Shown here one piece after another: positions 1-60,905 of a DNA stretch of 60,905 bases. The notes under the pieces are model-generated. The model did no database searches. It was not told where the DNA came from and worked only from the letters and a program-made list of their open reading frames with translations. This DNA comes from Bacteroidales bacterium. Lineage in GTDB: Bacteria > Bacteroidota > Bacteroidia > Bacteroidales > F082. The position numbers and the translations under genes are program-made. Numbering within the stretch: position 1 is the stretch's first letter; each line of letters begins with the position of its first letter. The stretch spans positions 1 to 60,905 of the forward strand of contig JAFYNJ010000024.1 of NCBI GenBank assembly GCA_017549805.1, in the 5' to 3' direction.

Positions 1-508
1 CTCCTACCAAGGCGACGGCGACCTCGCTGCCATCGGCACCTGCGAGACCATCCACACCTGCAACCGTGGTGAGAACATCACCATGATCTTCGTCAACAAC
101 GGTATCTACGGCATGACCGGTGGCCAGATGGCTCCCACCACCCTCGTGGGCATGAAGACCGCCACCACGCCTTACGGCCGTATGCCGCAGTGGCCCGACG
201 GAACCCCCAACAACGGTTTCCCGCTCCAGATCACCCAACTGCTGGCCCAACTTCCTGGCACACGCTACGTCACCCGTCAGGCTGTGTTCAGCCCCGCTGC
301 CGTGCGCAACGCCAAGAAGGCCATCAAGAAGGCTTTCCAGAACCAGATCGAAAACAAGAACGGCGTGAACTTCGTCGAGATCGTGTCGAACTGCAACTCC
401 AACTGGAAGATGAGCGCTGTCGATGCCAACAAGTGGTTGCAAGACAACATGCTGCCCGTGTATCCGCTGGGCGACCTCAAGGACAACTTCGAGCTGATTA
501 AGAAATAA
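1..508 (+). CDS. 2-oxoacid:ferredoxin oxidoreductase, beta (TPP-binding) subunit, 5'-truncated
   Basis: C-terminal part of the thiamine-diphosphate subunit of a 2-ketoacid (2-oxoglutarate or branched-chain) ferredoxin oxidoreductase, which decarboxylates a 2-oxoacid to acyl-CoA and reduces ferredoxin in the cytoplasm. The reading frame is open from base 2. It shows the TPP/Mg signature GDGD followed about 30 residues later by NNGIYGMTGGQ, which is typical of the KorB/VorB/PorB family. The start lies upstream of the window. The next gene, 17 bases downstream, is the matching gamma subunit, which supports the assignment. Substrate specificity cannot be read from this fragment. Confidence 0.9.
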   Translation, partial: SYQGDGDLAAIGTCETIHTCNRGENITMIFVNNGIYGMTGGQMAPTTLVGMKTATTPYGRMPQWPDGTPNNGFPLQITQLLAQLPGTRYVTRQAVFSPAAVRNAKKAIKKAFQNQIENKNGVNFVEIVSNCNSNWKMSAVDANKWLQDNMLPVYPLGDLKDNFELIKK

Positions 509-525
509 CTAAAACCTACAAAGCA

Positions 526-1068
526 ATGACAGAAGAAATTATTATAGCCGGTTTCGGCGGACAAGGTGTCTTGTCAATGGGTAAGATCCTTGCTTACAGT
601 GGTATCATGCAGAACAAGGAAGTCAGCTGGATGCCATCATACGGTCCGGAAATGCGTGGCGGTACCGCCAACGTGACGGTCATCGTGAGTGACGAGCGCG
701 TGTGCTCCCCCATCCTCAACGCTTTCGACACTGCCGTTATTCTGAATCAGCAGTCGCTCGACAAGTTCGAGAGCAAAGTAAAACCCGGTGGTTATTTGAT
801 CTATGATCCGAACGGCATCACGCACAAGCCAACCCGCAAGGACATCCACATCTACACCATCGAGGGTGCTCAGCTTGCTTCCGACATGGGCAACAGCAAG
901 GTGTTCAACATGATCATCTTGGGTGCTTTCCTGAAGCTCCGCCCCATCATCGACAACAAGAACGTCGAAGAGGGCCTGCGTCACTCCCTGCCGGAGCGCG
1001 CCCACAAGCTCATCCCACTTAACATGCAAGCCGTTCAGGTCGGCATGGACAACGTGAAAGAAGCTTAA
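526..1068 (+). CDS. 2-oxoacid:acceptor oxidoreductase, gamma subunit
   Basis: A 180-residue protein of the pyruvate/ketoisovalerate ferredoxin oxidoreductase gamma family (POR domain), the small catalytic-domain subunit that completes the beta subunit upstream. It starts MTEEIIIAGFGGQGVLSMG, the characteristic GFGGQG loop, followed by SYGPEMRGGTANVTVIVS, the second family signature. The length matches stand-alone gamma subunits (about 180 residues). It is the last gene of its operon: two hairpins with T-runs follow within 100 bases. The probable complex is a KorABC/VorABC-type enzyme feeding acyl-CoA and reduced ferredoxin in anaerobic metabolism. Confidence 0.92.
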   Translation: MTEEIIIAGFGGQGVLSMGKILAYSGIMQNKEVSWMPSYGPEMRGGTANVTVIVSDERVCSPILNAFDTAVILNQQSLDKFESKVKPGGYLIYDPNGITHKPTRKDIHIYTIEGAQLASDMGNSKVFNMIILGAFLKLRPIIDNKNVEEGLRHSLPERAHKLIPLNMQAVQVGMDNVKEA

Positions 1069-1088
1069 ATCCCAGGCTTATGAACGTG

Positions 1089-1117
1089 AAAAAAGCCGCT
1101 CTTCGGGGCGGCTTTTT
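1089..1117 (+). terminator. Rho-independent terminator of the oxidoreductase operon
   Basis: GCCGC at 1095-1099 pairs with GCGGC at 1108-1112 around a CUUCGG (UUCG tetraloop) apex, flanked by A-runs and T-runs. It begins 20 bases after the gamma subunit stop codon. Confidence 0.9.
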
Positions 1118-1129
1118 AAATGGGCCAAC

Positions 1130-1159
1130 AAAAAAGGGACGAGTAATCGTCCCTTTTTT
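1130..1159. terminator. Bidirectional terminator between convergent genes
   Basis: A symmetric hairpin: six A, GGGACGA, a 4-base loop, TCGTCCC, six T. It works in either direction. It lies between the plus-strand operon and the minus-strand lipoprotein gene ending at 1180, and most likely serves the latter. Confidence 0.85.
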
Positions 1160-1179
1160 GATTCCTTGATGGAACCGGA

Positions 1180-2010
1180 TTATTTTAAGCCATTCCAAGT
1201 GCCATAGATGTTCTTGCACTGGGTGTAAACAGCAGGGCAATTGAATACTTTATACATATCCGAGCCCATGGGCTGCCAGATTTCAACTTGACGTTGGAAA
1301 GTGTCCCAACCACCAGGAGCTAAGATATAGATGTAATATACCATACCATAGCCCGTAAAGGTAGTTTCTTGAGGATCATTTGCAGAGCGGCACATTTCCA
1401 ATGTATATGGTTCCGAAGGATTATAGCCGTTGTTCCAAGCTGCGCCTTTCATGGTAACAGCTGGCAAATAACGCTGTACATACTGGTCACCTTCGGGGCT
1501 GTAAGTAGAATAGTTGAATTTGGTCTTCAGGATACGAACGATACCTGCGACTGTAGCATCGCTATTGCAAATCAGCTTGAAGCAGCGTTCACCAAGTTCA
1601 GCGTTGCGAGCATAGATTTCCATGGCCATAGGAATCATGGCAGCAGTACCCTGAATGGATTTACCGAGAAGGTTGTTGTAAACAGCCTCAAACTCAGTGT
1701 AACCTGAAGGGATGTTCGTAAATGTGACTAAAGCGGTGGGCTCAGTTAATTGACCCGTGACGGGGCTTTCAAAATCAAATTCACCGCTCACAGTGTAGGA
1801 GTGGGCGCCGTATGTCAAAGTGTTGCCATTAACAATTGCATCGTGAGGCGTCTCGTTGATAAGATAGGCCCAGGAGTCACCAGAAGTTGTCGGATTGTCC
1901 GGTGTCGGGTTGTCTGGAGTTGGATCATCCTGAGGAGTGCAGGAAGTGAAAGCCAAGAAAGAGACACTCATAAGAACCAACATGAAGGTCTTAATAGCTT
2001 TTGTTTTCAT
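1180..2010 (-). CDS. Putative lipoprotein, DUF6935-like
   Basis: A 276-residue exported lipoprotein of unknown function. It starts at the ATG at 2010, giving the signal peptide MKTKAIKTFMLVLMSVSFLAFTSC with lipobox FTSC. The open frame extends 26 codons further upstream, but that extension has no signal-like character. After the lipidated Cys comes a short PTPDN-repeat linker, then one globular domain containing MVPMA-like, CNSDATVAGIVRIL and YLPAVTMKGA segments. From memory this pattern resembles the Bacteroidales family DUF6935, but this was not checked. It is probably anchored in the outer membrane or exposed at the surface. It appears monocistronic, with a 128-base leader region and a terminator at 1130-1159. 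Confidence 0.75.
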   Translation of the reverse strand: MKTKAIKTFMLVLMSVSFLAFTSCTPQDDPTPDNPTPDNPTTSGDSWAYLINETPHDAIVNGNTLTYGAHSYTVSGEFDFESPVTGQLTEPTALVTFTNIPSGYTEFEAVYNNLLGKSIQGTAAMIPMAMEIYARNAELGERCFKLICNSDATVAGIVRILKTKFNYSTYSPEGDQYVQRYLPAVTMKGAAWNNGYNPSEPYTLEMCRSANDPQETTFTGYGMVYYIYILAPGGWDTFQRQVEIWQPMGSDMYKVFNCPAVYTQCKNIYGTWNGLK

Positions 2011-2138
2011 GATACTTGTTTTTAAACTGTTAATAATTATGTGTTTATTAGATTGATTCGTCCACGAACAAATGCTTTTGCAATGCAATAATACACTATT
2101 TTTTGTTAACCAGCAATTCCATTTAAAGAAATGTGGAA

Positions 2139-3026
2139 TTATGGCCTGGAATAGATCATCTCCACCGACGCCACCGAAGCGGCATAGAACCAGCCGACGG
2201 CGGAGCCCGATGGCTGGATGTTGGTGATCACATTCGTGGGAGGACCCATCATCGGGTTGCTGCCCATCGACATGCTTAGGTTATAGACGAAAGTCATGTA
2301 ATCCAGGGGAATGCTCAACAAGTCGAGGCGGAACACTTCGCCGTCGTGCAACTCACTGCTCCTGACCATTCCCACGGCAATCTCCACATTTGTGAGCAGG
2401 AACTCGGGACCGTTCACATAGTATCCCGCATAACCCGCCATCGGGATGGCCAACACCTTGGTCAACGTATCCGACTGACAGATACTATCCTCGAAAAGAC
2501 GAACCAAATAAACGATAGAAGGATCGGGCAGACTCTGGAAATAAGGATAAATGGCATAAATGGTGTCTTTCATCGGCAAGCCCGAGAACAGGGTGAAAGG
2601 CTTCAGCACAAGCGAATCGATCACCTCGATATTGTCGTTCATGTAACTCTCGGCAGTAAGATGCACAAATCCATCGGTCTCCGCCTCATCAGGCACATCC
2701 AGCAATAAACGGTACAAAGTGTTTTTCCTTCCCGCCACCGAATCGGTAAGATAATGTCCAGGCCGATCTGCTTGTTCCCAATAAGGTATTGTGTCCACAC
2801 CGTCAGTCACGGCAACCTTGGCACCAGTGATCATTTTGATCTCATCGCTATTGTAGAAATCAGCCGTATAGCTCAAAATCACTTCATGTTGCTTTAACTC
2901 ATCGGTAAACGAACCTTCCACGCCAATCAACGGACTGCCTTCCTCCAAATCAACGATGATGTCTTCCCGACACGAAAGCATCGCGAAGAGTAGCATCAAT
3001 GGAATTAAAAAGATCAGTTTCTTCAT
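2139..3026 (-). CDS. DUF4249-family lipoprotein, partner of TonB receptor
   Basis: A 295-residue lipoprotein with signal MKKLIFLIPLMLLFAMLSC (lipobox MLSC). It has the DUF4249 layout: an early VVEGSF-like strand (IGVEGSFTDE), then VILSYTADFYN, TGAKVAVTDG and GHYLTDS, as in a beta-sandwich domain. DUF4249 genes commonly follow TonB-dependent receptor genes in Bacteroidota. Here it starts 5 bases after the receptor's stop codon, so the two are co-transcribed. The partner is presumed to be a surface lipoprotein working with the receptor; the ligand is unknown. Confidence 0.88.
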   Translation of the reverse strand: MKKLIFLIPLMLLFAMLSCREDIIVDLEEGSPLIGVEGSFTDELKQHEVILSYTADFYNSDEIKMITGAKVAVTDGVDTIPYWEQADRPGHYLTDSVAGRKNTLYRLLLDVPDEAETDGFVHLTAESYMNDNIEVIDSLVLKPFTLFSGLPMKDTIYAIYPYFQSLPDPSIVYLVRLFEDSICQSDTLTKVLAIPMAGYAGYYVNGPEFLLTNVEIAVGMVRSSELHDGEVFRLDLLSIPLDYMTFVYNLSMSMGSNPMMGPPTNVITNIQPSGSAVGWFYAASVASVEMIYSRP

Positions 3027-3031
3027 GGCGT

Positions 3032-5368
3032 TCAGAATTTGAATTGATACGAAATGGAAGGCACTGCTGAAAACAGGTACATCTTTTCAGTGGTTACGCC
3101 ACCCGTGTCGGCCTGTTTGAAAGTGACCGCCCAAGTATTGTGATGGGCGTAGGCATTATACACCGACACGTTCAACTCGCTGTCCCAGCGCTTCCAACGA
3201 CGATCGGGCAGCTGCCACGTCAATGACAGATCCAAACGATGATAAGCCGGATAGCGGCTCTCATTCCGACTACCGTTGTAAATGGCGTAGGTTACCCCTC
3301 CCAACGTATATTGTCCGAAGGGATACGTCACCGGCTGGCCCGTGTTGTAAATCCAGTTGGCTGCCACACTGAGCCTCGGATTGATATCGTAATTGGCCAC
3401 AATGACGAAGTTATGCGGACGATCGTATGGCGAGCGATATTCTTTTCCGAAATTGATACCCGGGATGGTGCGATAAGAACGTGAGTAAGTGTAAGAAATC
3501 CATCCAGTGAGTTTCCCTGTATTCTTCCTGATCAAGAACTCCGCTCCAAAAGAGCGTCCCTTGCCTGTTCGCAACTCACCGTCGATCAACAGATTGCCGT
3601 AGGTCATGGCGTTATCCTTGAAATCAATGACATTGTTCAAGTCCTTGTAATATAGCTCCACCGAAGTCTCAACGGCATCGTTCATGAAATTTCGGAAATA
3701 CCCAACTGCAAACTGGTCGCACCGTTGCGGCTTGACATTGGGACTGATCGGGAACCACACGTCGAAAGGCAAGCCGCCTGTAGCCGCCGATGCCACCTGA
3801 ATATATTGATAGGTTCGAGAGTAGGATGCCTTCACCGAGGAGACCTCGTCAATACGATACATGGAAGCCAGTCGAGGTTCGGCATGAATCTCCGTGTTGA
3901 AGATCTCTCCTTTCCCGTAATGGATGGTATCGGCAACTTGATAGTTGTCGTCGAAGACAAAAAGGTCCTCAGCGCCGATGTTTTGGAAGCAGGAAAGTCG
4001 CAGTCCGTAACGCATCGAAAAGCGTGGACTGATTGTGTGGTCATGCGTGAAATACAAGGCGTGCTCAAACCCTTTGCGCCGCACCACAGTCATGCTGTCA
4101 ATATTCAGGTATTGTGCCAATGCGCCACCACGGTCTTCAAGCCGACCTTGCTCAAGAGACAAAAATGAGGAAGACAAGCCCCATCGCGAGGTATGGTCTT
4201 CGTTCCACAACATGCTGAAATCATAGTTTACCGCTGCACTTTGCGATCCAGCAGTAAGCGTAAAATCGTACGGATCGAACCAGATATCAATATTATAATT
4301 GTATTTTGTCCCAACCAGGGTAAGGTTCGACGTAAGTCTGTCACCGAAGATATGGTTCCACCGCAAGGTGGCACTTGAATTGCCATAACCGAGCCCCATC
4401 ATCTCCTTCACTTTGAAACGATCCCTGCCGTGATAGGCGGAAAGATAGAGTCGGTTGTTGTCGTTGATCCGCTGCGTCACCTTGGCATTGAGATCATAGA
4501 AATAGATGTCGGAGCCTTTCACTTCATCGCCAAGGAATGGAATGACCAGACCGGCATAAGTAGTACGGCCACCCAACAGGAAGGAAGTCTGTTGGTCGAA
4601 AGCGGGGGTCTCCAACGTCAGACGGCTGGTCACCAACCCGATGCCGCCTTGTCCCGACAACTTCTTCGGCATCTCGTCCTTCACTTGCACGTCAAGCACT
4701 GACGACAAGCGACCTCCATAATTGGCGGGAATATCGCCTTTGTAAAGCTTGGCTTCTTTCACCACATCGTTGTTAAACACCGAAAAGAATCCCAAAAAGT
4801 GCGATGCATTGTAAATAGGCGCATCGTCAAGCAAGATAAGGTTTTCATCTGTACCTCCACCACGGACGCTGAAGCCAGAAGAACCCTCGGAGGCAGCCTG
4901 CACGCCCGGCAAGAGCTGGATGGTCTTGATCACATCCACCTCACCCATCAAGGCCGGTATCTTCTTGATGGTGATCATGTCGAGACTTTGCACACTCATC
5001 GCCATCTCGCTGACGTTGCGGTCAGGCTTCTGGCTGGTAATCTGCACTTCCGATAACTTGGTTACATCGGGTTGCAACTTCACGTTTAAGGTCTTGGGCT
5101 TCTGCCCTACTGTCACGCTGGTCTCGAAAGTTTCAAAACCCACGTATGAGAACTGCAGCTGATGGTTCCCAACAGGAAGATCAATCTCATACTTGCCTTT
5201 CTCATTGGTGGTGACACCCACTTTCAACTTGGCTTCATACACCGCCACACCAATGAGTGTTTCGCCCGTTTCAGCATCACGCACAATACCTGAAACGCGC
5301 CCCTGTTGTGCGCGAAGGCCCATTACTGCAACGAGCAAAAACACGATTGAAAACAGCGCTTTTTTCAT
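3032..5368 (-). CDS. TonB-dependent outer-membrane receptor with CarboxypepD_reg-like domain
   Basis: A 778-residue receptor for energised uptake across the outer membrane. The ATG at 5368 gives signal peptide MKKALFSIVFLLVAVMGLRAQ; an in-frame TTG three codons upstream falls inside the promoter box and is rejected. Domains are a carboxypeptidase-regulatory-like beta sandwich (residues about 22-105: GRVSGIVRDAETGETLIG, GVTTNEKGKYEI), a plug (about 110-225: LPGVQAASEGSSGFSVRGG, ENLILLDDAPIYN) and a 22-strand barrel to the C-terminus, which ends in Phe. It lacks the extra SusC-specific features and is paired with DUF4249 rather than SusD. The substrate is unknown; iron complexes, peptides or small organics are all possible. 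Confidence 0.93.
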   Translation of the reverse strand: MKKALFSIVFLLVAVMGLRAQQGRVSGIVRDAETGETLIGVAVYEAKLKVGVTTNEKGKYEIDLPVGNHQLQFSYVGFETFETSVTVGQKPKTLNVKLQPDVTKLSEVQITSQKPDRNVSEMAMSVQSLDMITIKKIPALMGEVDVIKTIQLLPGVQAASEGSSGFSVRGGGTDENLILLDDAPIYNASHFLGFFSVFNNDVVKEAKLYKGDIPANYGGRLSSVLDVQVKDEMPKKLSGQGGIGLVTSRLTLETPAFDQQTSFLLGGRTTYAGLVIPFLGDEVKGSDIYFYDLNAKVTQRINDNNRLYLSAYHGRDRFKVKEMMGLGYGNSSATLRWNHIFGDRLTSNLTLVGTKYNYNIDIWFDPYDFTLTAGSQSAAVNYDFSMLWNEDHTSRWGLSSSFLSLEQGRLEDRGGALAQYLNIDSMTVVRRKGFEHALYFTHDHTISPRFSMRYGLRLSCFQNIGAEDLFVFDDNYQVADTIHYGKGEIFNTEIHAEPRLASMYRIDEVSSVKASYSRTYQYIQVASAATGGLPFDVWFPISPNVKPQRCDQFAVGYFRNFMNDAVETSVELYYKDLNNVIDFKDNAMTYGNLLIDGELRTGKGRSFGAEFLIRKNTGKLTGWISYTYSRSYRTIPGINFGKEYRSPYDRPHNFVIVANYDINPRLSVAANWIYNTGQPVTYPFGQYTLGGVTYAIYNGSRNESRYPAYHRLDLSLTWQLPDRRWKRWDSELNVSVYNAYAHHNTWAVTFKQADTGGVTTEKMYLFSAVPSISYQFKF

Positions 5369-5374
5369 GAATCG

Positions 5375-5382
5375 CAAAGATA
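5375..5382 (-). promoter_or_regulatory. -7 promoter box of the TonB receptor operon
   Basis: TATCTTTG on the minus strand matches the Bacteroidota -7 consensus TAnnTTTG and ends 6 bases before the ATG, so the transcript would start at or next to the start codon. The box lies 2 bases beyond the dnaE stop codon. Confidence 0.6.
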
Positions 5383-5384
5383 CA

Positions 5385-8282
5385 TCATTTTCTCGGCTTA
5401 TAGGGCATCTTGGCCATTTTTTCCACTTCGAGCGATGGTTGTCCGAACTCCTCTGTCACTTTTCCAAGGAGCAGATACACGCCGTCGCCTTGGAACGGCC
5501 AAGTCTTGTACACTTGTGGGAAATGCACCGTGTCGAATGCCTCGCCCGTAGCATCCACGAAAGCACCCAAAGCCATCGGCTCGCCTTTGCAAGTGCGAAC
5601 ATATTTGATGGTGACCAACTTACCCAACATCCGAAAACGACGCCCCACAAAACGCAACATCTGCGAGGCCATCAGCTCACCACGGAATGAAGTCTCCAAC
5701 AGGTCGAACCAAGTCATCGTGACAGGAAAACCATACAACTCAATCTCATCGTAGGCGTTTTGCAAGGCGTTCGACTTGAAATCAGGAAATTCTCCAACGT
5801 CATTGCGAGGAACGAAGTGACGAAGCAATCCAACCTGATCAGACTTTGACAATTCAAGTTGGATTGCTTCGCTACGCTCGCAATGACGTGCCTTGCTCAA
5901 ATGCGCCTGCCATAGCAACTCGGCCTTGGTCTTTTTCATGAAGTCAAAAGCCCCGCCACGGATGAGCAGCACCAGTTGCTCGATATGGAACGGAACTCTC
6001 GCAATAAAGTCGTCCAAATCGGCAAAAGGCCCTCGAGCCTTGCGTTCCGCAATGAAACGCTCCACAAAATGCCGCTCAATCCCCTGAAGATGGACAAATC
6101 CCATATAGATAGTCTTCCCCTCCAAGGTAGTCAGATAGTCGCTATGATTGACACACGGCAGATGGATCTTAGCCCCCATGCGTCGCGCTTCGTTGTAATA
6201 GAACCAAGTCTGGTAAAAGCCCCCGAAATTGTTGATCACCGCCACCTGAAACTCCAAGGGATAATGGCTTTTCAGATAGAGGCTCTGATAGCTCTCCACG
6301 GCATAAGAAGCTGAATGCGCCTTGGAGAAGGAATAACCCGAAAACGACTCGATCTGCCGCCATAGCTCCTGTGCCAAGGCATCGGGATAGCCTTTGACCT
6401 TGCAATTGTCGAAGAAGCGCTTCGTCACCGCCTCAAACTCCGACTTGTCACGCATCTTGTGGCCCATCATCCGTCGCAGCACATCGGCTTCAGCCAAATC
6501 CAGACCCGCAAAATAATGCCCCACCTTGAGTACGTCCTCCTGATAGATCATCACGCCGTAGGTCTCACCCAGCAATTCCTTCAGCAAGGGATGCTTGTAA
6601 TCTACCGTCTCGGGATGATGGAAGCGATGGATGTATTCGCGCATCATGCCCGAACGGGCCACGCCGGGACGGATGATGGAGCTGGCCGCCACCAAAGTCT
6701 TGTAGTCTGAACAACGCAACTTGCGCAACAGGCCTCGCATCGCCGGACTTTCGATGTAAAAACAGCCGCAGGTCTCAGCCTTGAGCAGCTGCTGCTTTAC
6801 CAATTCGTCCTCTTTCAGCGCCTCCACCTGATGGATGTCGAGGTGCACACCATGGTTGCGTTCCACCATCTCCACGGCGTCGCGAATATGGGCGATGCCA
6901 CGCTGGCTGAGGATATCGATTTTGATGAGTCCCAGCTTCTCGGCGGAATACATGTCATATTGCGTGGTGGGAAAGCCTTTGGGGGGCAGGTCAAGGGCGG
7001 CATAATTGGTGATGGGTTCCTCCGTGATCAACACGCCGCCGGCATGGATGGAGCGTTGGTGTGGAAAGTCGCGGATGCGCTCCATCGGGTCGGCTTCGCC
7101 TTTGGGCAGACCGAACACCTTCCCCATCTCGCGACTGATGGAGTCTTCCTGAAAAGTGACTGTAGCGCCCAACAAGGCTACATGCTCCGAGCCATATCGT
7201 TTGAAGATGTATTCAATAACCTTGTCGCGATCACGCCAGGAGAAGTCGAGGTCGAAATCGGGCGGACTGCTCCGCATGGGGTTGAGGAAACGCTCGAAAT
7301 ACAGGTCCAATTCGATGGGATCCACGTCCGTGATCTTCAAGCAATAGGCCACCACGCTATTGGCACCGCTACCTCGCCCCACGTGATAGAAGCCTTGCGA
7401 GATGGCAAAACGCACGATGTCCCATGCGATGAGGAAATAGGCACAGAAGCCCATATTTTCGATGATCTCCAATTCTTTTTCAACACGGCGATATGCCGCT
7501 TTGTTGGCCTTCCCATAACGATAGACCATGCCATCGAAAGCCAGCTTGCGCAACAGCTCGCAATCGTCATACACATTGCCAGTAAAGCAACGCTTGTTTT
7601 TCGGGCTGTCGTCCAGATTGATTTCGCAGTTGTCCATGATACGTTCCGCATTCTCGATGAGTTGCGGATACAAGGCGTAGGTGGTTTTATAGCGTTCAAG
7701 TGGGAGCAAAATCTCATTGGGAGCGGCACAGGCAGCGGAATCGAGGCGCGAGATCAGCACATTTTCATCGATGGCCCGCAAGCATTGATGCAACTTGAAA
7801 TCGTCCGTCTCGGCAAAGGTGACAGGCTGCATGGCCACCAGTTTGTCAAATGAGGTGCATCGATACAACTTGGTCTGTTGGGAGAAACGCACGCCCAAGA
7901 ATTCATTCTCCCTCAACTGGGCCGGTTTTCGCTTCCCAAAGGGATAGATCACAAAGACATTTTCCCACTCAGGTGCCGTTTCGGGATAAGGCTGTTTGAT
8001 GATGTTGTGTTGCGTCAAGAATCGATTGATCTCAGCAAATCCCGCATTGTTTTTAGCCAACGCCACATACAGCAGTTCGTTGCCATTGCGTACCTCCACT
8101 CCCATCGCTGGCCTCACCCCTTGTCTATGGCATTCCGTCACAAAATCAGCGGCCCCCATGGTAGTGTTGATGTCAGTCAGCGGCAAAGTATGATACCCCA
8201 ATGCCGATGCCCTTCCCACCAAGTCTTGGGTGGGCATTGTGCCATAGCACAGGCTGTTATATGAATGGACAGTGAGTAGCAT
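5385..8282 (-). CDS. dnaE2: DNA polymerase III alpha-type polymerase, short (error-prone DnaE2-like)
   Basis: A 965-residue C-family DNA polymerase, much shorter than the replicative DnaE of Bacteroidota (about 1200 or more). The N-terminal PHP domain is degenerate: TVHSYNS...TDINTT replaces the usual TDH metal motif, so PHP nuclease activity is unlikely. The palm carries the three catalytic aspartates, two in PPDFDLDF (about residue 342) and one in LIKIDIL (about 454). A helix-hairpin-helix region and a C-terminal OB fold (KLVTIKYVR) follow, and the tau-binding C-terminus is absent. This architecture fits a translesion DnaE2/ImuC-type enzyme. The context agrees: DinB and a LexA-like repressor lie nearby, and a shared operator-like element abuts the start codon. 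Oddity: an in-frame palindromic repeat occupies about residues 799-829. A second reading would be an ordinary dnaE paralogue. Confidence 0.85.
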   Translation of the reverse strand: MLLTVHSYNSLCYGTMPTQDLVGRASALGYHTLPLTDINTTMGAADFVTECHRQGVRPAMGVEVRNGNELLYVALAKNNAGFAEINRFLTQHNIIKQPYPETAPEWENVFVIYPFGKRKPAQLRENEFLGVRFSQQTKLYRCTSFDKLVAMQPVTFAETDDFKLHQCLRAIDENVLISRLDSAACAAPNEILLPLERYKTTYALYPQLIENAERIMDNCEINLDDSPKNKRCFTGNVYDDCELLRKLAFDGMVYRYGKANKAAYRRVEKELEIIENMGFCAYFLIAWDIVRFAISQGFYHVGRGSGANSVVAYCLKITDVDPIELDLYFERFLNPMRSSPPDFDLDFSWRDRDKVIEYIFKRYGSEHVALLGATVTFQEDSISREMGKVFGLPKGEADPMERIRDFPHQRSIHAGGVLITEEPITNYAALDLPPKGFPTTQYDMYSAEKLGLIKIDILSQRGIAHIRDAVEMVERNHGVHLDIHQVEALKEDELVKQQLLKAETCGCFYIESPAMRGLLRKLRCSDYKTLVAASSIIRPGVARSGMMREYIHRFHHPETVDYKHPLLKELLGETYGVMIYQEDVLKVGHYFAGLDLAEADVLRRMMGHKMRDKSEFEAVTKRFFDNCKVKGYPDALAQELWRQIESFSGYSFSKAHSASYAVESYQSLYLKSHYPLEFQVAVINNFGGFYQTWFYYNEARRMGAKIHLPCVNHSDYLTTLEGKTIYMGFVHLQGIERHFVERFIAERKARGPFADLDDFIARVPFHIEQLVLLIRGGAFDFMKKTKAELLWQAHLSKARHCERSEAIQLELSKSDQVGLLRHFVPRNDVGEFPDFKSNALQNAYDEIELYGFPVTMTWFDLLETSFRGELMASQMLRFVGRRFRMLGKLVTIKYVRTCKGEPMALGAFVDATGEAFDTVHFPQVYKTWPFQGDGVYLLLGKVTEEFGQPSLEVEKMAKMPYKPRK
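5798..5888. repeat. Palindromic repeat inserted in the dnaE2 coding sequence
   Basis: An imperfect inverted repeat. The left arm 5798-5834 and right arm 5858-5888 share 12 outer and 13 inner bases exactly, and differ only by a 12-base versus 6-base internal segment. On the coding strand it is read as ARHCERSEAI...LLRHFVPRNDVG, the translated signature of a widespread bacterial palindromic repeat. It lies in the linker between the helix-hairpin-helix and OB domains and keeps the frame open. Confidence 0.85.
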
Positions 8283-8325
8283 TTGATTAGTTTTTAATCA
8301 ATATATTCGCCGTAAATCTAATCAA
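8283..8325. promoter_or_regulatory. Putative repressor operator upstream of dnaE2
   Basis: A 43-bp element, 40/43 identical to 10975-11017 upstream of dinB and the S24 repressor gene. It contains the perfect palindrome TTGATTA-N5-TAATCAA (8283-8301) and a third TAATCAA half-site at 8319-8325. The palindrome starts one base upstream of the dnaE2 ATG. Binding by the S24 repressor at 11072 is inferred. Confidence 0.65.
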
Positions 8326-8390
8326 TAATTTTAATTGTTACACACAAAAAATATTTTTGATATAATTTCTATAAAAATATAAAAACGTTA

Positions 8391-8420
8391 TTTGTATCAA
8401 TAATTAATTCATTATTTTTG
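8391..8420 (+). promoter_or_regulatory. Promoter of the PBECR-like gene
   Basis: TTTG at 8391-8394 and TATTTTTG at 8413-8420 match the Bacteroidota -33/-7 pair, separated by 18 bases. The start codon is 16 bases downstream. Confidence 0.6.
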
Positions 8421-8436
8421 CTACAAATTAAATATA

Positions 8437-8817
8437 ATGAAAGATAAAACAAAAACACAAAAGCAAAGTCCTATCAAAGTGGGGCGTTTAAAACTAACTG
8501 TGGCACGAAAAATCAATCGCAAATGTGCCGATATATTCCTAACGCCCAATTATCTAAAACATATTGAACGCCGCCATAAAACAGAGTTGGAAAAAGTGGG
8601 ATTGTCGGCTATTGATTTTGTTAAGGCCGTTGTAAAGGGCTACAATCAAATACGTGAAGGTTCAGGCGATTCGATATTGCTGATAATCTTTAACGGAGAT
8701 CTGAACTATATCGCAGGAATCGACTTATGCTTGTCTGGTGATTACTGGGAGGTGAAGACCGCCGAGCCGAGAAAAACTGAGGATATCTTAAAAAGAAAAC
8801 TTCTATGGGAGAAGTAG
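8437..8817 (+). CDS. Small basic protein, possible PBECR-type RNase toxin
   Basis: A 126-residue cytoplasmic protein with no signal peptide and a lysine-rich N-terminus. The core (about residues 40-115) has the order LKHIERRH, a helical segment with IDFVKAVV and INQIR-like residues, an ILLIIFNGDLNYIAG strand, and YWEVKTAEPRK. This resembles the phage-Barnase-EndoU-ColicinE5/D-RelE-like (PBECR) nuclease fold, which has an HI..RH start and a terminal V.TA motif. The identification is from pattern memory only. No antitoxin-like gene adjoins it. It sits alone between dnaE2 and the FISUMP-like gene, with its own promoter and AT-rich flanks suggesting recent acquisition. One arm of an inverted repeat covers its last codons. 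An ordinary conserved hypothetical protein remains possible. Confidence 0.5.
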   Translation: MKDKTKTQKQSPIKVGRLKLTVARKINRKCADIFLTPNYLKHIERRHKTELEKVGLSAIDFVKAVVKGYNQIREGSGDSILLIIFNGDLNYIAGIDLCLSGDYWEVKTAEPRKTEDILKRKLLWEK

Positions 8818-8918
8818 CACACACTTTTCAACGGATAGCCGCCGTCCGTTTCCTTAAACATCTCAGGCCATTTCGGCGGTTTGCCTGAGATTAGTGCTTG
8901 GAACCATAGAAGTTTTCT
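8794..8918. repeat. Inverted repeat spanning the PBECR-like gene end
   Basis: Perfect 15-bp arms at 8794-8808 (inside the coding sequence) and 8904-8918 enclose about 95 bases. An inner 8-bp stem lies at 8861-8868/8883-8890. There is no T-run directly after the outer arm, so a simple terminator is unlikely; a structured 3' UTR or a small mobile-element end are alternatives. The rest of the gap 8818-8986 holds no credible gene. Confidence 0.6.
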
Positions 8919-8986
8919 ATGCTGCAAAAATACATATAATATCTAATATCGCAACAGAAAATTAAAGTTTATTTCAGGAACAAAGA

Positions 8987-9694
8987 TTAGTTCTGAGGCG
9001 CCGAGCGCACTGCTCGAACTGATAGACCGTTAAACCGGCGGTAGTCGTTCAAGTCGAAGAGGCCCGGACTGATGTCGAAATGCCTCGCACGGAATGGGTG
9101 GTCTATGTCGAGCAAACTCGACCAGTAGTAGCCGTAATCACCAACGTTATAGAGCTCATCATACCAACGGATGCCCGCTGCGGGCAGGAAGATACTGGCG
9201 CCGTTACTCGCAGAAAACAGCATTCCATAAGCACCATTTTGGAAGGTAAAAATTTGGGCGGTGTGCTCAAACAATTCCTCCCATTGCTCTTTCGTTGGCA
9301 TACACCATCCGTCTCCCCAGTTAGCTGTAGCGGCATCATCAATAGCTTGTAAAAAGAACAAATTATCAGTGAAACCGTTATAACCATAATGTGTATCATT
9401 ACAATACTTGGTCAACTGTTTTAAATCACCATTGTTGCAGTACTTGTAAGCACTCCAGTTATAAGTGGATTTTGTTGCAGTCTCGCCCCAAGCGAAATAG
9501 TCGCCATAGCCCTCAGGTTTGGTTGCACCCACATTGCAAGCGGCCCACAAGGTGCCGCTCGGCAAGCCAAGATCAACATAAGTATGCCCATTGACAGTAC
9601 CGTCTCCATCAGCTTTGTCTTTCTTACATCCCATGGCGAACGTCACCGCAATCATTAGCATTATGGGTGCTAAGGCCTTCATAATTATTTTCAT
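8987..9694 (-). CDS. FISUMP-like lipoprotein
   Basis: A 235-residue lipoprotein. The signal MKIIMKALAPIMLMIAVTFAMGC ends in lipobox FAMGC. The single domain has GHTYVDLGLPSGTLWAACNVGA, GDYFAWGE, WGDGWCMPTKEQWEELFEH, YYWSS and a C-terminal SVRAVRS. This is the hallmark series of the Fibrobacter succinogenes major paralogous (FISUMP) domain, frequent in Bacteroidota surface proteins and related to lectin-like folds. Function is unknown. It has its own promoter at 9720-9747. Although it lies within the dnaE2/dinB segment, nothing links it to mutagenesis. Confidence 0.8.
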   Translation of the reverse strand: MKIIMKALAPIMLMIAVTFAMGCKKDKADGDGTVNGHTYVDLGLPSGTLWAACNVGATKPEGYGDYFAWGETATKSTYNWSAYKYCNNGDLKQLTKYCNDTHYGYNGFTDNLFFLQAIDDAATANWGDGWCMPTKEQWEELFEHTAQIFTFQNGAYGMLFSASNGASIFLPAAGIRWYDELYNVGDYGYYWSSLLDIDHPFRARHFDISPGLFDLNDYRRFNGLSVRAVRSAPQN

Positions 9695-9719
9695 ATTAAT
9701 TGTTTAAACGTTTCGACTA

Positions 9720-9747
9720 CAAAGATAAAAAAATTCAAATATGCAAA
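9720..9747 (-). promoter_or_regulatory. Promoter of the FISUMP-like gene
   Basis: On the minus strand TATCTTTG lies at 9720-9727 (-7) and TTTG at 9744-9747 (-33), separated by 16 bases. The leader to the ATG at 9694 is about 20 bases. Confidence 0.6.
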
Positions 9748-9756
9748 CTAAAAACA

Positions 9757-9776
9757 GTTGATTTTTAAAAATCAAC
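9757..9776. repeat. Perfect 20-bp AT-rich palindrome
   Basis: GTTGATTTTT followed by its exact reverse complement. It starts 16 bases beyond the dinB stop codon and is followed on the minus strand by TG and five T, so it may terminate dinB. Its TTGATT/AATCAA ends also resemble the half-sites of the putative operator at 8283 and 10975, with one base less spacing. Confidence 0.6.
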
Positions 9777-9791
9777 CAAATTTAGTTGAAA

Positions 9792-10928
9792 CTATCCCGC
9801 CACCAAATGAACACTCTGTTCACCAAACCTTCTTTTGATCTTATCCATCGCGGCATACAGTTGCGTCAACTCGATGTTGTCGTCAAACAAGGCCAATTGC
9901 GGCATGCCGTTGACCAGCTCGCTCAGCCGCACGCCTACCAGTCGAATCATCATGCGACGGTTATAGAGTCGGTCGAAAATGCCGTTGACAACATCACGCA
10001 ACACATGGTCGAAAGCCGTGTAAGGAATGCGCTGCTGCATGTCGTGCGTATCGAAGTTCGAGTAGCGGATCTTCACCGTCACGCAACCCGCCAACTTGTG
10101 CTGTGAACGCAAATCGAAGCCTAAGCTCTCCACCATCCTGGCCAAATAGTGCTTGATGGCCACAACGTCGATAGTGTCCTGCTCAAAAGTGCGTTCTTTG
10201 CTGATGGATTTCCTTTCTTGATAAGGACACACGGGTGTGCTGTCGTGCCCGTTGGCCTTCTTCCATAGATCCATGCCATGCTTGCCGAGTACCTGCACCA
10301 CCGCTATCGAAGGCAGTTGTCGCAACACGCCGATGGTATCCACCCCCATCGAATGCAGCAACGCACAAGTCTTCACGCCTGCCATGGGAATCTTATGTAT
10401 CGACAGCGGATCAAGGAAACTATTTATATAAGGTACAGGAACCTGTTTCTCCCCGTTGGGCTTGGCCTCTCCCGTGGCAATCTTCGCCACTGTCTTGTTC
10501 TCCGACAGCCCGAACGAAATCGGTAGTCCCGTCTCGCGGATAATCTTCTGTCGCAACTCGTGCGACCACAGCTGGCAGTTGTGGAAACGGTCCATGCCCG
10601 TCAAATCAAGATAATGCTCATCGATGGACATCTTTTCATACACCGGTGCGCTGTCGGCGATGATCTCCGTCACCAAACGCGAATAACGGCTATAGAGCTC
10701 CATGTCACCCCGGATGAACACCGCCTGCGAACACAATTGCTTGGCCATTCGCATTGGCATCGCCGAATGCACCCCGAAACGCCGCGCTTCATAACTGCAC
10801 GTCGAAACCACCCCACGGTCGCCCATGCCGCCCACTATCACCGGTTTGCCCTCCAACGAAGGGTTCACCAGCCTTTCCACCGACACGAAAAAGGTGTCCA
10901 AATCCAAATGCAACACTGTTCGTTCCAT
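9792..10928 (-). CDS. dinB: DNA polymerase IV (Y family)
   Basis: A 378-residue translesion polymerase. Catalytic residues are present: D9 and D11 in HLDLDTFF, and D103-E104 in SIDEHYLDL (His replaces the usual Ala after the acidic pair). The SYEARRFGV finger motif is intact. The little-finger domain is complete and is followed by a beta-clamp binding pentamer QLALF at about residues 344-348, so it should be an active, clamp-bound polymerase rather than a catalytically dead ImuB. The start is supported by a canonical GGAGG Shine-Dalgarno 8 bases upstream, rare in this phylum. It is divergent from the S24 repressor gene, and the 144-base gap holds an operator-like element. Confidence 0.93.
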   Translation of the reverse strand: MERTVLHLDLDTFFVSVERLVNPSLEGKPVIVGGMGDRGVVSTCSYEARRFGVHSAMPMRMAKQLCSQAVFIRGDMELYSRYSRLVTEIIADSAPVYEKMSIDEHYLDLTGMDRFHNCQLWSHELRQKIIRETGLPISFGLSENKTVAKIATGEAKPNGEKQVPVPYINSFLDPLSIHKIPMAGVKTCALLHSMGVDTIGVLRQLPSIAVVQVLGKHGMDLWKKANGHDSTPVCPYQERKSISKERTFEQDTIDVVAIKHYLARMVESLGFDLRSQHKLAGCVTVKIRYSNFDTHDMQQRIPYTAFDHVLRDVVNGIFDRLYNRRMMIRLVGVRLSELVNGMPQLALFDDNIELTQLYAAMDKIKRRFGEQSVHLVAG

Positions 10929-10936
10929 ATTTTTTT

Positions 10937-10941
10937 CCTCC
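10937..10941 (-). promoter_or_regulatory. Canonical Shine-Dalgarno of dinB
   Basis: GGAGG on the minus strand, 8 bases before the ATG at 10928. Most genes in this window have no recognisable Shine-Dalgarno. Confidence 0.75.
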
Positions 10942-10969
10942 TTTTACTTGACAATTCCAAAATTCATCG

Positions 10970-10977
10970 TATCTTTG
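10970..10977 (+). promoter_or_regulatory. -7 box of the S24 repressor gene
   Basis: TATCTTTG on the plus strand matches TAnnTTTG. Its last three bases overlap the left half-site of the operator-like element, which fits autorepression. The implied leader is about 90 bases. Confidence 0.55.
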
Positions 10978-11017
10978 ACGAGTTTTTAATCAAAATATTC
11001 GCCGTAAATCTAATCAA
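10975..11017. promoter_or_regulatory. Putative repressor operator between dinB and the repressor gene
   Basis: A near-copy (40/43) of the dnaE2 upstream element. The left half-site is degenerate (TTGACGA), the spacer GTTTT is the same, and the right half TAATCAA is intact, with the third half-site at 11011-11017. A related ATTCGCC(A)TAAA motif recurs at 11028-11038. It overlaps the repressor's own promoter. Confidence 0.65.
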
Positions 11018-11044
11018 ATATTTTTAATTCGCCATAAAAATCTC

Positions 11045-11065
11045 TAAATTCTTAATTCTAAATTC
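11045..11065 (+). repeat. Heptanucleotide tandem array (TAAATTC type)
   Basis: Three 7-base units, TAAATTC, TTAATTC and TAAATTC, ending 6 bases before the S24 gene's ATG. A weaker fourth unit may precede it. Confidence 0.55.
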
Positions 11066-11071
11066 ATTAAA

Positions 11072-11881
11072 ATGTACTTCAGTTCCAACATCAAATACCT
11101 TAGAAAGCACCGCGGCCGCACCCAAGACGATGTCGCTTTTGCGCTCAACATGAAGCGATCCACCTTGAGCGGCTATGAGAACGAGGTCTCCGAGCCCAAC
11201 CTTGAAGCACTGATTGCCTTCTCGAAATACTTCAACATTGCCATCGACACCTTGGTAAAGGTTGACCTAAACACCATCAGCCCCAATCAACTCTTGCAAC
11301 TTGAACGCGGCTATGATGTACACCTTCGCGGCAGCAACCTACGCGTGCTGGCTACCACCGTCAACAACGACAACGACGAGAACATCGAGCTGGTGACCGA
11401 AAAGGCCAAAGCCGGCTATGCCACAGGCTTCGCCGACCCTGAATATATTAAGGTGCTTCCCACTTTTACCATGCCTTTCCTCTCGCGCGACCGCAAATAC
11501 CGCACCTTCCAGATCAGCGGCGACTCGATGCTACCCATCCCCGACGGAGCCTACATTACCGGCGAATATGTCCTCGACTGGACCCATGTTCGCAGCGGAC
11601 AACCCTACATCATTCTTACGCAGGACGACGGCATTGTCTTCAAAATCGCTGAAAACAAAATCGAAAGTGAAGGCAAGCTCACCTTGAGTTCTCTCAATCC
11701 GCTTTACAGACCCTACGATCTAGCAGCCACCGACATCAAGGAAGTGTGGAAATTTGTCCATTACATCAGTGCGGAAATGCCACAACAAAACGAGAATACG
11801 CTCCGCGAGGAACAATTGGTCAAAGTGGTCCAAGACCTACAGAAAAAGGTGGAAGAGATACAGCTCAAGCTGAATCTTTAA
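11072..11881 (+). CDS. XRE-family self-cleaving repressor (S24/LexA-like)
   Basis: A 269-residue transcriptional repressor. Residues 1-62 form an XRE helix-turn-helix (NIKYLRKHRGRTQDDVAFAL, STLSGYENE). Residues about 110-230 form an S24 peptidase: the candidate Ala114-Gly115 cleavage bond in AKAGYATG, Ser152 in ISGDSMLP, and Lys191 in GIVFKI. The C-terminus ends in a short coiled coil (about 240-269). By analogy with LexA and lambda CI, the RecA filament would trigger self-cleavage and derepression. The gene is divergent from dinB, and the operator-like element lies over its promoter. The likely targets are itself, dinB and dnaE2. It is not classical LexA, which has a winged helix. Confidence 0.88.
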   Translation: MYFSSNIKYLRKHRGRTQDDVAFALNMKRSTLSGYENEVSEPNLEALIAFSKYFNIAIDTLVKVDLNTISPNQLLQLERGYDVHLRGSNLRVLATTVNNDNDENIELVTEKAKAGYATGFADPEYIKVLPTFTMPFLSRDRKYRTFQISGDSMLPIPDGAYITGEYVLDWTHVRSGQPYIILTQDDGIVFKIAENKIESEGKLTLSSLNPLYRPYDLAATDIKEVWKFVHYISAEMPQQNENTLREEQLVKVVQDLQKKVEEIQLKLNL

Positions 11882-11949
11882 TTTGGAATGGCACACTATT
11901 TGTCCGCGATTCTCGTTTGTATAATATGCAATCATTAAATCTCATCAAC

Positions 11950-12927
11950 ATGAAAAAATCAATTTTATGTATGATGCTCCTTTGTGGTATTGCCATGATC
12001 AGCACCAGTTGCAACAAAGACCCACAACCCGTCGACCCTGAAACCGAAATGGGATCCATGATGGTTGGCAACAACACCATCAACATTACCACCGCCGATG
12101 CTGTCAACTACGGTCAAAAGAACGCCATCGTCCTCGCTTCCAAAGCCATGACCGCTGCCGACAACGAAGGCATCGCCATCATTTTCAACGGCGACATCAC
12201 CCCCGGAACCTATAAGTTGGACGATTCCAAAGCAGGCACGCCACGTGTAGTGGGACTGAAAGACTTCAATATGGGCGAGATTCAGTTTGTTATTGATGCC
12301 GACACCATCTTCTTCGGAGATGCCTATTTCTGGATCAACGGCGAACTCTCCATCACCGAGAACAATGGCACCTACACTGTCATTTTGTCGCAATGCACCG
12401 CTACCAATGCCAACAACACCAACATCAACCTTTCCGTCAATTTCAACGGCACCTTGACGCCCTTTGTCGTCAATACGGATAACAGGTTTGTCATTGACGG
12501 TTTTGTAAGCCCCATTGGTTTGGCAGGTGTCACCACCCTTGGCGGAATGAACAGTATCGGCGACTATCAGGGCATCGTCTCCATGCTATTCATGTCAGCC
12601 GACCACAAGCGTTCGTTCATCGTCAGCTATGTCGGCAACGGAACCCTGGAAGGAGAACACCAGCTGGGTTATTTCATCACACCTTATTTACCCACACTTC
12701 CTTGTGTCCATGTTGCTCTTGATGCCGACTTCTGGACGCTCACTCCTCAAACAGGTTATGTGGCCAAGAGCGGCACCTTGAAAGTCGTCACCAACGATGA
12801 TGGCACTAAGACCGTCACCATGAAGAACCTGAAGTTGAAGAACGTGGAACATGAAAACGAGTTCTTCTTCCCCATCCTTGATGCCGAGCTCACTTATCAC
12901 GGCATGATGTTCGAGATTGGAGAATAA
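11950..12927 (+). CDS. Putative lipoprotein, unknown family
   Basis: A 325-residue lipoprotein. The ATG at 11950 is chosen because it gives the signal MKKSILCMMLLCGIAMISTSC; the open frame extends upstream into the repressor gene without signal character. The mature part is beta-rich with many Thr and Asn residues, contains two similar stretches (IIFNGDITPGTY and INLSVNFNGTLTPF), and ends in KVVTNDDGTKTVTMKNLKLK followed by ELTYHG. I do not recognise a named family. It is probably anchored in the envelope and is followed by the GH20 gene after 58 bases with a separate promoter, so co-function is uncertain. Confidence 0.75.
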   Translation: MKKSILCMMLLCGIAMISTSCNKDPQPVDPETEMGSMMVGNNTINITTADAVNYGQKNAIVLASKAMTAADNEGIAIIFNGDITPGTYKLDDSKAGTPRVVGLKDFNMGEIQFVIDADTIFFGDAYFWINGELSITENNGTYTVILSQCTATNANNTNINLSVNFNGTLTPFVVNTDNRFVIDGFVSPIGLAGVTTLGGMNSIGDYQGIVSMLFMSADHKRSFIVSYVGNGTLEGEHQLGYFITPYLPTLPCVHVALDADFWTLTPQTGYVAKSGTLKVVTNDDGTKTVTMKNLKLKNVEHENEFFFPILDAELTYHGMMFEIGE

Positions 12928-12961
12928 TCCATCGGACTCATCCCTATTCAAAAAATAGGAG

Positions 12962-12969
12962 TATCTTTG
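12962..12969 (+). promoter_or_regulatory. -7 box of the GH20 gene
   Basis: TATCTTTG, 16 bases before the ATG at 12986. A small hairpin CCTATT/AATAGG (12943-12959) lies just upstream. Confidence 0.6.
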
Positions 12970-12985
12970 TCATAAAATCATCTTT

Positions 12986-15430
12986 ATGAAAAAGCTACTC
13001 CTATTCTTTTTATGCCTATATACCTCGGTCACTTTTGCCCAAAACACCCATATCTTGCCCACCCCGCAACAGGTGGAATGGCAAGACGGTTTCTTTGTTT
13101 GGAACGAGAAGGCCATTGATTTCGCAGTGGTGAATCATCTTGATGTTCCGAGAAACGAAGACCAGGCTTATCGGCTGACCGTCACCCCAAAAGGCGTGTT
13201 GATGAAAGCCACCACCGAAACGGGTCTGTTCTATGCTCGGCAAAGCTTGAAACAACTGTACCGTTACGCCTCACTAACCGCTAACGACGGCCCAATCCAA
13301 ATCCCCTGCATGACCATCCTCGACTGGCCCGATTTCAAGCTGCGCGGCTGGCAAGACGACATCAGCCGAGGGCCCATCGTTTCGATGGAATACCTCAAGC
13401 GGCTCATCCCACAACTTGCCGAATGCAAACTCAACGCTTTCTCGCTTTACACCGAGCACACTTTCCGCACCGAGAGCCATCCTGACATCGCTCCGCCCGA
13501 CGCGTTCACTGCTGAGGAAATCAAGGAACTGGACGCTTTCTGCAAGCAATATCACATCGAACTCATTGGTAACCAGCAATGCTTTGCGCATTTCGAAGAA
13601 ATCTTGAAGAACCCATCTTACGAATACCTGGCCGATGCGCCTGACAACCTCAACCCAAGCATTGAGGCCACCTACGAGTTTTTGGAAGACATCATCAACG
13701 AAGAAGCACAGGCCTATTCCTCACCTTTGTTCAACATCAACTGCGACGAGACCGAGAGCTTGGGCAGCGGCAAAGCCAAGGCCTACGTGGACTCCGTTGG
13801 CAAGGAAACGGCCTATTACCGCCATATCAACCGCGTGAATGAAATCGTGAAGCGGCATGGCAAACGCACCATGATGTGGGGCGACATCGCCGACCAACAT
13901 CCCGAGATTCTCGAGAACCTCGACAAGGACATCATTCTGTTAGCCTGGACTTATGCCGGCCGTGATAGTTATGAGGATTTCCTGAAACCATACGCGGAGT
14001 CGGGTCATGAATTCATGGTTGTACCCGGGGTAAGCCTCTCCGAACGAGTGTCGCCACAATACGGCGAGTTTAAACGCAACATCCCCAACCTTTGCCGTGA
14101 CGGATTCCGCGCTGGGGCTTTCGGCATGATCAACACCTGCTGGGACGACTTTGGCGAATCCTTGACTGGAAGCGCCCTCTACGGCCTGGCCTTAGGAGCG
14201 GAAATGAGTTGGAACGCACTGGGCAATGGGAATGCCTCCACGAATTTCTCCATCCAGTTCCTGAATCTCGAATCCGACCGTCCTATACAACTCTTCCAGC
14301 AGGTTTCCCGTTTGGCACAGATGGATGGCATCGGCAAGTTCACCTCCCTGACGGAAGGAATGGTTCCTTTCTATCCTTCTCAAGTGGAGGACACTTATGA
14401 AAAGGACAACCTTACAGCTTTGGCCGAGCTGACCGCTTTGGAACATGAGCTCAATGATGCCAACGCCCTTTATGCAGTCCACCGAATGCAGTGGTGTGCC
14501 CAGCGCAACATCGCTCGTTGCCAGCTTTACCGGACTTATCAGAATCCTACTGACGAGAACATCCGCGAATCCCAGCGCAAGATCGACAGTTTGCTGGCTG
14601 ACCTTCCTCGACTGAAGGACGAATACATCCCTTTGTGGGAGCGCGAGTGCCGTCCCTATTGGCTGGACGTCAACCTGCAGAAATATGACGATGTCGCGAA
14701 GGAGTTGCTGGAGTTGCCTTACCTACCCTTCATCGAAAACGGCAGCGATGCCGAAGGCCATGTATTGGTCACGCTCCGTACCGTCTATAGCGACAAACCC
14801 ATTCACTATACCTTAAACGGGAAAGAAGTCTCCCTTTCCGATCCCGTTTATGAAAAGCCCCTCACCATCAACCATTCGGGAACCGTCAAGGCTGCCTGCT
14901 TCGACACAGCAGGCCATGCTGTCACCAGCGAGCGTTATTTCCTTTACCATAAAGGCATGGGCAAACTTTACAAGCTGAACAGCGTCCCTGGCAACTACCG
15001 CCCCGAGTATTCTGGTGGCGGCGACAACGCCTTGTTGGACGGGCAATTGGGCAGCACCGACTACAAGGACGGCCATTGGCAAGGCTTTTATGGCATCGAT
15101 GCCGACATTGAGCTGGATTTCAAGCGGAAAGAAGCCCTCAATACGATTGAAATTGGGTTTTTGGTCAACGCCCACGATTGGATTTTGCGCGCCAGCCAGG
15201 TGGAGATCTACGCCGCCGACGATGGGAAAAACTACCGGCTGATCCAAACCCACGACATCGCCACCGAAGTCAATGCCAAAGGCAATTTCATCTTTAGGGA
15301 ACGCATTCCCGTGGATTTGCGCTTCCGTTACCTTCGTGTAGTGGTCAAAAACCCCGGACTGATTCCAGATGGACTGCCAGGAGCTGGGTATGATTCGTGG
15401 ATTTTCATGGATGAAATATATATTAATTAA
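12986..15430 (+). CDS. Beta-N-acetylhexosaminidase (GH20) with C-terminal discoidin-like domain
   Basis: An 814-residue secreted or periplasmic glycosidase that removes terminal beta-linked GlcNAc or GalNAc from glycans. Signal peptide MKKLLLFFLCLYTSVTFAQ. Domains are GH20b N-terminal (about 22-110, ILPTPQQVEW), a GH20 TIM barrel (about 115-450: LRGWQDDISRG, LNAFSLYTEH), a chitobiase C-terminal Ig-like region (HYTLNGKEVSL, about 600-655) and an F5/8-type C (discoidin) domain to the end. The substrate-assisted catalytic pair is visible as D254-E255 in NINCDETESLG. It is likely involved in host or dietary glycan use, or in mucin and peptidoglycan GlcNAc salvage. No polysaccharide-utilisation genes adjoin it. 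Confidence 0.9.
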   Translation: MKKLLLFFLCLYTSVTFAQNTHILPTPQQVEWQDGFFVWNEKAIDFAVVNHLDVPRNEDQAYRLTVTPKGVLMKATTETGLFYARQSLKQLYRYASLTANDGPIQIPCMTILDWPDFKLRGWQDDISRGPIVSMEYLKRLIPQLAECKLNAFSLYTEHTFRTESHPDIAPPDAFTAEEIKELDAFCKQYHIELIGNQQCFAHFEEILKNPSYEYLADAPDNLNPSIEATYEFLEDIINEEAQAYSSPLFNINCDETESLGSGKAKAYVDSVGKETAYYRHINRVNEIVKRHGKRTMMWGDIADQHPEILENLDKDIILLAWTYAGRDSYEDFLKPYAESGHEFMVVPGVSLSERVSPQYGEFKRNIPNLCRDGFRAGAFGMINTCWDDFGESLTGSALYGLALGAEMSWNALGNGNASTNFSIQFLNLESDRPIQLFQQVSRLAQMDGIGKFTSLTEGMVPFYPSQVEDTYEKDNLTALAELTALEHELNDANALYAVHRMQWCAQRNIARCQLYRTYQNPTDENIRESQRKIDSLLADLPRLKDEYIPLWERECRPYWLDVNLQKYDDVAKELLELPYLPFIENGSDAEGHVLVTLRTVYSDKPIHYTLNGKEVSLSDPVYEKPLTINHSGTVKAACFDTAGHAVTSERYFLYHKGMGKLYKLNSVPGNYRPEYSGGGDNALLDGQLGSTDYKDGHWQGFYGIDADIELDFKRKEALNTIEIGFLVNAHDWILRASQVEIYAADDGKNYRLIQTHDIATEVNAKGNFIFRERIPVDLRFRYLRVVVKNPGLIPDGLPGAGYDSWIFMDEIYIN

Positions 15431-15545
15431 TAGGTATAGTTTAACGAATTCATATAACCTCTTAATTAAGAATAATTTAATAAATTTTGTTGATTTTTTT
15501 TGATTTTTTTCATCAAAAAGTATTGACTTTTGGTTTTTACGGTTG

Positions 15546-15553
15546 TATATTTG
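15546..15553 (+). promoter_or_regulatory. -7 box of the lipoprotein gene at 15605
   Basis: TATATTTG, with a TTG at 15523-15525 as a possible -33 element. The leader is about 45 bases. The rest of the gap 15431-15545 is AT-rich with no gene seen. Confidence 0.6.
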
Positions 15554-15604
15554 CTCACGAATAGATACAATAGTATTAAACAAATTAATTTAAAAATCAA
15601 CATT

Positions 15605-16600
15605 ATGAAAAACAAACTCATTAAAGCCGTGACATTATGCTGCGTTGCTACCCTTTTCGCTGCATGCAACAAGGACGAGACCTCAGGGCAAAGCGAAAAC
15701 CCCGCGCAGTCAAAGGATCCAATCGACCAGTTGCGATCTTTCAGGCAAAAGCTCGATGAGGTCAACGCCAATCCCGAGGCAAAAGATGGCGAGACCATCC
15801 CTCTTTCAGAAGCGTTGTGGGGCGTTGAAAACAACTTCAACCTCACATACGCCGATGCCGAACAGTATTACTCACGAATCAACGAACACGAATTCATGTT
15901 GGACCTTCCTGTCAACCAAGACCAACAGGTGTCGATGAATGACGTGGCAAATCTTTATTCAGATGTCATCATACAAGCTCGCGATGCCTTTGCCTCTGAT
16001 GAGTTCATCGACAAAGGCTTCATTTCCTTGACCATCAAAGAAACCCAAGAAGAAAACGGCAACATGCACATTACTTTCTCGGGAAAGACTGGTGAAAGAA
16101 CCAACTACGATCCCCCGGTATTCCACCAATCCGGCCCATTCGGCGTTGACGACAACTGGATGTTTGCCGCACCCATGGGGAAATGTGACGATCCCGATAT
16201 TCCATCCGGCGCCGACGAACAGCTTCAGGAAAAACTGTATAACGAGTTGATCGAGCCCTACATCGAAGCCTCGCCGGGATATAGGAACATTTACGTTGAC
16301 CGAATTTGCATTATCTTTGACGGGACGAACAATCCCGGCATCTACTACACTGCCGATCCGAACAAGTTATGCATTGAGTACGAATACATGAACGACTATT
16401 ACCATGGGGAGAAAAACATGATTACACGAACCATTCCGAATAATTATCACTTGGAAGGTTACAGTCCCATCTCCATTTCCATCCAAGGCATCCCGATTGA
16501 CGAATATTCTGCAGTGACTCATTACAACGAGATAGAATACGGCATCCGAACACAAGTGCGCATAGATGAATTCGGAGAATTGGAAGACCTGCTTCAATAA
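15605..16600 (+). CDS. Putative lipoprotein, unknown family
   Basis: A 331-residue lipoprotein. The ATG at 15605 gives signal MKNKLIKAVTLCCVATLFAAC (lipobox FAAC); the upstream open frame crosses the promoter and is discounted. The mature protein is acidic, starts with a flexible stretch, and contains WGVENNFNLTYADAEQYY and, near the middle, FHQSGPFGVDDNWMFAAPMGKCDDPD. No named domain is recognised. It leads a co-directional group with the two T9SS cargo proteins and the RHS toxin, separated from the next gene by only 34 bases, so a surface role within one transcript is possible. Confidence 0.75.
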   Translation: MKNKLIKAVTLCCVATLFAACNKDETSGQSENPAQSKDPIDQLRSFRQKLDEVNANPEAKDGETIPLSEALWGVENNFNLTYADAEQYYSRINEHEFMLDLPVNQDQQVSMNDVANLYSDVIIQARDAFASDEFIDKGFISLTIKETQEENGNMHITFSGKTGERTNYDPPVFHQSGPFGVDDNWMFAAPMGKCDDPDIPSGADEQLQEKLYNELIEPYIEASPGYRNIYVDRICIIFDGTNNPGIYYTADPNKLCIEYEYMNDYYHGEKNMITRTIPNNYHLEGYSPISISIQGIPIDEYSAVTHYNEIEYGIRTQVRIDEFGELEDLLQ

Positions 16601-16634
16601 TAACCATGTGACACCATCCAAAACAACATCAATT

Positions 16635-18143
16635 ATGAAGAAAAAACTCTACTTTTCCATTGTTTTTTGTCTGTTTCACATCCTATTGTCCGCACAGGAA
16701 TGGAACATCAATTATCATGGAGCCCACCCCTCGGGCAAGACACACTTCCGCGACGGGTTCATCGATGGCGATGGTGTCACTTTTTTTGCAGGACAGGAAG
16801 GACCCAATGCCGACACCCCCGATGCGCTCTTCATGCGCATTGAACCCAATGGAGACTACTCGACATTCATCTACAAAAAGGAAGGATTCCACTCAAGGGC
16901 GACTTGCATCCTTGAAATGCAGGACCACAACCTGTTCGTAGCCGGGAACCTCTATGGCGACTCGGCCGATTATGTCATGGTGCTGATTCTTGACAAACAA
17001 CTGAATCTACTTGAAGAACGGCAGTATGAAAAAGAAGTCGAGGCCTATTCTTTCGGTTTATGCAAGGCAACCCTCGACAGTCATGGGAACATCATTGTCT
17101 CCACTACTGTCCTGCAAGACAATGGGACAATAGGGACGTATGACCATGGTGTTTTCTACAAATTCGACCATCACGGCGACACAATTCGCCACCGCTACCT
17201 CATTGAAGACTATCCGAGCCCATTGTACTACTTCATGGATTTCCATGTGCGACAGATGTGGTATGATGCCGATGAGGAGACCTTATTGTGCCTGGCTCCA
17301 GGATTTGGGAACGTCCCTTCGTTCATTACCTTCGACTCGGCATTCAACTATATTGAGGAGTATCCGATTTGGAGAGACGACCCCGAGAAATCCGACCACA
17401 CCCTGTCACAAGACTGTTTTACCGACCACTGGTATTCGAAGGACGAAGCCTTGTTCTTTAGCAGCTTTGGGGACTATCATCGCAACAAGCTAAGAGTTTC
17501 CCGTATCAACACGCACGGAGAGTATCTGGAATACATTCACCTCAACGAGAGGACCGACACCATCGACGACCCTGCCGCACCCCGTTGCATGGCTACCGCC
17601 AACGACAGCACCTTTTACTTCAGTTTCTTCTATCACGTTTGGGAGACCTATCCAGGTATCGCCTGCATTTATATGCTCAACGAGCATTTGGAGATCATCG
17701 GAAGACATCTGGACGATGAGCACGACCGTTATCGATCCAATATCATCCTTCCCACTGCGGATGGAGGATGCATCTCGGTCATAGACTCCTGCAACTATGG
17801 CCTAAGTGCATCGGAAAGCCATCCTATCATCAAAAAACTGAAACGAGAGGATTTCGAACTAATTCCCTGTTCCGTCACACAAAACGATCACAGACCGTCC
17901 CGCCTCGGGGCATACCCAAATCCATGCGAAGGAATGCTTCACATCCCTTTGCCCAGCATGGATGGCACCGGCATCCGATGTCAAGTCATCGACAACCTAG
18001 GGAGAACCATTGCCAACCGAATGGTTCCTCCCTCAGGCGGCACATTGGATCTTGACGTGTCAAGATTGAAACCGGGCATCTATAGCTATCGTATCTATTC
18101 CGACCAAGGAACCCTTCTCACAGAGAGGTTCATCAAAAAGTAG
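16635..18143 (+). CDS. T9SS cargo protein with C-terminal sorting domain
   Basis: A 502-residue secreted protein. The signal peptide MKKKLYFSIVFCLFHILLSAQ comes from the ATG at 16635; an ORF start 23 codons upstream lies inside the previous gene. The body (about 22-425) has beta-propeller-like repeats with recurring blades such as ILEMQDHNLFVAGNL, and no Asp-box catalytic motif I can name. The last 75 residues form a type A T9SS sorting domain: AYPNPCEGMLHI, QVIDNLGRTI, LDLDVSRLKPGIYSYRI and terminal FIKK. It is therefore exported by the Sec system and then by type IX secretion to the cell surface or medium. The role of the body is unknown. Confidence 0.85.
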   Translation: MKKKLYFSIVFCLFHILLSAQEWNINYHGAHPSGKTHFRDGFIDGDGVTFFAGQEGPNADTPDALFMRIEPNGDYSTFIYKKEGFHSRATCILEMQDHNLFVAGNLYGDSADYVMVLILDKQLNLLEERQYEKEVEAYSFGLCKATLDSHGNIIVSTTVLQDNGTIGTYDHGVFYKFDHHGDTIRHRYLIEDYPSPLYYFMDFHVRQMWYDADEETLLCLAPGFGNVPSFITFDSAFNYIEEYPIWRDDPEKSDHTLSQDCFTDHWYSKDEALFFSSFGDYHRNKLRVSRINTHGEYLEYIHLNERTDTIDDPAAPRCMATANDSTFYFSFFYHVWETYPGIACIYMLNEHLEIIGRHLDDEHDRYRSNIILPTADGGCISVIDSCNYGLSASESHPIIKKLKREDFELIPCSVTQNDHRPSRLGAYPNPCEGMLHIPLPSMDGTGIRCQVIDNLGRTIANRMVPPSGGTLDLDVSRLKPGIYSYRIYSDQGTLLTERFIKK

Positions 18144-18175
18144 GACGCTATTTATCTTTCCATAACAACGGCTTG

Positions 18176-18211
18176 AGCCAGCCCAAGGTTTACACGACCA
18201 AAAGGCTGGCT
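18176..18211 (+). terminator. Hairpin after the T9SS cargo gene
   Basis: Perfect 8-bp stem AGCCAGCC/GGCTGGCT with a 20-base loop, 32 bases after the stop codon. There is no T-run, so it is either a weak terminator or an mRNA-processing or stabilising structure. The gap 18144-18276 has nothing else visible. Confidence 0.5.
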
Positions 18212-18276
18212 AGTGGCCTAAAATGCGCCATAAAAAGCAAACAATAAGAATATAACATATTTAATATCAATTAATT

Positions 18277-19977
18277 ATGAAACAAACTACAACCATTATA
18301 TCTTTATTTGTATCCATCTTATTTGGTTTCGTTGTCCAAGGTAGCGCCCAAGTGCAATACAACAATTGCACGACAACCGGAACCTATTCATCGGCCATTG
18401 GAAACAAGAGTACCGCCTCAGGCAACAATGCTTTCGCAGGAGGCTACACCTCACAAGCCTCTGGAAGCAACAGTTTCGCTTTCGGCTATAACAGCAAGGC
18501 TACACAATCCACCGCCGCAGCTATCGGTAACACTGCCACTGCCTCAGGCGCTGGGAGCGTCGCCATCGGCAACTATGTCAAAGCCACCGCCAAAAACGCC
18601 TACACCATCGGAGCAGGCACCACATCCAGCTATCCCCTCACCAACAATACGGCCTACAGCATCGCATTGGGTGTCAACAGCAACAAACCCACGATGCTCA
18701 TCACAAAGTCGATGAACAACAACTATACAGGCAAGGTGGCCATAGGAAATGTCACACCCACAGCCAAACTCCATATCAAATCCGACAACAACGAAGATGC
18801 CAGCGTATTCATTGAGCCAGCCAATAAGAACGACTGGAAAGCCTACATCAATCTTTATGACACCGAGCACAGCATTACCGTGGACAACACAACATCAATG
18901 AAACTCAATTCAGGCTCCGGTTCCTTGGTTTTTCAAGGCGATCATTATTGTTTTGGAGAGGAGAAGGAAATGAAAACCAGATTTTACACCAAGGACAAGG
19001 CCGCAATTTACTATAATGCCCGACGCGACTACGGTCTGGAATTCAGAGACGGCGAGGGATCTTCCTATGCCATTGACTTCAACAATTCCGAATTGCAATT
19101 CCGAACGGCGACGAACCAACTCCCAAGAAACACTGAAATTACCAATTGGAACACTGCACTATCCATCTCGGTCGATGGGAAAATAGGCATCGGATCAAAA
19201 GACATCTACCTCAAAAACAACTCAAACACCCAACTCATCATCAACAGTCCAAAAGAACTTGGTCTAAACGCCTCCAACATCACCCTCTCGGGAAAGATTG
19301 GCATCAATACCATCAACAACACCAACGGCTATGCCCTTGCCGTTGACGGAGGCATCATCTCCACCAAAGTTTACATCAAAGAAGTCAACCACTGGCCTGA
19401 CGATGTCTTTTCAGACAGCTATCCTCTGATGGACCTGTCCGAACTAAAAACCTTTCTGAAAGAACACAAGCACCTCCCTGGCATACCATCCGAGAATGAA
19501 GTGCTCGAAAACGGCTACGATGTCAATGAGATGCAACAGATTCTGCTGGAAAAAATCGAGGAAATGACATGCTATATTCTCTTGTTGCAAGATGAAATCG
19601 AGGTTTTGAAAACAGAAAGGGAATTACAAAAAGACTCTATCGTATTTTCTTATGATGCCAACGGAAATCGCATTTCCAGAGGTATTTCTTTCAAAAGGAT
19701 CCTTCCTCCTGAGCAAAGCCCAACGACACTTCAACATATCTCATACGACCTCTTTCCAAATCCAACCAAAGGGCAATTCTCCATTGTCATGAACGAGCCC
19801 GACAAAGCCGGGGTGCTGCACGCCACACTTCTTACTACAACAGGGGCGCGCATTGAGGAAAAAATCATGAGCGGAAGCCAAATGACCTTCGATTTGTCAT
19901 CACATCCATCGGGCATTTATCTCCTCGAAGTCGATGGTCCCGATGGGCATCAGTCATGGAAAGTCATCAAGCAATAA
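18277..19977 (+). CDS. T9SS cargo with YadA-like head repeats and S74-like fibre segment
   Basis: A 566-residue secreted fibre-like protein. Signal peptide to about residue 24. Residues about 30-115 hold YadA/hemagglutinin head repeats (SSAIGNKSTASG, NAFAGGYTSQASG, SFAFGYNSKATQ, SVAIGNYVKATA). The middle (about 150-375) is fibre-like. Residues about 375-440 carry VDGGIISTKVYIKEV, HLPGIPSENEV and a coiled coil (MQQILLEKIEEM), a segment often seen with S74/endosialidase-chaperone-like fibres in Bacteroidota. A YDANGNRISR motif precedes a T9SS type A sorting domain (LFPNPTKGQFSIV to WKVIKQ). It is probably a trimeric surface adhesin. The RHS gene starts 19 bases downstream, which suggests co-expression. 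Confidence 0.85.
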   Translation: MKQTTTIISLFVSILFGFVVQGSAQVQYNNCTTTGTYSSAIGNKSTASGNNAFAGGYTSQASGSNSFAFGYNSKATQSTAAAIGNTATASGAGSVAIGNYVKATAKNAYTIGAGTTSSYPLTNNTAYSIALGVNSNKPTMLITKSMNNNYTGKVAIGNVTPTAKLHIKSDNNEDASVFIEPANKNDWKAYINLYDTEHSITVDNTTSMKLNSGSGSLVFQGDHYCFGEEKEMKTRFYTKDKAAIYYNARRDYGLEFRDGEGSSYAIDFNNSELQFRTATNQLPRNTEITNWNTALSISVDGKIGIGSKDIYLKNNSNTQLIINSPKELGLNASNITLSGKIGINTINNTNGYALAVDGGIISTKVYIKEVNHWPDDVFSDSYPLMDLSELKTFLKEHKHLPGIPSENEVLENGYDVNEMQQILLEKIEEMTCYILLLQDEIEVLKTERELQKDSIVFSYDANGNRISRGISFKRILPPEQSPTTLQHISYDLFPNPTKGQFSIVMNEPDKAGVLHATLLTTTGARIEEKIMSGSQMTFDLSSHPSGIYLLEVDGPDGHQSWKVIKQ

Positions 19978-19996
19978 AAGAAAAGAGGGAAACACC

Positions 19997-22900
19997 ATGA
20001 AACACTTCCTGTCAACCATCATCATGTTGTTTTCGTGCCTGGTGATGCACGCTGAACACAGTCATTATCTAATCAACACATTGAATAGCGAAACAGATTA
20101 TCACTACACTGCCAACAGCCACATCACGCTTGCCAACGGTTTTTTCTCCAATCCCCAAAACGGGCACGAAGTCCTATTCGAGATTGACAGCTACGACATC
20201 TCCCCTCCCACTTTTGGAACCACCGGAGGCGCTTCAAACAACAACACCTACGGCGTAGTGGGCACTCTTGGCGGAAATCTGGATGTCAGCCTAATGGGCG
20301 GAGCCGTCTATTCCATTCCCATTGAGCTTCCCGACGGATTGGGAGGCATCAAGCCACAATTGGGCATCAATTACGATAGTCAAGGAAGAAACGGCTTGTT
20401 GGGTTGGGGCTGGGACCTCTGCGGCATCTCTTCCATTACTAGAACAGGAGGTACACAATATTACGACGGCTACATCAGCGCGGTCAACTACTACGATGAC
20501 CGCTTCTGCCTTGACGGCCAACGCCTATTGATGGTCGGCAATGGCAGCTATGGTGGCCATGGGGTCTCATACCGTACCGAGATTGACCAAATGAGCAAAG
20601 TTGTATCCTACCACGAATCCGGCATCACCGGGCCATCCTATTTCAAAGTCTGGACCGCCGACGGAAAAATAATGCATTATGGCTCTTCTAACGATTCCAA
20701 AGCATTGATCAGCGACCAGAACCATGTAAACATCTGGCTACTCAAAAAAGTTGAGGATCGTTATGGCAATCAGATGGTATATCACTATCTCAACACGACA
20801 GACTCGTATAGAATCGACAGAATCACCTACTCCGGTAATAGCAACGAAGGCATCGATCCCGCCTTTACAATCGAATTCCAATATGAAGAACGTGACGATG
20901 TCGAGATTTCATTCGCAGGCAATTGCATCAAGCGAAACAACGCCATCCTCAAAAGCATCACAGTAAGCAACAACGGCGCCACCATGTATTCGTACGGATT
21001 CACCTATCAACAACCGCAACCACAAAACGGATACCCATACCCCCTCCTCACCTCTATTCAATTCTCAGCAGGACAAGAGCACTTCAATCCCACCAAAATA
21101 CAATGGGGAGCAAACAATTACACCAACAACACCTACTCCAATCTAGTAATGAATGTGACTACCGAAACCATTGAAAACGCATTCAACAACGCAATAAAAT
21201 TCAGCGGTGATTTCAATGGAGACGGTTTCACCGACGTCATATCACTCCAACCAAACTGGTTCGGAGCCTATCCATGGGCCGATGTCTTTATCAACAAGGG
21301 GAAAGGAAGCGACGGCAAATTGAAGTTCGAACTTGCAACTTCCATTCAACTCAACACCAATATCAGCCTGATCCATGTTGCCGATTTCAATGGCGATGGA
21401 ACGGATGATTTTCTGTTTTCATACAGGACTCGCAGAAGCTTCCCCTTCCCTGACACGATCGACACCGAAGTTTTCCTAAGTGCCTCCTCCTCTTCGGGCA
21501 ATGTTACATTCAACAGATACCAAGCTCCATTCTGCAAGGTTCACCACGATATGGTCGAAGCACATATCATTGGTGATTTCTTTGGAGAAGGAAAATGCTC
21601 ATTCTTGATACAGACAACCGATGACGACAGCTATTTCCAATACTCCATTTTGTACACATACAACGAAGAGGAAGATCGGTTTCAGCAGCAAACCTTTGGG
21701 AGCGACCTGAAAGCCAACCGGTTCTTTCCAGGCGATTACAACGGAGATGGCATTACCGAGATCCTTTACAAAAAGAAGAACGGATCCACCTGCATTGCCC
21801 AACTCATTGAAGAAAATGGTGTACTTCGATTTTCGGAACAATATACAGGATCCCCTGAAAATTGGGACGATTGTTTCCCAGGAGACTTCAACGGAGACGG
21901 CCTTTTGGACGCCATGTTTTTTACCGATGGCCTGTTACAACCTTGGACCATACGGCTTTCCAATCGAACCGGATTCAGCACAAATTGTTATACCCTACCT
22001 GCCAGCTTCCCATACGGGTCTCCTGGCAATTACATGTTTTCCTTGGACCAGCCCAACCATACCAGCCAATACATCAAAGTTGGAGACTATGACGGCAACG
22101 GATGTTCCGACCTCTCCCTTTATTATGACAACAAATTCTATGTTTTTTATGGACCAATCAGAGAAAACGGCAACTACACTCCATTTACAAACATCCAAAC
22201 TATCAGCACCCAACAGTTCGATTTTTACGACAACATGAATGTCTGCATCGGCAACTTCTTAGGTCAAGAAGGATTGTCGTTCCTGGGAAACATCACTTTG
22301 TCGCATCTTCCCCAAATGTCATGGAGACATGAGGTAAAATGCATCACCAATGGAATGGGGCGGAAAACGGAATTCACATACGATTATCTCATGCCCAATC
22401 CCGATAATCCTTCCGAGGACGATTTTTACAAACTATCCGGTTTTTCTTCCAACCATTCCATGCAGATCTTTTGTGTCAGCATTCCCATAAGGGGTTTGAG
22501 CACGGTTACCACCTACAATATCCACGACAAGCCTGTCAAAACCCGTTGTTTTTACGAAGGGGCTTTGTTGCACAAACCAGGGAAAGGTCTTCTCGGTTTC
22601 AACCAAACCCGACAAGAAGATTATTGCAACAGTCAGCTGCAAAGCACCACCACTCGCCAATACGAGGTTTTCTACACCAACGACATCGTGCACCCCATGT
22701 TGACAGAGGAAGATGTGTATGACAAAAACAACCGCCTCATGGCCAAGTCAACCTATTCGAACTATCTTTTTACACATCTTAGAAACAACAAGGTGTTCAT
22801 CCCATTAGCCTCCGAAACCAAGGAGGAATATGATGTCAAGCAACCGGACAGACTGGTAAAAAAGGAAATCAATGAAATCACCGTTTCCACCCATAGCTCC

Positions 22901-25900
22901 AATCCATTGAAATATGACAACATCCTTAGTATTACCCAGAAAGCAAAAGGCGTGACAGACCATCAAAACTACAACTTAGTCAGCAGTTGCGAGTTTCAGG
23001 AAACCACCCAAACGGTTTATGCTTCCGACAACCTGAACACTTGGCTTATCAACAGGCCTTTAAAGATCACCCATATCACCCATCGCAATGGCGATTACGA
23101 TGATATTTGCAACCAAAGAAACATCAGTTACGACAACAACAAACCCTACCAAATAGCATCTTTGCTCGAGTTGCCCAACGATGGATCCCAGCCCAACGAT
23201 CCTCTATCGAAAAGGACGGATTATCTTTATGATCCTGTGGGAAACATCATCTCTCAAACCATCAGCACGCCAAACGCCAGCCTCGAACCTCGACGGGAAC
23301 TGTTTGAATACAGCATGACCTACGGACGACGTCTCCTCACCATGTACACCAATGCCTTGAATGAAGAAAGCCATTACACGTATGATCCCGTGTATGGCTA
23401 TCGTAATTCGAGCACCGATTGCCATGGACTTGTCACCCAACACGAACAAGATCCCCTAAACGTCACCTCCATTACCCACCATCCCGACGGGACCATGAGC
23501 TACACAGCCATTCGTTGGGGCAATGATTTCTATTCTTCAGAAGAAAAGAAAACCGGACAACCGACAAAAACCACCAAATACGCCTTGACTGGAGAAGCCA
23601 TTGGTTCTCTCAGCTATGATATTAACGGAGAAACACTTGTCACCGAAACCAAGTATGACGATTTGGACAGGATCACAGGGAAGACACTCCCCCACAGATC
23701 GGGAGAAAACGAACAATGCATCGTCTATGAATACGACGAGCACAACCAAGTCAATAGGATCAACCATCCCGACGGAACCTACGAGACTATTGAACAGGAT
23801 GGGAATGTAAAGAACACAACATTTTACACTATCGATGGCAACACACAAACGGAATCCAAGACTTTTAACGTCATGGGGTGGGTTGTCAGAAGCACCGATG
23901 CAGATGGCAACAGCGTCATCAACGACTACTTTGCCGATGGAAAACCCAAGTGGTACCAAGTAGAAGGAAACGACGAAACAAAAATTGAGATGGCATACGA
24001 TGCCTTGGGGAACCGCCTCTCCCTTTTTGACCCCAATTATGGATTGACAACCTACGAATACAACGCTTACAACGAGTTGACGAAACAAACCACTCCCAAG
24101 ATGGATGAAACAACCTATTTCTACGATGTTCTTGGCAACCTCATCCGCCGTGTTGAAACCGACAAAAAGAAAAACAAGTCTGAAACCACCGAATGGCTTT
24201 ATGGACAAGAACAGGAGAGCCATGGCTTGTTAACAAAAATCACCTCGCCAAACCAAGTCATCGATTATGAATACGACAGTTTGCTTAGATTGAGAAAAAC
24301 AATTGAGAATTGTCTTGGAGACACTTATTGCACTTCCTACATTTATGACAATGCCTCAAGAGTGTCAAGCATCACCTACCCCTCAAACTATACCGTCAAC
24401 TATGCCTATACTTCGGAGGGCTACCTGAGAAGTGTCATGGATACGGAAGGGAAGACTCTTTGGAAAACTTTCGAAACAAACGCCATGCACCAACCTACCA
24501 AATATAGGACGGGAAACGGATTCGTTACCCTTATGCAATACGACGAGAAGACCAATCGTTTGATCTCCATCCGCACCACTCACGAGGACGATATCGTTCA
24601 GGATTTCCTTTACGATTATGATGATTTCTCCAACATGACCCTTCGGAACGACTTGAAAAATGCCTCGATGGAATCTTTCACATACGATGCTTTAAATCGA
24701 CTAACCCGTGTCACCGACAACAATGGAACCAGCAGTTTCAGCTATGACCCACTAGGGCGAATGATTGCCAAGACAAATCCCAATGGCGTCGTTTTTTCCA
24801 ACGCGGACTATTCGGGACCCAAACCGCATGCCATCAAATCCGCCCAATCGCCATCTGGAGTGTTTCCACAGGAACGCATGGATCTCGTTTTCAATTCATT
24901 CGACAAGATTTCCTCCATCAATGAAGGAACCTATCAAGTTACATTTGAATATGGTTACGACCATCGACGCATTCGCACCTCAGAGCTTATTGATGGAAAA
25001 ACGCGCATCAAAACCTACGTCGGCAACTGCGAATTCATCCATCGGCAAGGCAGTGACCCCATTGTCTGGACCTTCCTTTCCAGTCCAGCAGGCGTATTTG
25101 CCGTAGCTGAAACCGCCAACGGCACCACCAAGCTGCATTATATCCACAAAGACCACTTGGGCAGCTGGACCACGATCTCAAATAGCACTGGTTTGATTGA
25201 ACAAGAAAAGCATTTTGATGCTTGGGGTAATTGCAATATCGAAGACGGTTTGATGTTTGACAGGGGATTTACTGGCCATGAGCATATCAACGGGATGAAA
25301 CTCATCAACATGAATGGAAGGCTGTACGATCCGGTCACTTCCTCCATGCTCAGCCCCGACAACAATGTCCAACTGCCCGACTTCACCCAAAACCTCAACC
25401 GCTACTCCTATTGTCTCAACAACCCGCTCAGTTATGTGGACCCCGACGGCAATAGTTTCATTGGATCCGCCTTAGTATTCTATTGTCTTTTTGGAACTGA
25501 TTGGGGATATGAGTTACAGAAAGTCCTATCGCCTGTTGCCTTTCATCTTGACTTCCATTTAAGTACACAACAGGTTGGAGTCGGTTTCGACATGTCGCTG
25601 GGTGTTCCTAAATCGTCGCCACTCAGTGCCCGTGCACACTTTGGAGCCACTTATTATTTCTACTCTTATGACAATAGTTACTGTGGGGTGGAATACAGAG
25701 CGGGAATGGAACTCTATGCACTCGGCTTCATTGGCATCTCGGGCACATATTATGATTCAGGCCAGACCTCACAAATTACCAATTCCATCATTGTCGGAAA
25801 TGAAAACTGGGGAATCGTCTATGAGAACGACTACATGTTCCATGTTGGAGACAAAATGCTCAGCATCTTCGCATCCGACAATGGGGACCGTTACCGTAGC

Positions 25901-26254
25901 GCTGCCGCAAAGATCCGTATAGGTTTCTTCCAGACGGGCGTCAATCTTTTCACTGGCGACCCTGGAGCCAGCCACTACAACCGCAATGTCTATTATGATC
26001 CACGCAACAACAAGGCTACTTACGGCAGAGGGAGAAACGACGACAACCCCGACGAATTCAGGGCTGGAGTATTCTATATAGGCTATGGCCCCATAAGAAT
26101 CGGACGCAACAGCGAACAGATACGGAATCTCTTCCAGAATCGTTTCGCCCATGACTTCCTATGCAAAGGCGACTCGCCCTATTTCAAGGTGCTCGACAGG
26201 CCTGCTCAAAACTATTTCTATTTTGGAACGGGGACAGGCAACTCGCTCTGGTAA
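19997..26254 (+). CDS. SpvB/RHS-repeat polymorphic toxin with C-terminal toxin-23-like domain
   Basis: A 2085-residue secreted giant. The ATG at 19997 gives signal MKHFLSTIIMLFSCLVMHAEH. Domains are an SpvB-like N-terminus (about 80-330: GAVYSIPIELPDGLGGIKPQLGI), five FG-GAP/VCBS calcium-type motifs (GDFNGDGFTD near 401, DFNGDGTDD near 460, GDYNGDGIT near 578, GDFNGDGLLD near 628, GDYDGNGCSD near 695), RHS/YD repeats (about 1070-1600) and the RHS core (DHLGSW near 1718, RLYDP, NRYSYCLNNPLSYVDPDGN near 1817). The last 260 residues form a variable tip ending IGYGPIRIGRNSEQIRNLFQNRFAHDF, which resembles the 'bacterial toxin 23' polymorphic toxin domain (recalled, not searched). The RHS shell probably encapsulates the tip and cleaves after the DPDG motif. 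It has no T9SS tail. No immunity gene is evident. Confidence 0.88.
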   Translation: MKHFLSTIIMLFSCLVMHAEHSHYLINTLNSETDYHYTANSHITLANGFFSNPQNGHEVLFEIDSYDISPPTFGTTGGASNNNTYGVVGTLGGNLDVSLMGGAVYSIPIELPDGLGGIKPQLGINYDSQGRNGLLGWGWDLCGISSITRTGGTQYYDGYISAVNYYDDRFCLDGQRLLMVGNGSYGGHGVSYRTEIDQMSKVVSYHESGITGPSYFKVWTADGKIMHYGSSNDSKALISDQNHVNIWLLKKVEDRYGNQMVYHYLNTTDSYRIDRITYSGNSNEGIDPAFTIEFQYEERDDVEISFAGNCIKRNNAILKSITVSNNGATMYSYGFTYQQPQPQNGYPYPLLTSIQFSAGQEHFNPTKIQWGANNYTNNTYSNLVMNVTTETIENAFNNAIKFSGDFNGDGFTDVISLQPNWFGAYPWADVFINKGKGSDGKLKFELATSIQLNTNISLIHVADFNGDGTDDFLFSYRTRRSFPFPDTIDTEVFLSASSSSGNVTFNRYQAPFCKVHHDMVEAHIIGDFFGEGKCSFLIQTTDDDSYFQYSILYTYNEEEDRFQQQTFGSDLKANRFFPGDYNGDGITEILYKKKNGSTCIAQLIEENGVLRFSEQYTGSPENWDDCFPGDFNGDGLLDAMFFTDGLLQPWTIRLSNRTGFSTNCYTLPASFPYGSPGNYMFSLDQPNHTSQYIKVGDYDGNGCSDLSLYYDNKFYVFYGPIRENGNYTPFTNIQTISTQQFDFYDNMNVCIGNFLGQEGLSFLGNITLSHLPQMSWRHEVKCITNGMGRKTEFTYDYLMPNPDNPSEDDFYKLSGFSSNHSMQIFCVSIPIRGLSTVTTYNIHDKPVKTRCFYEGALLHKPGKGLLGFNQTRQEDYCNSQLQSTTTRQYEVFYTNDIVHPMLTEEDVYDKNNRLMAKSTYSNYLFTHLRNNKVFIPLASETKEEYDVKQPDRLVKKEINEITVSTHSSNPLKYDNILSITQKAKGVTDHQNYNLVSSCEFQETTQTVYASDNLNTWLINRPLKITHITHRNGDYDDICNQRNISYDNNKPYQIASLLELPNDGSQPNDPLSKRTDYLYDPVGNIISQTISTPNASLEPRRELFEYSMTYGRRLLTMYTNALNEESHYTYDPVYGYRNSSTDCHGLVTQHEQDPLNVTSITHHPDGTMSYTAIRWGNDFYSSEEKKTGQPTKTTKYALTGEAIGSLSYDINGETLVTETKYDDLDRITGKTLPHRSGENEQCIVYEYDEHNQVNRINHPDGTYETIEQDGNVKNTTFYTIDGNTQTESKTFNVMGWVVRSTDADGNSVINDYFADGKPKWYQVEGNDETKIEMAYDALGNRLSLFDPNYGLTTYEYNAYNELTKQTTPKMDETTYFYDVLGNLIRRVETDKKKNKSETTEWLYGQEQESHGLLTKITSPNQVIDYEYDSLLRLRKTIENCLGDTYCTSYIYDNASRVSSITYPSNYTVNYAYTSEGYLRSVMDTEGKTLWKTFETNAMHQPTKYRTGNGFVTLMQYDEKTNRLISIRTTHEDDIVQDFLYDYDDFSNMTLRNDLKNASMESFTYDALNRLTRVTDNNGTSSFSYDPLGRMIAKTNPNGVVFSNADYSGPKPHAIKSAQSPSGVFPQERMDLVFNSFDKISSINEGTYQVTFEYGYDHRRIRTSELIDGKTRIKTYVGNCEFIHRQGSDPIVWTFLSSPAGVFAVAETANGTTKLHYIHKDHLGSWTTISNSTGLIEQEKHFDAWGNCNIEDGLMFDRGFTGHEHINGMKLINMNGRLYDPVTSSMLSPDNNVQLPDFTQNLNRYSYCLNNPLSYVDPDGNSFIGSALVFYCLFGTDWGYELQKVLSPVAFHLDFHLSTQQVGVGFDMSLGVPKSSPLSARAHFGATYYFYSYDNSYCGVEYRAGMELYALGFIGISGTYYDSGQTSQITNSIIVGNENWGIVYENDYMFHVGDKMLSIFASDNGDRYRSAAAKIRIGFFQTGVNLFTGDPGASHYNRNVYYDPRNNKATYGRGRNDDNPDEFRAGVFYIGYGPIRIGRNSEQIRNLFQNRFAHDFLCKGDSPYFKVLDRPAQNYFYFGTGTGNSLW

Positions 26255-26260
26255 TGGCAT

Positions 26261-26295
26261 GCAGAAGAGGTCGCCTTAATACCGGCCTCTTCTGC
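26261..26295. terminator. Terminator hairpin between convergent RHS and transglutaminase-like genes
   Basis: A 10-bp perfect stem GCAGAAGAGG/CCTCTTCTGC around a 15-base loop that contains the minus-strand stop codon. It is followed on the plus strand by TTCTTT. It begins 7 bases after the RHS stop. Confidence 0.65.
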
Positions 26296-27301
26296 TTCTT
26301 TGATGCAACTTCAGTTCAATTTGTTGGTCGACAATGTTGTCGCCCATGAGGGTCATTTGTAACAGGGAACCCTTGCCTACCATGTACTTGAAACGAACCA
26401 TTTGGCTTTTTTCCACACCCTCTGGCATATCGTCCAACAAGAAAGCGTCGCTCATCAAAATCTGGTTGTTGTCACCCACAACCCTGACAACCAGCTGCAA
26501 TCCAGTAGCCGCATGAGGGCCGATGTTTTGCAAATCCAATTTCAGTGCGCAATCCGCCTTTTGATACATGAGTGCGGGATCCGACTCAAAGTTCACACTT
26601 TTCACGATCAGCACCGGATCCAACCTCACGGGAACTACTTCAAACACAGACGAGGCATATTTATCTGGAATCTGCCCAATCTCCCATCCGGGAGCCGTTG
26701 TCTCCAGATAGCAATACTTCTTGTCGTCAAACTTAAGATACGACGATGTCTCAACCGCCTCGCAACAGACACCGATGGCAACATGATCGGGAAGCGACAG
26801 CAACACGAAATCGACGTTCATCTCATGCAACAAGGCGCCCAAAAGTATCGCCTTGTCCTCACAATCCCCTCGCCCATCCGCCAAAGTCTCGACGGGATAT
26901 CGCACATACTCATTTCGGCCTTTTGAAAGCTTGTCATAGGCATACGGCAACGACTGCACAAACGCCAACGTCTCCTGGATCTTATCCACATCCGACATCT
27001 TTGCATTGACAAGCTGGGCTGCCAACGCTTTCACAGCCCCACTCCCAAGTTCCGAAAACATGAAACCGAAATAGGCCACCAGACCTCCGGCATTTTCAGC
27101 TGCCACACCCGAATAACGATAAGCCAAATGATCACGATGGTTTCTGTAATAATTGAGCACTTCATTGTCGATCAACAAGGAACATTCTCGCTCTTTTCCC
27201 CCGCTGGACCAAGAGAAGCGATACATCTGCTTGTCGTTTTCGGATGCCGAAACCGACAGGCCAAGGAAACAAATGGTCGTTAAGATGAGGATTCTATTCA
27301 T
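26276..27301 (-). CDS. Secreted transglutaminase-like protein
   Basis: A 341-residue exported protein. The signal peptide MNRILILTTICFLGLSVSASE starts at the ATG at 27301; a TTG two codons earlier is rejected. The central transglutaminase-like core has a candidate triad of Cys147 in GRGDCEDKAILLGALL, His173 in PDHVAI and Glu200 in CYLETT (Glu instead of the usual Asp). This family includes peptidases and amidases more often than true transglutaminases. The C-terminal third (about 235-341) is an Ig-like beta domain with LKLDLQNIGPHAATGL. It is the last gene of the run beginning with the exonuclease at 32065 and follows the tricorn-type protease by 28 bases. Confidence 0.8.
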   Translation of the reverse strand: MNRILILTTICFLGLSVSASENDKQMYRFSWSSGGKERECSLLIDNEVLNYYRNHRDHLAYRYSGVAAENAGGLVAYFGFMFSELGSGAVKALAAQLVNAKMSDVDKIQETLAFVQSLPYAYDKLSKGRNEYVRYPVETLADGRGDCEDKAILLGALLHEMNVDFVLLSLPDHVAIGVCCEAVETSSYLKFDDKKYCYLETTAPGWEIGQIPDKYASSVFEVVPVRLDPVLIVKSVNFESDPALMYQKADCALKLDLQNIGPHAATGLQLVVRVVGDNNQILMSDAFLLDDMPEGVEKSQMVRFKYMVGKGSLLQMTLMGDNIVDQQIELKLHQRSRRGRY

Positions 27302-27329
27302 GCTCAATAGAACTCCCCAACGGCAAGTT

Positions 27330-30300
27330 TTATTTTCCCCAGTAATGGAATTTTTTCACTTCCTTCTTCAATTCCTTCACGGCAGCTTCCAACTGCTCAT
27401 CCACGCCTGTCGCCATTTTCTCAGGGGTGTTGCGCACTTTCACATCGGGTTCCAACTGGGTGTTCTCCAGCCAATTGCCCTGCTCCGTGCGGTAACCCAC
27501 CACAGGCAAGCCGAAATACAGGGACGGATCCTGCAAAGTCTCCCAAGTCACGCTCGACATGGTGCCTGGCACAGGCATACCTACCAGGCTCCCCATTCCT
27601 TTGTGCTTGTAAACCCAAGGCGTGCCATGCGCGTTGCTGTAGTTGGCCTCCCCGATGATCATCACCGAAGGTTTGTTGTAACGACGCGATGGCATTACAC
27701 AAGCCACACTGTCGTTGACGACCTGTTCGAGGTATTTCTCGCCGCTGAAAAGAACTTCGATATCCTCGTGCAAACGCCCACCACCATTGAAACGCGTATC
27801 GATGACAATGCCGTCGCATAGGTTGTATTTGCCCAAGATTTGCGAATACACATCGCGGTAGCTGGCATCGCCCATGCTGCGGATATGGACGTAACCCAGC
27901 CGTCCGTTCGACAGTTTCTTGACGGTCTCTTCGTTATGTTTCACCCAACGGTTGTAGAGCAACTCGTTCATCGCACCATGCGTGATGGGTTTCACGGTCT
28001 CCTCCCATTCATTGCCACCTTTGCTGATCGTGACCAAGACGGTCTTGCCAGCCTTGTTGTTGAGCAAAGGATAGTAATCCATGCCTTTCTTGATCTCCAC
28101 ACCGTCAATCTTCTGGATAACACAACCTTCGGTCACTTCCGATTTTTTCTTGTCGAAAGGACCGCCTTCCACTACCTCGGCAATTTTCAGCCCGTCGCCT
28201 CTATAGTCCAAATCGAGCAGCACACCGAACTCAGCCGTCGCATCTCCTTTGCTTGATGGACGGTAGCCCGATCCCGTATGCGACACATTGAGTTCACCTA
28301 GCAACTCACTCAGCATCTCCGAGAAGTCGTAGTTGTTGTTGATATGTTGCAAGAAAGGATGATAGGCCTCTTTCATCGCTTCCAGATCCACCCCGTGATG
28401 GTCCTTCATGAAGAAACGCTTCTCGATCTGAAGAAACACATGGTTGAACATGTATTCGCGCTCCTCAGCCAGGTCAAGATTCATAGTGGCGTCATACTTG
28501 ATGTTGGTGGACTTGCCGCCCTTGGCTTCCACCTTCTGGAGATTGCCTCCCGAAAGCAAGAAAATGTTGTCGCCTTTCTTGTCCATACGCAACCGTGCTC
28601 CGCCTTGTCCCATCTTTTTCAGGATTTTCATCGATTTTTCGCGCACATTAAGTTCCCAAAGGTCGAAACCCTTCTCGAAGGAAGCCATGAAATAGAGCTT
28701 CTCGCCATCTTTCGACAGGGCCATGCCGCTTAGACCCGACGACATCGGCGTCAACCTTACCACACGGTCCTGCAAGTGTTCGAGATCCACCTCTATTTGC
28801 TTGGGTTCGGCCGATTTGTCATCCTTCTTTTCGTCTTTCTTGTCATTTTCCTCTTTCTTAGGTTCGTCTTTTGGTTTATCCTTGCTGCCTTTCTCCACTT
28901 CCTTCAGCAAGGCATATTCTTCCTTATTGAGACGAAACTTGTCGTAGGCATCTTGATTCAAAAAAGCGATGAAAGCATCACGCTGGCTGCCCCAAGAGGC
29001 ATGGGAACGCATGCCGTAGCGGTCGGACGAGAAAAGGACGGCGTTGCCGTCGAGAACCCATTGCGGATCTTCGTCGAAGTAGGCACTCTCGGTGATGTTG
29101 TAAATCTTTTGGGATCCGTCGGCTTTTACGATGCCGATATCAGAATAGGGGTCGTGCCGATGCGTGATGAGCGTCACAGCAAACCACTTCCCATCGGGCG
29201 ACCATTGGTAGTCCATACTGCCATAATGCTGTGTGCCATCCGTAATCTGGCGCACCTCTTTGGAGGCGATGTTATAAACCTTCAAAATGTTGCGATTCTC
29301 AATGAAAGCAATCTCCTTGCCGTCGGGCGAGTATTCGGGATTGCTACGCTCAACACCGTCCTTGTCGAACAAGGGTGTCTCCTCCACCAAAGTGGCGTAC
29401 GCGAAGTTGTAGTCGTCCTTGCGAACGATGGTGGCCTGATAAAGGTTCCAATAGCCATCGCGCTCGGAGGCATAGACCAAGGTGCGTCCGTCCTTGGAAA
29501 ACGAGGGAGAGCGCTCCGCCTGAGCGGTATGGGTGATTTGCTTGGTAGTGGCGTATTCGTCCACACCCGTCACGAAGACCTCACCGCGCGACACAAAGGC
29601 GATCAGCTTGTCATCATCGCTCAAGGCAAAACTGCCCGCGCCCTTGAAGTCCTGTTTCACCAATTGCTCTTCAGGCTGGTCGTTGACGATTTCAATAGGT
29701 ATCCTCTTGGGCTTTTCACCGATATGGTGCGCATAAATCTCACCCTTGTAACCATAGCAAATCAATCCGTTGTCAGCCACGCTCAGGAAGCGCACCGGAT
29801 GGGTCGTATAACGGGTGATCGCCTCAGCCTTCTCAAGGTTGTCAACAGGAGCCTTATACACATTGAAGCTGCCTCCGTCGCGCTCGCTCAGGAACACCAC
29901 CTCCTTATAGCCGGGCAGGTAACGCGGGTCGCGGTCTTCACCCACGTTTGTGGTCAGGATGGTATGGGTTTTCTTTTGGGCGTCATAATACACGATGTCG
30001 CGGGCAACCGACGAGGTGTGGTGCTTGCGCCATACATTCTCGCTACCTTTTCGGTCGTAATAAAGGAACGACTTGCCGTCCTTGGCAAACGACATGCTGC
30101 AAACGGGCACCTCCACTACCTGTTCGGGACGACCACCTGCAACGCTTACCTTATACAATTCGGTAATCCAAGAAGCAGGAAACTGAACGTTTTCAACTCC
30201 CTTTTGGACTTGGGAAGAGAAGTGGATTTCCTTTCCGTCAGGCGAGAAAGCCAATGGGATTTCGTATGCTGAATTGGTGGTCACACGCTGGGCAACACCG

Positions 30301-30581
30301 CCTTCAGCCGAAACGGTGTAAATATCATAGTTGCCGTTGCGGTCCGATGCGAAAGCCAGCATTTTGCCATCTGGCGACCAAATCGGTTGTGTTTCATATG
30401 ACGAAGAGGTGGTGATTTGCAAGGCTTTGCCGCCACCTATAGGCACCACATACACGTCGCCCTTATAGCAAAAGGCAATCTTGTCGCCCTGAGGCGAAAT
30501 CACATTGTAGCGCATCCACAAAGGCTTGGCAAGCAGCTGGACGCCCAACAGCAAAAATACAATGGTCAGTAATTTTTTCAT
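27330..30581 (-). CDS. Tricorn-type S41 protease with TolB-like beta-propeller
   Basis: A 1083-residue periplasmic or outer-membrane-associated protease. Signal peptide MKKLLTIVFLLLGVQLLAK. The N-terminal half (about 25-500) is a TolB/WD40-like propeller with repeated IWSPDGKMLAFASDRNG units. A highly charged Lys/Asp/Glu linker lies at about 555-590, then a second propeller-like segment, a PDZ domain (about 745-830) and a C-terminal S41 catalytic domain. VIDTRFNGGG and the nucleophile serine in GEANYSNAHG (about residue 980) are present. Archaeal tricorn degrades short peptides cytoplasmically; the exported bacterial homologues have unknown substrates. It follows the FAH-family gene by 11 bases in one operon. 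Confidence 0.92.
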   Translation of the reverse strand: MKKLLTIVFLLLGVQLLAKPLWMRYNVISPQGDKIAFCYKGDVYVVPIGGGKALQITTSSSYETQPIWSPDGKMLAFASDRNGNYDIYTVSAEGGVAQRVTTNSAYEIPLAFSPDGKEIHFSSQVQKGVENVQFPASWITELYKVSVAGGRPEQVVEVPVCSMSFAKDGKSFLYYDRKGSENVWRKHHTSSVARDIVYYDAQKKTHTILTTNVGEDRDPRYLPGYKEVVFLSERDGGSFNVYKAPVDNLEKAEAITRYTTHPVRFLSVADNGLICYGYKGEIYAHHIGEKPKRIPIEIVNDQPEEQLVKQDFKGAGSFALSDDDKLIAFVSRGEVFVTGVDEYATTKQITHTAQAERSPSFSKDGRTLVYASERDGYWNLYQATIVRKDDYNFAYATLVEETPLFDKDGVERSNPEYSPDGKEIAFIENRNILKVYNIASKEVRQITDGTQHYGSMDYQWSPDGKWFAVTLITHRHDPYSDIGIVKADGSQKIYNITESAYFDEDPQWVLDGNAVLFSSDRYGMRSHASWGSQRDAFIAFLNQDAYDKFRLNKEEYALLKEVEKGSKDKPKDEPKKEENDKKDEKKDDKSAEPKQIEVDLEHLQDRVVRLTPMSSGLSGMALSKDGEKLYFMASFEKGFDLWELNVREKSMKILKKMGQGGARLRMDKKGDNIFLLSGGNLQKVEAKGGKSTNIKYDATMNLDLAEEREYMFNHVFLQIEKRFFMKDHHGVDLEAMKEAYHPFLQHINNNYDFSEMLSELLGELNVSHTGSGYRPSSKGDATAEFGVLLDLDYRGDGLKIAEVVEGGPFDKKKSEVTEGCVIQKIDGVEIKKGMDYYPLLNNKAGKTVLVTISKGGNEWEETVKPITHGAMNELLYNRWVKHNEETVKKLSNGRLGYVHIRSMGDASYRDVYSQILGKYNLCDGIVIDTRFNGGGRLHEDIEVLFSGEKYLEQVVNDSVACVMPSRRYNKPSVMIIGEANYSNAHGTPWVYKHKGMGSLVGMPVPGTMSSVTWETLQDPSLYFGLPVVGYRTEQGNWLENTQLEPDVKVRNTPEKMATGVDEQLEAAVKELKKEVKKFHYWGK

Positions 30582-30592
30582 ATCGATTAGTA

Positions 30593-31204
30593 TTATTTCA
30601 CTCTAAACCAAAACACCGGATCGCCTTCCAAAAACAGTTCCAGCTTGTCGCCGACATGCACTTCCCCGACACCCCGAGGCGTACCCGTGAAGATGTAATC
30701 CCCTTCCTTCAAGGTCACAAAACGCGAAACGTATGAGACAATCCGATCGAAGCTGAAGATCATGTCTCGGCTGTTGCCCTGTTGCGCCCATTCATCATTC
30801 AGCTTCATGCCAAAAGTGATCTCCGTCGGGTCTTTCAAGTCGGCAATCTTCTTGAATTCCCCAATGGGTGCCGAGCTGTCGAATGCCTTGGCCATCTCCC
30901 AAGGAAGACCCTTCTCGATGCATTGGCGCTGCAGGTCGCGAGCCGTGAAATCGATGCCCACCGTAATGGCATCATAGTATTTGTGTGCAAAACGCTCCTC
31001 GATGGATCGTCCAGGTTTGCAGATGCGAATGACCAGTTCCGTCTCGTAATGGATCTCCTTCGAGAAGTCAGGATAGAAAAACGGGTTGTGCGGTAGTAGC
31101 AAGGCAGAAGCCGGCTTCATGAAAAACAGCGGCTCAGACGGCAATTCATGATCCAACTCGGCGATATGCGCCAGATAGTTCCTTCCAATACAGATAATCT
31201 TCAT
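30593..31204 (-). CDS. Fumarylacetoacetate hydrolase (FAH) family protein
   Basis: A 203-residue cytoplasmic enzyme of the FAHD1-like group, usually an acylpyruvase or oxaloacetate decarboxylase/tautomerase. It starts MKIICIGRNYLAHIAEL. The metal-binding HxE...E pattern is seen in IHYETELVIRI, and GIDFTARDLQ plus GDYIFTGTPRGVG are family signatures. The length is typical of the short FAH class. It lies 12 bases downstream of the exonuclease gene and 11 bases upstream of the tricorn-type gene, so it is operonic by spacing, with no obvious functional link. Confidence 0.88.
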   Translation of the reverse strand: MKIICIGRNYLAHIAELDHELPSEPLFFMKPASALLLPHNPFFYPDFSKEIHYETELVIRICKPGRSIEERFAHKYYDAITVGIDFTARDLQRQCIEKGLPWEMAKAFDSSAPIGEFKKIADLKDPTEITFGMKLNDEWAQQGNSRDMIFSFDRIVSYVSRFVTLKEGDYIFTGTPRGVGEVHVGDKLELFLEGDPVFWFRVK

Positions 31205-31216
31205 AACAATTCAATA

Positions 31217-32065
31217 TCAAAGACGCTTAGAGAATTTCTCTGCCAACTTCTTCAGTTTTTTCTCCTCAAGCACTCTCTCGTTGATTTCCGTGATAAGTTG
31301 CTTGGTATAAAGCGGGAAATCGCTATTCATCATCCAGGAATAGTAGGCGGGTTCCACCCTGAAGACATCCTCCACCCGACGGCCCTTGTGCTTGCCAAAC
31401 AGGAACACTTCCTTTCCCTCTTCGTCATAGATGATCTGTCCCGAGAGGTCGGCATTTTGATGGTGTGCTGAAAAACGCGACAATTCCTTCATGTCGTTGA
31501 TCGGTCCTTGCGACCTATTGCCTTTTCCATCCTCATACATGACGCCGTCATACTTGTCGAGCATGGCCTTCAACACCTCGTAGGTAGCCTTGGTGTCGGC
31601 ACCGGCGCCATGTGCCCCTTCCAGTTCTGAATGGCAGAAGAAACGGTATGCGCCTTTCAAGGTACGCGGCTCCATCTTCATGAAGATGTTCATCACATCG
31701 ATGAAATCACGGCTCTTCAGGTCGAACTCACAGCCCACGCGCAGAAACTCCTCCATCAGCATGGGAAGGTCGAATTTCAGGATGTTGTAACCCGCCAGGT
31801 CGGCATTGCCGATAAAGGACGCTATTTCCTCGGCCTTTTCCCGGAAAGTAGGTTCGTTTTTCACCATCTCGTTGGTATAGCCATGCACCGAGGAAGATTC
31901 CGCCGAGATGGGAATCTCCGGATTGAGCAGCCAAGTGCGTTGTTCCTCGCTCCCATCCGTGTTGATCCTTAAAATGCTGATCTCCACAATGCGGTCATGC
32001 GTCGTATTCAGCCCTGTCGTCTCCAAGTCAAAGAAGGCGATCGGGCGTTTCAAGTTTAATTCCAT
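31217..32065 (-). CDS. DEDDh 3'-5' exonuclease (DNA polymerase III epsilon-like)
   Basis: A 282-residue exonuclease. The ATG at 32065 is used (MELNLKRPIAFFDLETTG); the longer frame runs into the divergent promoter region. Exo motifs are FFDLETTGL (I), AGYNILKFDLPML (II) and HGAGADTKATYEVL (III, H-x(4)-D), giving the DEDDh set. A C-terminal extension (about 200-282) has GKHKGRRVEDV and a terminal lysine-rich helix, as in Bacteroidota stand-alone epsilon-like proteins. The role is proofreading or DNA repair trimming. It is first in the minus-strand operon reading to 26276. Confidence 0.9.
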   Translation of the reverse strand: MELNLKRPIAFFDLETTGLNTTHDRIVEISILRINTDGSEEQRTWLLNPEIPISAESSSVHGYTNEMVKNEPTFREKAEEIASFIGNADLAGYNILKFDLPMLMEEFLRVGCEFDLKSRDFIDVMNIFMKMEPRTLKGAYRFFCHSELEGAHGAGADTKATYEVLKAMLDKYDGVMYEDGKGNRSQGPINDMKELSRFSAHHQNADLSGQIIYDEEGKEVFLFGKHKGRRVEDVFRVEPAYYSWMMNSDFPLYTKQLITEINERVLEEKKLKKLAEKFSKRL

Positions 32066-32092
32066 AAAGTCAAAAAAAATGTATCTTTCATG

Positions 32093-32100
32093 CAAAGATA
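32093..32100 (-). promoter_or_regulatory. -7 box of the exonuclease operon
   Basis: TATCTTTG on the minus strand, 27 bases before the ATG at 32065. It is divergent from the plus-strand box 13 bases away. Confidence 0.6.
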
Positions 32101-32113
32101 GCAGAAATAATCT

Positions 32114-32121
32114 TACCTTTG
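32114..32121 (+). promoter_or_regulatory. -7 box of the DUF3276 gene
   Basis: TACCTTTG matches TAnnTTTG, 24 bases before the ATG at 32146. Confidence 0.6.
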
Positions 32122-32145
32122 TGCGATTTTTCAAACTTTAAAGAT

Positions 32146-32496
32146 ATGATGGAAGAAAATGAAATGAAGAATGAAAAGGAAGATTTGTTCTCGAAAGCTG
32201 TCAGGGCTGGAAAAAGAACTTACTTCTTTGATGTGAAAACCACGAAAAGCGATGAGAAATACCTTACTATCACGGAGAGCAAGCGCCGTTTCGACAACGA
32301 ACAGAACCGCTTCTTCTTCGAAAAGCACAAGATCTTCCTCTATAAGGAGGATTTCGTGAAGGTTTCCAAAGCTTTGAATGATGCGATCAATTTCATTGAA
32401 ACTGGTGAGTATCCGGAAGACTATAACGAGGAACCCGTTCCGACCAACGAAGACGGCCTCGACAAATGGTTTGACGATCTGGACAAAAATCTTTGA
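32146..32496 (+). CDS. DUF3276 / PUR-alpha-like small protein
   Basis: A 116-residue cytoplasmic protein conserved in Bacteroidota. The ATG at 32146 is preferred over an in-frame TTG at 32119, which lies inside the promoter box. The core (about 20-85) reads GKRTYFFDVKTTKSDEKYLTITESKRR, then FEKHKIFLYKEDFVKVSKALNDAINFI, which is the PUR-type nucleic-acid-binding repeat. An acidic tail with EDGLDKWFDDLD follows. It presumably binds single-stranded DNA or RNA. It is monocistronic, with its own promoter and a strong terminator. Confidence 0.88.
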   Translation: MMEENEMKNEKEDLFSKAVRAGKRTYFFDVKTTKSDEKYLTITESKRRFDNEQNRFFFEKHKIFLYKEDFVKVSKALNDAINFIETGEYPEDYNEEPVPTNEDGLDKWFDDLDKNL

Positions 32497-32515
32497 TGAA
32501 TCAACAAAAAGACTT

Positions 32516-32548
32516 AAGAGGCCGCCCCGAAATGCGGCCTCTTTTTTT
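32516..32548 (+). terminator. Rho-independent terminator of the DUF3276 gene
   Basis: AAGAGGCCGC, an 8-base loop, GCGGCCTCTT, then a run of T. It starts 20 bases after the stop codon. Confidence 0.92.
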
Positions 32549-32615
32549 ATCAACAAAAGAAATGGTTGTTGATAACTTTCATTCGACCGAAACAACAAAA
32601 AACAGGCAAATAGCG

Positions 32616-32623
32616 TACTTTTG
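32616..32623 (+). promoter_or_regulatory. -7 box of the parAB operon
   Basis: TACTTTTG, 26 bases before the parA ATG. Confidence 0.6.
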
Positions 32624-32649
32624 CTATCCGTTAAAAAAGACTACTATTT

Positions 32650-33420
32650 ATGGGTAAAATCATAGCAATTGCAAACCAAAAAGGAGGCGTAGGCAAGACC
32701 ACCACGGCCATCAACCTTGCAGCCAGCCTTGCCGTCCTCGACCATAAAACCCTACTCATCGATGCCGATCCACAAGCCAATGCCACCTCGGGAGTGGGTT
32801 TCAACCCCAAAGAAATCAACACCAGCGTTTACGAATGCATCATCGACAGGACCGATCCGCACGATGTCATCGTGGAGACCGAGACCCCGAACCTCTTCTT
32901 ATTGCCCGCCCACATCGACCTCGTAGGTGCCGAAATCGAGATGATCAATTTGCCCGAGAGGGAGCAGATGATGCGCAAGACCTTGGCTTCCGTTAAAAAC
33001 GAATACGAATTCATCATTATCGACTGCTCGCCCTCGTTGGGACTCGTCACCGTGAATGCCCTCACCGCTTCCGACTCCGTGATCATCCCCGTGCAATGCG
33101 AGTATTTCGCCTTGGAGGGATTGGGCAAGCTGCTCAACACCATCAAGATCGTGCAAACCCGCCTGAATCCGAACTTGGACATCGAAGGCATCCTGCTGAC
33201 CATGTTCGACACACGTCTGCGCCTATCCAAACAGGTAGTCGAAGAAGTCAAGATGCACTTCCAGGACATGGTGTTCAACACCATCATCAACCGCAACACG
33301 CGACTCGGCGAGGCCCCCAGCTTCGGCAAGACCATCATCATGCACGATGCCGGCTCCATCGGTGCCATCAACTACCTGAACCTGGCAAGAGAAATACTTG
33401 AGAAAAACAATTTGAGATAA
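32650..33420 (+). CDS. parA: Chromosome-partitioning ATPase ParA/Soj
   Basis: A 256-residue deviant Walker ATPase that, with ParB, moves replication origins. The P-loop KGGVGKTTTAINLAASLA lies near residue 11, with Walker B in FIIIDCSPSLG and the DADPQAN motif. The length matches chromosomal Soj proteins. It is first in a plus-strand run parA-parB-DUF5683-dapB; parB begins 31 bases downstream after a heptanucleotide array. The gene order is conserved in many Bacteroidota, which argues for the chromosomal rather than a plasmid system. Confidence 0.96.
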   Translation: MGKIIAIANQKGGVGKTTTAINLAASLAVLDHKTLLIDADPQANATSGVGFNPKEINTSVYECIIDRTDPHDVIVETETPNLFLLPAHIDLVGAEIEMINLPEREQMMRKTLASVKNEYEFIIIDCSPSLGLVTVNALTASDSVIIPVQCEYFALEGLGKLLNTIKIVQTRLNPNLDIEGILLTMFDTRLRLSKQVVEEVKMHFQDMVFNTIINRNTRLGEAPSFGKTIIMHDAGSIGAINYLNLAREILEKNNLR

Positions 33421-33448
33421 AAGATAAAAGATAAAAGATAAGAGATAA
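33414..33448 (+). repeat. Heptanucleotide tandem array (AAGATAA type)
   Basis: Five 7-base units: GAGATAA, three AAGATAA, GAGATAA. The first unit contains the parA stop codon and the last ends 3 bases before the parB ATG. Because 7 is not a multiple of 3, its TAA triplets fall in all three frames. Confidence 0.9.
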
Positions 33449-33451
33449 AAC

Positions 33452-34372
33452 ATGCCTGACAACAATAAGAAAAGAGGATTGGGCCGTGGATTGGACGCCA
33501 TCCTCCAAAGTCCCGAGACCGACATCACCAGCCGCGACATCAGCGGTGACTACGTAGCCGGCGCCGTGGCCGAGATCGACATCAATCTCATCGAGGCCAA
33601 CCCCTTCCAGCCCCGTACCGAATTCGACGAGGCCGCGTTGGAAGAGTTGGCACAATCCATCAAGGAACAAGGCGTCATCCAGCCCGTCACGGTGCGCAAA
33701 CTCGGCTACAACCGCTACCAGCTGATTTCTGGAGAACGCCGTCTCAGGGCCTCCAAGCTTGCCGGGCTGTCGAAGATTCCGGTTTTCATCCGCATCGCCA
33801 ACGACGAGCAAATGCTAGAACTCGCCTTGATCGAGAACATCCACCGTGAGAACCTCAACGCCCTCGAGGTGGCCATCTCCTACCAACGGCTCATCGACGA
33901 GTGCAATCTCACCCAGGAACAGCTGAGCGAGAAATTGGGGAAAAACCGCTCCACCATCGCCAACTTCCTGCGTCTGCTGAAACTACCCGCCGAAATCCAG
34001 ATCGCCTTGCGCGACGGTCATATCTCCATGGCCCATGCCCGCGCCCTGATCAACGTCGAGGACAAGGAAACCCAACTCAAGCTCCTCCAGCAGATCATCG
34101 AAGAGGAACTCAACGTGCGCCAGACCGAAGAGCTCGCCAGCAATGCCAAGAATGCCATCAATCCCGTTGTCAGTAGCGGCGACAGCAAGGAACAACGCAA
34201 GCAAACCAACTACCTCCCCGACCACTTCAAGGCTCAGATCAAGACCCTTTCGCAAGCCTTGAACACCAAGGTGAAGGTAAAACGCAACATCAAAGGACAA
34301 GGCAGTGTCGTGATCGACTTCAAAAACGAAGCCGAATTCGACCGCATCATCGAACTCTTCAACAAGCACTGA
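33452..34372 (+). CDS. parB: Chromosome-partitioning protein ParB
   Basis: A 306-residue CTP-dependent clamp that loads at parS. It has the N-terminal ParA-interacting stretch KRGLGRGLDAIL, a ParB/Srx CTPase domain (about 45-135, with NPFQPR and ISGERRLRASKLAGL), the LALIENIHRENLN signature, a central helix-turn-helix (LGKNRSTIANFLRLL, about 150-200) and a C-terminal dimerisation domain. No parS palindrome was seen by eye in this window. Its stop codon abuts the start codon of the DUF5683 gene. Confidence 0.95.
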   Translation: MPDNNKKRGLGRGLDAILQSPETDITSRDISGDYVAGAVAEIDINLIEANPFQPRTEFDEAALEELAQSIKEQGVIQPVTVRKLGYNRYQLISGERRLRASKLAGLSKIPVFIRIANDEQMLELALIENIHRENLNALEVAISYQRLIDECNLTQEQLSEKLGKNRSTIANFLRLLKLPAEIQIALRDGHISMAHARALINVEDKETQLKLLQQIIEEELNVRQTEELASNAKNAINPVVSSGDSKEQRKQTNYLPDHFKAQIKTLSQALNTKVKVKRNIKGQGSVVIDFKNEAEFDRIIELFNKH

Positions 34373-34951
34373 ATGTCACGCCGCGCCTCACACCTCTGCC
34401 TTCTGCTCCTCGGAGCCCTGATGCTGCTTTCGGCGGCATCGGCACAGGCACAGGATGTGAAGAAGGAACACAGCGCCAAAAAGGCCGGATATCTGTCCAT
34501 CCTTCCTGGAGCGGGTCAGATTTACAACGGAAAATGGTGGAAAGTACCCATCATCTATGCGGGATTTGGCGGCATCGGATACATGGCCTACAGCAACTAT
34601 TCCGACTATAAGACATTTCTCACCGCCTACAAGATCAAGACAGGCAACCTTGATGTGGGAGACACCCAAAACGAGACCGCCATCCAACTTACCGAATACT
34701 ACCAAGCCAGCCAGTTGCAGAGCTACAAGGACTCCTATCGCCGCGACTTCGAGCTGTATTGCATCATTCTTGCCGCTTGGTACGGCCTCAACATCGTCGA
34801 TGCCATCGTTGACGGGCATCTTTACACCTACGACATCAGCGACGACTTAAGCCTTCAGATCGACCCGTGCCTACAATCCAGCCAAGCACCCTATTTACCT
34901 ATAACCCAATACGCTCAAGTCGGCTTATCCTTTAACCTTAATTTGAAATGA
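34373..34951 (+). CDS. DUF5683 membrane protein
   Basis: A 192-residue exported membrane protein. The N-terminal signal (about 1-27) is followed by KKAGYLSILPGAGQIYNGKWWKVPIIYAGFGG, the DUF5683 signature. A second hydrophobic segment lies near 130-147 (CIILAAWYGLNIVDAIVDGH), and the C-terminus has an outer-membrane-like end. The family is regularly encoded between parB and dapB in Bacteroidota and its function is unknown. It starts on the base after the parB stop and its stop overlaps the dapB start by 4 bases. Confidence 0.88.
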   Translation: MSRRASHLCLLLLGALMLLSAASAQAQDVKKEHSAKKAGYLSILPGAGQIYNGKWWKVPIIYAGFGGIGYMAYSNYSDYKTFLTAYKIKTGNLDVGDTQNETAIQLTEYYQASQLQSYKDSYRRDFELYCIILAAWYGLNIVDAIVDGHLYTYDISDDLSLQIDPCLQSSQAPYLPITQYAQVGLSFNLNLK

Positions 34952-35658
34952 AAATCGCACTTTTAGGATACGGAAAAATGGGCCACGAGGTAGAGAAAAA
35001 CGCCCTCGCCCAAGGTCATGAAATCGTAGTCACCATCGACAACGAGCAGGAATGGAACGAACGCATCGACCTTCTGAAAAAGGCCGATGTGGCCATCGAG
35101 TTCAGTCAGCCCGACCAGGCTTTCGCCAACATCAACCGTTGTTTCGACCTGCATCTGCCCATTGTGGTAGGCACCACCGCCTGGTATGACCGTCTTGACG
35201 AAGTCAAACAGCGCTGCAATAGCGAAGGCCAGAGCCTGTTTTACGCGCCCAATTTCAGCATTGGGATGAACATGGTCTTCATGTTGAACAAGCAGCTTGC
35301 GCGTTTTGCCGAGCAATACGGCTATTCCCTCAAAGTAGCCGAAACCCATCATATCCACAAGCTTGACAAACCCAGCGGCACAGCGGCCAAGCTTGCCAAC
35401 GACATTCTTGCCGAGAGCGGCCGTTACCAGCGCTGGAGCATTGAAGAGCCCTTCCCTTCCGACACCCTCCCCATCGAGGTCACCCGTGAAGGCGAAGTGT
35501 TCGGCATCCACAGCATCACCGCCTTATCCTCCGCCGACCGCATCACCCTTACACACGAAGCCTTCAGTAGAGAAGGCCTGGCCAAAGGCGCTCTTGCCGC
35601 CGCTCAATTCCTCATTGGCAAAACTGGGGTGTTTACTATGGTAGACTTGTTTTGTTGA
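34948..35658 (+). CDS. dapB: 4-hydroxy-tetrahydrodipicolinate reductase
   Basis: A 236-residue NAD(P)H-dependent reductase in lysine and diaminopimelate synthesis, supplying peptidoglycan precursors. The Rossmann start is MKIALLGYGKMG. The catalytic and substrate motif AETHHIHKLDKPSGTA contains the general-acid histidine and lysine. The C-terminus has RLTLTHEAFSREGLAKGAL-like family residues. It is slightly shorter than E. coli DapB (273), as is common in Bacteroidota. ATGA overlap with the DUF5683 gene indicates translational coupling. It ends the parA operon at a terminator. Confidence 0.95.
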   Translation: MKIALLGYGKMGHEVEKNALAQGHEIVVTIDNEQEWNERIDLLKKADVAIEFSQPDQAFANINRCFDLHLPIVVGTTAWYDRLDEVKQRCNSEGQSLFYAPNFSIGMNMVFMLNKQLARFAEQYGYSLKVAETHHIHKLDKPSGTAAKLANDILAESGRYQRWSIEEPFPSDTLPIEVTREGEVFGIHSITALSSADRITLTHEAFSREGLAKGALAAAQFLIGKTGVFTMVDLFC

Positions 35659-35663
35659 AAACT

Positions 35664-35699
35664 AATAGCCGTCAAAACTAACCCTGACGGCTATTTTTA
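35664..35699 (+). terminator. Rho-independent terminator after dapB
   Basis: Stem AATAGCCGTCA/TGACGGCTATT (11 bp, 10-base loop) followed by TTTA. It begins 5 bases after the stop. Confidence 0.92.
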
Positions 35700-35700
35700 T

Positions 35701-35708
35701 TATTTTTG
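35701..35708 (+). promoter_or_regulatory. -7 box of the lepB-ftsK operon
   Basis: TATTTTTG directly behind the dapB terminator, about 53 bases before the lepB ATG. Confidence 0.55.
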
Positions 35709-35714
35709 CAAAAT

Positions 35715-35733
35715 AATAACCGCGATGGTTATT
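35715..35733. repeat. Short inverted repeat in the lepB leader
   Basis: AATAACC-GCGAT-GGTTATT, a perfect 7-bp inverted repeat placed where transcription of the lepB operon would begin. It could be an operator or a 5' mRNA hairpin. Confidence 0.5.
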
Positions 35734-35761
35734 CGTTAGTATTGAAATAACTCATCAAAAC

Positions 35762-37276
35762 ATGTCACTCATACTTTTCATCATCCTTGTCCCGGCCCTG
35801 TTCACCATCCCGATTGCATTCACTTGGAAACAGTTCAAAGCCGCAGGACAAAAGGGCTGGCAGGCCTTTATCCCTTATCTCAACATTTTTGTGCTGCTGA
35901 AGATCATCAAGAAACACAAGAAATTCTGGTGGTGGTTCTTCATCATCTTCCCGTATATCAACATCTTCATGCTCTTCCTGATGCTCATCGAGTTAGGCAA
36001 ATGCTTCGGCCGGTTCAAGGTTTGGGAGGAGTTCATGGCCGCCGTGTTGCCTTTCATCTTCTTCCCGCTCATCGTAAAGGATGACCCGTATCAAGACCCT
36101 GCCACCGCCAAGCGGCCCAAGAAATCGACTGCCCGCGAGTGGTTCGACGCCATCGTCTTTGCCGTAGTGGCCGCCTTGATCATCCGCACCTACGTATTCG
36201 AAGCCTTCACCATCCCGACCTCCAGCATGGAGAAATCACTCTGCGTGGGCGACTATCTTATAGTAAGCAAAATCCATTACGGACCCAAGCGTCCCAACAC
36301 ACCTTTGTCGTTCCCCTTCGTGCATAATACCCTACCTTTTAGCACTACCAAGAAATCCTACCTTGAATGGATCAAGTTGCCTTATCACCGCCATCCCGGT
36401 GTCTCCACCATCAAGCGCAACGACCCCATCGTGTTCAACTATCCCGCAGGCGACACCGTATGCGACAAGTTCCAGAGTAGTGTGAGCTATTACGACCTCA
36501 TTCGTGAATACGGCCGCAAACGGGTTTGGACCGACCATGAAGCCTTTGGCAACGTCATCGCCCATCCCGTGGACAAGCGCGAGAATTATGTGAAGCGCCT
36601 CATCGGCATGCCCGGCGACAAACTCCAAATCATCGACGGCGTTGTGTATATCGACGGAGAGAAGGGCTTCCAACCCGAAAACATGCAATTCAGTTATACC
36701 GTCACCACCACCGGCAATGGCATCAACAAACGAATCCTTGAGAAATACAACATCAGCGAAGGCTATCGCGGTGCCAACCCCAATGAAGCCATCCTGAACA
36801 TCAGCGAAAAGGTGGCCGAAGAGCTGCGTCAGCACTCCTTCATCACTTCGGTGGAGCGCAACATCACCCCTGCCGGCGCCGACCTGCGTCCCGAGATCTT
36901 CCCACACCGTCCCGACCTCTATCCCTGGAATGTTGACAACTACGGTCCCATCGAGATTCCCAAGAAAGGCCAGACCGTGAAACTCACCTTGGAAAACCTG
37001 CCTCTTTATGAAAGGATCATCCATGCCTACGAGCTCCACGACCTGCAAGTCAAAGGCGACCAAATCCTGATCGACGGACAACCTGCCGACAGCTACACCT
37101 TCGAAATGGACTACTACTGGATGATGGGCGACAACCGCCACAACTCCGCCGACTCTCGCTACTGGGGCTTCGTCCCGGAAAACCATATTGTCGGCAAAGC
37201 CGTGTTCGTATGGCTCTCCCTTGACAAGGAAAAAGGCGGCATCCGCTGGAAACGCATGTTCCGTATCCCAAAATAA
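35762..37276 (+). CDS. lepB: Signal peptidase I
   Basis: A 504-residue inner-membrane serine peptidase that removes Sec/Tat signal peptides. It has three N-terminal hydrophobic segments (about 1-20, 36-75 and 92-105), then the anchor near 128-148. The catalytic dyad is Ser155 in FTIPTSSMEKSL and Lys278 in NYVKRLIGMPGD, and the GDNRHNSADSRYWGFVPENHIVGKA box is intact. It is much longer than E. coli LepB (324) because of the extra N-terminal membrane region and an insertion around 320-420, both usual in Bacteroidota. It is first gene of an operon running through ftsK. Confidence 0.95.
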   Translation: MSLILFIILVPALFTIPIAFTWKQFKAAGQKGWQAFIPYLNIFVLLKIIKKHKKFWWWFFIIFPYINIFMLFLMLIELGKCFGRFKVWEEFMAAVLPFIFFPLIVKDDPYQDPATAKRPKKSTAREWFDAIVFAVVAALIIRTYVFEAFTIPTSSMEKSLCVGDYLIVSKIHYGPKRPNTPLSFPFVHNTLPFSTTKKSYLEWIKLPYHRHPGVSTIKRNDPIVFNYPAGDTVCDKFQSSVSYYDLIREYGRKRVWTDHEAFGNVIAHPVDKRENYVKRLIGMPGDKLQIIDGVVYIDGEKGFQPENMQFSYTVTTTGNGINKRILEKYNISEGYRGANPNEAILNISEKVAEELRQHSFITSVERNITPAGADLRPEIFPHRPDLYPWNVDNYGPIEIPKKGQTVKLTLENLPLYERIIHAYELHDLQVKGDQILIDGQPADSYTFEMDYYWMMGDNRHNSADSRYWGFVPENHIVGKAVFVWLSLDKEKGGIRWKRMFRIPK

Positions 37277-37300
37277 CCAATTCTTTGAAGACAAATCACA

Positions 37301-39898
37301 ATGGCAGAAAACAAGATAAAAGAAAACACCTTCAAGCCCAAGCCGCAGCCGACGCCTGTGATTGAAGAGCCCGTCGAGAAAAAGCAACTCCCCGAGAAGA
37401 AGACGGAAAAACCCAAGAAAGAGAAGACTGTCAAGGAGAAAAAGGAAAAGAAAGCCAAACAACCTCGCACGGCAGATCCCCGCATCAAATACATCGTGGG
37501 CTTCCTGTTGCTGTGCCTCGCCTTCTTCCTGGGCATCTCCCTCCTCTCTTTCTTTATCAGCTACTTTAACGGCTCCTATCATGAAACGGGTACCACGCTC
37601 TTCGGCAAAGCAATCCAATTTGACAACATCACCGGAAAATTCGGGTCCTACCTTTCCCAAGTTTTGGTCAAGGAGTCGTTTGGACTGGGTTCTGTTTTCT
37701 TTGTGTATCTGCTGACCATCATCGGACTGTATTACACCATCGGCACAAAAATCAAGATGTGGAACATCTGGAAATGGGCTATCATGATGCTGGCTTGGCT
37801 GCCGTTACTGTTTGGATTCATCAACTTTGTCGCCCCCAACAAAGCCTGTGAGATTTTCGGTGGTGCCGTTGGGAAATTCTTGAATGCCAACATCTTCAAC
37901 TTCATGGGCAAGTCGGGTGTGATCCTCACCATCGTCTTTGTCTTCCTGCTTTATCTCCTCTTCGAGTTTAACCTGAACATGGACGCCATCAAGGAATGGC
38001 GCGAGCGCAGGGCGGAACGCAAAGCAGCCAAACAGAATCCCGAGAACGACCCATTCAACAATCCGTACGATTTCGACGACAATGACGACAACCATTTTGG
38101 CGATGATGAAACCAACCCTGACGACAACGAGATCGACCCGAATGATTTCAATGATGACGATGACCTTCCACCCATCACGGTGATTCATAGGCCTACAGAG
38201 AATACCATACGCGACAACGAGAACAACAGTCCCGTCGAAGGACCCGAGGGCCAAAACGACGACACTCCCATGGAAGTGGTCAATCCAACAACCGACAATG
38301 TTGAGTTGGTCATTGAGAAAACACCTGACGAGAAGACCATCGTGGACGGGAAAGAACATCACACCATCGACACACCTTACGATCCGCATTATGAGCTCAG
38401 CAACTTCCAGTTCCCCACCCTCGACCTGCTTACCGACTATGGCGACAAGCGTGCCGAAGTGAGCAACGAGGAATTGGAAGCCAACAAGACCAAGATTGTG
38501 GAGACATTGGGCAACTATGGCATCCAAATCGACAAGATCAAGGCCACCATCGGTCCAACGGTTACGTTGTATGAGATTGTTCCTGCTGCTGGCGTCCGTA
38601 TTTCAAGAATCAAGAATTTGGAGGACGACATCGCCTTGAGTTTAGCAGCCTTGGGCATTCGCATCATCGCCCCCATTCCCGGCAAGGGAACCATCGGTAT
38701 CGAAGTGCCGAACAAGAAGCCAGAGACCGTCTCTATGAAGAGCGTGCTGAGCTCCGAGAAGTTCCAGAACAACAAGTTTGCCTTGCCATGCGCTATCGGC
38801 AAGACCATCTCCAACGAGACCTACGTCTTCGACTTGGCCAAGATGCCTCATATCCTGATGGCCGGTGCCACGGGACAAGGCAAATCGGTCGGCCTGAACG
38901 CCATCATTGCCTCGCTGCTCTACAGCAAGCATCCCTCCGACCTGAAGTTCATCATGGTGGACCCCAAGAAGGTGGAGCTTACCCTATACAACCGCATCGA
39001 ACGCCATTACCTGGCCAAGTTGCCCGACAATGAAGACGCCATCATCACCGATGTGAAACAGGTGGTACGCACGCTCAACTCCCTCTGCATCGAGATGGAC
39101 CAGCGCTACGACCTCCTCAAGGCCGCCCAATGCCGCAACATCATCGAATACAACGAGAAATTCAAGAGCCGTCGCCTGCTGCCCACTGAGGGTCACCGTT
39201 TCCTGCCATACATTGTATTAGTGGTCGATGAGTTTGCCGACCTCATCATGACGGCAGGCCGCGACGTGGAAGCCCCCATTGCTCGACTGGCACAGCTGGC
39301 ACGCGCTATCGGCATCCACCTCATCATCGCCACCCAGCGGCCTTCGGTGAATATCATCACCGGCTCCATCAAGGCTAACTTCCCGGCCCGTATCGCTTTC
39401 CGCGTCATCTCGCAAGTCGACTCCAAGACCATCCTCGACCAAAGCGGCGCCAACCAGCTCATCGGACGCGGCGACATGCTGCTTTCCACAGGCAATGACC
39501 TGGTGCGTCTGCAATGCGCTTTCATCGATACACCCGAAGTGGAGAAGATCACCTCCTTCATCGGTGAACAGCGCGGCTTCAGCGAGCCGTTCCTGCTGCC
39601 TGAGGTGCCCGAAGAAGACAACGGCGAAGGCGGCGACTTCGAGGACGGCGACGAACGCGATCCATTGTTTGAGGATGCCGCACGCATCGTGGTGCAGACC
39701 CAGCAAGGCTCCACTTCCATGATCCAACGCAAACTCAAGCTCGGCTATAACCGCGCAGGCCGTATCATCGACCAGTTGGAAGCCGCAGGCATCGTGGGAC
39801 CCTTCTCCGGAAGCAAGTCGCGTGAGGTAAAAGTGGCCAACGAATTCGCTTTGGAACAGATTTTGAAGGATATCGAGCTCAAAGACCAGGGAATATGA
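37301..39898 (+). CDS. ftsK: DNA translocase FtsK/SpoIIIE
   Basis: An 865-residue septal DNA pump that clears the chromosome from the division site. It has a basic N-terminus, four membrane helices (about residues 65-90, 130-147, 155-178 and 207-225), a strongly acidic Asp/Asn linker (about 245-290), the alpha/beta motor with Walker A GATGQGKSVG and Walker B VLVVDEFADLI, and a C-terminal winged-helix gamma domain (about 790-860) that reads orienting DNA motifs and activates XerCD. The acidic linker is short compared with the Pro/Gln linker of E. coli. Its stop overlaps the next start (ATGA). Confidence 0.96.
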   Translation: MAENKIKENTFKPKPQPTPVIEEPVEKKQLPEKKTEKPKKEKTVKEKKEKKAKQPRTADPRIKYIVGFLLLCLAFFLGISLLSFFISYFNGSYHETGTTLFGKAIQFDNITGKFGSYLSQVLVKESFGLGSVFFVYLLTIIGLYYTIGTKIKMWNIWKWAIMMLAWLPLLFGFINFVAPNKACEIFGGAVGKFLNANIFNFMGKSGVILTIVFVFLLYLLFEFNLNMDAIKEWRERRAERKAAKQNPENDPFNNPYDFDDNDDNHFGDDETNPDDNEIDPNDFNDDDDLPPITVIHRPTENTIRDNENNSPVEGPEGQNDDTPMEVVNPTTDNVELVIEKTPDEKTIVDGKEHHTIDTPYDPHYELSNFQFPTLDLLTDYGDKRAEVSNEELEANKTKIVETLGNYGIQIDKIKATIGPTVTLYEIVPAAGVRISRIKNLEDDIALSLAALGIRIIAPIPGKGTIGIEVPNKKPETVSMKSVLSSEKFQNNKFALPCAIGKTISNETYVFDLAKMPHILMAGATGQGKSVGLNAIIASLLYSKHPSDLKFIMVDPKKVELTLYNRIERHYLAKLPDNEDAIITDVKQVVRTLNSLCIEMDQRYDLLKAAQCRNIIEYNEKFKSRRLLPTEGHRFLPYIVLVVDEFADLIMTAGRDVEAPIARLAQLARAIGIHLIIATQRPSVNIITGSIKANFPARIAFRVISQVDSKTILDQSGANQLIGRGDMLLSTGNDLVRLQCAFIDTPEVEKITSFIGEQRGFSEPFLLPEVPEEDNGEGGDFEDGDERDPLFEDAARIVVQTQQGSTSMIQRKLKLGYNRAGRIIDQLEAAGIVGPFSGSKSREVKVANEFALEQILKDIELKDQGI

Positions 39899-40434
39899 AA
39901 AAGCACCTTCAAATCATCGTTGGCATCCTCATCATGTTTGCCACAAGTTCATTGTTAGCCCAAAGCAACAATGCAATCAAAAAGCTCACGCAATCCATCA
40001 GAAGCCACAAAAACATGGAGGTGAGCTTCACTTACCAAACCGTTGGCGATCCTAACGATACGGAAGAAGTCAAGGAAGGCAAGGCCTACTTCCAGGATAA
40101 GGCTTACAAGCTCCTCATGGAAGACCAACACGCCATTTCCAACGGAAAGACCACTTGGCATTATATCATCGAGGATAAGGAGGTCATGGTTGGCGATGCC
40201 ACCGACGACGACAATCCTTTCACGATTCTTGACAACCTCGAAAGAGACAGCTCGGGTATCACACCCGTCTTTGACCAAAAAGGCAACCTCAAAAAGTTGG
40301 AGGTCGAAATAGACGAAGGCGTCAAGATTATCCTGAACAACATCGAGATGAAGTTCGACCAAGACCTGAAAGACAGCTTCTTCACCTTTGACGAGAAGGC
40401 CTATCCCGACGTGGAAGTCATCGACATGAGATAG
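39895..40434 (+). CDS. LolA-like outer-membrane lipoprotein carrier
   Basis: A 179-residue periplasmic protein with signal MKKHLQIIVGILIMFATSSLLAQ. It has the LolA-like pattern: an N-terminal helix (NAIKKLTQSIRSHKNMEVSFTY), GKAYFQDKAYKLLMEDQ and TTWHYIIEDKEVMVGD. It would chaperone lipoproteins from the inner to the outer membrane, in keeping with the many lipoproteins in this window. It is translationally coupled to ftsK; ftsK-lolA adjacency is common in bacteria. Confidence 0.88.
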   Translation: MKKHLQIIVGILIMFATSSLLAQSNNAIKKLTQSIRSHKNMEVSFTYQTVGDPNDTEEVKEGKAYFQDKAYKLLMEDQHAISNGKTTWHYIIEDKEVMVGDATDDDNPFTILDNLERDSSGITPVFDQKGNLKKLEVEIDEGVKIILNNIEMKFDQDLKDSFFTFDEKAYPDVEVIDMR

Positions 40435-40455
40435 TCACCAAACCGAGTGAGAGGC

Positions 40456-41751
40456 ATGTTCAAGAAGATCATCAACACCTTCGGCACCAAGATCACGGCA
40501 GCGGTCATCAATTTCCTGATTGTCGTCCTCCTCTCACAAGTCCTCGGCGACACAGGCAAAGGCACGCAAGCCCTGCTGTTGGCCACCATCACCTTCATTC
40601 TCATCTTCTCAGACATCATCTGTGGCGCCAGCATCATCTACCTTACCCCTCGCCATTCTTTCAAGAAGATCTTGGTGGCATCCACCGTTTGGGCAGCCCT
40701 CATCGCAGTGGTGATGGGCTTCGCCATCTGGATGTTTTATCCCGATCTGGAGCCCAATCTGGTCCTGCATGTCGCCATCCTGTCGTTCATCTCCTCGCTC
40801 AGCAACATCAACTTCCGTTTTTTGGTTGGCAAGGAGGAAATCAAGAAGGCCAATTACAATACCTTGCTCCAACCCGTGTTGATGATCCTGACCTTGATGG
40901 TCTATTACCTCGTAATAAAGAGAACAGACATTTATGGTTATATCATCGCCCTTTACATCGCCTACGCAGGCACCTTCCTGCTGGGCATTTGGATGTTGCG
41001 CGGCGAGTATGCCAAGCTTGGGCAAGACAAGGACAGACAATACGCCCCTGTACTGAAGGACCTCTTCAAATACGGATTCCTCAACCAGACAGGACATTTC
41101 GTGCAGTTCTTCAACCTGCGTTTGAGCTACTATCTCCTCAAGAACTATATGGATGAAGGCCGCGTAGGCATCTTCTCCAACGCCGTCTCCCTGGCCGAGG
41201 CTATTTGGATTATCAGCAGCAGCATCGCTCTCGTGCAATATGCCCGCATCGCCAATGCTGAAGACCGTAGTTATTCCCAAAAGCTCACCTTGGATCTGAG
41301 CAAGATATGCCTTGTCGTATCTGCGGCAGCTATCGTAGTATTGTGTCTGTTGCCACCGGCAGTTTACACCTTCGTTTTCGGCCCCGAGTTCGGTGAAATG
41401 GCCGGCATCATCCGCATCCTCGCACCCGGTGTCCTGTTCTATTGCATCTTCCTGATCTTGGGACACTATTACTCTGGCATCGGACGCTACCAGATGAACA
41501 CCTTCGCCGCCCTGTGCGGATTGGTTGCCACCTGTGCCCTGGGCTTCACCTTGATTCCACGCTATGACATCACCGGCGCAGCCATCACATCGGCTGTATC
41601 CTATACCGTCAACGCCATCTTCCTGTTCGTCTTCTTCCTGAAGGAATCCCATTTCAAAGGCAAGGATTTCATCCTCAGGAAAAGCGAAGTGCAGAACTAC
41701 CTTGGCGAACTCAAGCAACAATTCTCGAAACAAAGCACTGACCATGAATAA
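40456..41751 (+). CDS. Polysaccharide/lipid-linked oligosaccharide flippase (MOP superfamily)
   Basis: A 431-residue integral membrane protein with about 12 hydrophobic segments from residue 8 to 400. It belongs to the MATE/PST polysaccharide exporter (Wzx-like) superfamily. The ATG at 40456 is preferred; a GTG three codons upstream is possible. Its neighbours are a SAM methyltransferase and a GT4 glycosyltransferase, the former overlapping its end by 8 bases, which supports a role in exporting a lipid-linked surface glycan. No polymerase or ligase gene is adjacent, so the specific polymer is unknown. Confidence 0.85.
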   Translation: MFKKIINTFGTKITAAVINFLIVVLLSQVLGDTGKGTQALLLATITFILIFSDIICGASIIYLTPRHSFKKILVASTVWAALIAVVMGFAIWMFYPDLEPNLVLHVAILSFISSLSNINFRFLVGKEEIKKANYNTLLQPVLMILTLMVYYLVIKRTDIYGYIIALYIAYAGTFLLGIWMLRGEYAKLGQDKDRQYAPVLKDLFKYGFLNQTGHFVQFFNLRLSYYLLKNYMDEGRVGIFSNAVSLAEAIWIISSSIALVQYARIANAEDRSYSQKLTLDLSKICLVVSAAAIVVLCLLPPAVYTFVFGPEFGEMAGIIRILAPGVLFYCIFLILGHYYSGIGRYQMNTFAALCGLVATCALGFTLIPRYDITGAAITSAVSYTVNAIFLFVFFLKESHFKGKDFILRKSEVQNYLGELKQQFSKQSTDHE

Positions 41752-42562
41752 AATACAGAAATTCACCAAAGCCGTTGGGCGCATCATCAGGCACCCCTAC
41801 CTGCTCAACCTCGTCCTACAGGATGAAAGCAGCAACAAGGAGGAGGTCATCCGCAAGTATGGCTTGAACGACGGGTTGCCCCTGCTGGAGATCAACGAGC
41901 TGTTTCCCGATTTCACGGAGGTTGCCAATCCATACGCCTACCTTTCGGGAGCTACCATGCCCATTGACATTGCCTTGTTGCGTGCGCTGGCGAAACGCTA
42001 TGAGGTGAAGGACTATTTCGAAATTGGCACTTGGCGCGGCGAGAGTGTAGCCAATTTGGCCGAAGTCGCCCAACATTGCGTCACCTTCAACCTGCCGAAA
42101 GAAGACATCGTCAAGCTGACTGGCAACCAACAGTATGCCGACCTGCATGGTTTCTTCAGCAAAGACCTGAGCAACGTTGAACAACTTTACGGCGACTCCC
42201 AAACCTTCGATTTTACACCGCATTTCGGCAAATACGACATGGTTTTTGTGGATGGCAACCACCATTATGAGAGCGTGAAGAAAGACACCGAGACCGCCTT
42301 CAAGCTACTGAAAGGCGAACGCAGCATCATTGTTTGGCACGACTACGGCCTCGATCCTGAAACCATCCGATGGGACGTGATGGGTGCCATCCTCGACGGT
42401 GCACCTGCCGAGAAACGCAAACACATCTATCATATCTCCAACACCCTGTGCGCCGTGTATCTGCCGGAGGATTTCCCCACCCATAAGCTTGTCCCATACG
42501 AGACACCACATAAATACTTCGAAATCGAAATCAAAACCCATCCTCTCATTCCTAATTCCTAA
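41744..42562 (+). CDS. Class I SAM-dependent methyltransferase (Methyltransf_24-like)
   Basis: A 272-residue cytoplasmic protein starting at ATG 41744, inside the last codons of the flippase gene. It has an N-terminal helical region, then motif I FEIGTWRGESVANLAE (about 113-128), YDMVFVDGNHHYESVKKD (motif with acidic metal or SAM ligand, about 180-197) and SIIVWHDYG. This layout fits Methyltransf_24, the group found with glycan biosynthesis clusters. It may modify a sugar or the glycan end before export. Its stop codon sits in the second unit of a heptanucleotide array. Confidence 0.8.
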   Translation: MNKIQKFTKAVGRIIRHPYLLNLVLQDESSNKEEVIRKYGLNDGLPLLEINELFPDFTEVANPYAYLSGATMPIDIALLRALAKRYEVKDYFEIGTWRGESVANLAEVAQHCVTFNLPKEDIVKLTGNQQYADLHGFFSKDLSNVEQLYGDSQTFDFTPHFGKYDMVFVDGNHHYESVKKDTETAFKLLKGERSIIVWHDYGLDPETIRWDVMGAILDGAPAEKRKHIYHISNTLCAVYLPEDFPTHKLVPYETPHKYFEIEIKTHPLIPNS

Positions 42563-42576
42563 CTCCTAACTCCTCA
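42549..42576 (+). repeat. Heptanucleotide tandem array (CTCCTAA type)
   Basis: Four 7-base units: TTCCTAA, TTCCTAA, CTCCTAA, CTCCTCA. The stop codon of the methyltransferase gene lies in unit 2 and the array ends 6 bases before the next ATG. Confidence 0.88.
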
Positions 42577-42582
42577 TCCAAG

Positions 42583-43722
42583 ATGAATGTCCTGCACCTG
42601 CTAAGCTGGTTCCCCACTCCCGACGATCCCACCCTGGGCAACTTCTGCGTCCGCATGATTGACGCCCTGCCCGAGGATTGCCATTCCGTCATCCTTTCGG
42701 TGTGCGACGGCAAGGACATGAAGCAGTCCTTTGAAATCAAGGAGCTTAAGGGACAACACCACACCCATGTGCAGATCTACATCCGTCCGCCAAAGAACAA
42801 CACCTTGCGCAAGCTCGAGATGTTGCGGATGTACCAGGTTGGTCTGCGTTATGTAAAAAAACATCTCTTCAGGCCCGATCTGATCCACCTACATGTGACC
42901 TATCCTCTCGGGCAGGTGGCTTTGCTTTGGCACAAACTCTATGGCTATCCATACGTCCTCACCGAACATTGGACCATTTACCAGCCTCAAAACCAAGACG
43001 TTTTGGTCGGTCAATTGAAGAAGAAAATCGTCAAGATTGCCAACCATGCCGAGCTTATCATGCCCGTCAGCCTCGACCTTCAGCATTGCATGGAGCGCCA
43101 TGGCGTTCACAACCGTTTTCAGGTGATTTACAACTTGGCAAACACCGACTTGTTCCGTCTAGGGGAAGGCCATCAAAACGGCAAGAAACACCTACTGCAC
43201 ATCTCCACCTTGCGCGACGAGGCCAAGAACTTCAACGGCATCCTTCGCGTGGTTGAAAGGCTCAGGCAACAACGCGACGATTTCGAGCTGCACGTCATCC
43301 ACGACTACGAGGCGCCCGAGTTTAAAGCTTTTGTAAAGGAGCACAACCTCACGGATTGCGTCGTTTTTCACGGCAAGAAGACCTCCGCCGAGGTGGCTGA
43401 AGCTTTTGCAAGTGCCGACGGATTCGTATTGTTCTCCAACTTCGAGAACCTGCCTTGCGTCATCGTGGAGGCCTTTGCCTCAGGCGTTCCCGTGCTGACC
43501 ACCGATGTGGGAGGCATCGCCGAGATTGTCAACCCCGAACGCGGCATCCTCATCCATTCGGGCGACGAAGATGCTTTGCTGCAAGGGATGAACACACTGC
43601 TCGACCATTCCGACGAGTTCGACAAGACAGCCATCAGGCAATATGCCTTAAAGACCTTTGCCGTACCCATCATCGGGCAGCAAATTGCAGATGCCTATAA
43701 AACAGTGGTAAAAAAAGCCTAA
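42583..43722 (+). CDS. Glycosyltransferase family 4
   Basis: A 379-residue cytoplasmic GT-B glycosyltransferase. The N-terminal domain starts MNVLHLLSWFPTPDDPTLGNF. The C-terminal nucleotide-sugar domain has LLHISTLRDEAKNFNGILR, FHGKKTSAEVAEAFASADGFVLFSN and the E-x7-E-like motif VIVEAFASGVPVLTTDVGGIAEIV. The sugar donor is unknown. It is the last gene of the lepB-started run and converges with lpxA with 2 bases between stops; no terminator hairpin was seen there. Confidence 0.92.
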   Translation: MNVLHLLSWFPTPDDPTLGNFCVRMIDALPEDCHSVILSVCDGKDMKQSFEIKELKGQHHTHVQIYIRPPKNNTLRKLEMLRMYQVGLRYVKKHLFRPDLIHLHVTYPLGQVALLWHKLYGYPYVLTEHWTIYQPQNQDVLVGQLKKKIVKIANHAELIMPVSLDLQHCMERHGVHNRFQVIYNLANTDLFRLGEGHQNGKKHLLHISTLRDEAKNFNGILRVVERLRQQRDDFELHVIHDYEAPEFKAFVKEHNLTDCVVFHGKKTSAEVAEAFASADGFVLFSNFENLPCVIVEAFASGVPVLTTDVGGIAEIVNPERGILIHSGDEDALLQGMNTLLDHSDEFDKTAIRQYALKTFAVPIIGQQIADAYKTVVKKA

Positions 43723-43724
43723 GC

Positions 43725-44510
43725 TTATTCTCCAACGGTATTCTTCATTATACCGATCTTGGAGTCTTCAATGAATTTCACGATCACATCGAGATCCTCG
43801 GAAGCGGGAAGGTTGGCCTTGATGTACTGAACGGCCTGGGAAACATTCATCCCCGCACTATAGATCACGCGATACACATCCTGGATTGCATTGATGCGTT
43901 CCTTGGTGAAGCCCCTTCTGCCCAAGCCGATATAATTCACGCCAGCATAAGAGACTGGGTAGCCCGTACCCGTCTTGACAAATGGCGGGATGTCCTTATT
44001 GATCATGGCACCGCCGGAAATCATGACATGGGCGCCGATGCGGCAGAACTGGCTCACTGCAGCCAAACCACCCAAGATGGCCCAATCGTCAACAATGATG
44101 TGTCCAGCCAGGGAAGCCACGTTCGACATGATGACATGGTCGCCAAGATAGCAATCGTGTGCCACATGCGTGAAGGCCATCAGCAGGCAATCCTTACCCA
44201 CAACGGTCTTCCCAGAAGCAGCCGTACCTTTGTTGACGGTGGCTGACTCACGCACCGTGGTGCCATCGCCGATATAGCAATAGGTGATCTCACCCTTGTA
44301 TTTCAAATCCTGTGGAATGGCTGAAATGACCGCTCCAGGGAAAATCTTGCAGTTCTTTCCGATACGAGCCCCATCCATAATGGTGGCATTCGGACCGACC
44401 CAGGTACCGGCACCAATCTCAACGTCTTCACCGATCCAAGCAAACGGTTCAATCTTAACATCATCGGCAATACGGGCGTTCGGATGGATATAGGCTAAAG
44501 GCTGATTCAT
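43725..44510 (-). CDS. lpxA: UDP-N-acetylglucosamine acyltransferase
   Basis: A 261-residue left-handed beta-helix acyltransferase, the first enzyme of lipid A synthesis, adding a hydroxyacyl chain to UDP-GlcNAc. It opens with YIHPNARIADDVKIEPFAWIGEDVEIG hexapeptide repeats, has the catalytic histidine in AFTHVAHDCYLGDHVIMSN, and ends in a helical C-terminus with the typical YTRGFTKERI-like stretch (GRRGFTKERINAI). It is transcribed after lpxC, 12 bases downstream. Confidence 0.95.
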   Translation of the reverse strand: MNQPLAYIHPNARIADDVKIEPFAWIGEDVEIGAGTWVGPNATIMDGARIGKNCKIFPGAVISAIPQDLKYKGEITYCYIGDGTTVRESATVNKGTAASGKTVVGKDCLLMAFTHVAHDCYLGDHVIMSNVASLAGHIIVDDWAILGGLAAVSQFCRIGAHVMISGGAMINKDIPPFVKTGTGYPVSYAGVNYIGLGRRGFTKERINAIQDVYRVIYSAGMNVSQAVQYIKANLPASEDLDVIVKFIEDSKIGIMKNTVGE

Positions 44511-44522
44511 AGTTCGATTGTT

Positions 44523-45443
44523 TTATTCTTCTTGGAGCATCGCGTGCTTGATCTTCCTGGCAAAGGACGTATTGGAGAAATGTCCAGGCTTATAGGCTTT
44601 CACATGACCCTTGATCGGCTTTCCAACCAGCGTCAAGTCGCCGATGACATCAAGCAATTTGTGACGAGCAGGTTCGTTGTCGAAATAGAGATCGACGTTG
44701 TTCAAGATACCGCCTTCCTTCACCAACACTTTTGGCTTTTTGAAAAACGCGGCAATATGGTCAAGTTCCTCGGAAGAAACATTTTTGTTGACAAACACGA
44801 TGGCATTGGTCAAGTCGCCACCTTTGATGAGGTTACGGCTGAGGAGGGTTTCCAGCTCGTGGAGGAACACGAAGGTACGGCAAGGAGCGATCTCCGTCTC
44901 GAAGTCCTTCATGTCGTGCAACGAGGCGCTCTGTTTGTCCAAGACCTTGGTATTGTATTTTACGGTAACGTCAACTTGGAAGGTGTCACATGGCTCGATG
45001 GAAAGCTCGATGCCCAGCACTTCGTTGCGATAAACGATGGGCTCCTTGATGACATAATAGTCGCGCAAAGCCTTTTGTTGCACGATACCCGCTTCTTTCA
45101 GCACCTTGACAAATTCCTTTGCACTTCCATCCATGATGGGCGTTTCTTCCACATCGATGTCAATCAGGACATTGTCGATGCCCATACCTCTCAACGAGGC
45201 GAGCACATGTTCAACGGTATATATTTTGACGCCACCTTTTCCCAAGGTGGTTCCTCTGGTCGTATCAATGACGTTATCGACATCAGCCTCGATGATAGGC
45301 TGGTCTTCAAGATCAATGCGACGGAAGCGGATTCCCGTGTTGACCGGGGCCGGATTGAAGGTCAGGGTGCCACATTGACGCGTGTGCAGCCCTGCTCCCG
45401 TAACGCTGACCTTTCTTTTAAGAGTACACTGTTTTTCTTCCAT
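44523..45443 (-). CDS. lpxC: UDP-3-O-acyl-N-acetylglucosamine deacetylase, without FabZ fusion
   Basis: A 306-residue zinc deacetylase, the committed step of lipid A synthesis. Zinc ligands are H79 (YTVEHVLAS), H261 and D265 (ARHKLLDVIGD), with general-base-region H288 (YKPGHFSN). The two-domain LpxC fold is complete. In most Bacteroidota this gene is fused to fabZ (about 460 residues), but here the protein stops right after the LpxC part and lpxA follows after 12 bases, so no FabZ remnant is present. It has its own promoter within the lpxD-lpxC gap. Confidence 0.95.
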   Translation of the reverse strand: MEEKQCTLKRKVSVTGAGLHTRQCGTLTFNPAPVNTGIRFRRIDLEDQPIIEADVDNVIDTTRGTTLGKGGVKIYTVEHVLASLRGMGIDNVLIDIDVEETPIMDGSAKEFVKVLKEAGIVQQKALRDYYVIKEPIVYRNEVLGIELSIEPCDTFQVDVTVKYNTKVLDKQSASLHDMKDFETEIAPCRTFVFLHELETLLSRNLIKGGDLTNAIVFVNKNVSSEELDHIAAFFKKPKVLVKEGGILNNVDLYFDNEPARHKLLDVIGDLTLVGKPIKGHVKAYKPGHFSNTSFARKIKHAMLQEE

Positions 45444-45485
45444 AAAAAGCCAAACTTGAGTTCAAATTACCTCAAGAAAAACGGG

Positions 45486-45493
45486 CAAAAATA
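45486..45493 (-). promoter_or_regulatory. -7 box upstream of lpxC
   Basis: TATTTTTG on the minus strand, about 42 bases before the lpxC ATG. A CTTGAG/CTCAAG hairpin (45455-45476) lies in the leader. Confidence 0.5.
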
Positions 45494-45526
45494 GGGAAAA
45501 TTTCATTAAGTACAAAAAAAAACGCC

Positions 45527-46567
45527 TCAATGCTCGGATTTAAGTCTTTCCACCTCTTTTTCAAGGGCGTCGAGTTTGCGTGCCATCTCGTCGATATGGC
45601 GGAAACGGGCGTTGGAGACAAGGTATTGTCGTAAAGGCTGGATCGGGGTTCCCATAAACTCTTGGTTCTCTTCCTTGATGTTGCCCATGATGCCGCATTG
45701 GCCACCGAACTTCGAGCCGTTGGCGATATGCAGGTGTCCGACAAATCCCGATTGGCCGCCAACCACACAGTTCTTGCCAAGATGCGTGGAGCCGCTGACG
45801 CCCACCTGAGCCGCCAAGGCAGAGTTCTCTCCCACTTCGACGTTGTGTGCCAAATGAACCAAGTTGTCGAGCTTGACACCTTTGTGAATATGCGTGGACC
45901 CCATGGTGGAGCGGTCGATGGTGGTGTTGGCACCGATCTCCACATCGTCGTCGATGACCACATTGCCCACTTGCGGGATTTTCTCATAATGGCCATCCTC
46001 CTGCGGTGCGAATCCGAATCCATCGGCACCGATCACAGCCCCTGAATGGATAATGCAACGCTGGCCGACCACCGTGTTGCGGTAAAGCTTCACGCCGGCA
46101 TATACCGTAGTGTTGTCGCCGATGACACAGCCGTCGCCAATGTAAGCTTGGGGATAGATCTTCACGTTGTTGCCGAGGGTGACGTTCTCCCCCACAAAAG
46201 CGAACTCCCCGAGATAAAGATCCGTGCCGCATTGGGCGCTCGACGACATGAACGCCAACGAAGAAACGCCTTTCTTGTCTTGCGACATCTGGTCATAGAA
46301 AGCCAGCAGCTTCGCAAACGAGGCGTAGGCGTCCTCAACGCGAATCAAGGTGGCAGCGATAGACTTTTCAGCCACAAAGCTCTTGTTGACAATCACCACG
46401 GACGACTGGGTTTCATAGATATAGGGCGTGTATTTGGGGTTGGCCAGAAAGCTCAACATGCCCGGGGCTCCTTCCTCAATCTTGGCGACATTCCACACCT
46501 CGACATTCGGATCGCCTTCCACAGCACCACCTATCAAGGCTGCGATTTGTAATGCAGTAAATTTCAT
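45527..46567 (-). CDS. lpxD: UDP-3-O-acylglucosamine N-acyltransferase
   Basis: A 346-residue lipid A enzyme adding the second hydroxyacyl chain. The N-terminal uridine-binding domain (about 1-100) begins [21 protein letters not shown] long hexapeptide beta-helix follows, with [30 protein letters not shown], the family signature, and the catalytic histidine region [16 protein letters not shown]-terminal helix carries heptad-like [15 protein letters not shown], the trimer-capping coil. The gene follows the small conserved gene by 9 bases and precedes lpxC. Confidence 0.95.
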
Positions 46568-46576
46568 GTTGTTACA

Positions 46577-47035
46577 TCAGATTTCGTTAAATTCCTTTTT
46601 CAACAAGGCGACGGCCTGCTCCACGAAAGGATTCGGCAAGGCCACCAAAGCCTGGGCAATGAGAGCAACATCCGTGCCAGTCTCGGTCTTGTCGAACGTG
46701 GCGTTGATCTGGTTCACCAGTTCCTCCTTGGTGCTCTTAACAGCCGACCAGGCATCGTTGCTGACATAAAGCTGTTGCGCCAAATTGTGCTCAAACTCGT
46801 CCTCGATGCTCTGCAACAACGCGATATGGAAAGCATCTTTCGTCAAGCCCGGCGCATAGACCCGCTTGACCAACACCGGAAGTTGGGAACGTTCCAAAAA
46901 CAGCAGGAAACGCTCGTAGGCCTGAATCTTGAGCGGCGTCACCATCTTGGCAGTCGCGACGCGCATTTCCATCCTGGTTTTCATTCGAAGTTCCAGTTCC
47001 TTCAACCTCAGTTTTCTGTTGAAAAAGTAACCCAT
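46577..47035 (-). CDS. Conserved Bacteroidota protein of unknown function (DUF7935-like)
   Basis: A 152-residue, mostly helical, cytoplasmic protein. It has no signal peptide (a weakly basic N-terminus MGYFFNRKLRLKELELRMK). It contains LKIQAYERFLLFLERSQLP and DEFEHNLAQQLYVSNDAWSAVKSTKEEL. Proteins of this pattern are often encoded next to lpxD in Bacteroidota; I associate it with DUF7935 from memory only. It is first gene of the minus-strand lpx run, with a promoter at 47053. Confidence 0.7.
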   Translation of the reverse strand: MGYFFNRKLRLKELELRMKTRMEMRVATAKMVTPLKIQAYERFLLFLERSQLPVLVKRVYAPGLTKDAFHIALLQSIEDEFEHNLAQQLYVSNDAWSAVKSTKEELVNQINATFDKTETGTDVALIAQALVALPNPFVEQAVALLKKEFNEI

Positions 47036-47052
47036 GGTTATCAGATTTTGCG

Positions 47053-47060
47053 CAAAGGTA
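47053..47060 (-). promoter_or_regulatory. -7 box of the lpx operon
   Basis: TACCTTTG on the minus strand, 17 bases before the ATG at 47035. A heptanucleotide array occupies the -33 region upstream. Confidence 0.6.
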
Positions 47061-47070
47061 CGATTTTTTA

Positions 47071-47098
47071 GAAGATAGAAGGCAGAAGAAAGAAGAAA
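47071..47098. repeat. Heptanucleotide tandem array between divergent promoters
   Basis: Four 7-base units, GAAGATA, GAAGGCA, GAAGAAA and GAAGAAA, placed 10 bases from the minus-strand -7 box and 6 bases from the plus-strand -7 box. It therefore spans the -33 regions of both genes. Confidence 0.8.
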
Positions 47099-47104
47099 GA
47101 ATTG

Positions 47105-47112
47105 TATTTTTG
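47105..47112 (+). promoter_or_regulatory. -7 box of the aminotransferase gene
   Basis: TATTTTTG, 40 bases before the ATG at 47153. Confidence 0.6.
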
Positions 47113-47152
47113 CAACCCTAATTATGAATTATTTAATCTCAAATAAAGAATC

Positions 47153-48361
47153 ATGAGCGAAATCATCCTCTCGAACAGAGTATTGAACATGGCCGAATCC
47201 GCAACCTTGGCCATGACCAACAAGAGCCGCGAGCTGAAAGCCCAAGGCATCGATGTCATCAGCCTGAGCATCGGCGAGCCCGACTTCAACACGCCCGTAT
47301 CGGCCAAGCAAGCCGGTATTGACGCCATCAACAACAACGACACCCATTATCCGCCTGTGCCTGGCACACCCGCACTGCGCAAAGCCATCGCCAACAAACT
47401 GAAACGTGACAACGACCTCGACTACAAGGATACCGACATCCTTGTCTCAAACGGTGCCAAGCAAGCCATCAACAATGTGTTGCTGGCCATCGTCAACGAC
47501 GGCGACGAGGTCATCATCCCCGCCCCGTTCTGGGTCTCCTACCCTGAGATGGTAAAACTGAGCGGCGGCGTACCTATCATTGTCAAAAGCGACTTCGCCC
47601 ACGACTTCAAGATCACGGCTGAACAGCTGGAGAAGGCCATCACGCCCAAGACCAAGGCCTTGCTCATCAACACGCCCTGCAACCCCAGTGGTAGCGTTTT
47701 CACCAAGGCTGAGCTCACCGCCATCGCCGAGGTGCTGAAGAAATATCCGAACATCATCATCATCTCCGATGAAATCTATGAGTTCATCCAATATGAACAG
47801 AAGCACGAGAGCATGGGACAGTTCGAATTCCTGAAAGACCGTCTCGTCCTTGTCAACGGCGTTGCCAAGGGTTATGCCATGACGGGTTGGCGTATCGGCT
47901 ACATCGCCGCTCCGCAAGCCATCGTGAAGGCTACCAACAAGATTCAAGGCCAAATCACCTCCGGCATCTGCACCATCGCCCAAGCCGCCGCTGCCAAGGC
48001 CATGGAACTGAGCCCCGAGAACTCGAAGGAGATCCAGGAGATGCTGGCCGCCTTCCGTCACCGCCGCGACACCTTTGTGAAGCTGTTGAACGAGATTCCA
48101 GGCGTGAAGTGCAACACGCCCGCCGGCGCTTTCTATGTATTCCCCGAAGTGAAGTCATACTATGGCAAGACCGATGGTGAGACCGTCATCAAGGGTAGCG
48201 ACGACCTCTGCATGTGGCTGCTTTACAACGCCCATGTAGCCTGCGTGGCCGGCAATGCCTTCGGCAACGACGATTGCATCCGCCTCTCCTATGCCACCTC
48301 CGAGGACAAGCTCGTGGAGGCTGTAAGAAGAATCAAGGAAGCGCTGAAGAAGCTGAGATAA
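47153..48361 (+). CDS. Aspartate aminotransferase-type PLP enzyme
   Basis: A 402-residue class I/II aminotransferase of the I-gamma (bacterial AspB/AAT) group, interconverting aspartate and 2-oxoglutarate with oxaloacetate and glutamate; prephenate or aromatic substrates are possible in this subgroup. Visible motifs are SIGEPDFNTP, YPPVPGTPALRKAIA, NTPCNPSGSVFTKAEL, ISDEIYEF and the Schiff-base lysine K239 in NGVAKGYAMTGWRIGY. The length is normal. Its stop codon is the start of a heptanucleotide array leading into the heptose kinase gene. Confidence 0.93.
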   Translation: MSEIILSNRVLNMAESATLAMTNKSRELKAQGIDVISLSIGEPDFNTPVSAKQAGIDAINNNDTHYPPVPGTPALRKAIANKLKRDNDLDYKDTDILVSNGAKQAINNVLLAIVNDGDEVIIPAPFWVSYPEMVKLSGGVPIIVKSDFAHDFKITAEQLEKAITPKTKALLINTPCNPSGSVFTKAELTAIAEVLKKYPNIIIISDEIYEFIQYEQKHESMGQFEFLKDRLVLVNGVAKGYAMTGWRIGYIAAPQAIVKATNKIQGQITSGICTIAQAAAAKAMELSPENSKEIQEMLAAFRHRRDTFVKLLNEIPGVKCNTPAGAFYVFPEVKSYYGKTDGETVIKGSDDLCMWLLYNAHVACVAGNAFGNDDCIRLSYATSEDKLVEAVRRIKEALKKLR

Positions 48362-48389
48362 AAGATAAAAGATAAAAGTTAAGAGTTGG
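48355..48389 (+). repeat. Heptanucleotide tandem array (AAGATAA/AAGTTAA type)
   Basis: Five 7-base units: GAGATAA, AAGATAA, AAGATAA, AAGTTAA, GAGTTGG. Unit 1 holds the aminotransferase stop codon. Unit 5 holds the TTG that is one possible start codon of the next gene and the first base of the alternative GTG. Confidence 0.88.
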
Positions 48390-49357
48390 TGTTAGACGAA
48401 TTCAACGGTTTGAAAGCCTTGGTGGTCGGTGACGTGATGATCGACGCCTATTCGAAAGGCGTGATTGAGCGCATGTCACCCGAGGCTCCCGTACCCATCG
48501 TCAATCTTCGCGAACATTTCAACCGACTCGGCGGTGCTGCTAACGTGGCGCTCAACCTCAAGGCTTTGGGAGCCATGCCCTTGGTATGTTCCGTCATCGG
48601 CGACGACAGCCATGCCGACGAATTGTTTGCGCTACTGCGCGAACACGGCTTGGCAACCAACGGTCTGGTCAAAAGCGGCAAACGAGTCACCACCGTCAAG
48701 CACCGCATCTTTGACGGCGACAAGCAAGTGCTCCGCATGGACGAGGAAGACACCTTCGACCTGGATAACGAAGAACACCAAGACCTTTGGAAGGTCATCG
48801 TGAAAGCCCTCGACGAAGAGCATTTCGACGTCATCATCCTGCAGGACTACAACAAGGGTGTCCTTTCGGAAAGGATGATCCAAGCCATTGTGGCCGAGGC
48901 TGGGAAGAGAGACATTCCCGTTGCCGTCGATCCCAAAAAGAAGAACTTTTTCTCCTATCAAGGCGTGACGCTCTTTAAGCCCAATGCCAAAGAACTTCGT
49001 GATGGTCTCGGCGTGAACGCCGAGACCATCGACGAGCTCCGACAAGCCGCCATCGCGCTTCAAGAACAATTGCATTGCCAATACCTCATGGTCACCCTTT
49101 CCGACAAAGGCGTGATGATTCTGCACGACAGCATTTTCCACCATCTTCCCGCCCATCCAAGAAACATCGCCGATGTGTCGGGCGCTGGCGACACGGTATT
49201 GAGCGTGGCAGCCTTGTGCGTGGCACAAAAAGCCGATGCCGAGACCATCGCCGCCCTGTCGAACCTCGCTGGCGGGCTGGTCTGCGAAGAAGTCGGCGTC
49301 GTTCCCATCGACAAGGATAAACTATCCCAAGAGGCCAAACGCATCAGCCATGAGTGA
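48386..49357 (+). CDS. D-glycero-beta-D-manno-heptose-7-phosphate kinase (HldE kinase domain)
   Basis: A 323-residue PfkB-family sugar kinase that phosphorylates heptose 7-phosphate on the way to ADP-heptose for LPS core. Signatures are VVGDVMIDAYSKGVIERMSPEAPVPIV, NRLGGAANVALNL and the C-terminal PfkB motif VSGAGDTVLSVAAL with its catalytic Asp. It is kinase only, without the adenylyltransferase half of E. coli HldE. No ATG is available: translation must start at TTG 48386 or GTG 48389, both touching the heptanucleotide array. Its end overlaps the menaquinone methyltransferase gene by 8 bases. Confidence 0.92.
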   Translation: MVLDEFNGLKALVVGDVMIDAYSKGVIERMSPEAPVPIVNLREHFNRLGGAANVALNLKALGAMPLVCSVIGDDSHADELFALLREHGLATNGLVKSGKRVTTVKHRIFDGDKQVLRMDEEDTFDLDNEEHQDLWKVIVKALDEEHFDVIILQDYNKGVLSERMIQAIVAEAGKRDIPVAVDPKKKNFFSYQGVTLFKPNAKELRDGLGVNAETIDELRQAAIALQEQLHCQYLMVTLSDKGVMILHDSIFHHLPAHPRNIADVSGAGDTVLSVAALCVAQKADAETIAALSNLAGGLVCEEVGVVPIDKDKLSQEAKRISHE

Positions 49358-50069
49358 TCAACAGGCCGTCACCGAAATGTTCGACGACATTTCGCCCCGA
49401 TACGATTTCTTAAACCACCTGCTTTCCTTCGGCATCGATAAACGATGGAGAAGGAAGACTTCGCAATGGATTGCCAGGCAACAGCCCACGGCCATCCTCG
49501 ATGTGGCCACCGGCACGGCCGACCTGGCCATCCGCATGGCCAAGGATATCCCGTCGGCAAGCATTGTTGGCGTGGATCTTTCTGTAAAAATGCTTGAGAT
49601 CGGAAAACAAAAAATCCTCCAAAAACAATTGGACCAACGCATCCATCTTGAAACCGCCGATGCAACGCACCTCCCTTTTGGCGACAATAGTTTCGATGCC
49701 GTTACAGCAGCGTTTGGCGTACGCAACTTCGAACATCTTGAGCAAGGGGTCCGTGAAATGCTCCGTGTCGCCAAAGACGACGGAGCCATCGCCATCTTGG
49801 AGTTCTCGCATCCCCAGAAAGGCTTCATCCGAATGCCTTACCACTGCTATTCAAAGCATATTCTCCCGCGCATCGGTCGCAGCGTGTCGAAACATCCAAG
49901 CGCATACCGATACCTCCCCGAGTCCGTCGAAGCCTTCCCTGATGGTGAAACCTTTATGTCGCTGTTAAAGGAAACAGGGCTAACAGCCGTCGGGATGCGA
50001 CGATTCAACGGCGGCATTGCCACCTTATACTATGGCTGTGTCCAAAAAAAGCCCGTTACATTACAATAA
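49350..50069 (+). CDS. ubiE: Demethylmenaquinone methyltransferase (UbiE/MenG)
   Basis: A 239-residue SAM-dependent C-methyltransferase that makes menaquinone from demethylmenaquinone, as expected for an anaerobe. It starts at ATG 49350 (MSDQQAVTEMFDDISPRYDFLNHLLSFGIDKRWR); the longer upstream frame is within the kinase gene. Motif I is ILDVATGTADLAIRMA; the UbiE signatures DAVTAAFGVRNFEHLEQGVREMLRV and ILEFSHPQKG are present. It is followed by the PorT-like gene after 32 bases, an association I recall from other Bacteroidota. Confidence 0.95.
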   Translation: MSDQQAVTEMFDDISPRYDFLNHLLSFGIDKRWRRKTSQWIARQQPTAILDVATGTADLAIRMAKDIPSASIVGVDLSVKMLEIGKQKILQKQLDQRIHLETADATHLPFGDNSFDAVTAAFGVRNFEHLEQGVREMLRVAKDDGAIAILEFSHPQKGFIRMPYHCYSKHILPRIGRSVSKHPSAYRYLPESVEAFPDGETFMSLLKETGLTAVGMRRFNGGIATLYYGCVQKKPVTLQ

Positions 50070-50101
50070 AAAGGCACCTCTTTCCGTTAAAACAAACTAA
50101 A

Positions 50102-50890
50102 ATGCATATCGTGAAAAAAGTCATCAAAACCGCCATATTCCTGATTCTCGCCATGGCCTGCGTCAATGGAGCCCAAGCTCAGGGAAGAAAAATCACATAC
50201 CTCCAAACCTACGATTGGGCACCCTATCATTTCGGGTTCCTCGTCGGCACCAATTTCATGGATTACACCTTGATTTTAAAGGAAAACTACCAGAATGACG
50301 AGCATACTGATTTTAACGAGCTTCCCGATGATATGAATATTACTGAGAATGGTTTCAACAACTACTATATTACTAATGTTGCTAGAAAATCTCTCAATCC
50401 GGGCTTTACTGTAGGGGTTGTTGGCGACCTGCGCTTGGGTAATTATTTCAATCTGCGGTTCTGCCCGACTTATAGCTTTAATTCCATCAATATCGAATAC
50501 ACTTTGCAGATCAATAGTTACGATGAGCCCAAGCCTTATCTATCGAAGCACCAAAACGTAAATTGCCTGGAGTTCCCATTGCATATCAAATACAGATCAA
50601 AACGCTACAACAACATTGCCGCCTATCTTTTGGGCGGCCTCAACCCAAAGCTGTATTTCACTTTCCCAAAAATCGCCGATGCCAATTGGATTCAAACCAA
50701 GCCTTTCGATCTTGCTTTGGAATTCGGCAGTGGATTTGATTTTTACAACCAATGGTTTAAGATGGGTATTGAGGTAAAGATGGGATTCGGATTGTTTAAT
50801 ATCTTACGAGAACAACAGCCGTATTTTTACGGACATCCGCTTGAAGGACTGAGAAACAAGCAGTTACAAGTATCACTCACCTTCGAATAA
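50102..50890 (+). CDS. porT: PorT-like outer-membrane beta-barrel protein (type IX secretion)
   Basis: A 262-residue exported protein with signal peptide to about residue 27 (MHIVKKVIKTAIFLILAMACVNGAQAQ). The mature part has alternating strands of an eight-stranded barrel: YDWAPYHFGFLVGTNFMDYTL, LNPGFTVGVVGDLRLGNYFNLRFCPTYSF, and the C-terminal LQVSLTFE ending in an aromatic-X pair. This fits PorT (SprT), an accessory protein required for T9SS in Porphyromonas and Flavobacterium. Together with the sorting-domain proteins at 16635 and 18277 it indicates a working T9SS; the PorKLMN/SprA core is not in the window. Confidence 0.82.
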   Translation: MHIVKKVIKTAIFLILAMACVNGAQAQGRKITYLQTYDWAPYHFGFLVGTNFMDYTLILKENYQNDEHTDFNELPDDMNITENGFNNYYITNVARKSLNPGFTVGVVGDLRLGNYFNLRFCPTYSFNSINIEYTLQINSYDEPKPYLSKHQNVNCLEFPLHIKYRSKRYNNIAAYLLGGLNPKLYFTFPKIADANWIQTKPFDLALEFGSGFDFYNQWFKMGIEVKMGFGLFNILREQQPYFYGHPLEGLRNKQLQVSLTFE

Positions 50891-50909
50891 AAATTTTTAC
50901 CCCATTTTG

Positions 50910-50939
50910 TTGCGGGTATGAGAATTTTATCTAATTTTG
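50910..50939 (+). promoter_or_regulatory. Promoter of tRNA-Glu
   Basis: TTG at 50910-50912 and TAATTTTG at 50932-50939, 22 bases start to start. The tRNA begins about 20 bases downstream. Confidence 0.6.
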
Positions 50940-50959
50940 CAGCGTCAAAAATGACAGAT

Positions 50960-51033
50960 GGTCTCTTCGTCTAGTCTGGTCAGGACGTCAGGTTTTCATC
51001 CTGGTAACTCGGGTTCAAATCCCGGAGAGACTA
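50960..51033 (+). tRNA. tRNA-Glu (UUC anticodon)
   Basis: A cloverleaf can be drawn: acceptor GGTCTCT/AGAGACT, D arm from GTCTAG, anticodon stem CAGG/CCTG with loop TTTTCAT (anticodon TTC), T arm CGGG-TTCAAAT-CCCG, discriminator A. The 1-72 pair is G-U rather than G-C. CCA is not encoded. A terminator follows within 4 bases. Confidence 0.93.
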
Positions 51034-51036
51034 CGG

Positions 51037-51062
51037 AAGCCCGCTGAAAAGCGGGCTTTTTT
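51037..51062 (+). terminator. Rho-independent terminator of tRNA-Glu
   Basis: GCCCGCT-GAAA-AGCGGGC (GNRA-like loop) followed by six T. The lplA promoter starts 3 bases later. Confidence 0.93.
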
Positions 51063-51064
51063 CA

Positions 51065-51072
51065 TATCTTTG
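51065..51072 (+). promoter_or_regulatory. -7 box of lplA, implying a leaderless transcript
   Basis: TATCTTTG ends only 4 bases before the lplA ATG, so transcription should begin at or just past the start codon. Confidence 0.55.
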
Positions 51073-51076
51073 CAGC

Positions 51077-51979
51077 ATGAAAAAAGTACAAGTCGTTATC
51101 AGCAACCAATTCAACCCTTATTTAAATCTGGCTGTGGAGACCTATCTCACCGACCATCAGGAGGAGGGCGTGGTGACGATGTACCTTTGGAAGAACGAGC
51201 GCACCGTGGTTATCGGACTCAACCAAAACCCTTTCTCGGAATGCGATGTGAAGCGTTTAAATGAGGAAGGTGGGCATTTAATGCGCAGGCGCACAGGCGG
51301 TGGTGCCGTTTATCACGACCTCGGCAATCTCAACTTCTCTTTCATCGCCGACAAAAACGATTACGATGTTCGGAAACAACAATCCGTCATCCAAGAGGCA
51401 TTGAAGACCTTTGGCTTGGAAGCAGAGATCTCCGGTCGCAACGACCTGCTTTGCCAAGGCAGGAAATTCTCCGGCAATGCCTTTTTCAACGGAACCGACA
51501 ACAATCTGCATCACGGCACCATCTTGATCAAGACCGATGGCGAAATGATGCAGCGCTATCTCACTGTGAACAAGGCAAAACTGCAAAAACACGGCGTGAA
51601 GTCCGTCGCCAGTCGCGTGGTAAACCTATCGGAACTGGCTGATGTCACCTCCGAAAACATCGTGGAACCGCTGATCCAAGCCTTTGAAAAGGTTTACGGG
51701 ATGAAGGCTGTATGTGTTGACTTTGAGACCTTGGCCGACTTGGACGAAGTAAAGGAAACCGTTTCAAGGATTTCTTCACATGATTACCTCTATGGCAAGT
51801 GGGAGCATTTCCATGCTGTCAAGAAAGCCCAGTTCCCATGGGGCAATGTGGAAGTCGGCTTCGACATGGATGAAAACACCCATGAAATCAAGAATCTCGT
51901 CATCGCCACGGATAGCCTGAATACTGAAATTGCCGACATTTGCAACGACATCTTCGGAATGTTAGACTTTAAGATTTAA
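51077..51979 (+). CDS. lplA: Lipoate-protein ligase A
   Basis: A 300-residue cytoplasmic enzyme that adenylates lipoate and attaches it to E2 or GcvH proteins. It shows the BPL_LplA_LipB fold with RRRTGGGAVYHDLGNLNFSFI, GRNDLLCQGRKFSGNAFF and the catalytic-lysine region HHGTILIKTDGEMMQRYL. The C-terminal accessory domain (about 230-300) is present. It has its own promoter directly behind the tRNA terminator. Its stop lies in the first unit of a heptanucleotide array that leads into miaB. Confidence 0.93.
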   Translation: MKKVQVVISNQFNPYLNLAVETYLTDHQEEGVVTMYLWKNERTVVIGLNQNPFSECDVKRLNEEGGHLMRRRTGGGAVYHDLGNLNFSFIADKNDYDVRKQQSVIQEALKTFGLEAEISGRNDLLCQGRKFSGNAFFNGTDNNLHHGTILIKTDGEMMQRYLTVNKAKLQKHGVKSVASRVVNLSELADVTSENIVEPLIQAFEKVYGMKAVCVDFETLADLDEVKETVSRISSHDYLYGKWEHFHAVKKAQFPWGNVEVGFDMDENTHEIKNLVIATDSLNTEIADICNDIFGMLDFKI

Positions 51980-52009
51980 CTTTTAACTTTTATCTCTCAT
52001 CTTTTATCT
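51975..52009 (+). repeat. Heptanucleotide tandem array (TTTAACT/TTTATCT type)
   Basis: Five 7-base units: TTTAACT twice, TTTATCT, CTCATCT, TTTATCT. Unit 1 contains the lplA stop and the array abuts the miaB ATG with no spacer. The units are the reverse complement of the AGATAAA/AGTTAAA types at 33414 and 48355. Confidence 0.9.
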
Positions 52010-53326
52010 ATGAAATACTTTCTCCTCCCCTTCGGATGCCAGATGAACCTCAGCGACACGGAACGCGTGCGCACCGTATTTCAGCAAATGGGTTTTGAGC
52101 CCACCGACAACGAAGCGGAGGCCAACATCCTTGGCATCATCGCCTGCTCGGTACGACAAAAGGGCATCGATAAGGTGTATGGACGCATCGAGAAATGGAA
52201 CGCCATGAAGAACCGTCAAAACGTGATCACCTTCGTGTCGGGCTGCATCCTGCCTGCCGACCGCGTGCGTTTCCTGAAGCTGTTCGACTTGGTGTTCACC
52301 ATGAACGAGCTGCCACAGTTGCCCGAGATGATCCGTCAATACGGCGTTGTCACCCCAGCGTCATTGAAAGAGGTAAACCCTTCGGCCAATATGGAACCCT
52401 TCTGGGAGATCTGCCCGATGAGGGCTTCCAAATTCGAGGCCTATATCCCCATTCAGAACGGCTGCAACAACTTCTGCACCTATTGCGCCGTACCTTACAC
52501 CCGAGGACGTGAGGTCTCAAGGCCATCGGAGGATATCTTGAACGAAGTGAAAGAACTGGTGGAGAAGGATTACAAGAGCATCACGCTGTTAGGTCAGAAT
52601 GTCAACTCGTATGGACTGGATAAAAAAGGCGAAGAGATCAACTTTGCTGAATTGCTCAGAAGGATTGGCGAATACGGCAAGGCTTCGGGCAAGGAGTTCT
52701 GGGTGTATTACACCGCTCCGCATCCGCGTGACATGGGCGATGATATCATCGAGGTGATGGCTCAGTACGACTGCCTCGCCAAGCAGATCCACATCCCCAT
52801 CCAGTCGGGCGACGACACCATGTTGCAACGCATGAACCGTCACCACAACATAGAGCGTTACCGCCATATTATCCAGACCATCCGCCGCGTGTTGCCAACG
52901 GCCACCATCTTCACCGACATCATCGTGGGCTTCACCCATGAGAGCGAGGAGGAATTCGAGAACACCCGCAAGGCCATGGAGGAGTTCAAATACAACATGG
53001 CTTATATCGCCCAATACAGCGTCCGCGAGGGTGCCGTTGCCTCCAAGTGGGAAGACGATGTCCCCAAGGAAGTGAAACGCCAGCGCTACCACCGTCTCAC
53101 CGAGGAGCTGATGAAGCATTCTTTAGTCTATAACCAAGCACTTGTCGGCACCACCGTGAAGATGCTGGTGGAAGACTTCGACCGGAAAAACGGCTATCTC
53201 ACCGGACATACCGAAGGGAAGATCGTCATCAGGTTTGCCTCCAAAGACACTTCGTTGATTGGTCAGATTGTAAACGTGAAAGTGACTTCGGCTTCGGCAT
53301 TGTCGATTGAAGGAGAATTGGTATGA
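52010..53326 (+). CDS. miaB: tRNA-2-methylthio-N6-dimethylallyladenosine synthase
   Basis: A 438-residue radical-SAM methylthiotransferase acting on i6A37 of tRNAs. The auxiliary cluster cysteines are C10, C46 and C79 (FGCQMN, ACSVR, GCILP). The radical SAM cysteines are C152, C156 and C159 (NGCNNFCTYCAVPYTRGRE). A C-terminal TRAM domain (about 370-435, VKMLVEDFDRKNGYLTGHTEG) binds RNA. The ATG directly abuts a heptanucleotide array and there is no Shine-Dalgarno. Its end overlaps mtaB by 4 bases. Confidence 0.95.
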   Translation: MKYFLLPFGCQMNLSDTERVRTVFQQMGFEPTDNEAEANILGIIACSVRQKGIDKVYGRIEKWNAMKNRQNVITFVSGCILPADRVRFLKLFDLVFTMNELPQLPEMIRQYGVVTPASLKEVNPSANMEPFWEICPMRASKFEAYIPIQNGCNNFCTYCAVPYTRGREVSRPSEDILNEVKELVEKDYKSITLLGQNVNSYGLDKKGEEINFAELLRRIGEYGKASGKEFWVYYTAPHPRDMGDDIIEVMAQYDCLAKQIHIPIQSGDDTMLQRMNRHHNIERYRHIIQTIRRVLPTATIFTDIIVGFTHESEEEFENTRKAMEEFKYNMAYIAQYSVREGAVASKWEDDVPKEVKRQRYHRLTEELMKHSLVYNQALVGTTVKMLVEDFDRKNGYLTGHTEGKIVIRFASKDTSLIGQIVNVKVTSASALSIEGELV

Positions 53327-54609
53327 TCACCATCGCATTCAAAACCCTCGGTTGTCGCGTCAATCTCTTTGAAACCGATGCCTTGGCGTCGCGGTTCAAA
53401 GCGGAAGGCTATACCGTGGTTGATGGCGGAGAGGCCGACGTGTTTGTGGTGAACACCTGTACGGTGACCAATACCAGCGACCAAAAATGCCGACAAGCCA
53501 TCCATCAGATCAGGAGGAAGAATCCCGAGGCGTTGCTGGTGGTCACCGGCTGCATGGTCAACCACCGCAAGGAAGAACTGATCCAGGAAGGCATCGCCGA
53601 TTATGTCATCGACAACGAGCGCAAAGCGGCCATCTTCGACATCGTGGATGAACACTTCAAGAAAGGCCACAGCGACCCCGAGGGTTATGACCGCGACCTG
53701 TTTAGCTACCAGCCTGCCTACGACACCTTCCACACCCGAAGCCTCATCAAAATCCATGACGGATGCAACAACTTCTGCTCCTACTGCATCATCCCCATGG
53801 TCAGAGGAAGATCTACAAGCAGGCCTGCCCAAGACATCTACGATAACATCCGCAGTGTCGTTGACCATGGCTTCAAGGAAATCGTCCTGACCGGCGTCAA
53901 CATGGGCAGATACAAGGATGGCGACACCAACTTCGAGGCTTTGGTGGAACACATTATTAATATAGAAGGCGATTTTCGTGTCAGGGTCTCCTCCATTGAA
54001 CCCGACCAATTCAGCGACCGTTTTTTGGAGCTATTCCAGCATGAAAAGCTCGCCCCACACATGCACATCTGCTTGCAAAGCGGCTCAGAGGACACTTTGA
54101 AACGCATGCATCGCTTCTACAGTGCGGCACAATTTCGTGAGATGTGCCAGCGCATCAAGGCCTTCCGACCCGACTTCAACCTGACCACCGACATCATCGT
54201 GGGCTTCCCCGGAGAGACCGAAGAAACCTTCCAGGAAAGTTGCGACTTCGCCCGTGAAATCGGTTTCAGCCACATCCACACCTTCAAATACTCGAAACGC
54301 ACGGGTACAAAGGCGGCAGCAATGCCAAACCAAGTGCCCGAAAGCATCAAGACACAACGCAGCGAAGTGATGCGTGCCATCTCATTGGAGAACAAGCTCA
54401 AATACTACGAGATGATGAGAGGCAAGACACAACGGCTTTTGGTCGAACGCATCGATGCCAAAGGATGGGCCAGAGGCTACGGTGAGAATTACATCCCCAT
54501 CCAGATCCCAGGAGCAGACATGACCAAAAACAGCTTTATCAATGTGATACTCAATGAAATAATCAATACAGACAACGAGGACAAAATGTTATTTATCGGC
54601 AAATTTTGA
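53323..54609 (+). CDS. mtaB: tRNA t6A37 methylthiotransferase
   Basis: A 428-residue paralogue of MiaB that methylthiolates threonylcarbamoyladenosine at position 37. It starts MITIAFKTLGCRVNLFETDA, which is typical of MtaB. Auxiliary cysteines are C11, C46 and C77; radical SAM cysteines are C148, C152 and C155 in DGCNNFCSYCIIPMVRGRSTSRP. The C-terminal TRAM-like part (TQRLLVERID...GYGENYIPI) is intact. Direct coupling of miaB and mtaB by an ATGA overlap puts both tRNA A37 thiomethylases under one control. Confidence 0.94.
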   Translation: MITIAFKTLGCRVNLFETDALASRFKAEGYTVVDGGEADVFVVNTCTVTNTSDQKCRQAIHQIRRKNPEALLVVTGCMVNHRKEELIQEGIADYVIDNERKAAIFDIVDEHFKKGHSDPEGYDRDLFSYQPAYDTFHTRSLIKIHDGCNNFCSYCIIPMVRGRSTSRPAQDIYDNIRSVVDHGFKEIVLTGVNMGRYKDGDTNFEALVEHIINIEGDFRVRVSSIEPDQFSDRFLELFQHEKLAPHMHICLQSGSEDTLKRMHRFYSAAQFREMCQRIKAFRPDFNLTTDIIVGFPGETEETFQESCDFAREIGFSHIHTFKYSKRTGTKAAAMPNQVPESIKTQRSEVMRAISLENKLKYYEMMRGKTQRLLVERIDAKGWARGYGENYIPIQIPGADMTKNSFINVILNEIINTDNEDKMLFIGKF

Positions 54610-54632
54610 AAAAAATATCTTCCAGATAATTG

Positions 54633-54659
54633 TTTGTATCAAGAAAAGTTGTAATTTTG
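54633..54659 (+). promoter_or_regulatory. Promoter of rpsT
   Basis: TTTG at 54633-54636 and TAATTTTG at 54652-54659. The leader to the ATG is about 43 bases. Confidence 0.6.
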
Positions 54660-54702
54660 CAGCCCGATTAGAAAAGAAGAAACAAAAAGAGATATTTAGA
54701 AA

Positions 54703-54957
54703 ATGGCAAATCACAAATCTTCACTCAAGAGAATTCGTCAAACCGAAAAAAGACGTCTGCACAACCGTTACTATGCCAAGTCAATGCGTAACGAAGTCAG
54801 AAAATTCAGAACTATTACCGACAAGTCAGAGGCTGAAAACCAACTGCCCAAGATGTATTCTATCATCGACAAGGTGGCCAAGCGCGGCATCATCCACAAG
54901 AACAAGGCCGGTAATCTGAAGTCAAAGCTTTCGAGATACACCGCCAAGTTGGCTTAA
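54703..54957 (+). CDS. rpsT: 30S ribosomal protein S20
   Basis: An 84-residue basic, helical primary-binding protein of 16S rRNA. It has [35 protein letters not shown] and the C-terminal [22 protein letters not shown], which are S20 signatures. It is monocistronic, with its own promoter and terminator. Confidence 0.97.
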
Positions 54958-54983
54958 ATAAGAGTTTTTTCATCATAATGTTG

Positions 54984-55014
54984 ACCTCCTCTATTCTTTA
55001 GGGGAGGTTTTTTT
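54984..55014 (+). terminator. Rho-independent terminator of rpsT, immediately before radC
   Basis: ACCTCCTC pairs with GGGGAGGT (one G-T pair) around a 9-base loop, followed by seven T. It ends 3 bases before the radC start codon. The left stem also contains CCTCC, the reverse complement of a Shine-Dalgarno, and the right arm carries GGGGAGG 11 bases before the ATG. Confidence 0.85.
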
Positions 55015-55017
55015 GGT

Positions 55018-55719
55018 ATGATCAGCAACGAACACAAAACCATCAAGCATTGGGCTGCCGACGACCGCCCGCGCGAAAAGATGATGGCCAAAGGCAAAGG
55101 TGCTCTCAGCAACGCCGAACTCATCGCCATCCTGATCGGGTCGGGACCCGGCGGACAATCGGCCGTGGAACTGGCCAGGGAGGTGCTAAGTGCCGTGAAC
55201 GACAATCTCTACGACCTGTCGAAACTCAGCATCGACGAATTGAAACAGCACAAAGGCATCGGCGAAGCCAAGGCCATCAGCATCATGGCCGCCCTTGAAC
55301 TCGGTCGGCGATGGAGCATCACCTCCCCAGATGAGCGCCACACCATCGTAAGCAGCAAGGATGCCTATGACTGCTTCCTTCCCCTCATCGACGATCCCTC
55401 CAAGGAACATTTCTTGGTGGCCTACCTCAACCATGGCAATAAGATCATCAAAGTGGAACGTATCAGCACGGGCAGTATCACCAATACGCTGGCCGATCCC
55501 AAGGTCATCTTCAAGAAAGCCCTCTTAAAGGAAGCCACCGCCATCATGCTATGCCACAACCATCCATCAGGCGTTGCCCGACCAAGCACCGATGACAAGC
55601 AACTGACCCAAAAACTGGTGAAGGCGGGAAAAATAATGGACATCGCGGTCATCGACCACATCATTATCGGAGAAAATTCGTATTTTAGCTTCGCCGAACA
55701 AGGATTGATGAATTATTGA
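55018..55719 (+). CDS. radC: RadC-family JAB-domain protein
   Basis: A 233-residue protein. The N-terminal part (about 1-85) has the RadC helix-hairpin-helix region (DRPREKMMAKGKGALSNAELIAILIGSG, LKQHKGIGEAKAISIMAALEL). The C-terminal MPN/JAB metalloprotease-like domain has CHNHPSGVARPSTDD (the HxHPSG...D motif). Its biochemical role is unsettled; the DNA repair label is historical. It begins directly behind the rpsT terminator with no promoter box in between, so expression may depend on read-through. wecB follows after 4 bases. Confidence 0.92.
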   Translation: MISNEHKTIKHWAADDRPREKMMAKGKGALSNAELIAILIGSGPGGQSAVELAREVLSAVNDNLYDLSKLSIDELKQHKGIGEAKAISIMAALELGRRWSITSPDERHTIVSSKDAYDCFLPLIDDPSKEHFLVAYLNHGNKIIKVERISTGSITNTLADPKVIFKKALLKEATAIMLCHNHPSGVARPSTDDKQLTQKLVKAGKIMDIAVIDHIIIGENSYFSFAEQGLMNY

Positions 55720-55723
55720 CAAC

Positions 55724-56866
55724 ATGAAGATAGTAACCATCATCGGAGCCAGACCGCAGATCATCAAGGCGGCGGGACTGAGCAGAGCCATCAGGACACA
55801 CTATGCCGACCGCATCAAAGAAGTCATCGTGCACACTGGCCAACACTATGACGAAAACATGTCGCAGGTGTTCATCGACGAATTGGGTATTCCCAAACCC
55901 GATTATAATCTGCATGTGGGTTCAGCAAGCCATGGTGTGCAGACCGCACGCATGATCGAGGGCATCGAGCAGATCCTGCTTGACGAAAAGCCCGACTACA
56001 TCGTGCTCTACGGCGACACCAATTCCACCTTGGCCGGTGCCGTGGCCGCCTCCAAGATCCATGTGCCCATCGTCCACATCGAGGCGGGACTGCGATCTTT
56101 TAACAAGAGCATGCCAGAAGAGATCAACCGCATCGTGTGCGACCATTGTTCCACACTACTCTTCTCACCCACCCAAACCGGATTCGACAACCTGGTCAAG
56201 GAAGGCTTCAAGTCCAACAACCAAAGACCTTACACCATCGACAACCCCAAGGTGTTCCATTGCGGCGACATCATGTTTGACAACAGCCTGTTCTTCTCGC
56301 AAATCGCCGATCAAAAAGTCGATGTGCTGAAACGGTTGGGATTGAACGACAAGCCTTTTATCCTCTCCACCCTGCACCGCAACAACAACACCGACGACAA
56401 GATGCGGTTGACCAGCATCGTCGAGGCCATCATGGAAGTGGCGCAAACCATCGCGGTTGTGCTGCCCATGCATCCAAGAACGCGCAAAATGACGGAACTG
56501 CTAATGGAGAAAGACCTGCTGGACCGTTTGTTCCACCACGACAACATCCAAATCATCGAACCCGTCTCCTTCCTTGAAATGATCCAACTTGAAAAGCATG
56601 CCAAGCTGGTGATGACCGATTCGGGAGGCGTTCAAAAGGAGTCCTATTTCTTCAGAAAACCCTGTGTGATTCTGAGACCCGAAACCGAGTGGGTGGAAAT
56701 TGTGAAGACCGGAGCCGCCACCTTGGTGGATGCCGACAAGGACGGCATCATTTCGGCATGCCGACAGTATTTGCAACATCCACCCGTTGACTTCCCAGAG
56801 ATCTTTGGTGACGGCCATGCAGCAGAGTTCATGCTGGAACAGATGATTCAGAATAATTGTGATTGA
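55724..56866 (+). CDS. wecB: UDP-N-acetylglucosamine 2-epimerase (non-hydrolysing)
   Basis: A 380-residue GT-B-fold enzyme converting UDP-GlcNAc to UDP-ManNAc for surface glycans. Visible are VTIIGARPQIIKAAGLSRAI, HTGQHYDENMSQVFIDELGIPKPDYNL, VYGDTNSTLAGA-like (LYGDTNSTLAGAVAAS), HIEAGLRSFNKSMPEEINR and the C-terminal VMTDSGGVQKESYFFRKPCV. The catalytic Asp/Glu and His residues of the family are all in these blocks. It is translated right after radC and just before the esterase gene. Confidence 0.95.
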   Translation: MKIVTIIGARPQIIKAAGLSRAIRTHYADRIKEVIVHTGQHYDENMSQVFIDELGIPKPDYNLHVGSASHGVQTARMIEGIEQILLDEKPDYIVLYGDTNSTLAGAVAASKIHVPIVHIEAGLRSFNKSMPEEINRIVCDHCSTLLFSPTQTGFDNLVKEGFKSNNQRPYTIDNPKVFHCGDIMFDNSLFFSQIADQKVDVLKRLGLNDKPFILSTLHRNNNTDDKMRLTSIVEAIMEVAQTIAVVLPMHPRTRKMTELLMEKDLLDRLFHHDNIQIIEPVSFLEMIQLEKHAKLVMTDSGGVQKESYFFRKPCVILRPETEWVEIVKTGAATLVDADKDGIISACRQYLQHPPVDFPEIFGDGHAAEFMLEQMIQNNCD

Positions 56867-56867
56867 C

Positions 56868-57809
56868 ATGAAAACAAGGCATTTTCTATTTGCAGCCATT
56901 CTGCTGCTCTGCGGAATTTCCCTGACAGCACAGGAAAAGACCACTTATCCTTTCGTTGAACGCGACTCCACTCTTTATCTGGACGTTTACCGTCCCACCG
57001 TGCAACGGGCCGACAAAGCCGCGGTAATCACGGTTTTCGGCGGCGGTTTCATCATCGGGACTCGCGACGACAAGTTACAGCAAACGACCGCTGAGCTCCT
57101 TGTGGAGCGTGGCTTCACTGTCATCAGCATCGACTACCGATTGGGATTGAAAGACCAAGCCATGGTGGAGAAATACCAAGGCCTGACCAAGTTGGACAAA
57201 CTCTTCCAATACTGCATTGACATTGCCACTGAAGACTGTGCCGAAGCCGTTGCTTGGGTGTGCGCCCACGCCGAAGAGTTGGACATCGACCCCTCCAAGC
57301 TGGTGTTGGAAGGCTGTTCGGCGGGTGCCATCACAGTGCTACAGCTGGACTATTGCCGTTCCAACGGCTTAAAGCAAGCAGCAGCCCTCCCCGAGGGATG
57401 GAAGCCAGCTGCCGTGGTACCCTATTCCGGCGGAGTGATGTGCCGTAAAAGTGAATTGAAATACGCCACGGAGCCCGCCCCCACTATGCTAATGCATGGC
57501 ACAAAGGACAAGATCGTGGCTTACAACAGTTTCGGTATTCCCTTTCATTCGAAACTGTTCGGTGCCAACAAGGTGTCCAAGGCCATGGATCGCCAGGGCA
57601 TCCCCCACTGGATTATCCGCTTCGAGGGCATCGGTCACGAGGTAGCCACCTGGCTTCCCGGCTCCGTAGATCTCTTCTGCGGCTTTGTGGATCAGGCCAT
57701 CTCCGGTCGCGTCACCCATCTCGATGCCACCATGACCGACAGCAAGCTCCAGCCCACCGAGTGGACCGACATGGGAGTCCTTAAGATGTACAAACAATCC
57801 TCCAAATAA
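56868..57809 (+). CDS. Secreted alpha/beta-hydrolase (esterase, BD-FAE-like)
   Basis: A 313-residue exported hydrolase. The ATG at 56868 gives signal MKTRHFLFAAILLLCGISLTAQ; a GTG three codons upstream is less likely. The oxyanion-hole motif is VFGGGFIIG. The nucleophile elbow is GCSAGA (G-x-S-x-G), the Asp is in MHGTKDKIV and the His in EGIGHEVA. This resembles BD-FAE-type carbohydrate or feruloyl esterases, but the substrate is unknown. It starts 1 base after the wecB stop, so it ends the radC-wecB run. Confidence 0.87.
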   Translation: MKTRHFLFAAILLLCGISLTAQEKTTYPFVERDSTLYLDVYRPTVQRADKAAVITVFGGGFIIGTRDDKLQQTTAELLVERGFTVISIDYRLGLKDQAMVEKYQGLTKLDKLFQYCIDIATEDCAEAVAWVCAHAEELDIDPSKLVLEGCSAGAITVLQLDYCRSNGLKQAAALPEGWKPAAVVPYSGGVMCRKSELKYATEPAPTMLMHGTKDKIVAYNSFGIPFHSKLFGANKVSKAMDRQGIPHWIIRFEGIGHEVATWLPGSVDLFCGFVDQAISGRVTHLDATMTDSKLQPTEWTDMGVLKMYKQSSK

Positions 57810-57848
57810 AAAATTGTTGCAACCTCTTGTTTATTAGAGAAAAAGCAT

Positions 57849-57856
57849 TATCTTTG
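57849..57856 (+). promoter_or_regulatory. -7 box of the rpsF-rpsR-rplI operon
   Basis: TATCTTTG, with about 56 bases to the rpsF ATG. Confidence 0.6.
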
Positions 57857-57878
57857 CACTCGCTTTTCGAAGCAAGTG
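57857..57878 (+). promoter_or_regulatory. 5' leader hairpin of the rpsF operon
   Basis: CACT-C-GCTT / AAGC-A-AGTG with a TTCG loop and one C-A mismatch, at the very start of the expected transcript. It could be a target for S6/S18 autoregulation, which is known in other bacteria, or only an mRNA-stabilising hairpin. It does not visibly reproduce the published S6-S18 leader. Confidence 0.45.
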
Positions 57879-57912
57879 TAATAAATATTAAATCATTAAT
57901 TATCAGTAAATT

Positions 57913-58263
57913 ATGAATCAGTACGAAACCGTTTTCATTTTAACTCCCGTTTTGTCTGACGATCAGATGAAGGAAGCGGTAAAGAAGTATGAAGATTATC
58001 TGGCCAAAGCCGGCGCAGAAATCGTTCATGAAGAGCACTGGGGAATGCGCAAACTGGCATACCCAATCCAGAAGAAATCCACGGGCTTCTATCAATTGAT
58101 AGAGTACAAAGCCGAAGGAAACGTTATTGCCGATGTCGAGACCGAGTTGAAGCGTGACGAGCGCATCCTCCGTTTCTTGACCGTGAAACTTGACAAGCAC
58201 GCTGTTGCTTACAACGAGAAGAAACGCAAGAAAGCTCAGGAACAAGCTGAAGCTCAAGCCTAA
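57913..58263 (+). CDS. rpsF: 30S ribosomal protein S6
   Basis: A 116-residue ribosomal protein that binds the central domain of 16S rRNA with S18. It has [55 protein letters not shown] and a lysine- and glutamine-rich C-terminal tail typical of Bacteroidota. It is first of three ribosomal genes in the conserved order rpsF-rpsR-rplI. Confidence 0.97.
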
Positions 58264-58289
58264 AGTTTAACCTTTAAAATTCTAGAGAA

Positions 58290-58562
58290 ATGGCACAACA
58301 ACCCAATAACGACATCAAATACTTGACTCCTATCGCAGTCGATACCAAGAGAAAGAAATACTGCCGCTTCAAGAAGAACCGCATCAAGTATATCGATTAC
58401 AAAGACGCCGACTTCTTGCTGAAGTTTGTGAACGAGCAAGGCAAAATTTTGCCCCGTCGCATCACCGGTACCTCAACCAAATATCAAAAGAAAGTTGCAC
58501 AGGCTATCAAGAGAGCTCGTCATCTTGCCCTCATGCCGTTTGTTGCCGATATGTTGAAATAA
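58290..58562 (+). CDS. rpsR: 30S ribosomal protein S18
   Basis: A 90-residue basic protein partnering S6. It has [77 protein letters not shown] in outline, which is the S18 core. The single CRFKK cysteine differs from zinc-binding C+ forms. It lies 26 bases after rpsF. Confidence 0.97.
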
Positions 58563-58564
58563 TA

Positions 58565-58569
58565 GGAGG
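58565..58569 (+). promoter_or_regulatory. Canonical Shine-Dalgarno of rplI
   Basis: GGAGG 7 bases before the ATG at 58577. It fixes the start and rejects the TTG at 58571. Such sites are rare in this window. Confidence 0.75.
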
Positions 58570-58576
58570 ATTGGAA

Positions 58577-59026
58577 ATGGAAATTATTCTGAAACAAGAC
58601 ATTGCCAATTTAGGCTACAAGAACGAAATCGTCACCGTTAAGAACGGTTACGCTCGCAATTATTTGATTCCTAACAAGATGGCCATCCTGGCAACGGAAA
58701 GAAACCGCAAGATGCTTGCTGAAGAGATCCGTCAACAGGCTCACAAGGAAGAGAAGATCAAGAATGAGGCTCTCGACAAGGCCAAGGCTCTCGAAGGCCT
58801 GAAGCTCACCATCGGCGCCAAGGCTGCCGCTACCGGCAAGATCTTCGGTTCTGTCAACTCCATCCAGATTGCCAACGCCATCAAGGAAGCCTGCAATCTC
58901 GAAATCGACCGCAAGCAAATCGTGATGAACGAAGAGGCTGTGAAGGAACTCGGCAACTACAAGGCCAAGATCAAACTTCACAAGGATGTCCAAGCCGAAA
59001 TCGAATTCGAAGTGGTTGCTGAGTAA
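58577..59026 (+). CDS. rplI: 50S ribosomal protein L9
   Basis: A 149-residue two-domain protein at the base of the L1 stalk. The N-terminal domain is MEIILKQDIANLGYKNEIVTVKNGYARNYLIPNKMA. A long connecting helix (about 41-75) and a C-terminal RNA-binding domain (LTIGAKAAATGKIFGSVNSIQIANAIKE) follow. The Shine-Dalgarno at 58565 supports the start. It ends the operon at the terminator at 59055. Confidence 0.97.
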   Translation: MEIILKQDIANLGYKNEIVTVKNGYARNYLIPNKMAILATERNRKMLAEEIRQQAHKEEKIKNEALDKAKALEGLKLTIGAKAAATGKIFGSVNSIQIANAIKEACNLEIDRKQIVMNEEAVKELGNYKAKIKLHKDVQAEIEFEVVAE

Positions 59027-59054
59027 TACAGCAAGACATCTTCAATATTTTAAT

Positions 59055-59086
59055 AAGACTGCCCTGTGGGGTAGTCTTATTTTTTT
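59055..59086 (+). terminator. Rho-independent terminator after rplI, fused to next promoter
   Basis: AAGACTGCCC-TGTG-GGGTAGTCTT (one G-T pair), then A and seven T. The last T is the first base of the following -7 box. Confidence 0.9.
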
Positions 59087-59093
59087 ATCTTTG
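59086..59093 (+). promoter_or_regulatory. -7 box of the rRNA methyltransferase gene, leaderless
   Basis: TATCTTTG ending 4 bases before the ATG at 59098, with its first base in the T-run of the preceding terminator. Confidence 0.55.
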
Positions 59094-59097
59094 CGTC

Positions 59098-59841
59098 ATG
59101 ATTACGAAAAATACCGTCAAGGCCATCCAATCCCTAAAGCAAACCAAGTACCGGAAAGAACTGGGACTTTTCGTTGTTGAGGGAAGAAAATCAGTTGAGG
59201 AGCTTCTCCAGTCATCTTTGGAGACCACTGCAGTGTATGCCACCGAACGATTTCAGCAAGAGCATGGTTTTCACGATGAACGTTTGGAAACGGTAAGCGA
59301 AATGCAGATGGAACAGATGAGCAGTTTTGACACTCCTCCAGGAATCCTTGCAGTGGTTAGGATCCCGAAACAGGACAACATCCAGCATGAAGGCATGATG
59401 TTGGCTTTGGACGGCATTGCCAACCCGGGCAACATGGGCACCATCATCCGCACGGCGGAATGGTTTGGCGTGAAGAACATCGTTTGCAGCGAGGATTGCG
59501 TGGAGATCTGGAATCCGAAAGTAATTCAGGCCACCATGGGATCCCTCTTCAGGATGAATGTGGTTTCAACCGATTTGGAAGGCTTTCTGAAAGAAGCCAA
59601 GGACAAAGGGAAAGCAGTTTATGGTGCTTTGCTGGAAGGAGAGAACATCTTCAAGAAGGATAAATGGGAAGACGGCATCATCGTCATCGGCAGCGAGTCG
59701 CACGGAATTCGAAGCAACATTCTGCCCCTGATTACGCATCCCATCACCATCCCCCGAGCCAAAAATAGCATCACCGAGTCGTTGAATGCATCCATGGCTA
59801 CAGGAATTATTTTAGCCTCTTGGGCTTCGAAGTTATCCTAA
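59098..59841 (+). CDS. TrmH/SpoU-family RNA 2'-O-methyltransferase
   Basis: A 247-residue SPOUT methyltransferase, RlmB-like, acting on rRNA or tRNA. It has an N-terminal substrate-binding domain (about 1-95, with KYRKELGLFVVEGRKSVEELL), then the knotted SPOUT domain: motif 1 GNMGTIIRTAEWFG (GIANPGNMG), motif 2 IIVIGSESHGI, motif 3 PRAKNSITESLNASMATGIIL. The exact target nucleotide cannot be told from sequence alone. It is monocistronic. Confidence 0.92.
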   Translation: MITKNTVKAIQSLKQTKYRKELGLFVVEGRKSVEELLQSSLETTAVYATERFQQEHGFHDERLETVSEMQMEQMSSFDTPPGILAVVRIPKQDNIQHEGMMLALDGIANPGNMGTIIRTAEWFGVKNIVCSEDCVEIWNPKVIQATMGSLFRMNVVSTDLEGFLKEAKDKGKAVYGALLEGENIFKKDKWEDGIIVIGSESHGIRSNILPLITHPITIPRAKNSITESLNASMATGIILASWASKLS

Positions 59842-59848
59842 TTTTTCT

Positions 59849-59856
59849 ATTTTTGC
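59849..59856 (+). promoter_or_regulatory. -7 box of the zinc-ribbon gene
   Basis: TATTTTTG, 26 bases before the ATG at 59883. Confidence 0.6.
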
Positions 59857-59882
59857 ATTGAAACTTCTAAACAATAACTTTT

Positions 59883-60341
59883 ATGGCAACACGTTTTTGT
59901 ACTCAATGTGGACAACAACTTCCTGAAAACACTAGATTCTGTACCAATTGTGGCGCTCCCATTCCTGAAGAGCCACAGACCCAACAAGCATACAGCCAAC
60001 CAAAACCGCAACCAGAGTTTCAGCCAGAACCACAACCTGTGGTCAATCCACAGCCGACTGGACCAAAACCAACGAGTTATCTGGCCTTGGCCATCCTCGC
60101 CACCATCTTTTGCTGTCTTCCTTTCGGTATTGTTTCCATTGTGAAGGCATCCAAAGTGGATAGTTTGTGGAACGCCGGCAGATACATGGAATCTCAAGAT
60201 GCTTCGAGGAAAGCAAGGAATTGGGCAATTGCAGCTATCCTGACTGCTGTTGTAATTGCAATTCTTTACTTCGTATTCATCTTATTGGTTGGAGCCAGCG
60301 CTTTGGGAGGTTGGAGAGAATTACTTGAAGAATTGTCATGA
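59883..60341 (+). CDS. Zinc-ribbon CD225/dispanin-like membrane protein
   Basis: A 152-residue inner-membrane protein. The N-terminal zinc ribbon has FCTQCGQQLPENTRFCTNCG (two CxxC pairs). A Gln/Pro-rich linker with PEPQPE-type repeats (about 33-58) follows, then a CD225-type pair of membrane helices (YLALAILATIFCCLPFGIVSIVKASKV and AIAAILTAVVIAILYFVFILLVGA) joined by the typical GRYMESQDASRKARNW loop. Function is unknown. Its stop overlaps the DUF2752 start (ATGA), a pairing frequent in Bacteroidota. Confidence 0.87.
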   Translation: MATRFCTQCGQQLPENTRFCTNCGAPIPEEPQTQQAYSQPKPQPEFQPEPQPVVNPQPTGPKPTSYLALAILATIFCCLPFGIVSIVKASKVDSLWNAGRYMESQDASRKARNWAIAAILTAVVIAILYFVFILLVGASALGGWRELLEELS

Positions 60342-60700
60342 AAACCAGTTACAAGCTAATCCTATGGATCGTAGGATTAGCTTGTCTTGTATTGATCTAT
60401 TTCCTTTTTGATCCCACCCACAGCCATTTGGCCCCGAAGTGTCCCTTTTGGTTGATGACGGGATATTCTTGTCCCGGCTGCGGCTCCCAGCGGGCTATCC
60501 ATGCTTTTTTGAATGGCCATTTTTGGGAAGGTATCCAATACAATTATCTATTGTTGCCTTCACTGGCATATATCATCTTGTTGACCGTCGCTCCCAAGGA
60601 CGGGAAACTGATCCAAAAACTGACAAGCAGCACAGCTTGTTGGATTTTGTTTTCAGTGTTTATGGCTTGGTGGGTGGTAAGAAACCTGATTGGGATTTAA
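60338..60700 (+). CDS. DUF2752 membrane protein
   Basis: A 120-residue membrane protein with three hydrophobic segments (about 7-24, 68-85 and 95-115) and the DUF2752 signature APKCPFWLMTGYSCPGCGSQRAIHAFLNGHFWEG. The CPGCG cysteines suggest metal or disulfide chemistry. Function is unknown. It is translationally coupled to the zinc-ribbon gene and last before the convergent rRNA operon. Confidence 0.9.
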   Translation: MKTSYKLILWIVGLACLVLIYFLFDPTHSHLAPKCPFWLMTGYSCPGCGSQRAIHAFLNGHFWEGIQYNYLLLPSLAYIILLTVAPKDGKLIQKLTSSTACWILFSVFMAWWVVRNLIGI

Positions 60701-60702
60701 AA

Positions 60703-60730
60703 GGTGAGAGGTGAAAGGTGAAAGGTAGCA
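60703..60730 (+). repeat. Heptanucleotide tandem array (GGTGAAA type)
   Basis: Four 7-base units: GGTGAGA, GGTGAAA, GGTGAAA, GGTAGCA, beginning 3 bases after the DUF2752 stop codon. Confidence 0.85.
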
Positions 60731-60731
60731 C

Positions 60732-60759
60732 CTCTCAACTCTAAACTCTAAACTCTAAA
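60732..60759 (+). repeat. Heptanucleotide tandem array (CTCTAAA type)
   Basis: Four 7-base units: CTCTCAA then CTCTAAA three times. It is separated by one base from the preceding array and ends 3 bases before the rRNA terminator region. Confidence 0.9.
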
Positions 60760-60761
60760 CT

Positions 60762-60792
60762 AAAAAAGCCCTCTCGCCGTTGGCGGAGGGCT
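60762..60792 (-). terminator. Terminator of the rRNA operon
   Basis: Read on the minus strand: AGCCCTC-CGCC-AAC-GGCG-A-GAGGGCT followed by TTTTTA. The stem of 11 pairs with one bulge is downstream of the 5S gene. Confidence 0.9.
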
Positions 60793-60799
60793 TTCTCGT

Positions 60800-60905
<106 letters not shown>

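Follow-up and report, generated by a model that had tools for sequence, protein, structure and literature searches.

Heptanucleotide arrays with lineage-specific words seem to be spread or rewritten across genomes of a Bacteroidales genus

Tandem arrays that share one period and differ in unit sequence raise the question of whether each was born at its own locus or whether their units travel between loci. The window, that is, the whole stretch of 60,905 nt analysed here, holds eight such arrays according to the original prediction, which described them as strictly 7-bp periodic, intergenic and drifting in sequence. All eight are present, each with a 7-bp period. With a lag score of +1 per match and -2 per mismatch and an array called at a score of at least 12, seven of them pass at lag 7, and the array at 11045-11065 is weaker with a score of 10. 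The upstream stop codon is overlapped by four arrays (33414, 42549, 48355 and 51975), as had been predicted.

The weak array (11038..11065, strand unassigned; three units of TAAATTC/TTAATTC) lies between divergent ORFs. An AGATAAA array of purine strand sense at 33414..33448 (+) spans the junction from the parA stop to the parB start, which measures only 3 bp in the relatives G025 and G072. At 42549..42576 (-), a TTCCTAA array (minus-strand purine word TTAGGAA) covers the stop of the upstream gene and is placed 5' of a glycosyltransferase-like gene; in G072 and G025, the units at this junction are mostly 8 bp long by eye, which argues against the strict DNA-spacing signal suggested earlier. 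The GAAGAAA-type array at 47069..47101 (+) is found 5' of an aminotransferase gene, and its site carries the words GAATTAA, GAATGCG, GAAGTCA or GAAGTAA in relatives. Another AGATAAA array (48355..48389, +) runs from the aminotransferase stop to the start of a heptose-kinase-like gene, where relatives show AGGTGAA, ATGCGGA or AGAAGAC instead. The TTTAACT/TTTATCT array of pyrimidine strand sense at 51968..52009 (-) ends at the miaB start, where relatives possess TTCAACT/TTCCACT or CACCTCT. A paired cassette lies between a DUF2752 gene and the 5S rRNA gene, composed of a purine arm, AGGTGAA (60702..60726, +), and its partner, the pyrimidine arm CTCTAAA (60732..60761, -); their words differ at 3/7 positions and the predicted fold is weak (z -2.0). 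Rfam matched only one tRNA and one 5S rRNA in the window.

The enrichment of period 7 over other lags and controls, also foreseen, is borne out and concerns lag 7 and its multiple 14 only. In the window, scores of at least 12 gave seven arrays at lag 7, two at lag 14 and 0-1 at each remaining lag from 2 to 30, while ten second-order Markov resamplings gave a mean of 0.0 arrays at lag 7. The scan of the own genome (1,020,905 bases, 37% of 2.73 Mb) yielded 123 arrays at lag 7 and 74 at lag 14 vs. 12 at lag 8 and 0 to 5 at each of lags 2-6 and 9-13, with 0 at lag 7 in one Markov control. Arrays at lag 7 are present in 12 of 20 congeners sampled and, in one sample of stretches, in 5 of 9 genus genomes. 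None were found in 14 stretches of 20 kb taken from 13 genomes that belong to the family but not to the genus, or in six such stretches from elsewhere in the order; at class level, one of six 20-kb stretches had them (two arrays). The source of the window is an uncultured gut bacterium.

A dispersed period-7 family with drifting sequence is thereby upheld, but the idea that period alone is conserved and sequence is free does not hold. The purine strand of 106 own-genome arrays fits R-A-R-N-N-N-A, and 28 consensus words cover all 106, with 270 same-word array pairs vs. 25 in composition-matched shuffles. In a scan of 99 genus genomes, counting overlapping matches, a three-unit AGATAAA pattern gave 94, 91, 104 and 163 matches in G000, G025, G072 and G073, 62 in G037 and 25 in G081; it had at least one match in 29/99 genomes and zero in 70/99, and its letter-reversed control gave 0-1. 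The GAATGCK pattern occurs in 41/99 genomes (maximum 120, in G064; control 0) and is absent from the own genome, with zero matches in G000, G025 and G072. The repeat words are lineage dialects, common genome-wide and unlike in close relatives.

Homologous sites show the same from the other side. Orthologous junctions in relatives often lack the array; an absence of this kind, which the original prediction would have counted against itself, occurs at parA-parB, whereas several relatives do have arrays, made of other words, at the 47071, 48355 and 51975 junctions. Site position and strand sense are conserved across relatives while words change. A concordance test, run without tree-based correction, compared three loop sites from two genes, IleRS and SufS, one of which supplies two of the sites. 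The word distance was 1.50 within a genome (n=16); between genomes it was 2.34 for different sites and 2.33 when the site was the same, and 6/2000 permutations were as low as the within-genome value. With one genome per close group, the distances were 1.42 vs. 2.51, and 0/2000 permutations were as low. Agreement is better among the different sites of one genome than across genomes at any one site. Since the words are common genome-wide and differ at the same spots in relatives, genome-wide spread or rewriting seems likelier than one-by-one origin, and the repeats seem to have been spread or rewritten across the genome rather than born singly at each locus.

Arrays also occur in inverted pairs. 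Among array pairs at most 40 bp apart, 22/23 have the purine arm first and the pyrimidine arm second. Across all genomes, the words of paired arms differ at 1.23 of 7 positions vs. 2.61 in a shuffle that mixes genomes, and 8/22 of the purine-pyrimidine pairs represent one junction in different species; the own genome alone gives a weaker contrast (n=9, 1.78 vs. 2.55; 4/500 shuffles as low). A relaxed partner search with 106 own arrays found 15 partners 3' of the purine arm and 0 at the 5' side, compared with approximately 3.9 per side in the control, and no second arm was detectable by this search for 91/106. From their sequences, paired arrays with related words are predicted hairpins, nearly always in purine to pyrimidine order.

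The account that we give about an even chance of being right describes the arrays as a heptamer-built, partly palindromic repeat family typical of the genus, dispersing in trans, trimmed by slippage and purged where harmful. It starts from the word sharing, the word and array differences at homologous sites, the within-genome agreement, the insertion-like presence and absence and the in-frame loop copies, all of which are observed directly. A copy takes the form of a single purine arm, a single pyrimidine arm or a pair in which a pyrimidine arm with a related word comes second (hairpin). New copies and words would come through template switching among dispersed arrays in replication or repair, which a shared period and the hairpins would facilitate; slippage would afterwards gain or lose 7-bp units and homogenise each array. 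Selection would purge gene-breaking copies, so that junctions and open frames in protein loops remain, and some surviving copies would be embedded beside promoters or translation starts. We infer template switching, homogenisation and selective removal; no driver was found, and a sequence-specific role at individual sites would be unnecessary. A bolder version, offered tentatively as a less probable one, is that a process acting in trans, through an enzyme or through recombination, puts heptamer words particular to each lineage into hundreds of junctions and enzyme loops and periodically swaps the vocabulary of the genome, with dialects evolving in concert without homology between sites.

Local replication slippage alone, with a nearby seed for each array, independent drift and a period of 7 set by the length of DNA that the polymerase contacts, an idea put forward for long simple sequence repeats, is an unlikely explanation. 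Heptanucleotides are a prominent class among these repeats, for which slippage has been proposed (Mrazek et al., 2007, as cited in PMC4679880 and PMC4692102), and arrays here qualify as heptameric repeats of that type, with above-chance 7-bp tandem units mostly outside called genes and 7-bp copy steps. Close relatives show whole-array presence and absence, replacement and 7-bp steps: a copy-number change by one unit has one clear case (L104/L124, a 95% identical pair), and G072 and G025 differ by 7 bp at the 51975 junction. Over nine pairs, 3/26 array indels have a length of 7 and most others are not 7-bp steps; the more diverged pairs align unreliably in MAFFT, and the indels therefore serve as examples only. 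Adjacent units within an array are more alike (0.89 mismatches vs. 1.25 for distant units), and the IleRS arrays begin on native codons AAGTTGAAAG, as local seeding would have it. Against this, many separate loci hold the same words that congeners lack, words agree within a genome, inverted arms are alike, and different palindromes stand in place of arrays at the IleRS/SufS loop sites and at close-pair sites. The slippage-only reading is thus already strained: the predicted slippage survives as one contributor, on the unit change and neighbour similarity, and falls short as a sufficient cause per locus. It counts against dispersal in trans that recent block copying is not directly seen, since multi-unit haplotypes are common to same-word arrays only at chance level (202/300 shuffles at least as high as observed), and block copying was set aside.

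The intergenic placement holds within the window and not genome-wide. With genes called by a purpose-written gene caller, 81/106 own-genome arrays lie outside and 25/106 inside called genes, and 1243/3499 array bases are inside genes that make up approximately 90% of all bases; among the 25 genic arrays, five belong to weakly called genes (score <50) and three reach the end of a gene. Gene-internal arrays include those in IleRS, SufS, MurE, Mfd (the protein at L194:8070) and NqrA. In the IleRS and SufS loops (30 loci each), array copies are in frame and are absent in some orthologues, a trait shared with their kin, the Rickettsia palindromic elements, hairpin-forming repeats that lie in frame within protein genes and are missing from some orthologues. 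Those elements are longer and have family consensus sequences, unlike the heptamers of variable word and length seen here. A strand rule fails inside genes (14/25 pyrimidine-sense, 11/25 purine-sense), while within 15 bp of stops, purine-sense arrays outnumber pyrimidine-sense ones by 47 to 17. Of the 12 AAAGATA/AGAGATA arrays, 11 are purine-sense and no more than 15 bp from a stop; for eight, the next start is also 7 bp away or less.

This placement, the structured degeneracy R-A-R-N-N-N-A and the conserved sites and strand sense under changing words would suit sites bound by trans-acting proteins, or by RNA binders, with a specificity that shifts per lineage, with selection rewriting all words together; PRDM9 is the comparison case for such a shift. 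The reading is nonetheless rather improbable: one genome holds 28 words simultaneously, a regulatory site makes little sense in enzyme loops, and orthologous junctions are frequently without an array.

Classical miniature elements, i.e., REP/MITE-like hairpins for which Y1 (RAYT/IS200) or another transposase would supply mobility, are a still more remote prospect. The purine-pyrimidine hairpins, the presence and absence in relatives and a Y1 transposase domain in 70/99 genus genomes speak for them. REP/BIME palindromes go with RAYT transposases, the cognate Y1 being encoded in carrier genomes, whereas no Y1 gene was found in the array-rich drafts G037 and G081 (90% complete), which discards Y1 as a necessary driver. 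Ends, lengths and target duplications are not constant either: clean insertions are few among close pairs, and 28 filtered insertions from 24 pairs show no consistent length or target duplication, a point against dispersal in trans as well. Six rows of that list (five different insertions) have lag-7 sequence, one of these insertions (79 bp, in L124) is bounded by a 7-bp direct repeat, and two 43-bp indels among aligned pairs fall outside the list. The likeness to REP/BIME palindromes (PMC3733652) lies in being dispersed and short, and the difference lies in the tandem 7-bp organisation.

There is little to recommend the view that the arrays are cassettes selected as three-frame stops or as spacers to insulate genes, even with the purine-sense excess near stops, as readthrough alone predicts that bias and a quarter of the arrays (25/106) are genic. 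Three units do put a stop in every frame on 66/106 purine strands, as predicted, but within-unit letter shuffling gives a mean of 73; three-frame stops are therefore a by-product of composition, and selection for them was rejected against this shuffle. Slightest of all is the chance that small RNAs serve as templates from which a telomerase-like reverse transcriptase makes the repeats, in the manner of DRT10, which is described as producing tandem-repeat DNA. For this reading, the own genome encodes a full-length UG26-type enzyme, which occurs in 13/129 family genomes, all 13 in this genus. Against it, each genome has many words, and the enzyme was not found at E 1e-30 in six array-bearing genomes (G050, G062, G078, G092, G051 and G065), which speaks against it as a necessary driver.

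The predicted analogy to known heptamer repeats is sound, with kin in two described systems. Xanthomonas GGGAATC repeats number 186 and 183 in two genomes, are mostly intergenic and mostly have four units; the two species mostly have them between corresponding genes, with extensive variation in length and sequence, and the Nostoc counterpart is GGGGA(C/T)T (PMC4692102). Period 7 and a mostly intergenic position are shared, while that source describes one G-rich word class with quadruplex propensity (PMC4692102), compared with approximately 28 A/G-rich words in one genome here, where differing site words in relatives, paired inverted arms and coding-loop copies are further features. TAACTGA direct repeats were reported from Beggiatoaceae, Cyanobacteria and five Bacteroidetes (MacGregor, 2015; PMC4679880), and in our search of one open library this was the only paper to link heptamer repeats with Bacteroidetes. 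They are mostly intergenic, with 2-6 units in the main genome, often beside start codons, and show 7-nt indel steps between two close cyanobacteria (PMC4679880). The intergenic heptamers and 7-bp length steps are alike, whereas the TAACTGA system has one fixed word, related heptamers being rarely repeated (PMC4679880), and many words are found here. Direct pairs of GGGAATC and of TAACTGA both number 0 in 1.02 Mb of the own genome. Long simple sequence repeats, as cited in PMC4679880 and PMC4692102, come without the genome-wide word dialects or replacement seen here.

In the parts of this literature compared here, slippage is the explanation given for bacterial heptamer repeats. Should the words prove to spread in trans, slippage would not be enough to explain such repeats, and core enzymes, isoleucyl-tRNA synthetase among them, contain in-frame inserts of repeat words in their loops. 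A genus with 99 genomes offers a natural experiment, with homologous sites, known relatives and changing words, in which the dispersal of short repeats in bacteria becomes directly testable. As a minor observation, read from the sequence, TATTTTTG at 47105..47112 (+) starts 4 bp past the 47069..47101 array, and we take it to match the TAnnTTTG -7 promoter box of Bacteroidota.

All eight window arrays of the original prediction are present as described, and lag 7 is enriched as it anticipated. With lags scored at +1 per match and -2 per mismatch and arrays called at a threshold of 12, the window gave seven arrays at lag 7, two at lag 14 and none or one at any other lag, against a mean of 0.0 lag-7 arrays over ten Markov resamplings. 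The 1.02 Mb scanned of the source genome (2.73 Mb, 33 contigs) held 123 arrays at lag 7, 12 at lag 8 and at most five at lags 2-6 and 9-13. Units of 8 bp occur in some relatives, and by eye they make up most of junction 42549 in G072 and G025; period 7 is therefore a strong preference and not an absolute rule. An array-free 6.5-kb duplicate on two contigs is common to two of the 41 first-sampled stretches (L003 1-6541 is identical to L194 13460-20000), and the SufS gene also has two identical copies, in line with the assembly's contamination value of 7.58%.

When 106 own-genome arrays (from 861 kb) were aligned by expectation maximisation on the purine strand, the consensus was R-A-R-N-N-N-A: positions 1 and 3 are both purines in all 106, position 7 is A in 104 and position 2 is A in 95. 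These arrays comprise 28 consensus words (7-bp unit sequences), and same-word array pairs number 270 vs. 25 in shuffles. Counting word patterns throughout 99 genomes of the genus (overlapping matches included, hence fewer arrays than matches) reveals lineage dialects. The AGATAAA pattern is counted 94 times in the own genome, 91 in G025, 104 in G072, 163 in G073 and 62 in G037, with lower counts in 24 more genomes and zero in 70, among them G013 and G026 (ParB 92-93% identical to the own protein). GAATGCK is found in 41 of the 99 (maximum 120), with zero matches in the own genome; G073 and G040 carry both patterns. Lag-7 arrays were found in 7 of 11 and 5 of 9 congeners in two stretch sets, in none of 14 stretches (13 genomes) from other genera of the family, in none of six from the remainder of the order and in one of six from the class. 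Relatives with the aminotransferase region (47071) are chiefly metagenome-assembled genomes labelled Bacteroidales or Bacteroidia, often with a compartment of the ruminant gut in the label; a few others also carry it, e.g., Candidatus Limimorpha equi and some labelled Spirochaetales or UBP6.

Persistence of arrays at the same junctions in relatives, expected originally, holds in part. At parA-parB (33414), AGATAAA units fill 31 bp after the stop in the own genome, while the junction is only 3 bp in G025 and G072 (ParB 95% identical), and other heptamers were read by eye in 4 of 54 loci (L026, L035, L037, L038). Junction 48355 carries AGATAAA, AGGTGAA, ATGCGGA or AGAAGAC among relatives, strand sense unchanged; 47071 and 51975 (miaB) likewise vary in word, and some relatives lack the array. 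At 16 own arrays anchored at both flanks, G072 has a lag-7 array at seven (three same word, one related, three different); none was detected at the other nine, and visual inspection shows repeats of another kind at some of these.

A purpose-written gene caller places 25 of the 106 arrays inside called genes (five in weak calls), coding peptides such as LSTLNSQLST. Six array-bearing proteins were compared with NCBIfam. Five score above a family's curated cut-off and are thereby named as isoleucyl-tRNA synthetase, SufS-type cysteine desulfurase, MurE, Mfd and NqrA; at the strict threshold used, the sixth gave no match. In the SufS and IleRS orthologue sets (30 loci each, L237-L296), the loops contain, depending on species, a short loop, a heptamer array of varied word or an unrelated palindrome (by eye, e.g., GGCTGCCACAGTGTGACAGCC, CCCCCTTTGCAAAGGGGGA and a GTCATTGCGAGGA...GCAATCC element), as if they were general landing sites. 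Three such loop sites hold an array in 33 of 90 cells. Word distance across sites within a genome was 1.50 (n=16), a value reached by 6 of 2000 permutations; between genomes it was 2.34 when the sites differed and 2.33 when they were homologous. With close relatives removed, the within-genome figure was 1.42 vs. 2.51 (n=12; 0 of 2000). Both comparisons use a statistic that ignores the phylogenetic tree.

Opposite-strand neighbours within 40 bp run purine arm then pyrimidine arm in 22 of 23 cases, including 9 of 9 own-genome pairs; 8 of these 22 are a single junction in eight species. Words on the two arms of a pair mismatch at 1.23 of 7 positions vs. 2.61 after shuffling over genomes (own genome alone, 1.78 vs. 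2.55; 4 of 500 shuffles as low). Folding of six paired examples gave z < -4 in three, -3.0 in one, -2.0 for the window pair and -1.0 for L196. The window cassette (60702-60761) lies between a DUF2752 gene and the 5S rRNA gene (60803-60905, the window end, minus strand). Within 15 bp of stops, 47 arrays are purine-sense and 17 pyrimidine-sense; at the same distance from starts, 16 and 21. A conserved GAGAC...GTCTC inverted repeat has an empty middle in L149 and L170 and differing heptamer hairpins in L150, L172 and L176.

Close pairs (91-95% identity over aligned parts) differ by one 7-bp unit in (AGTTTAG)n (L104/L124), by presence of a 43-bp array (L172/L176 and L171/L173), by an 81-bp hairpin in L150 missing from L149, and by replacement of one hairpin with another (L117/L131). 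Multi-unit haplotypes common to different loci showed no excess over chance. Dispersal or rewriting in trans is the simplest account of the array family: template switching among arrays would carry words in trans, and purifying selection would determine where copies survive. Alternatively, trans-acting binders, as a set, may select the words. Slippage, one of the processes suggested originally, accounts for array homogeneity and unit number, and neighbouring units have fewer mismatches than units further apart (0.89 vs. 1.25), a sign of it; alone, however, it leaves shared dialects, concordance of separate sites and related inverted arms unexplained. Neither a Y1 transposase nor the own genome's UG26-type reverse transcriptase was found in every array-bearing genome.

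Intergenic heptameric repeats are already described (PMC4692102; PMC4679880), and those of Xanthomonas conserve positions while sequence varies (PMC4692102). Relative to the literature searched, multi-word dialects, a change of word between homologous sites, kinship between the words of inverted arms, and in-frame copies in core-enzyme loops appear new.

The own-genome reverse transcriptase (G000:C20:52763-53995; L321, L323) matches PADLOC group UG26 over its full length (E 5e-166) and adjoins a gene that we take to be glmS; UG26 enzymes occur in 13 of 129 family genomes, every one in the array-bearing genus. A 965-aa DNA polymerase III alpha-like protein (window 5385-8282, minus strand; PHP, alpha, finger and HHH_6 domains) may be a second polymerase, of the DnaE2 type, and might then bear on repeat slippage. 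The 2106-aa protein at 19934-26254 resembles a polymorphic toxin: it matches SpvB, FG-GAP, RHS-repeat and, at its C-terminus, Ntox23.
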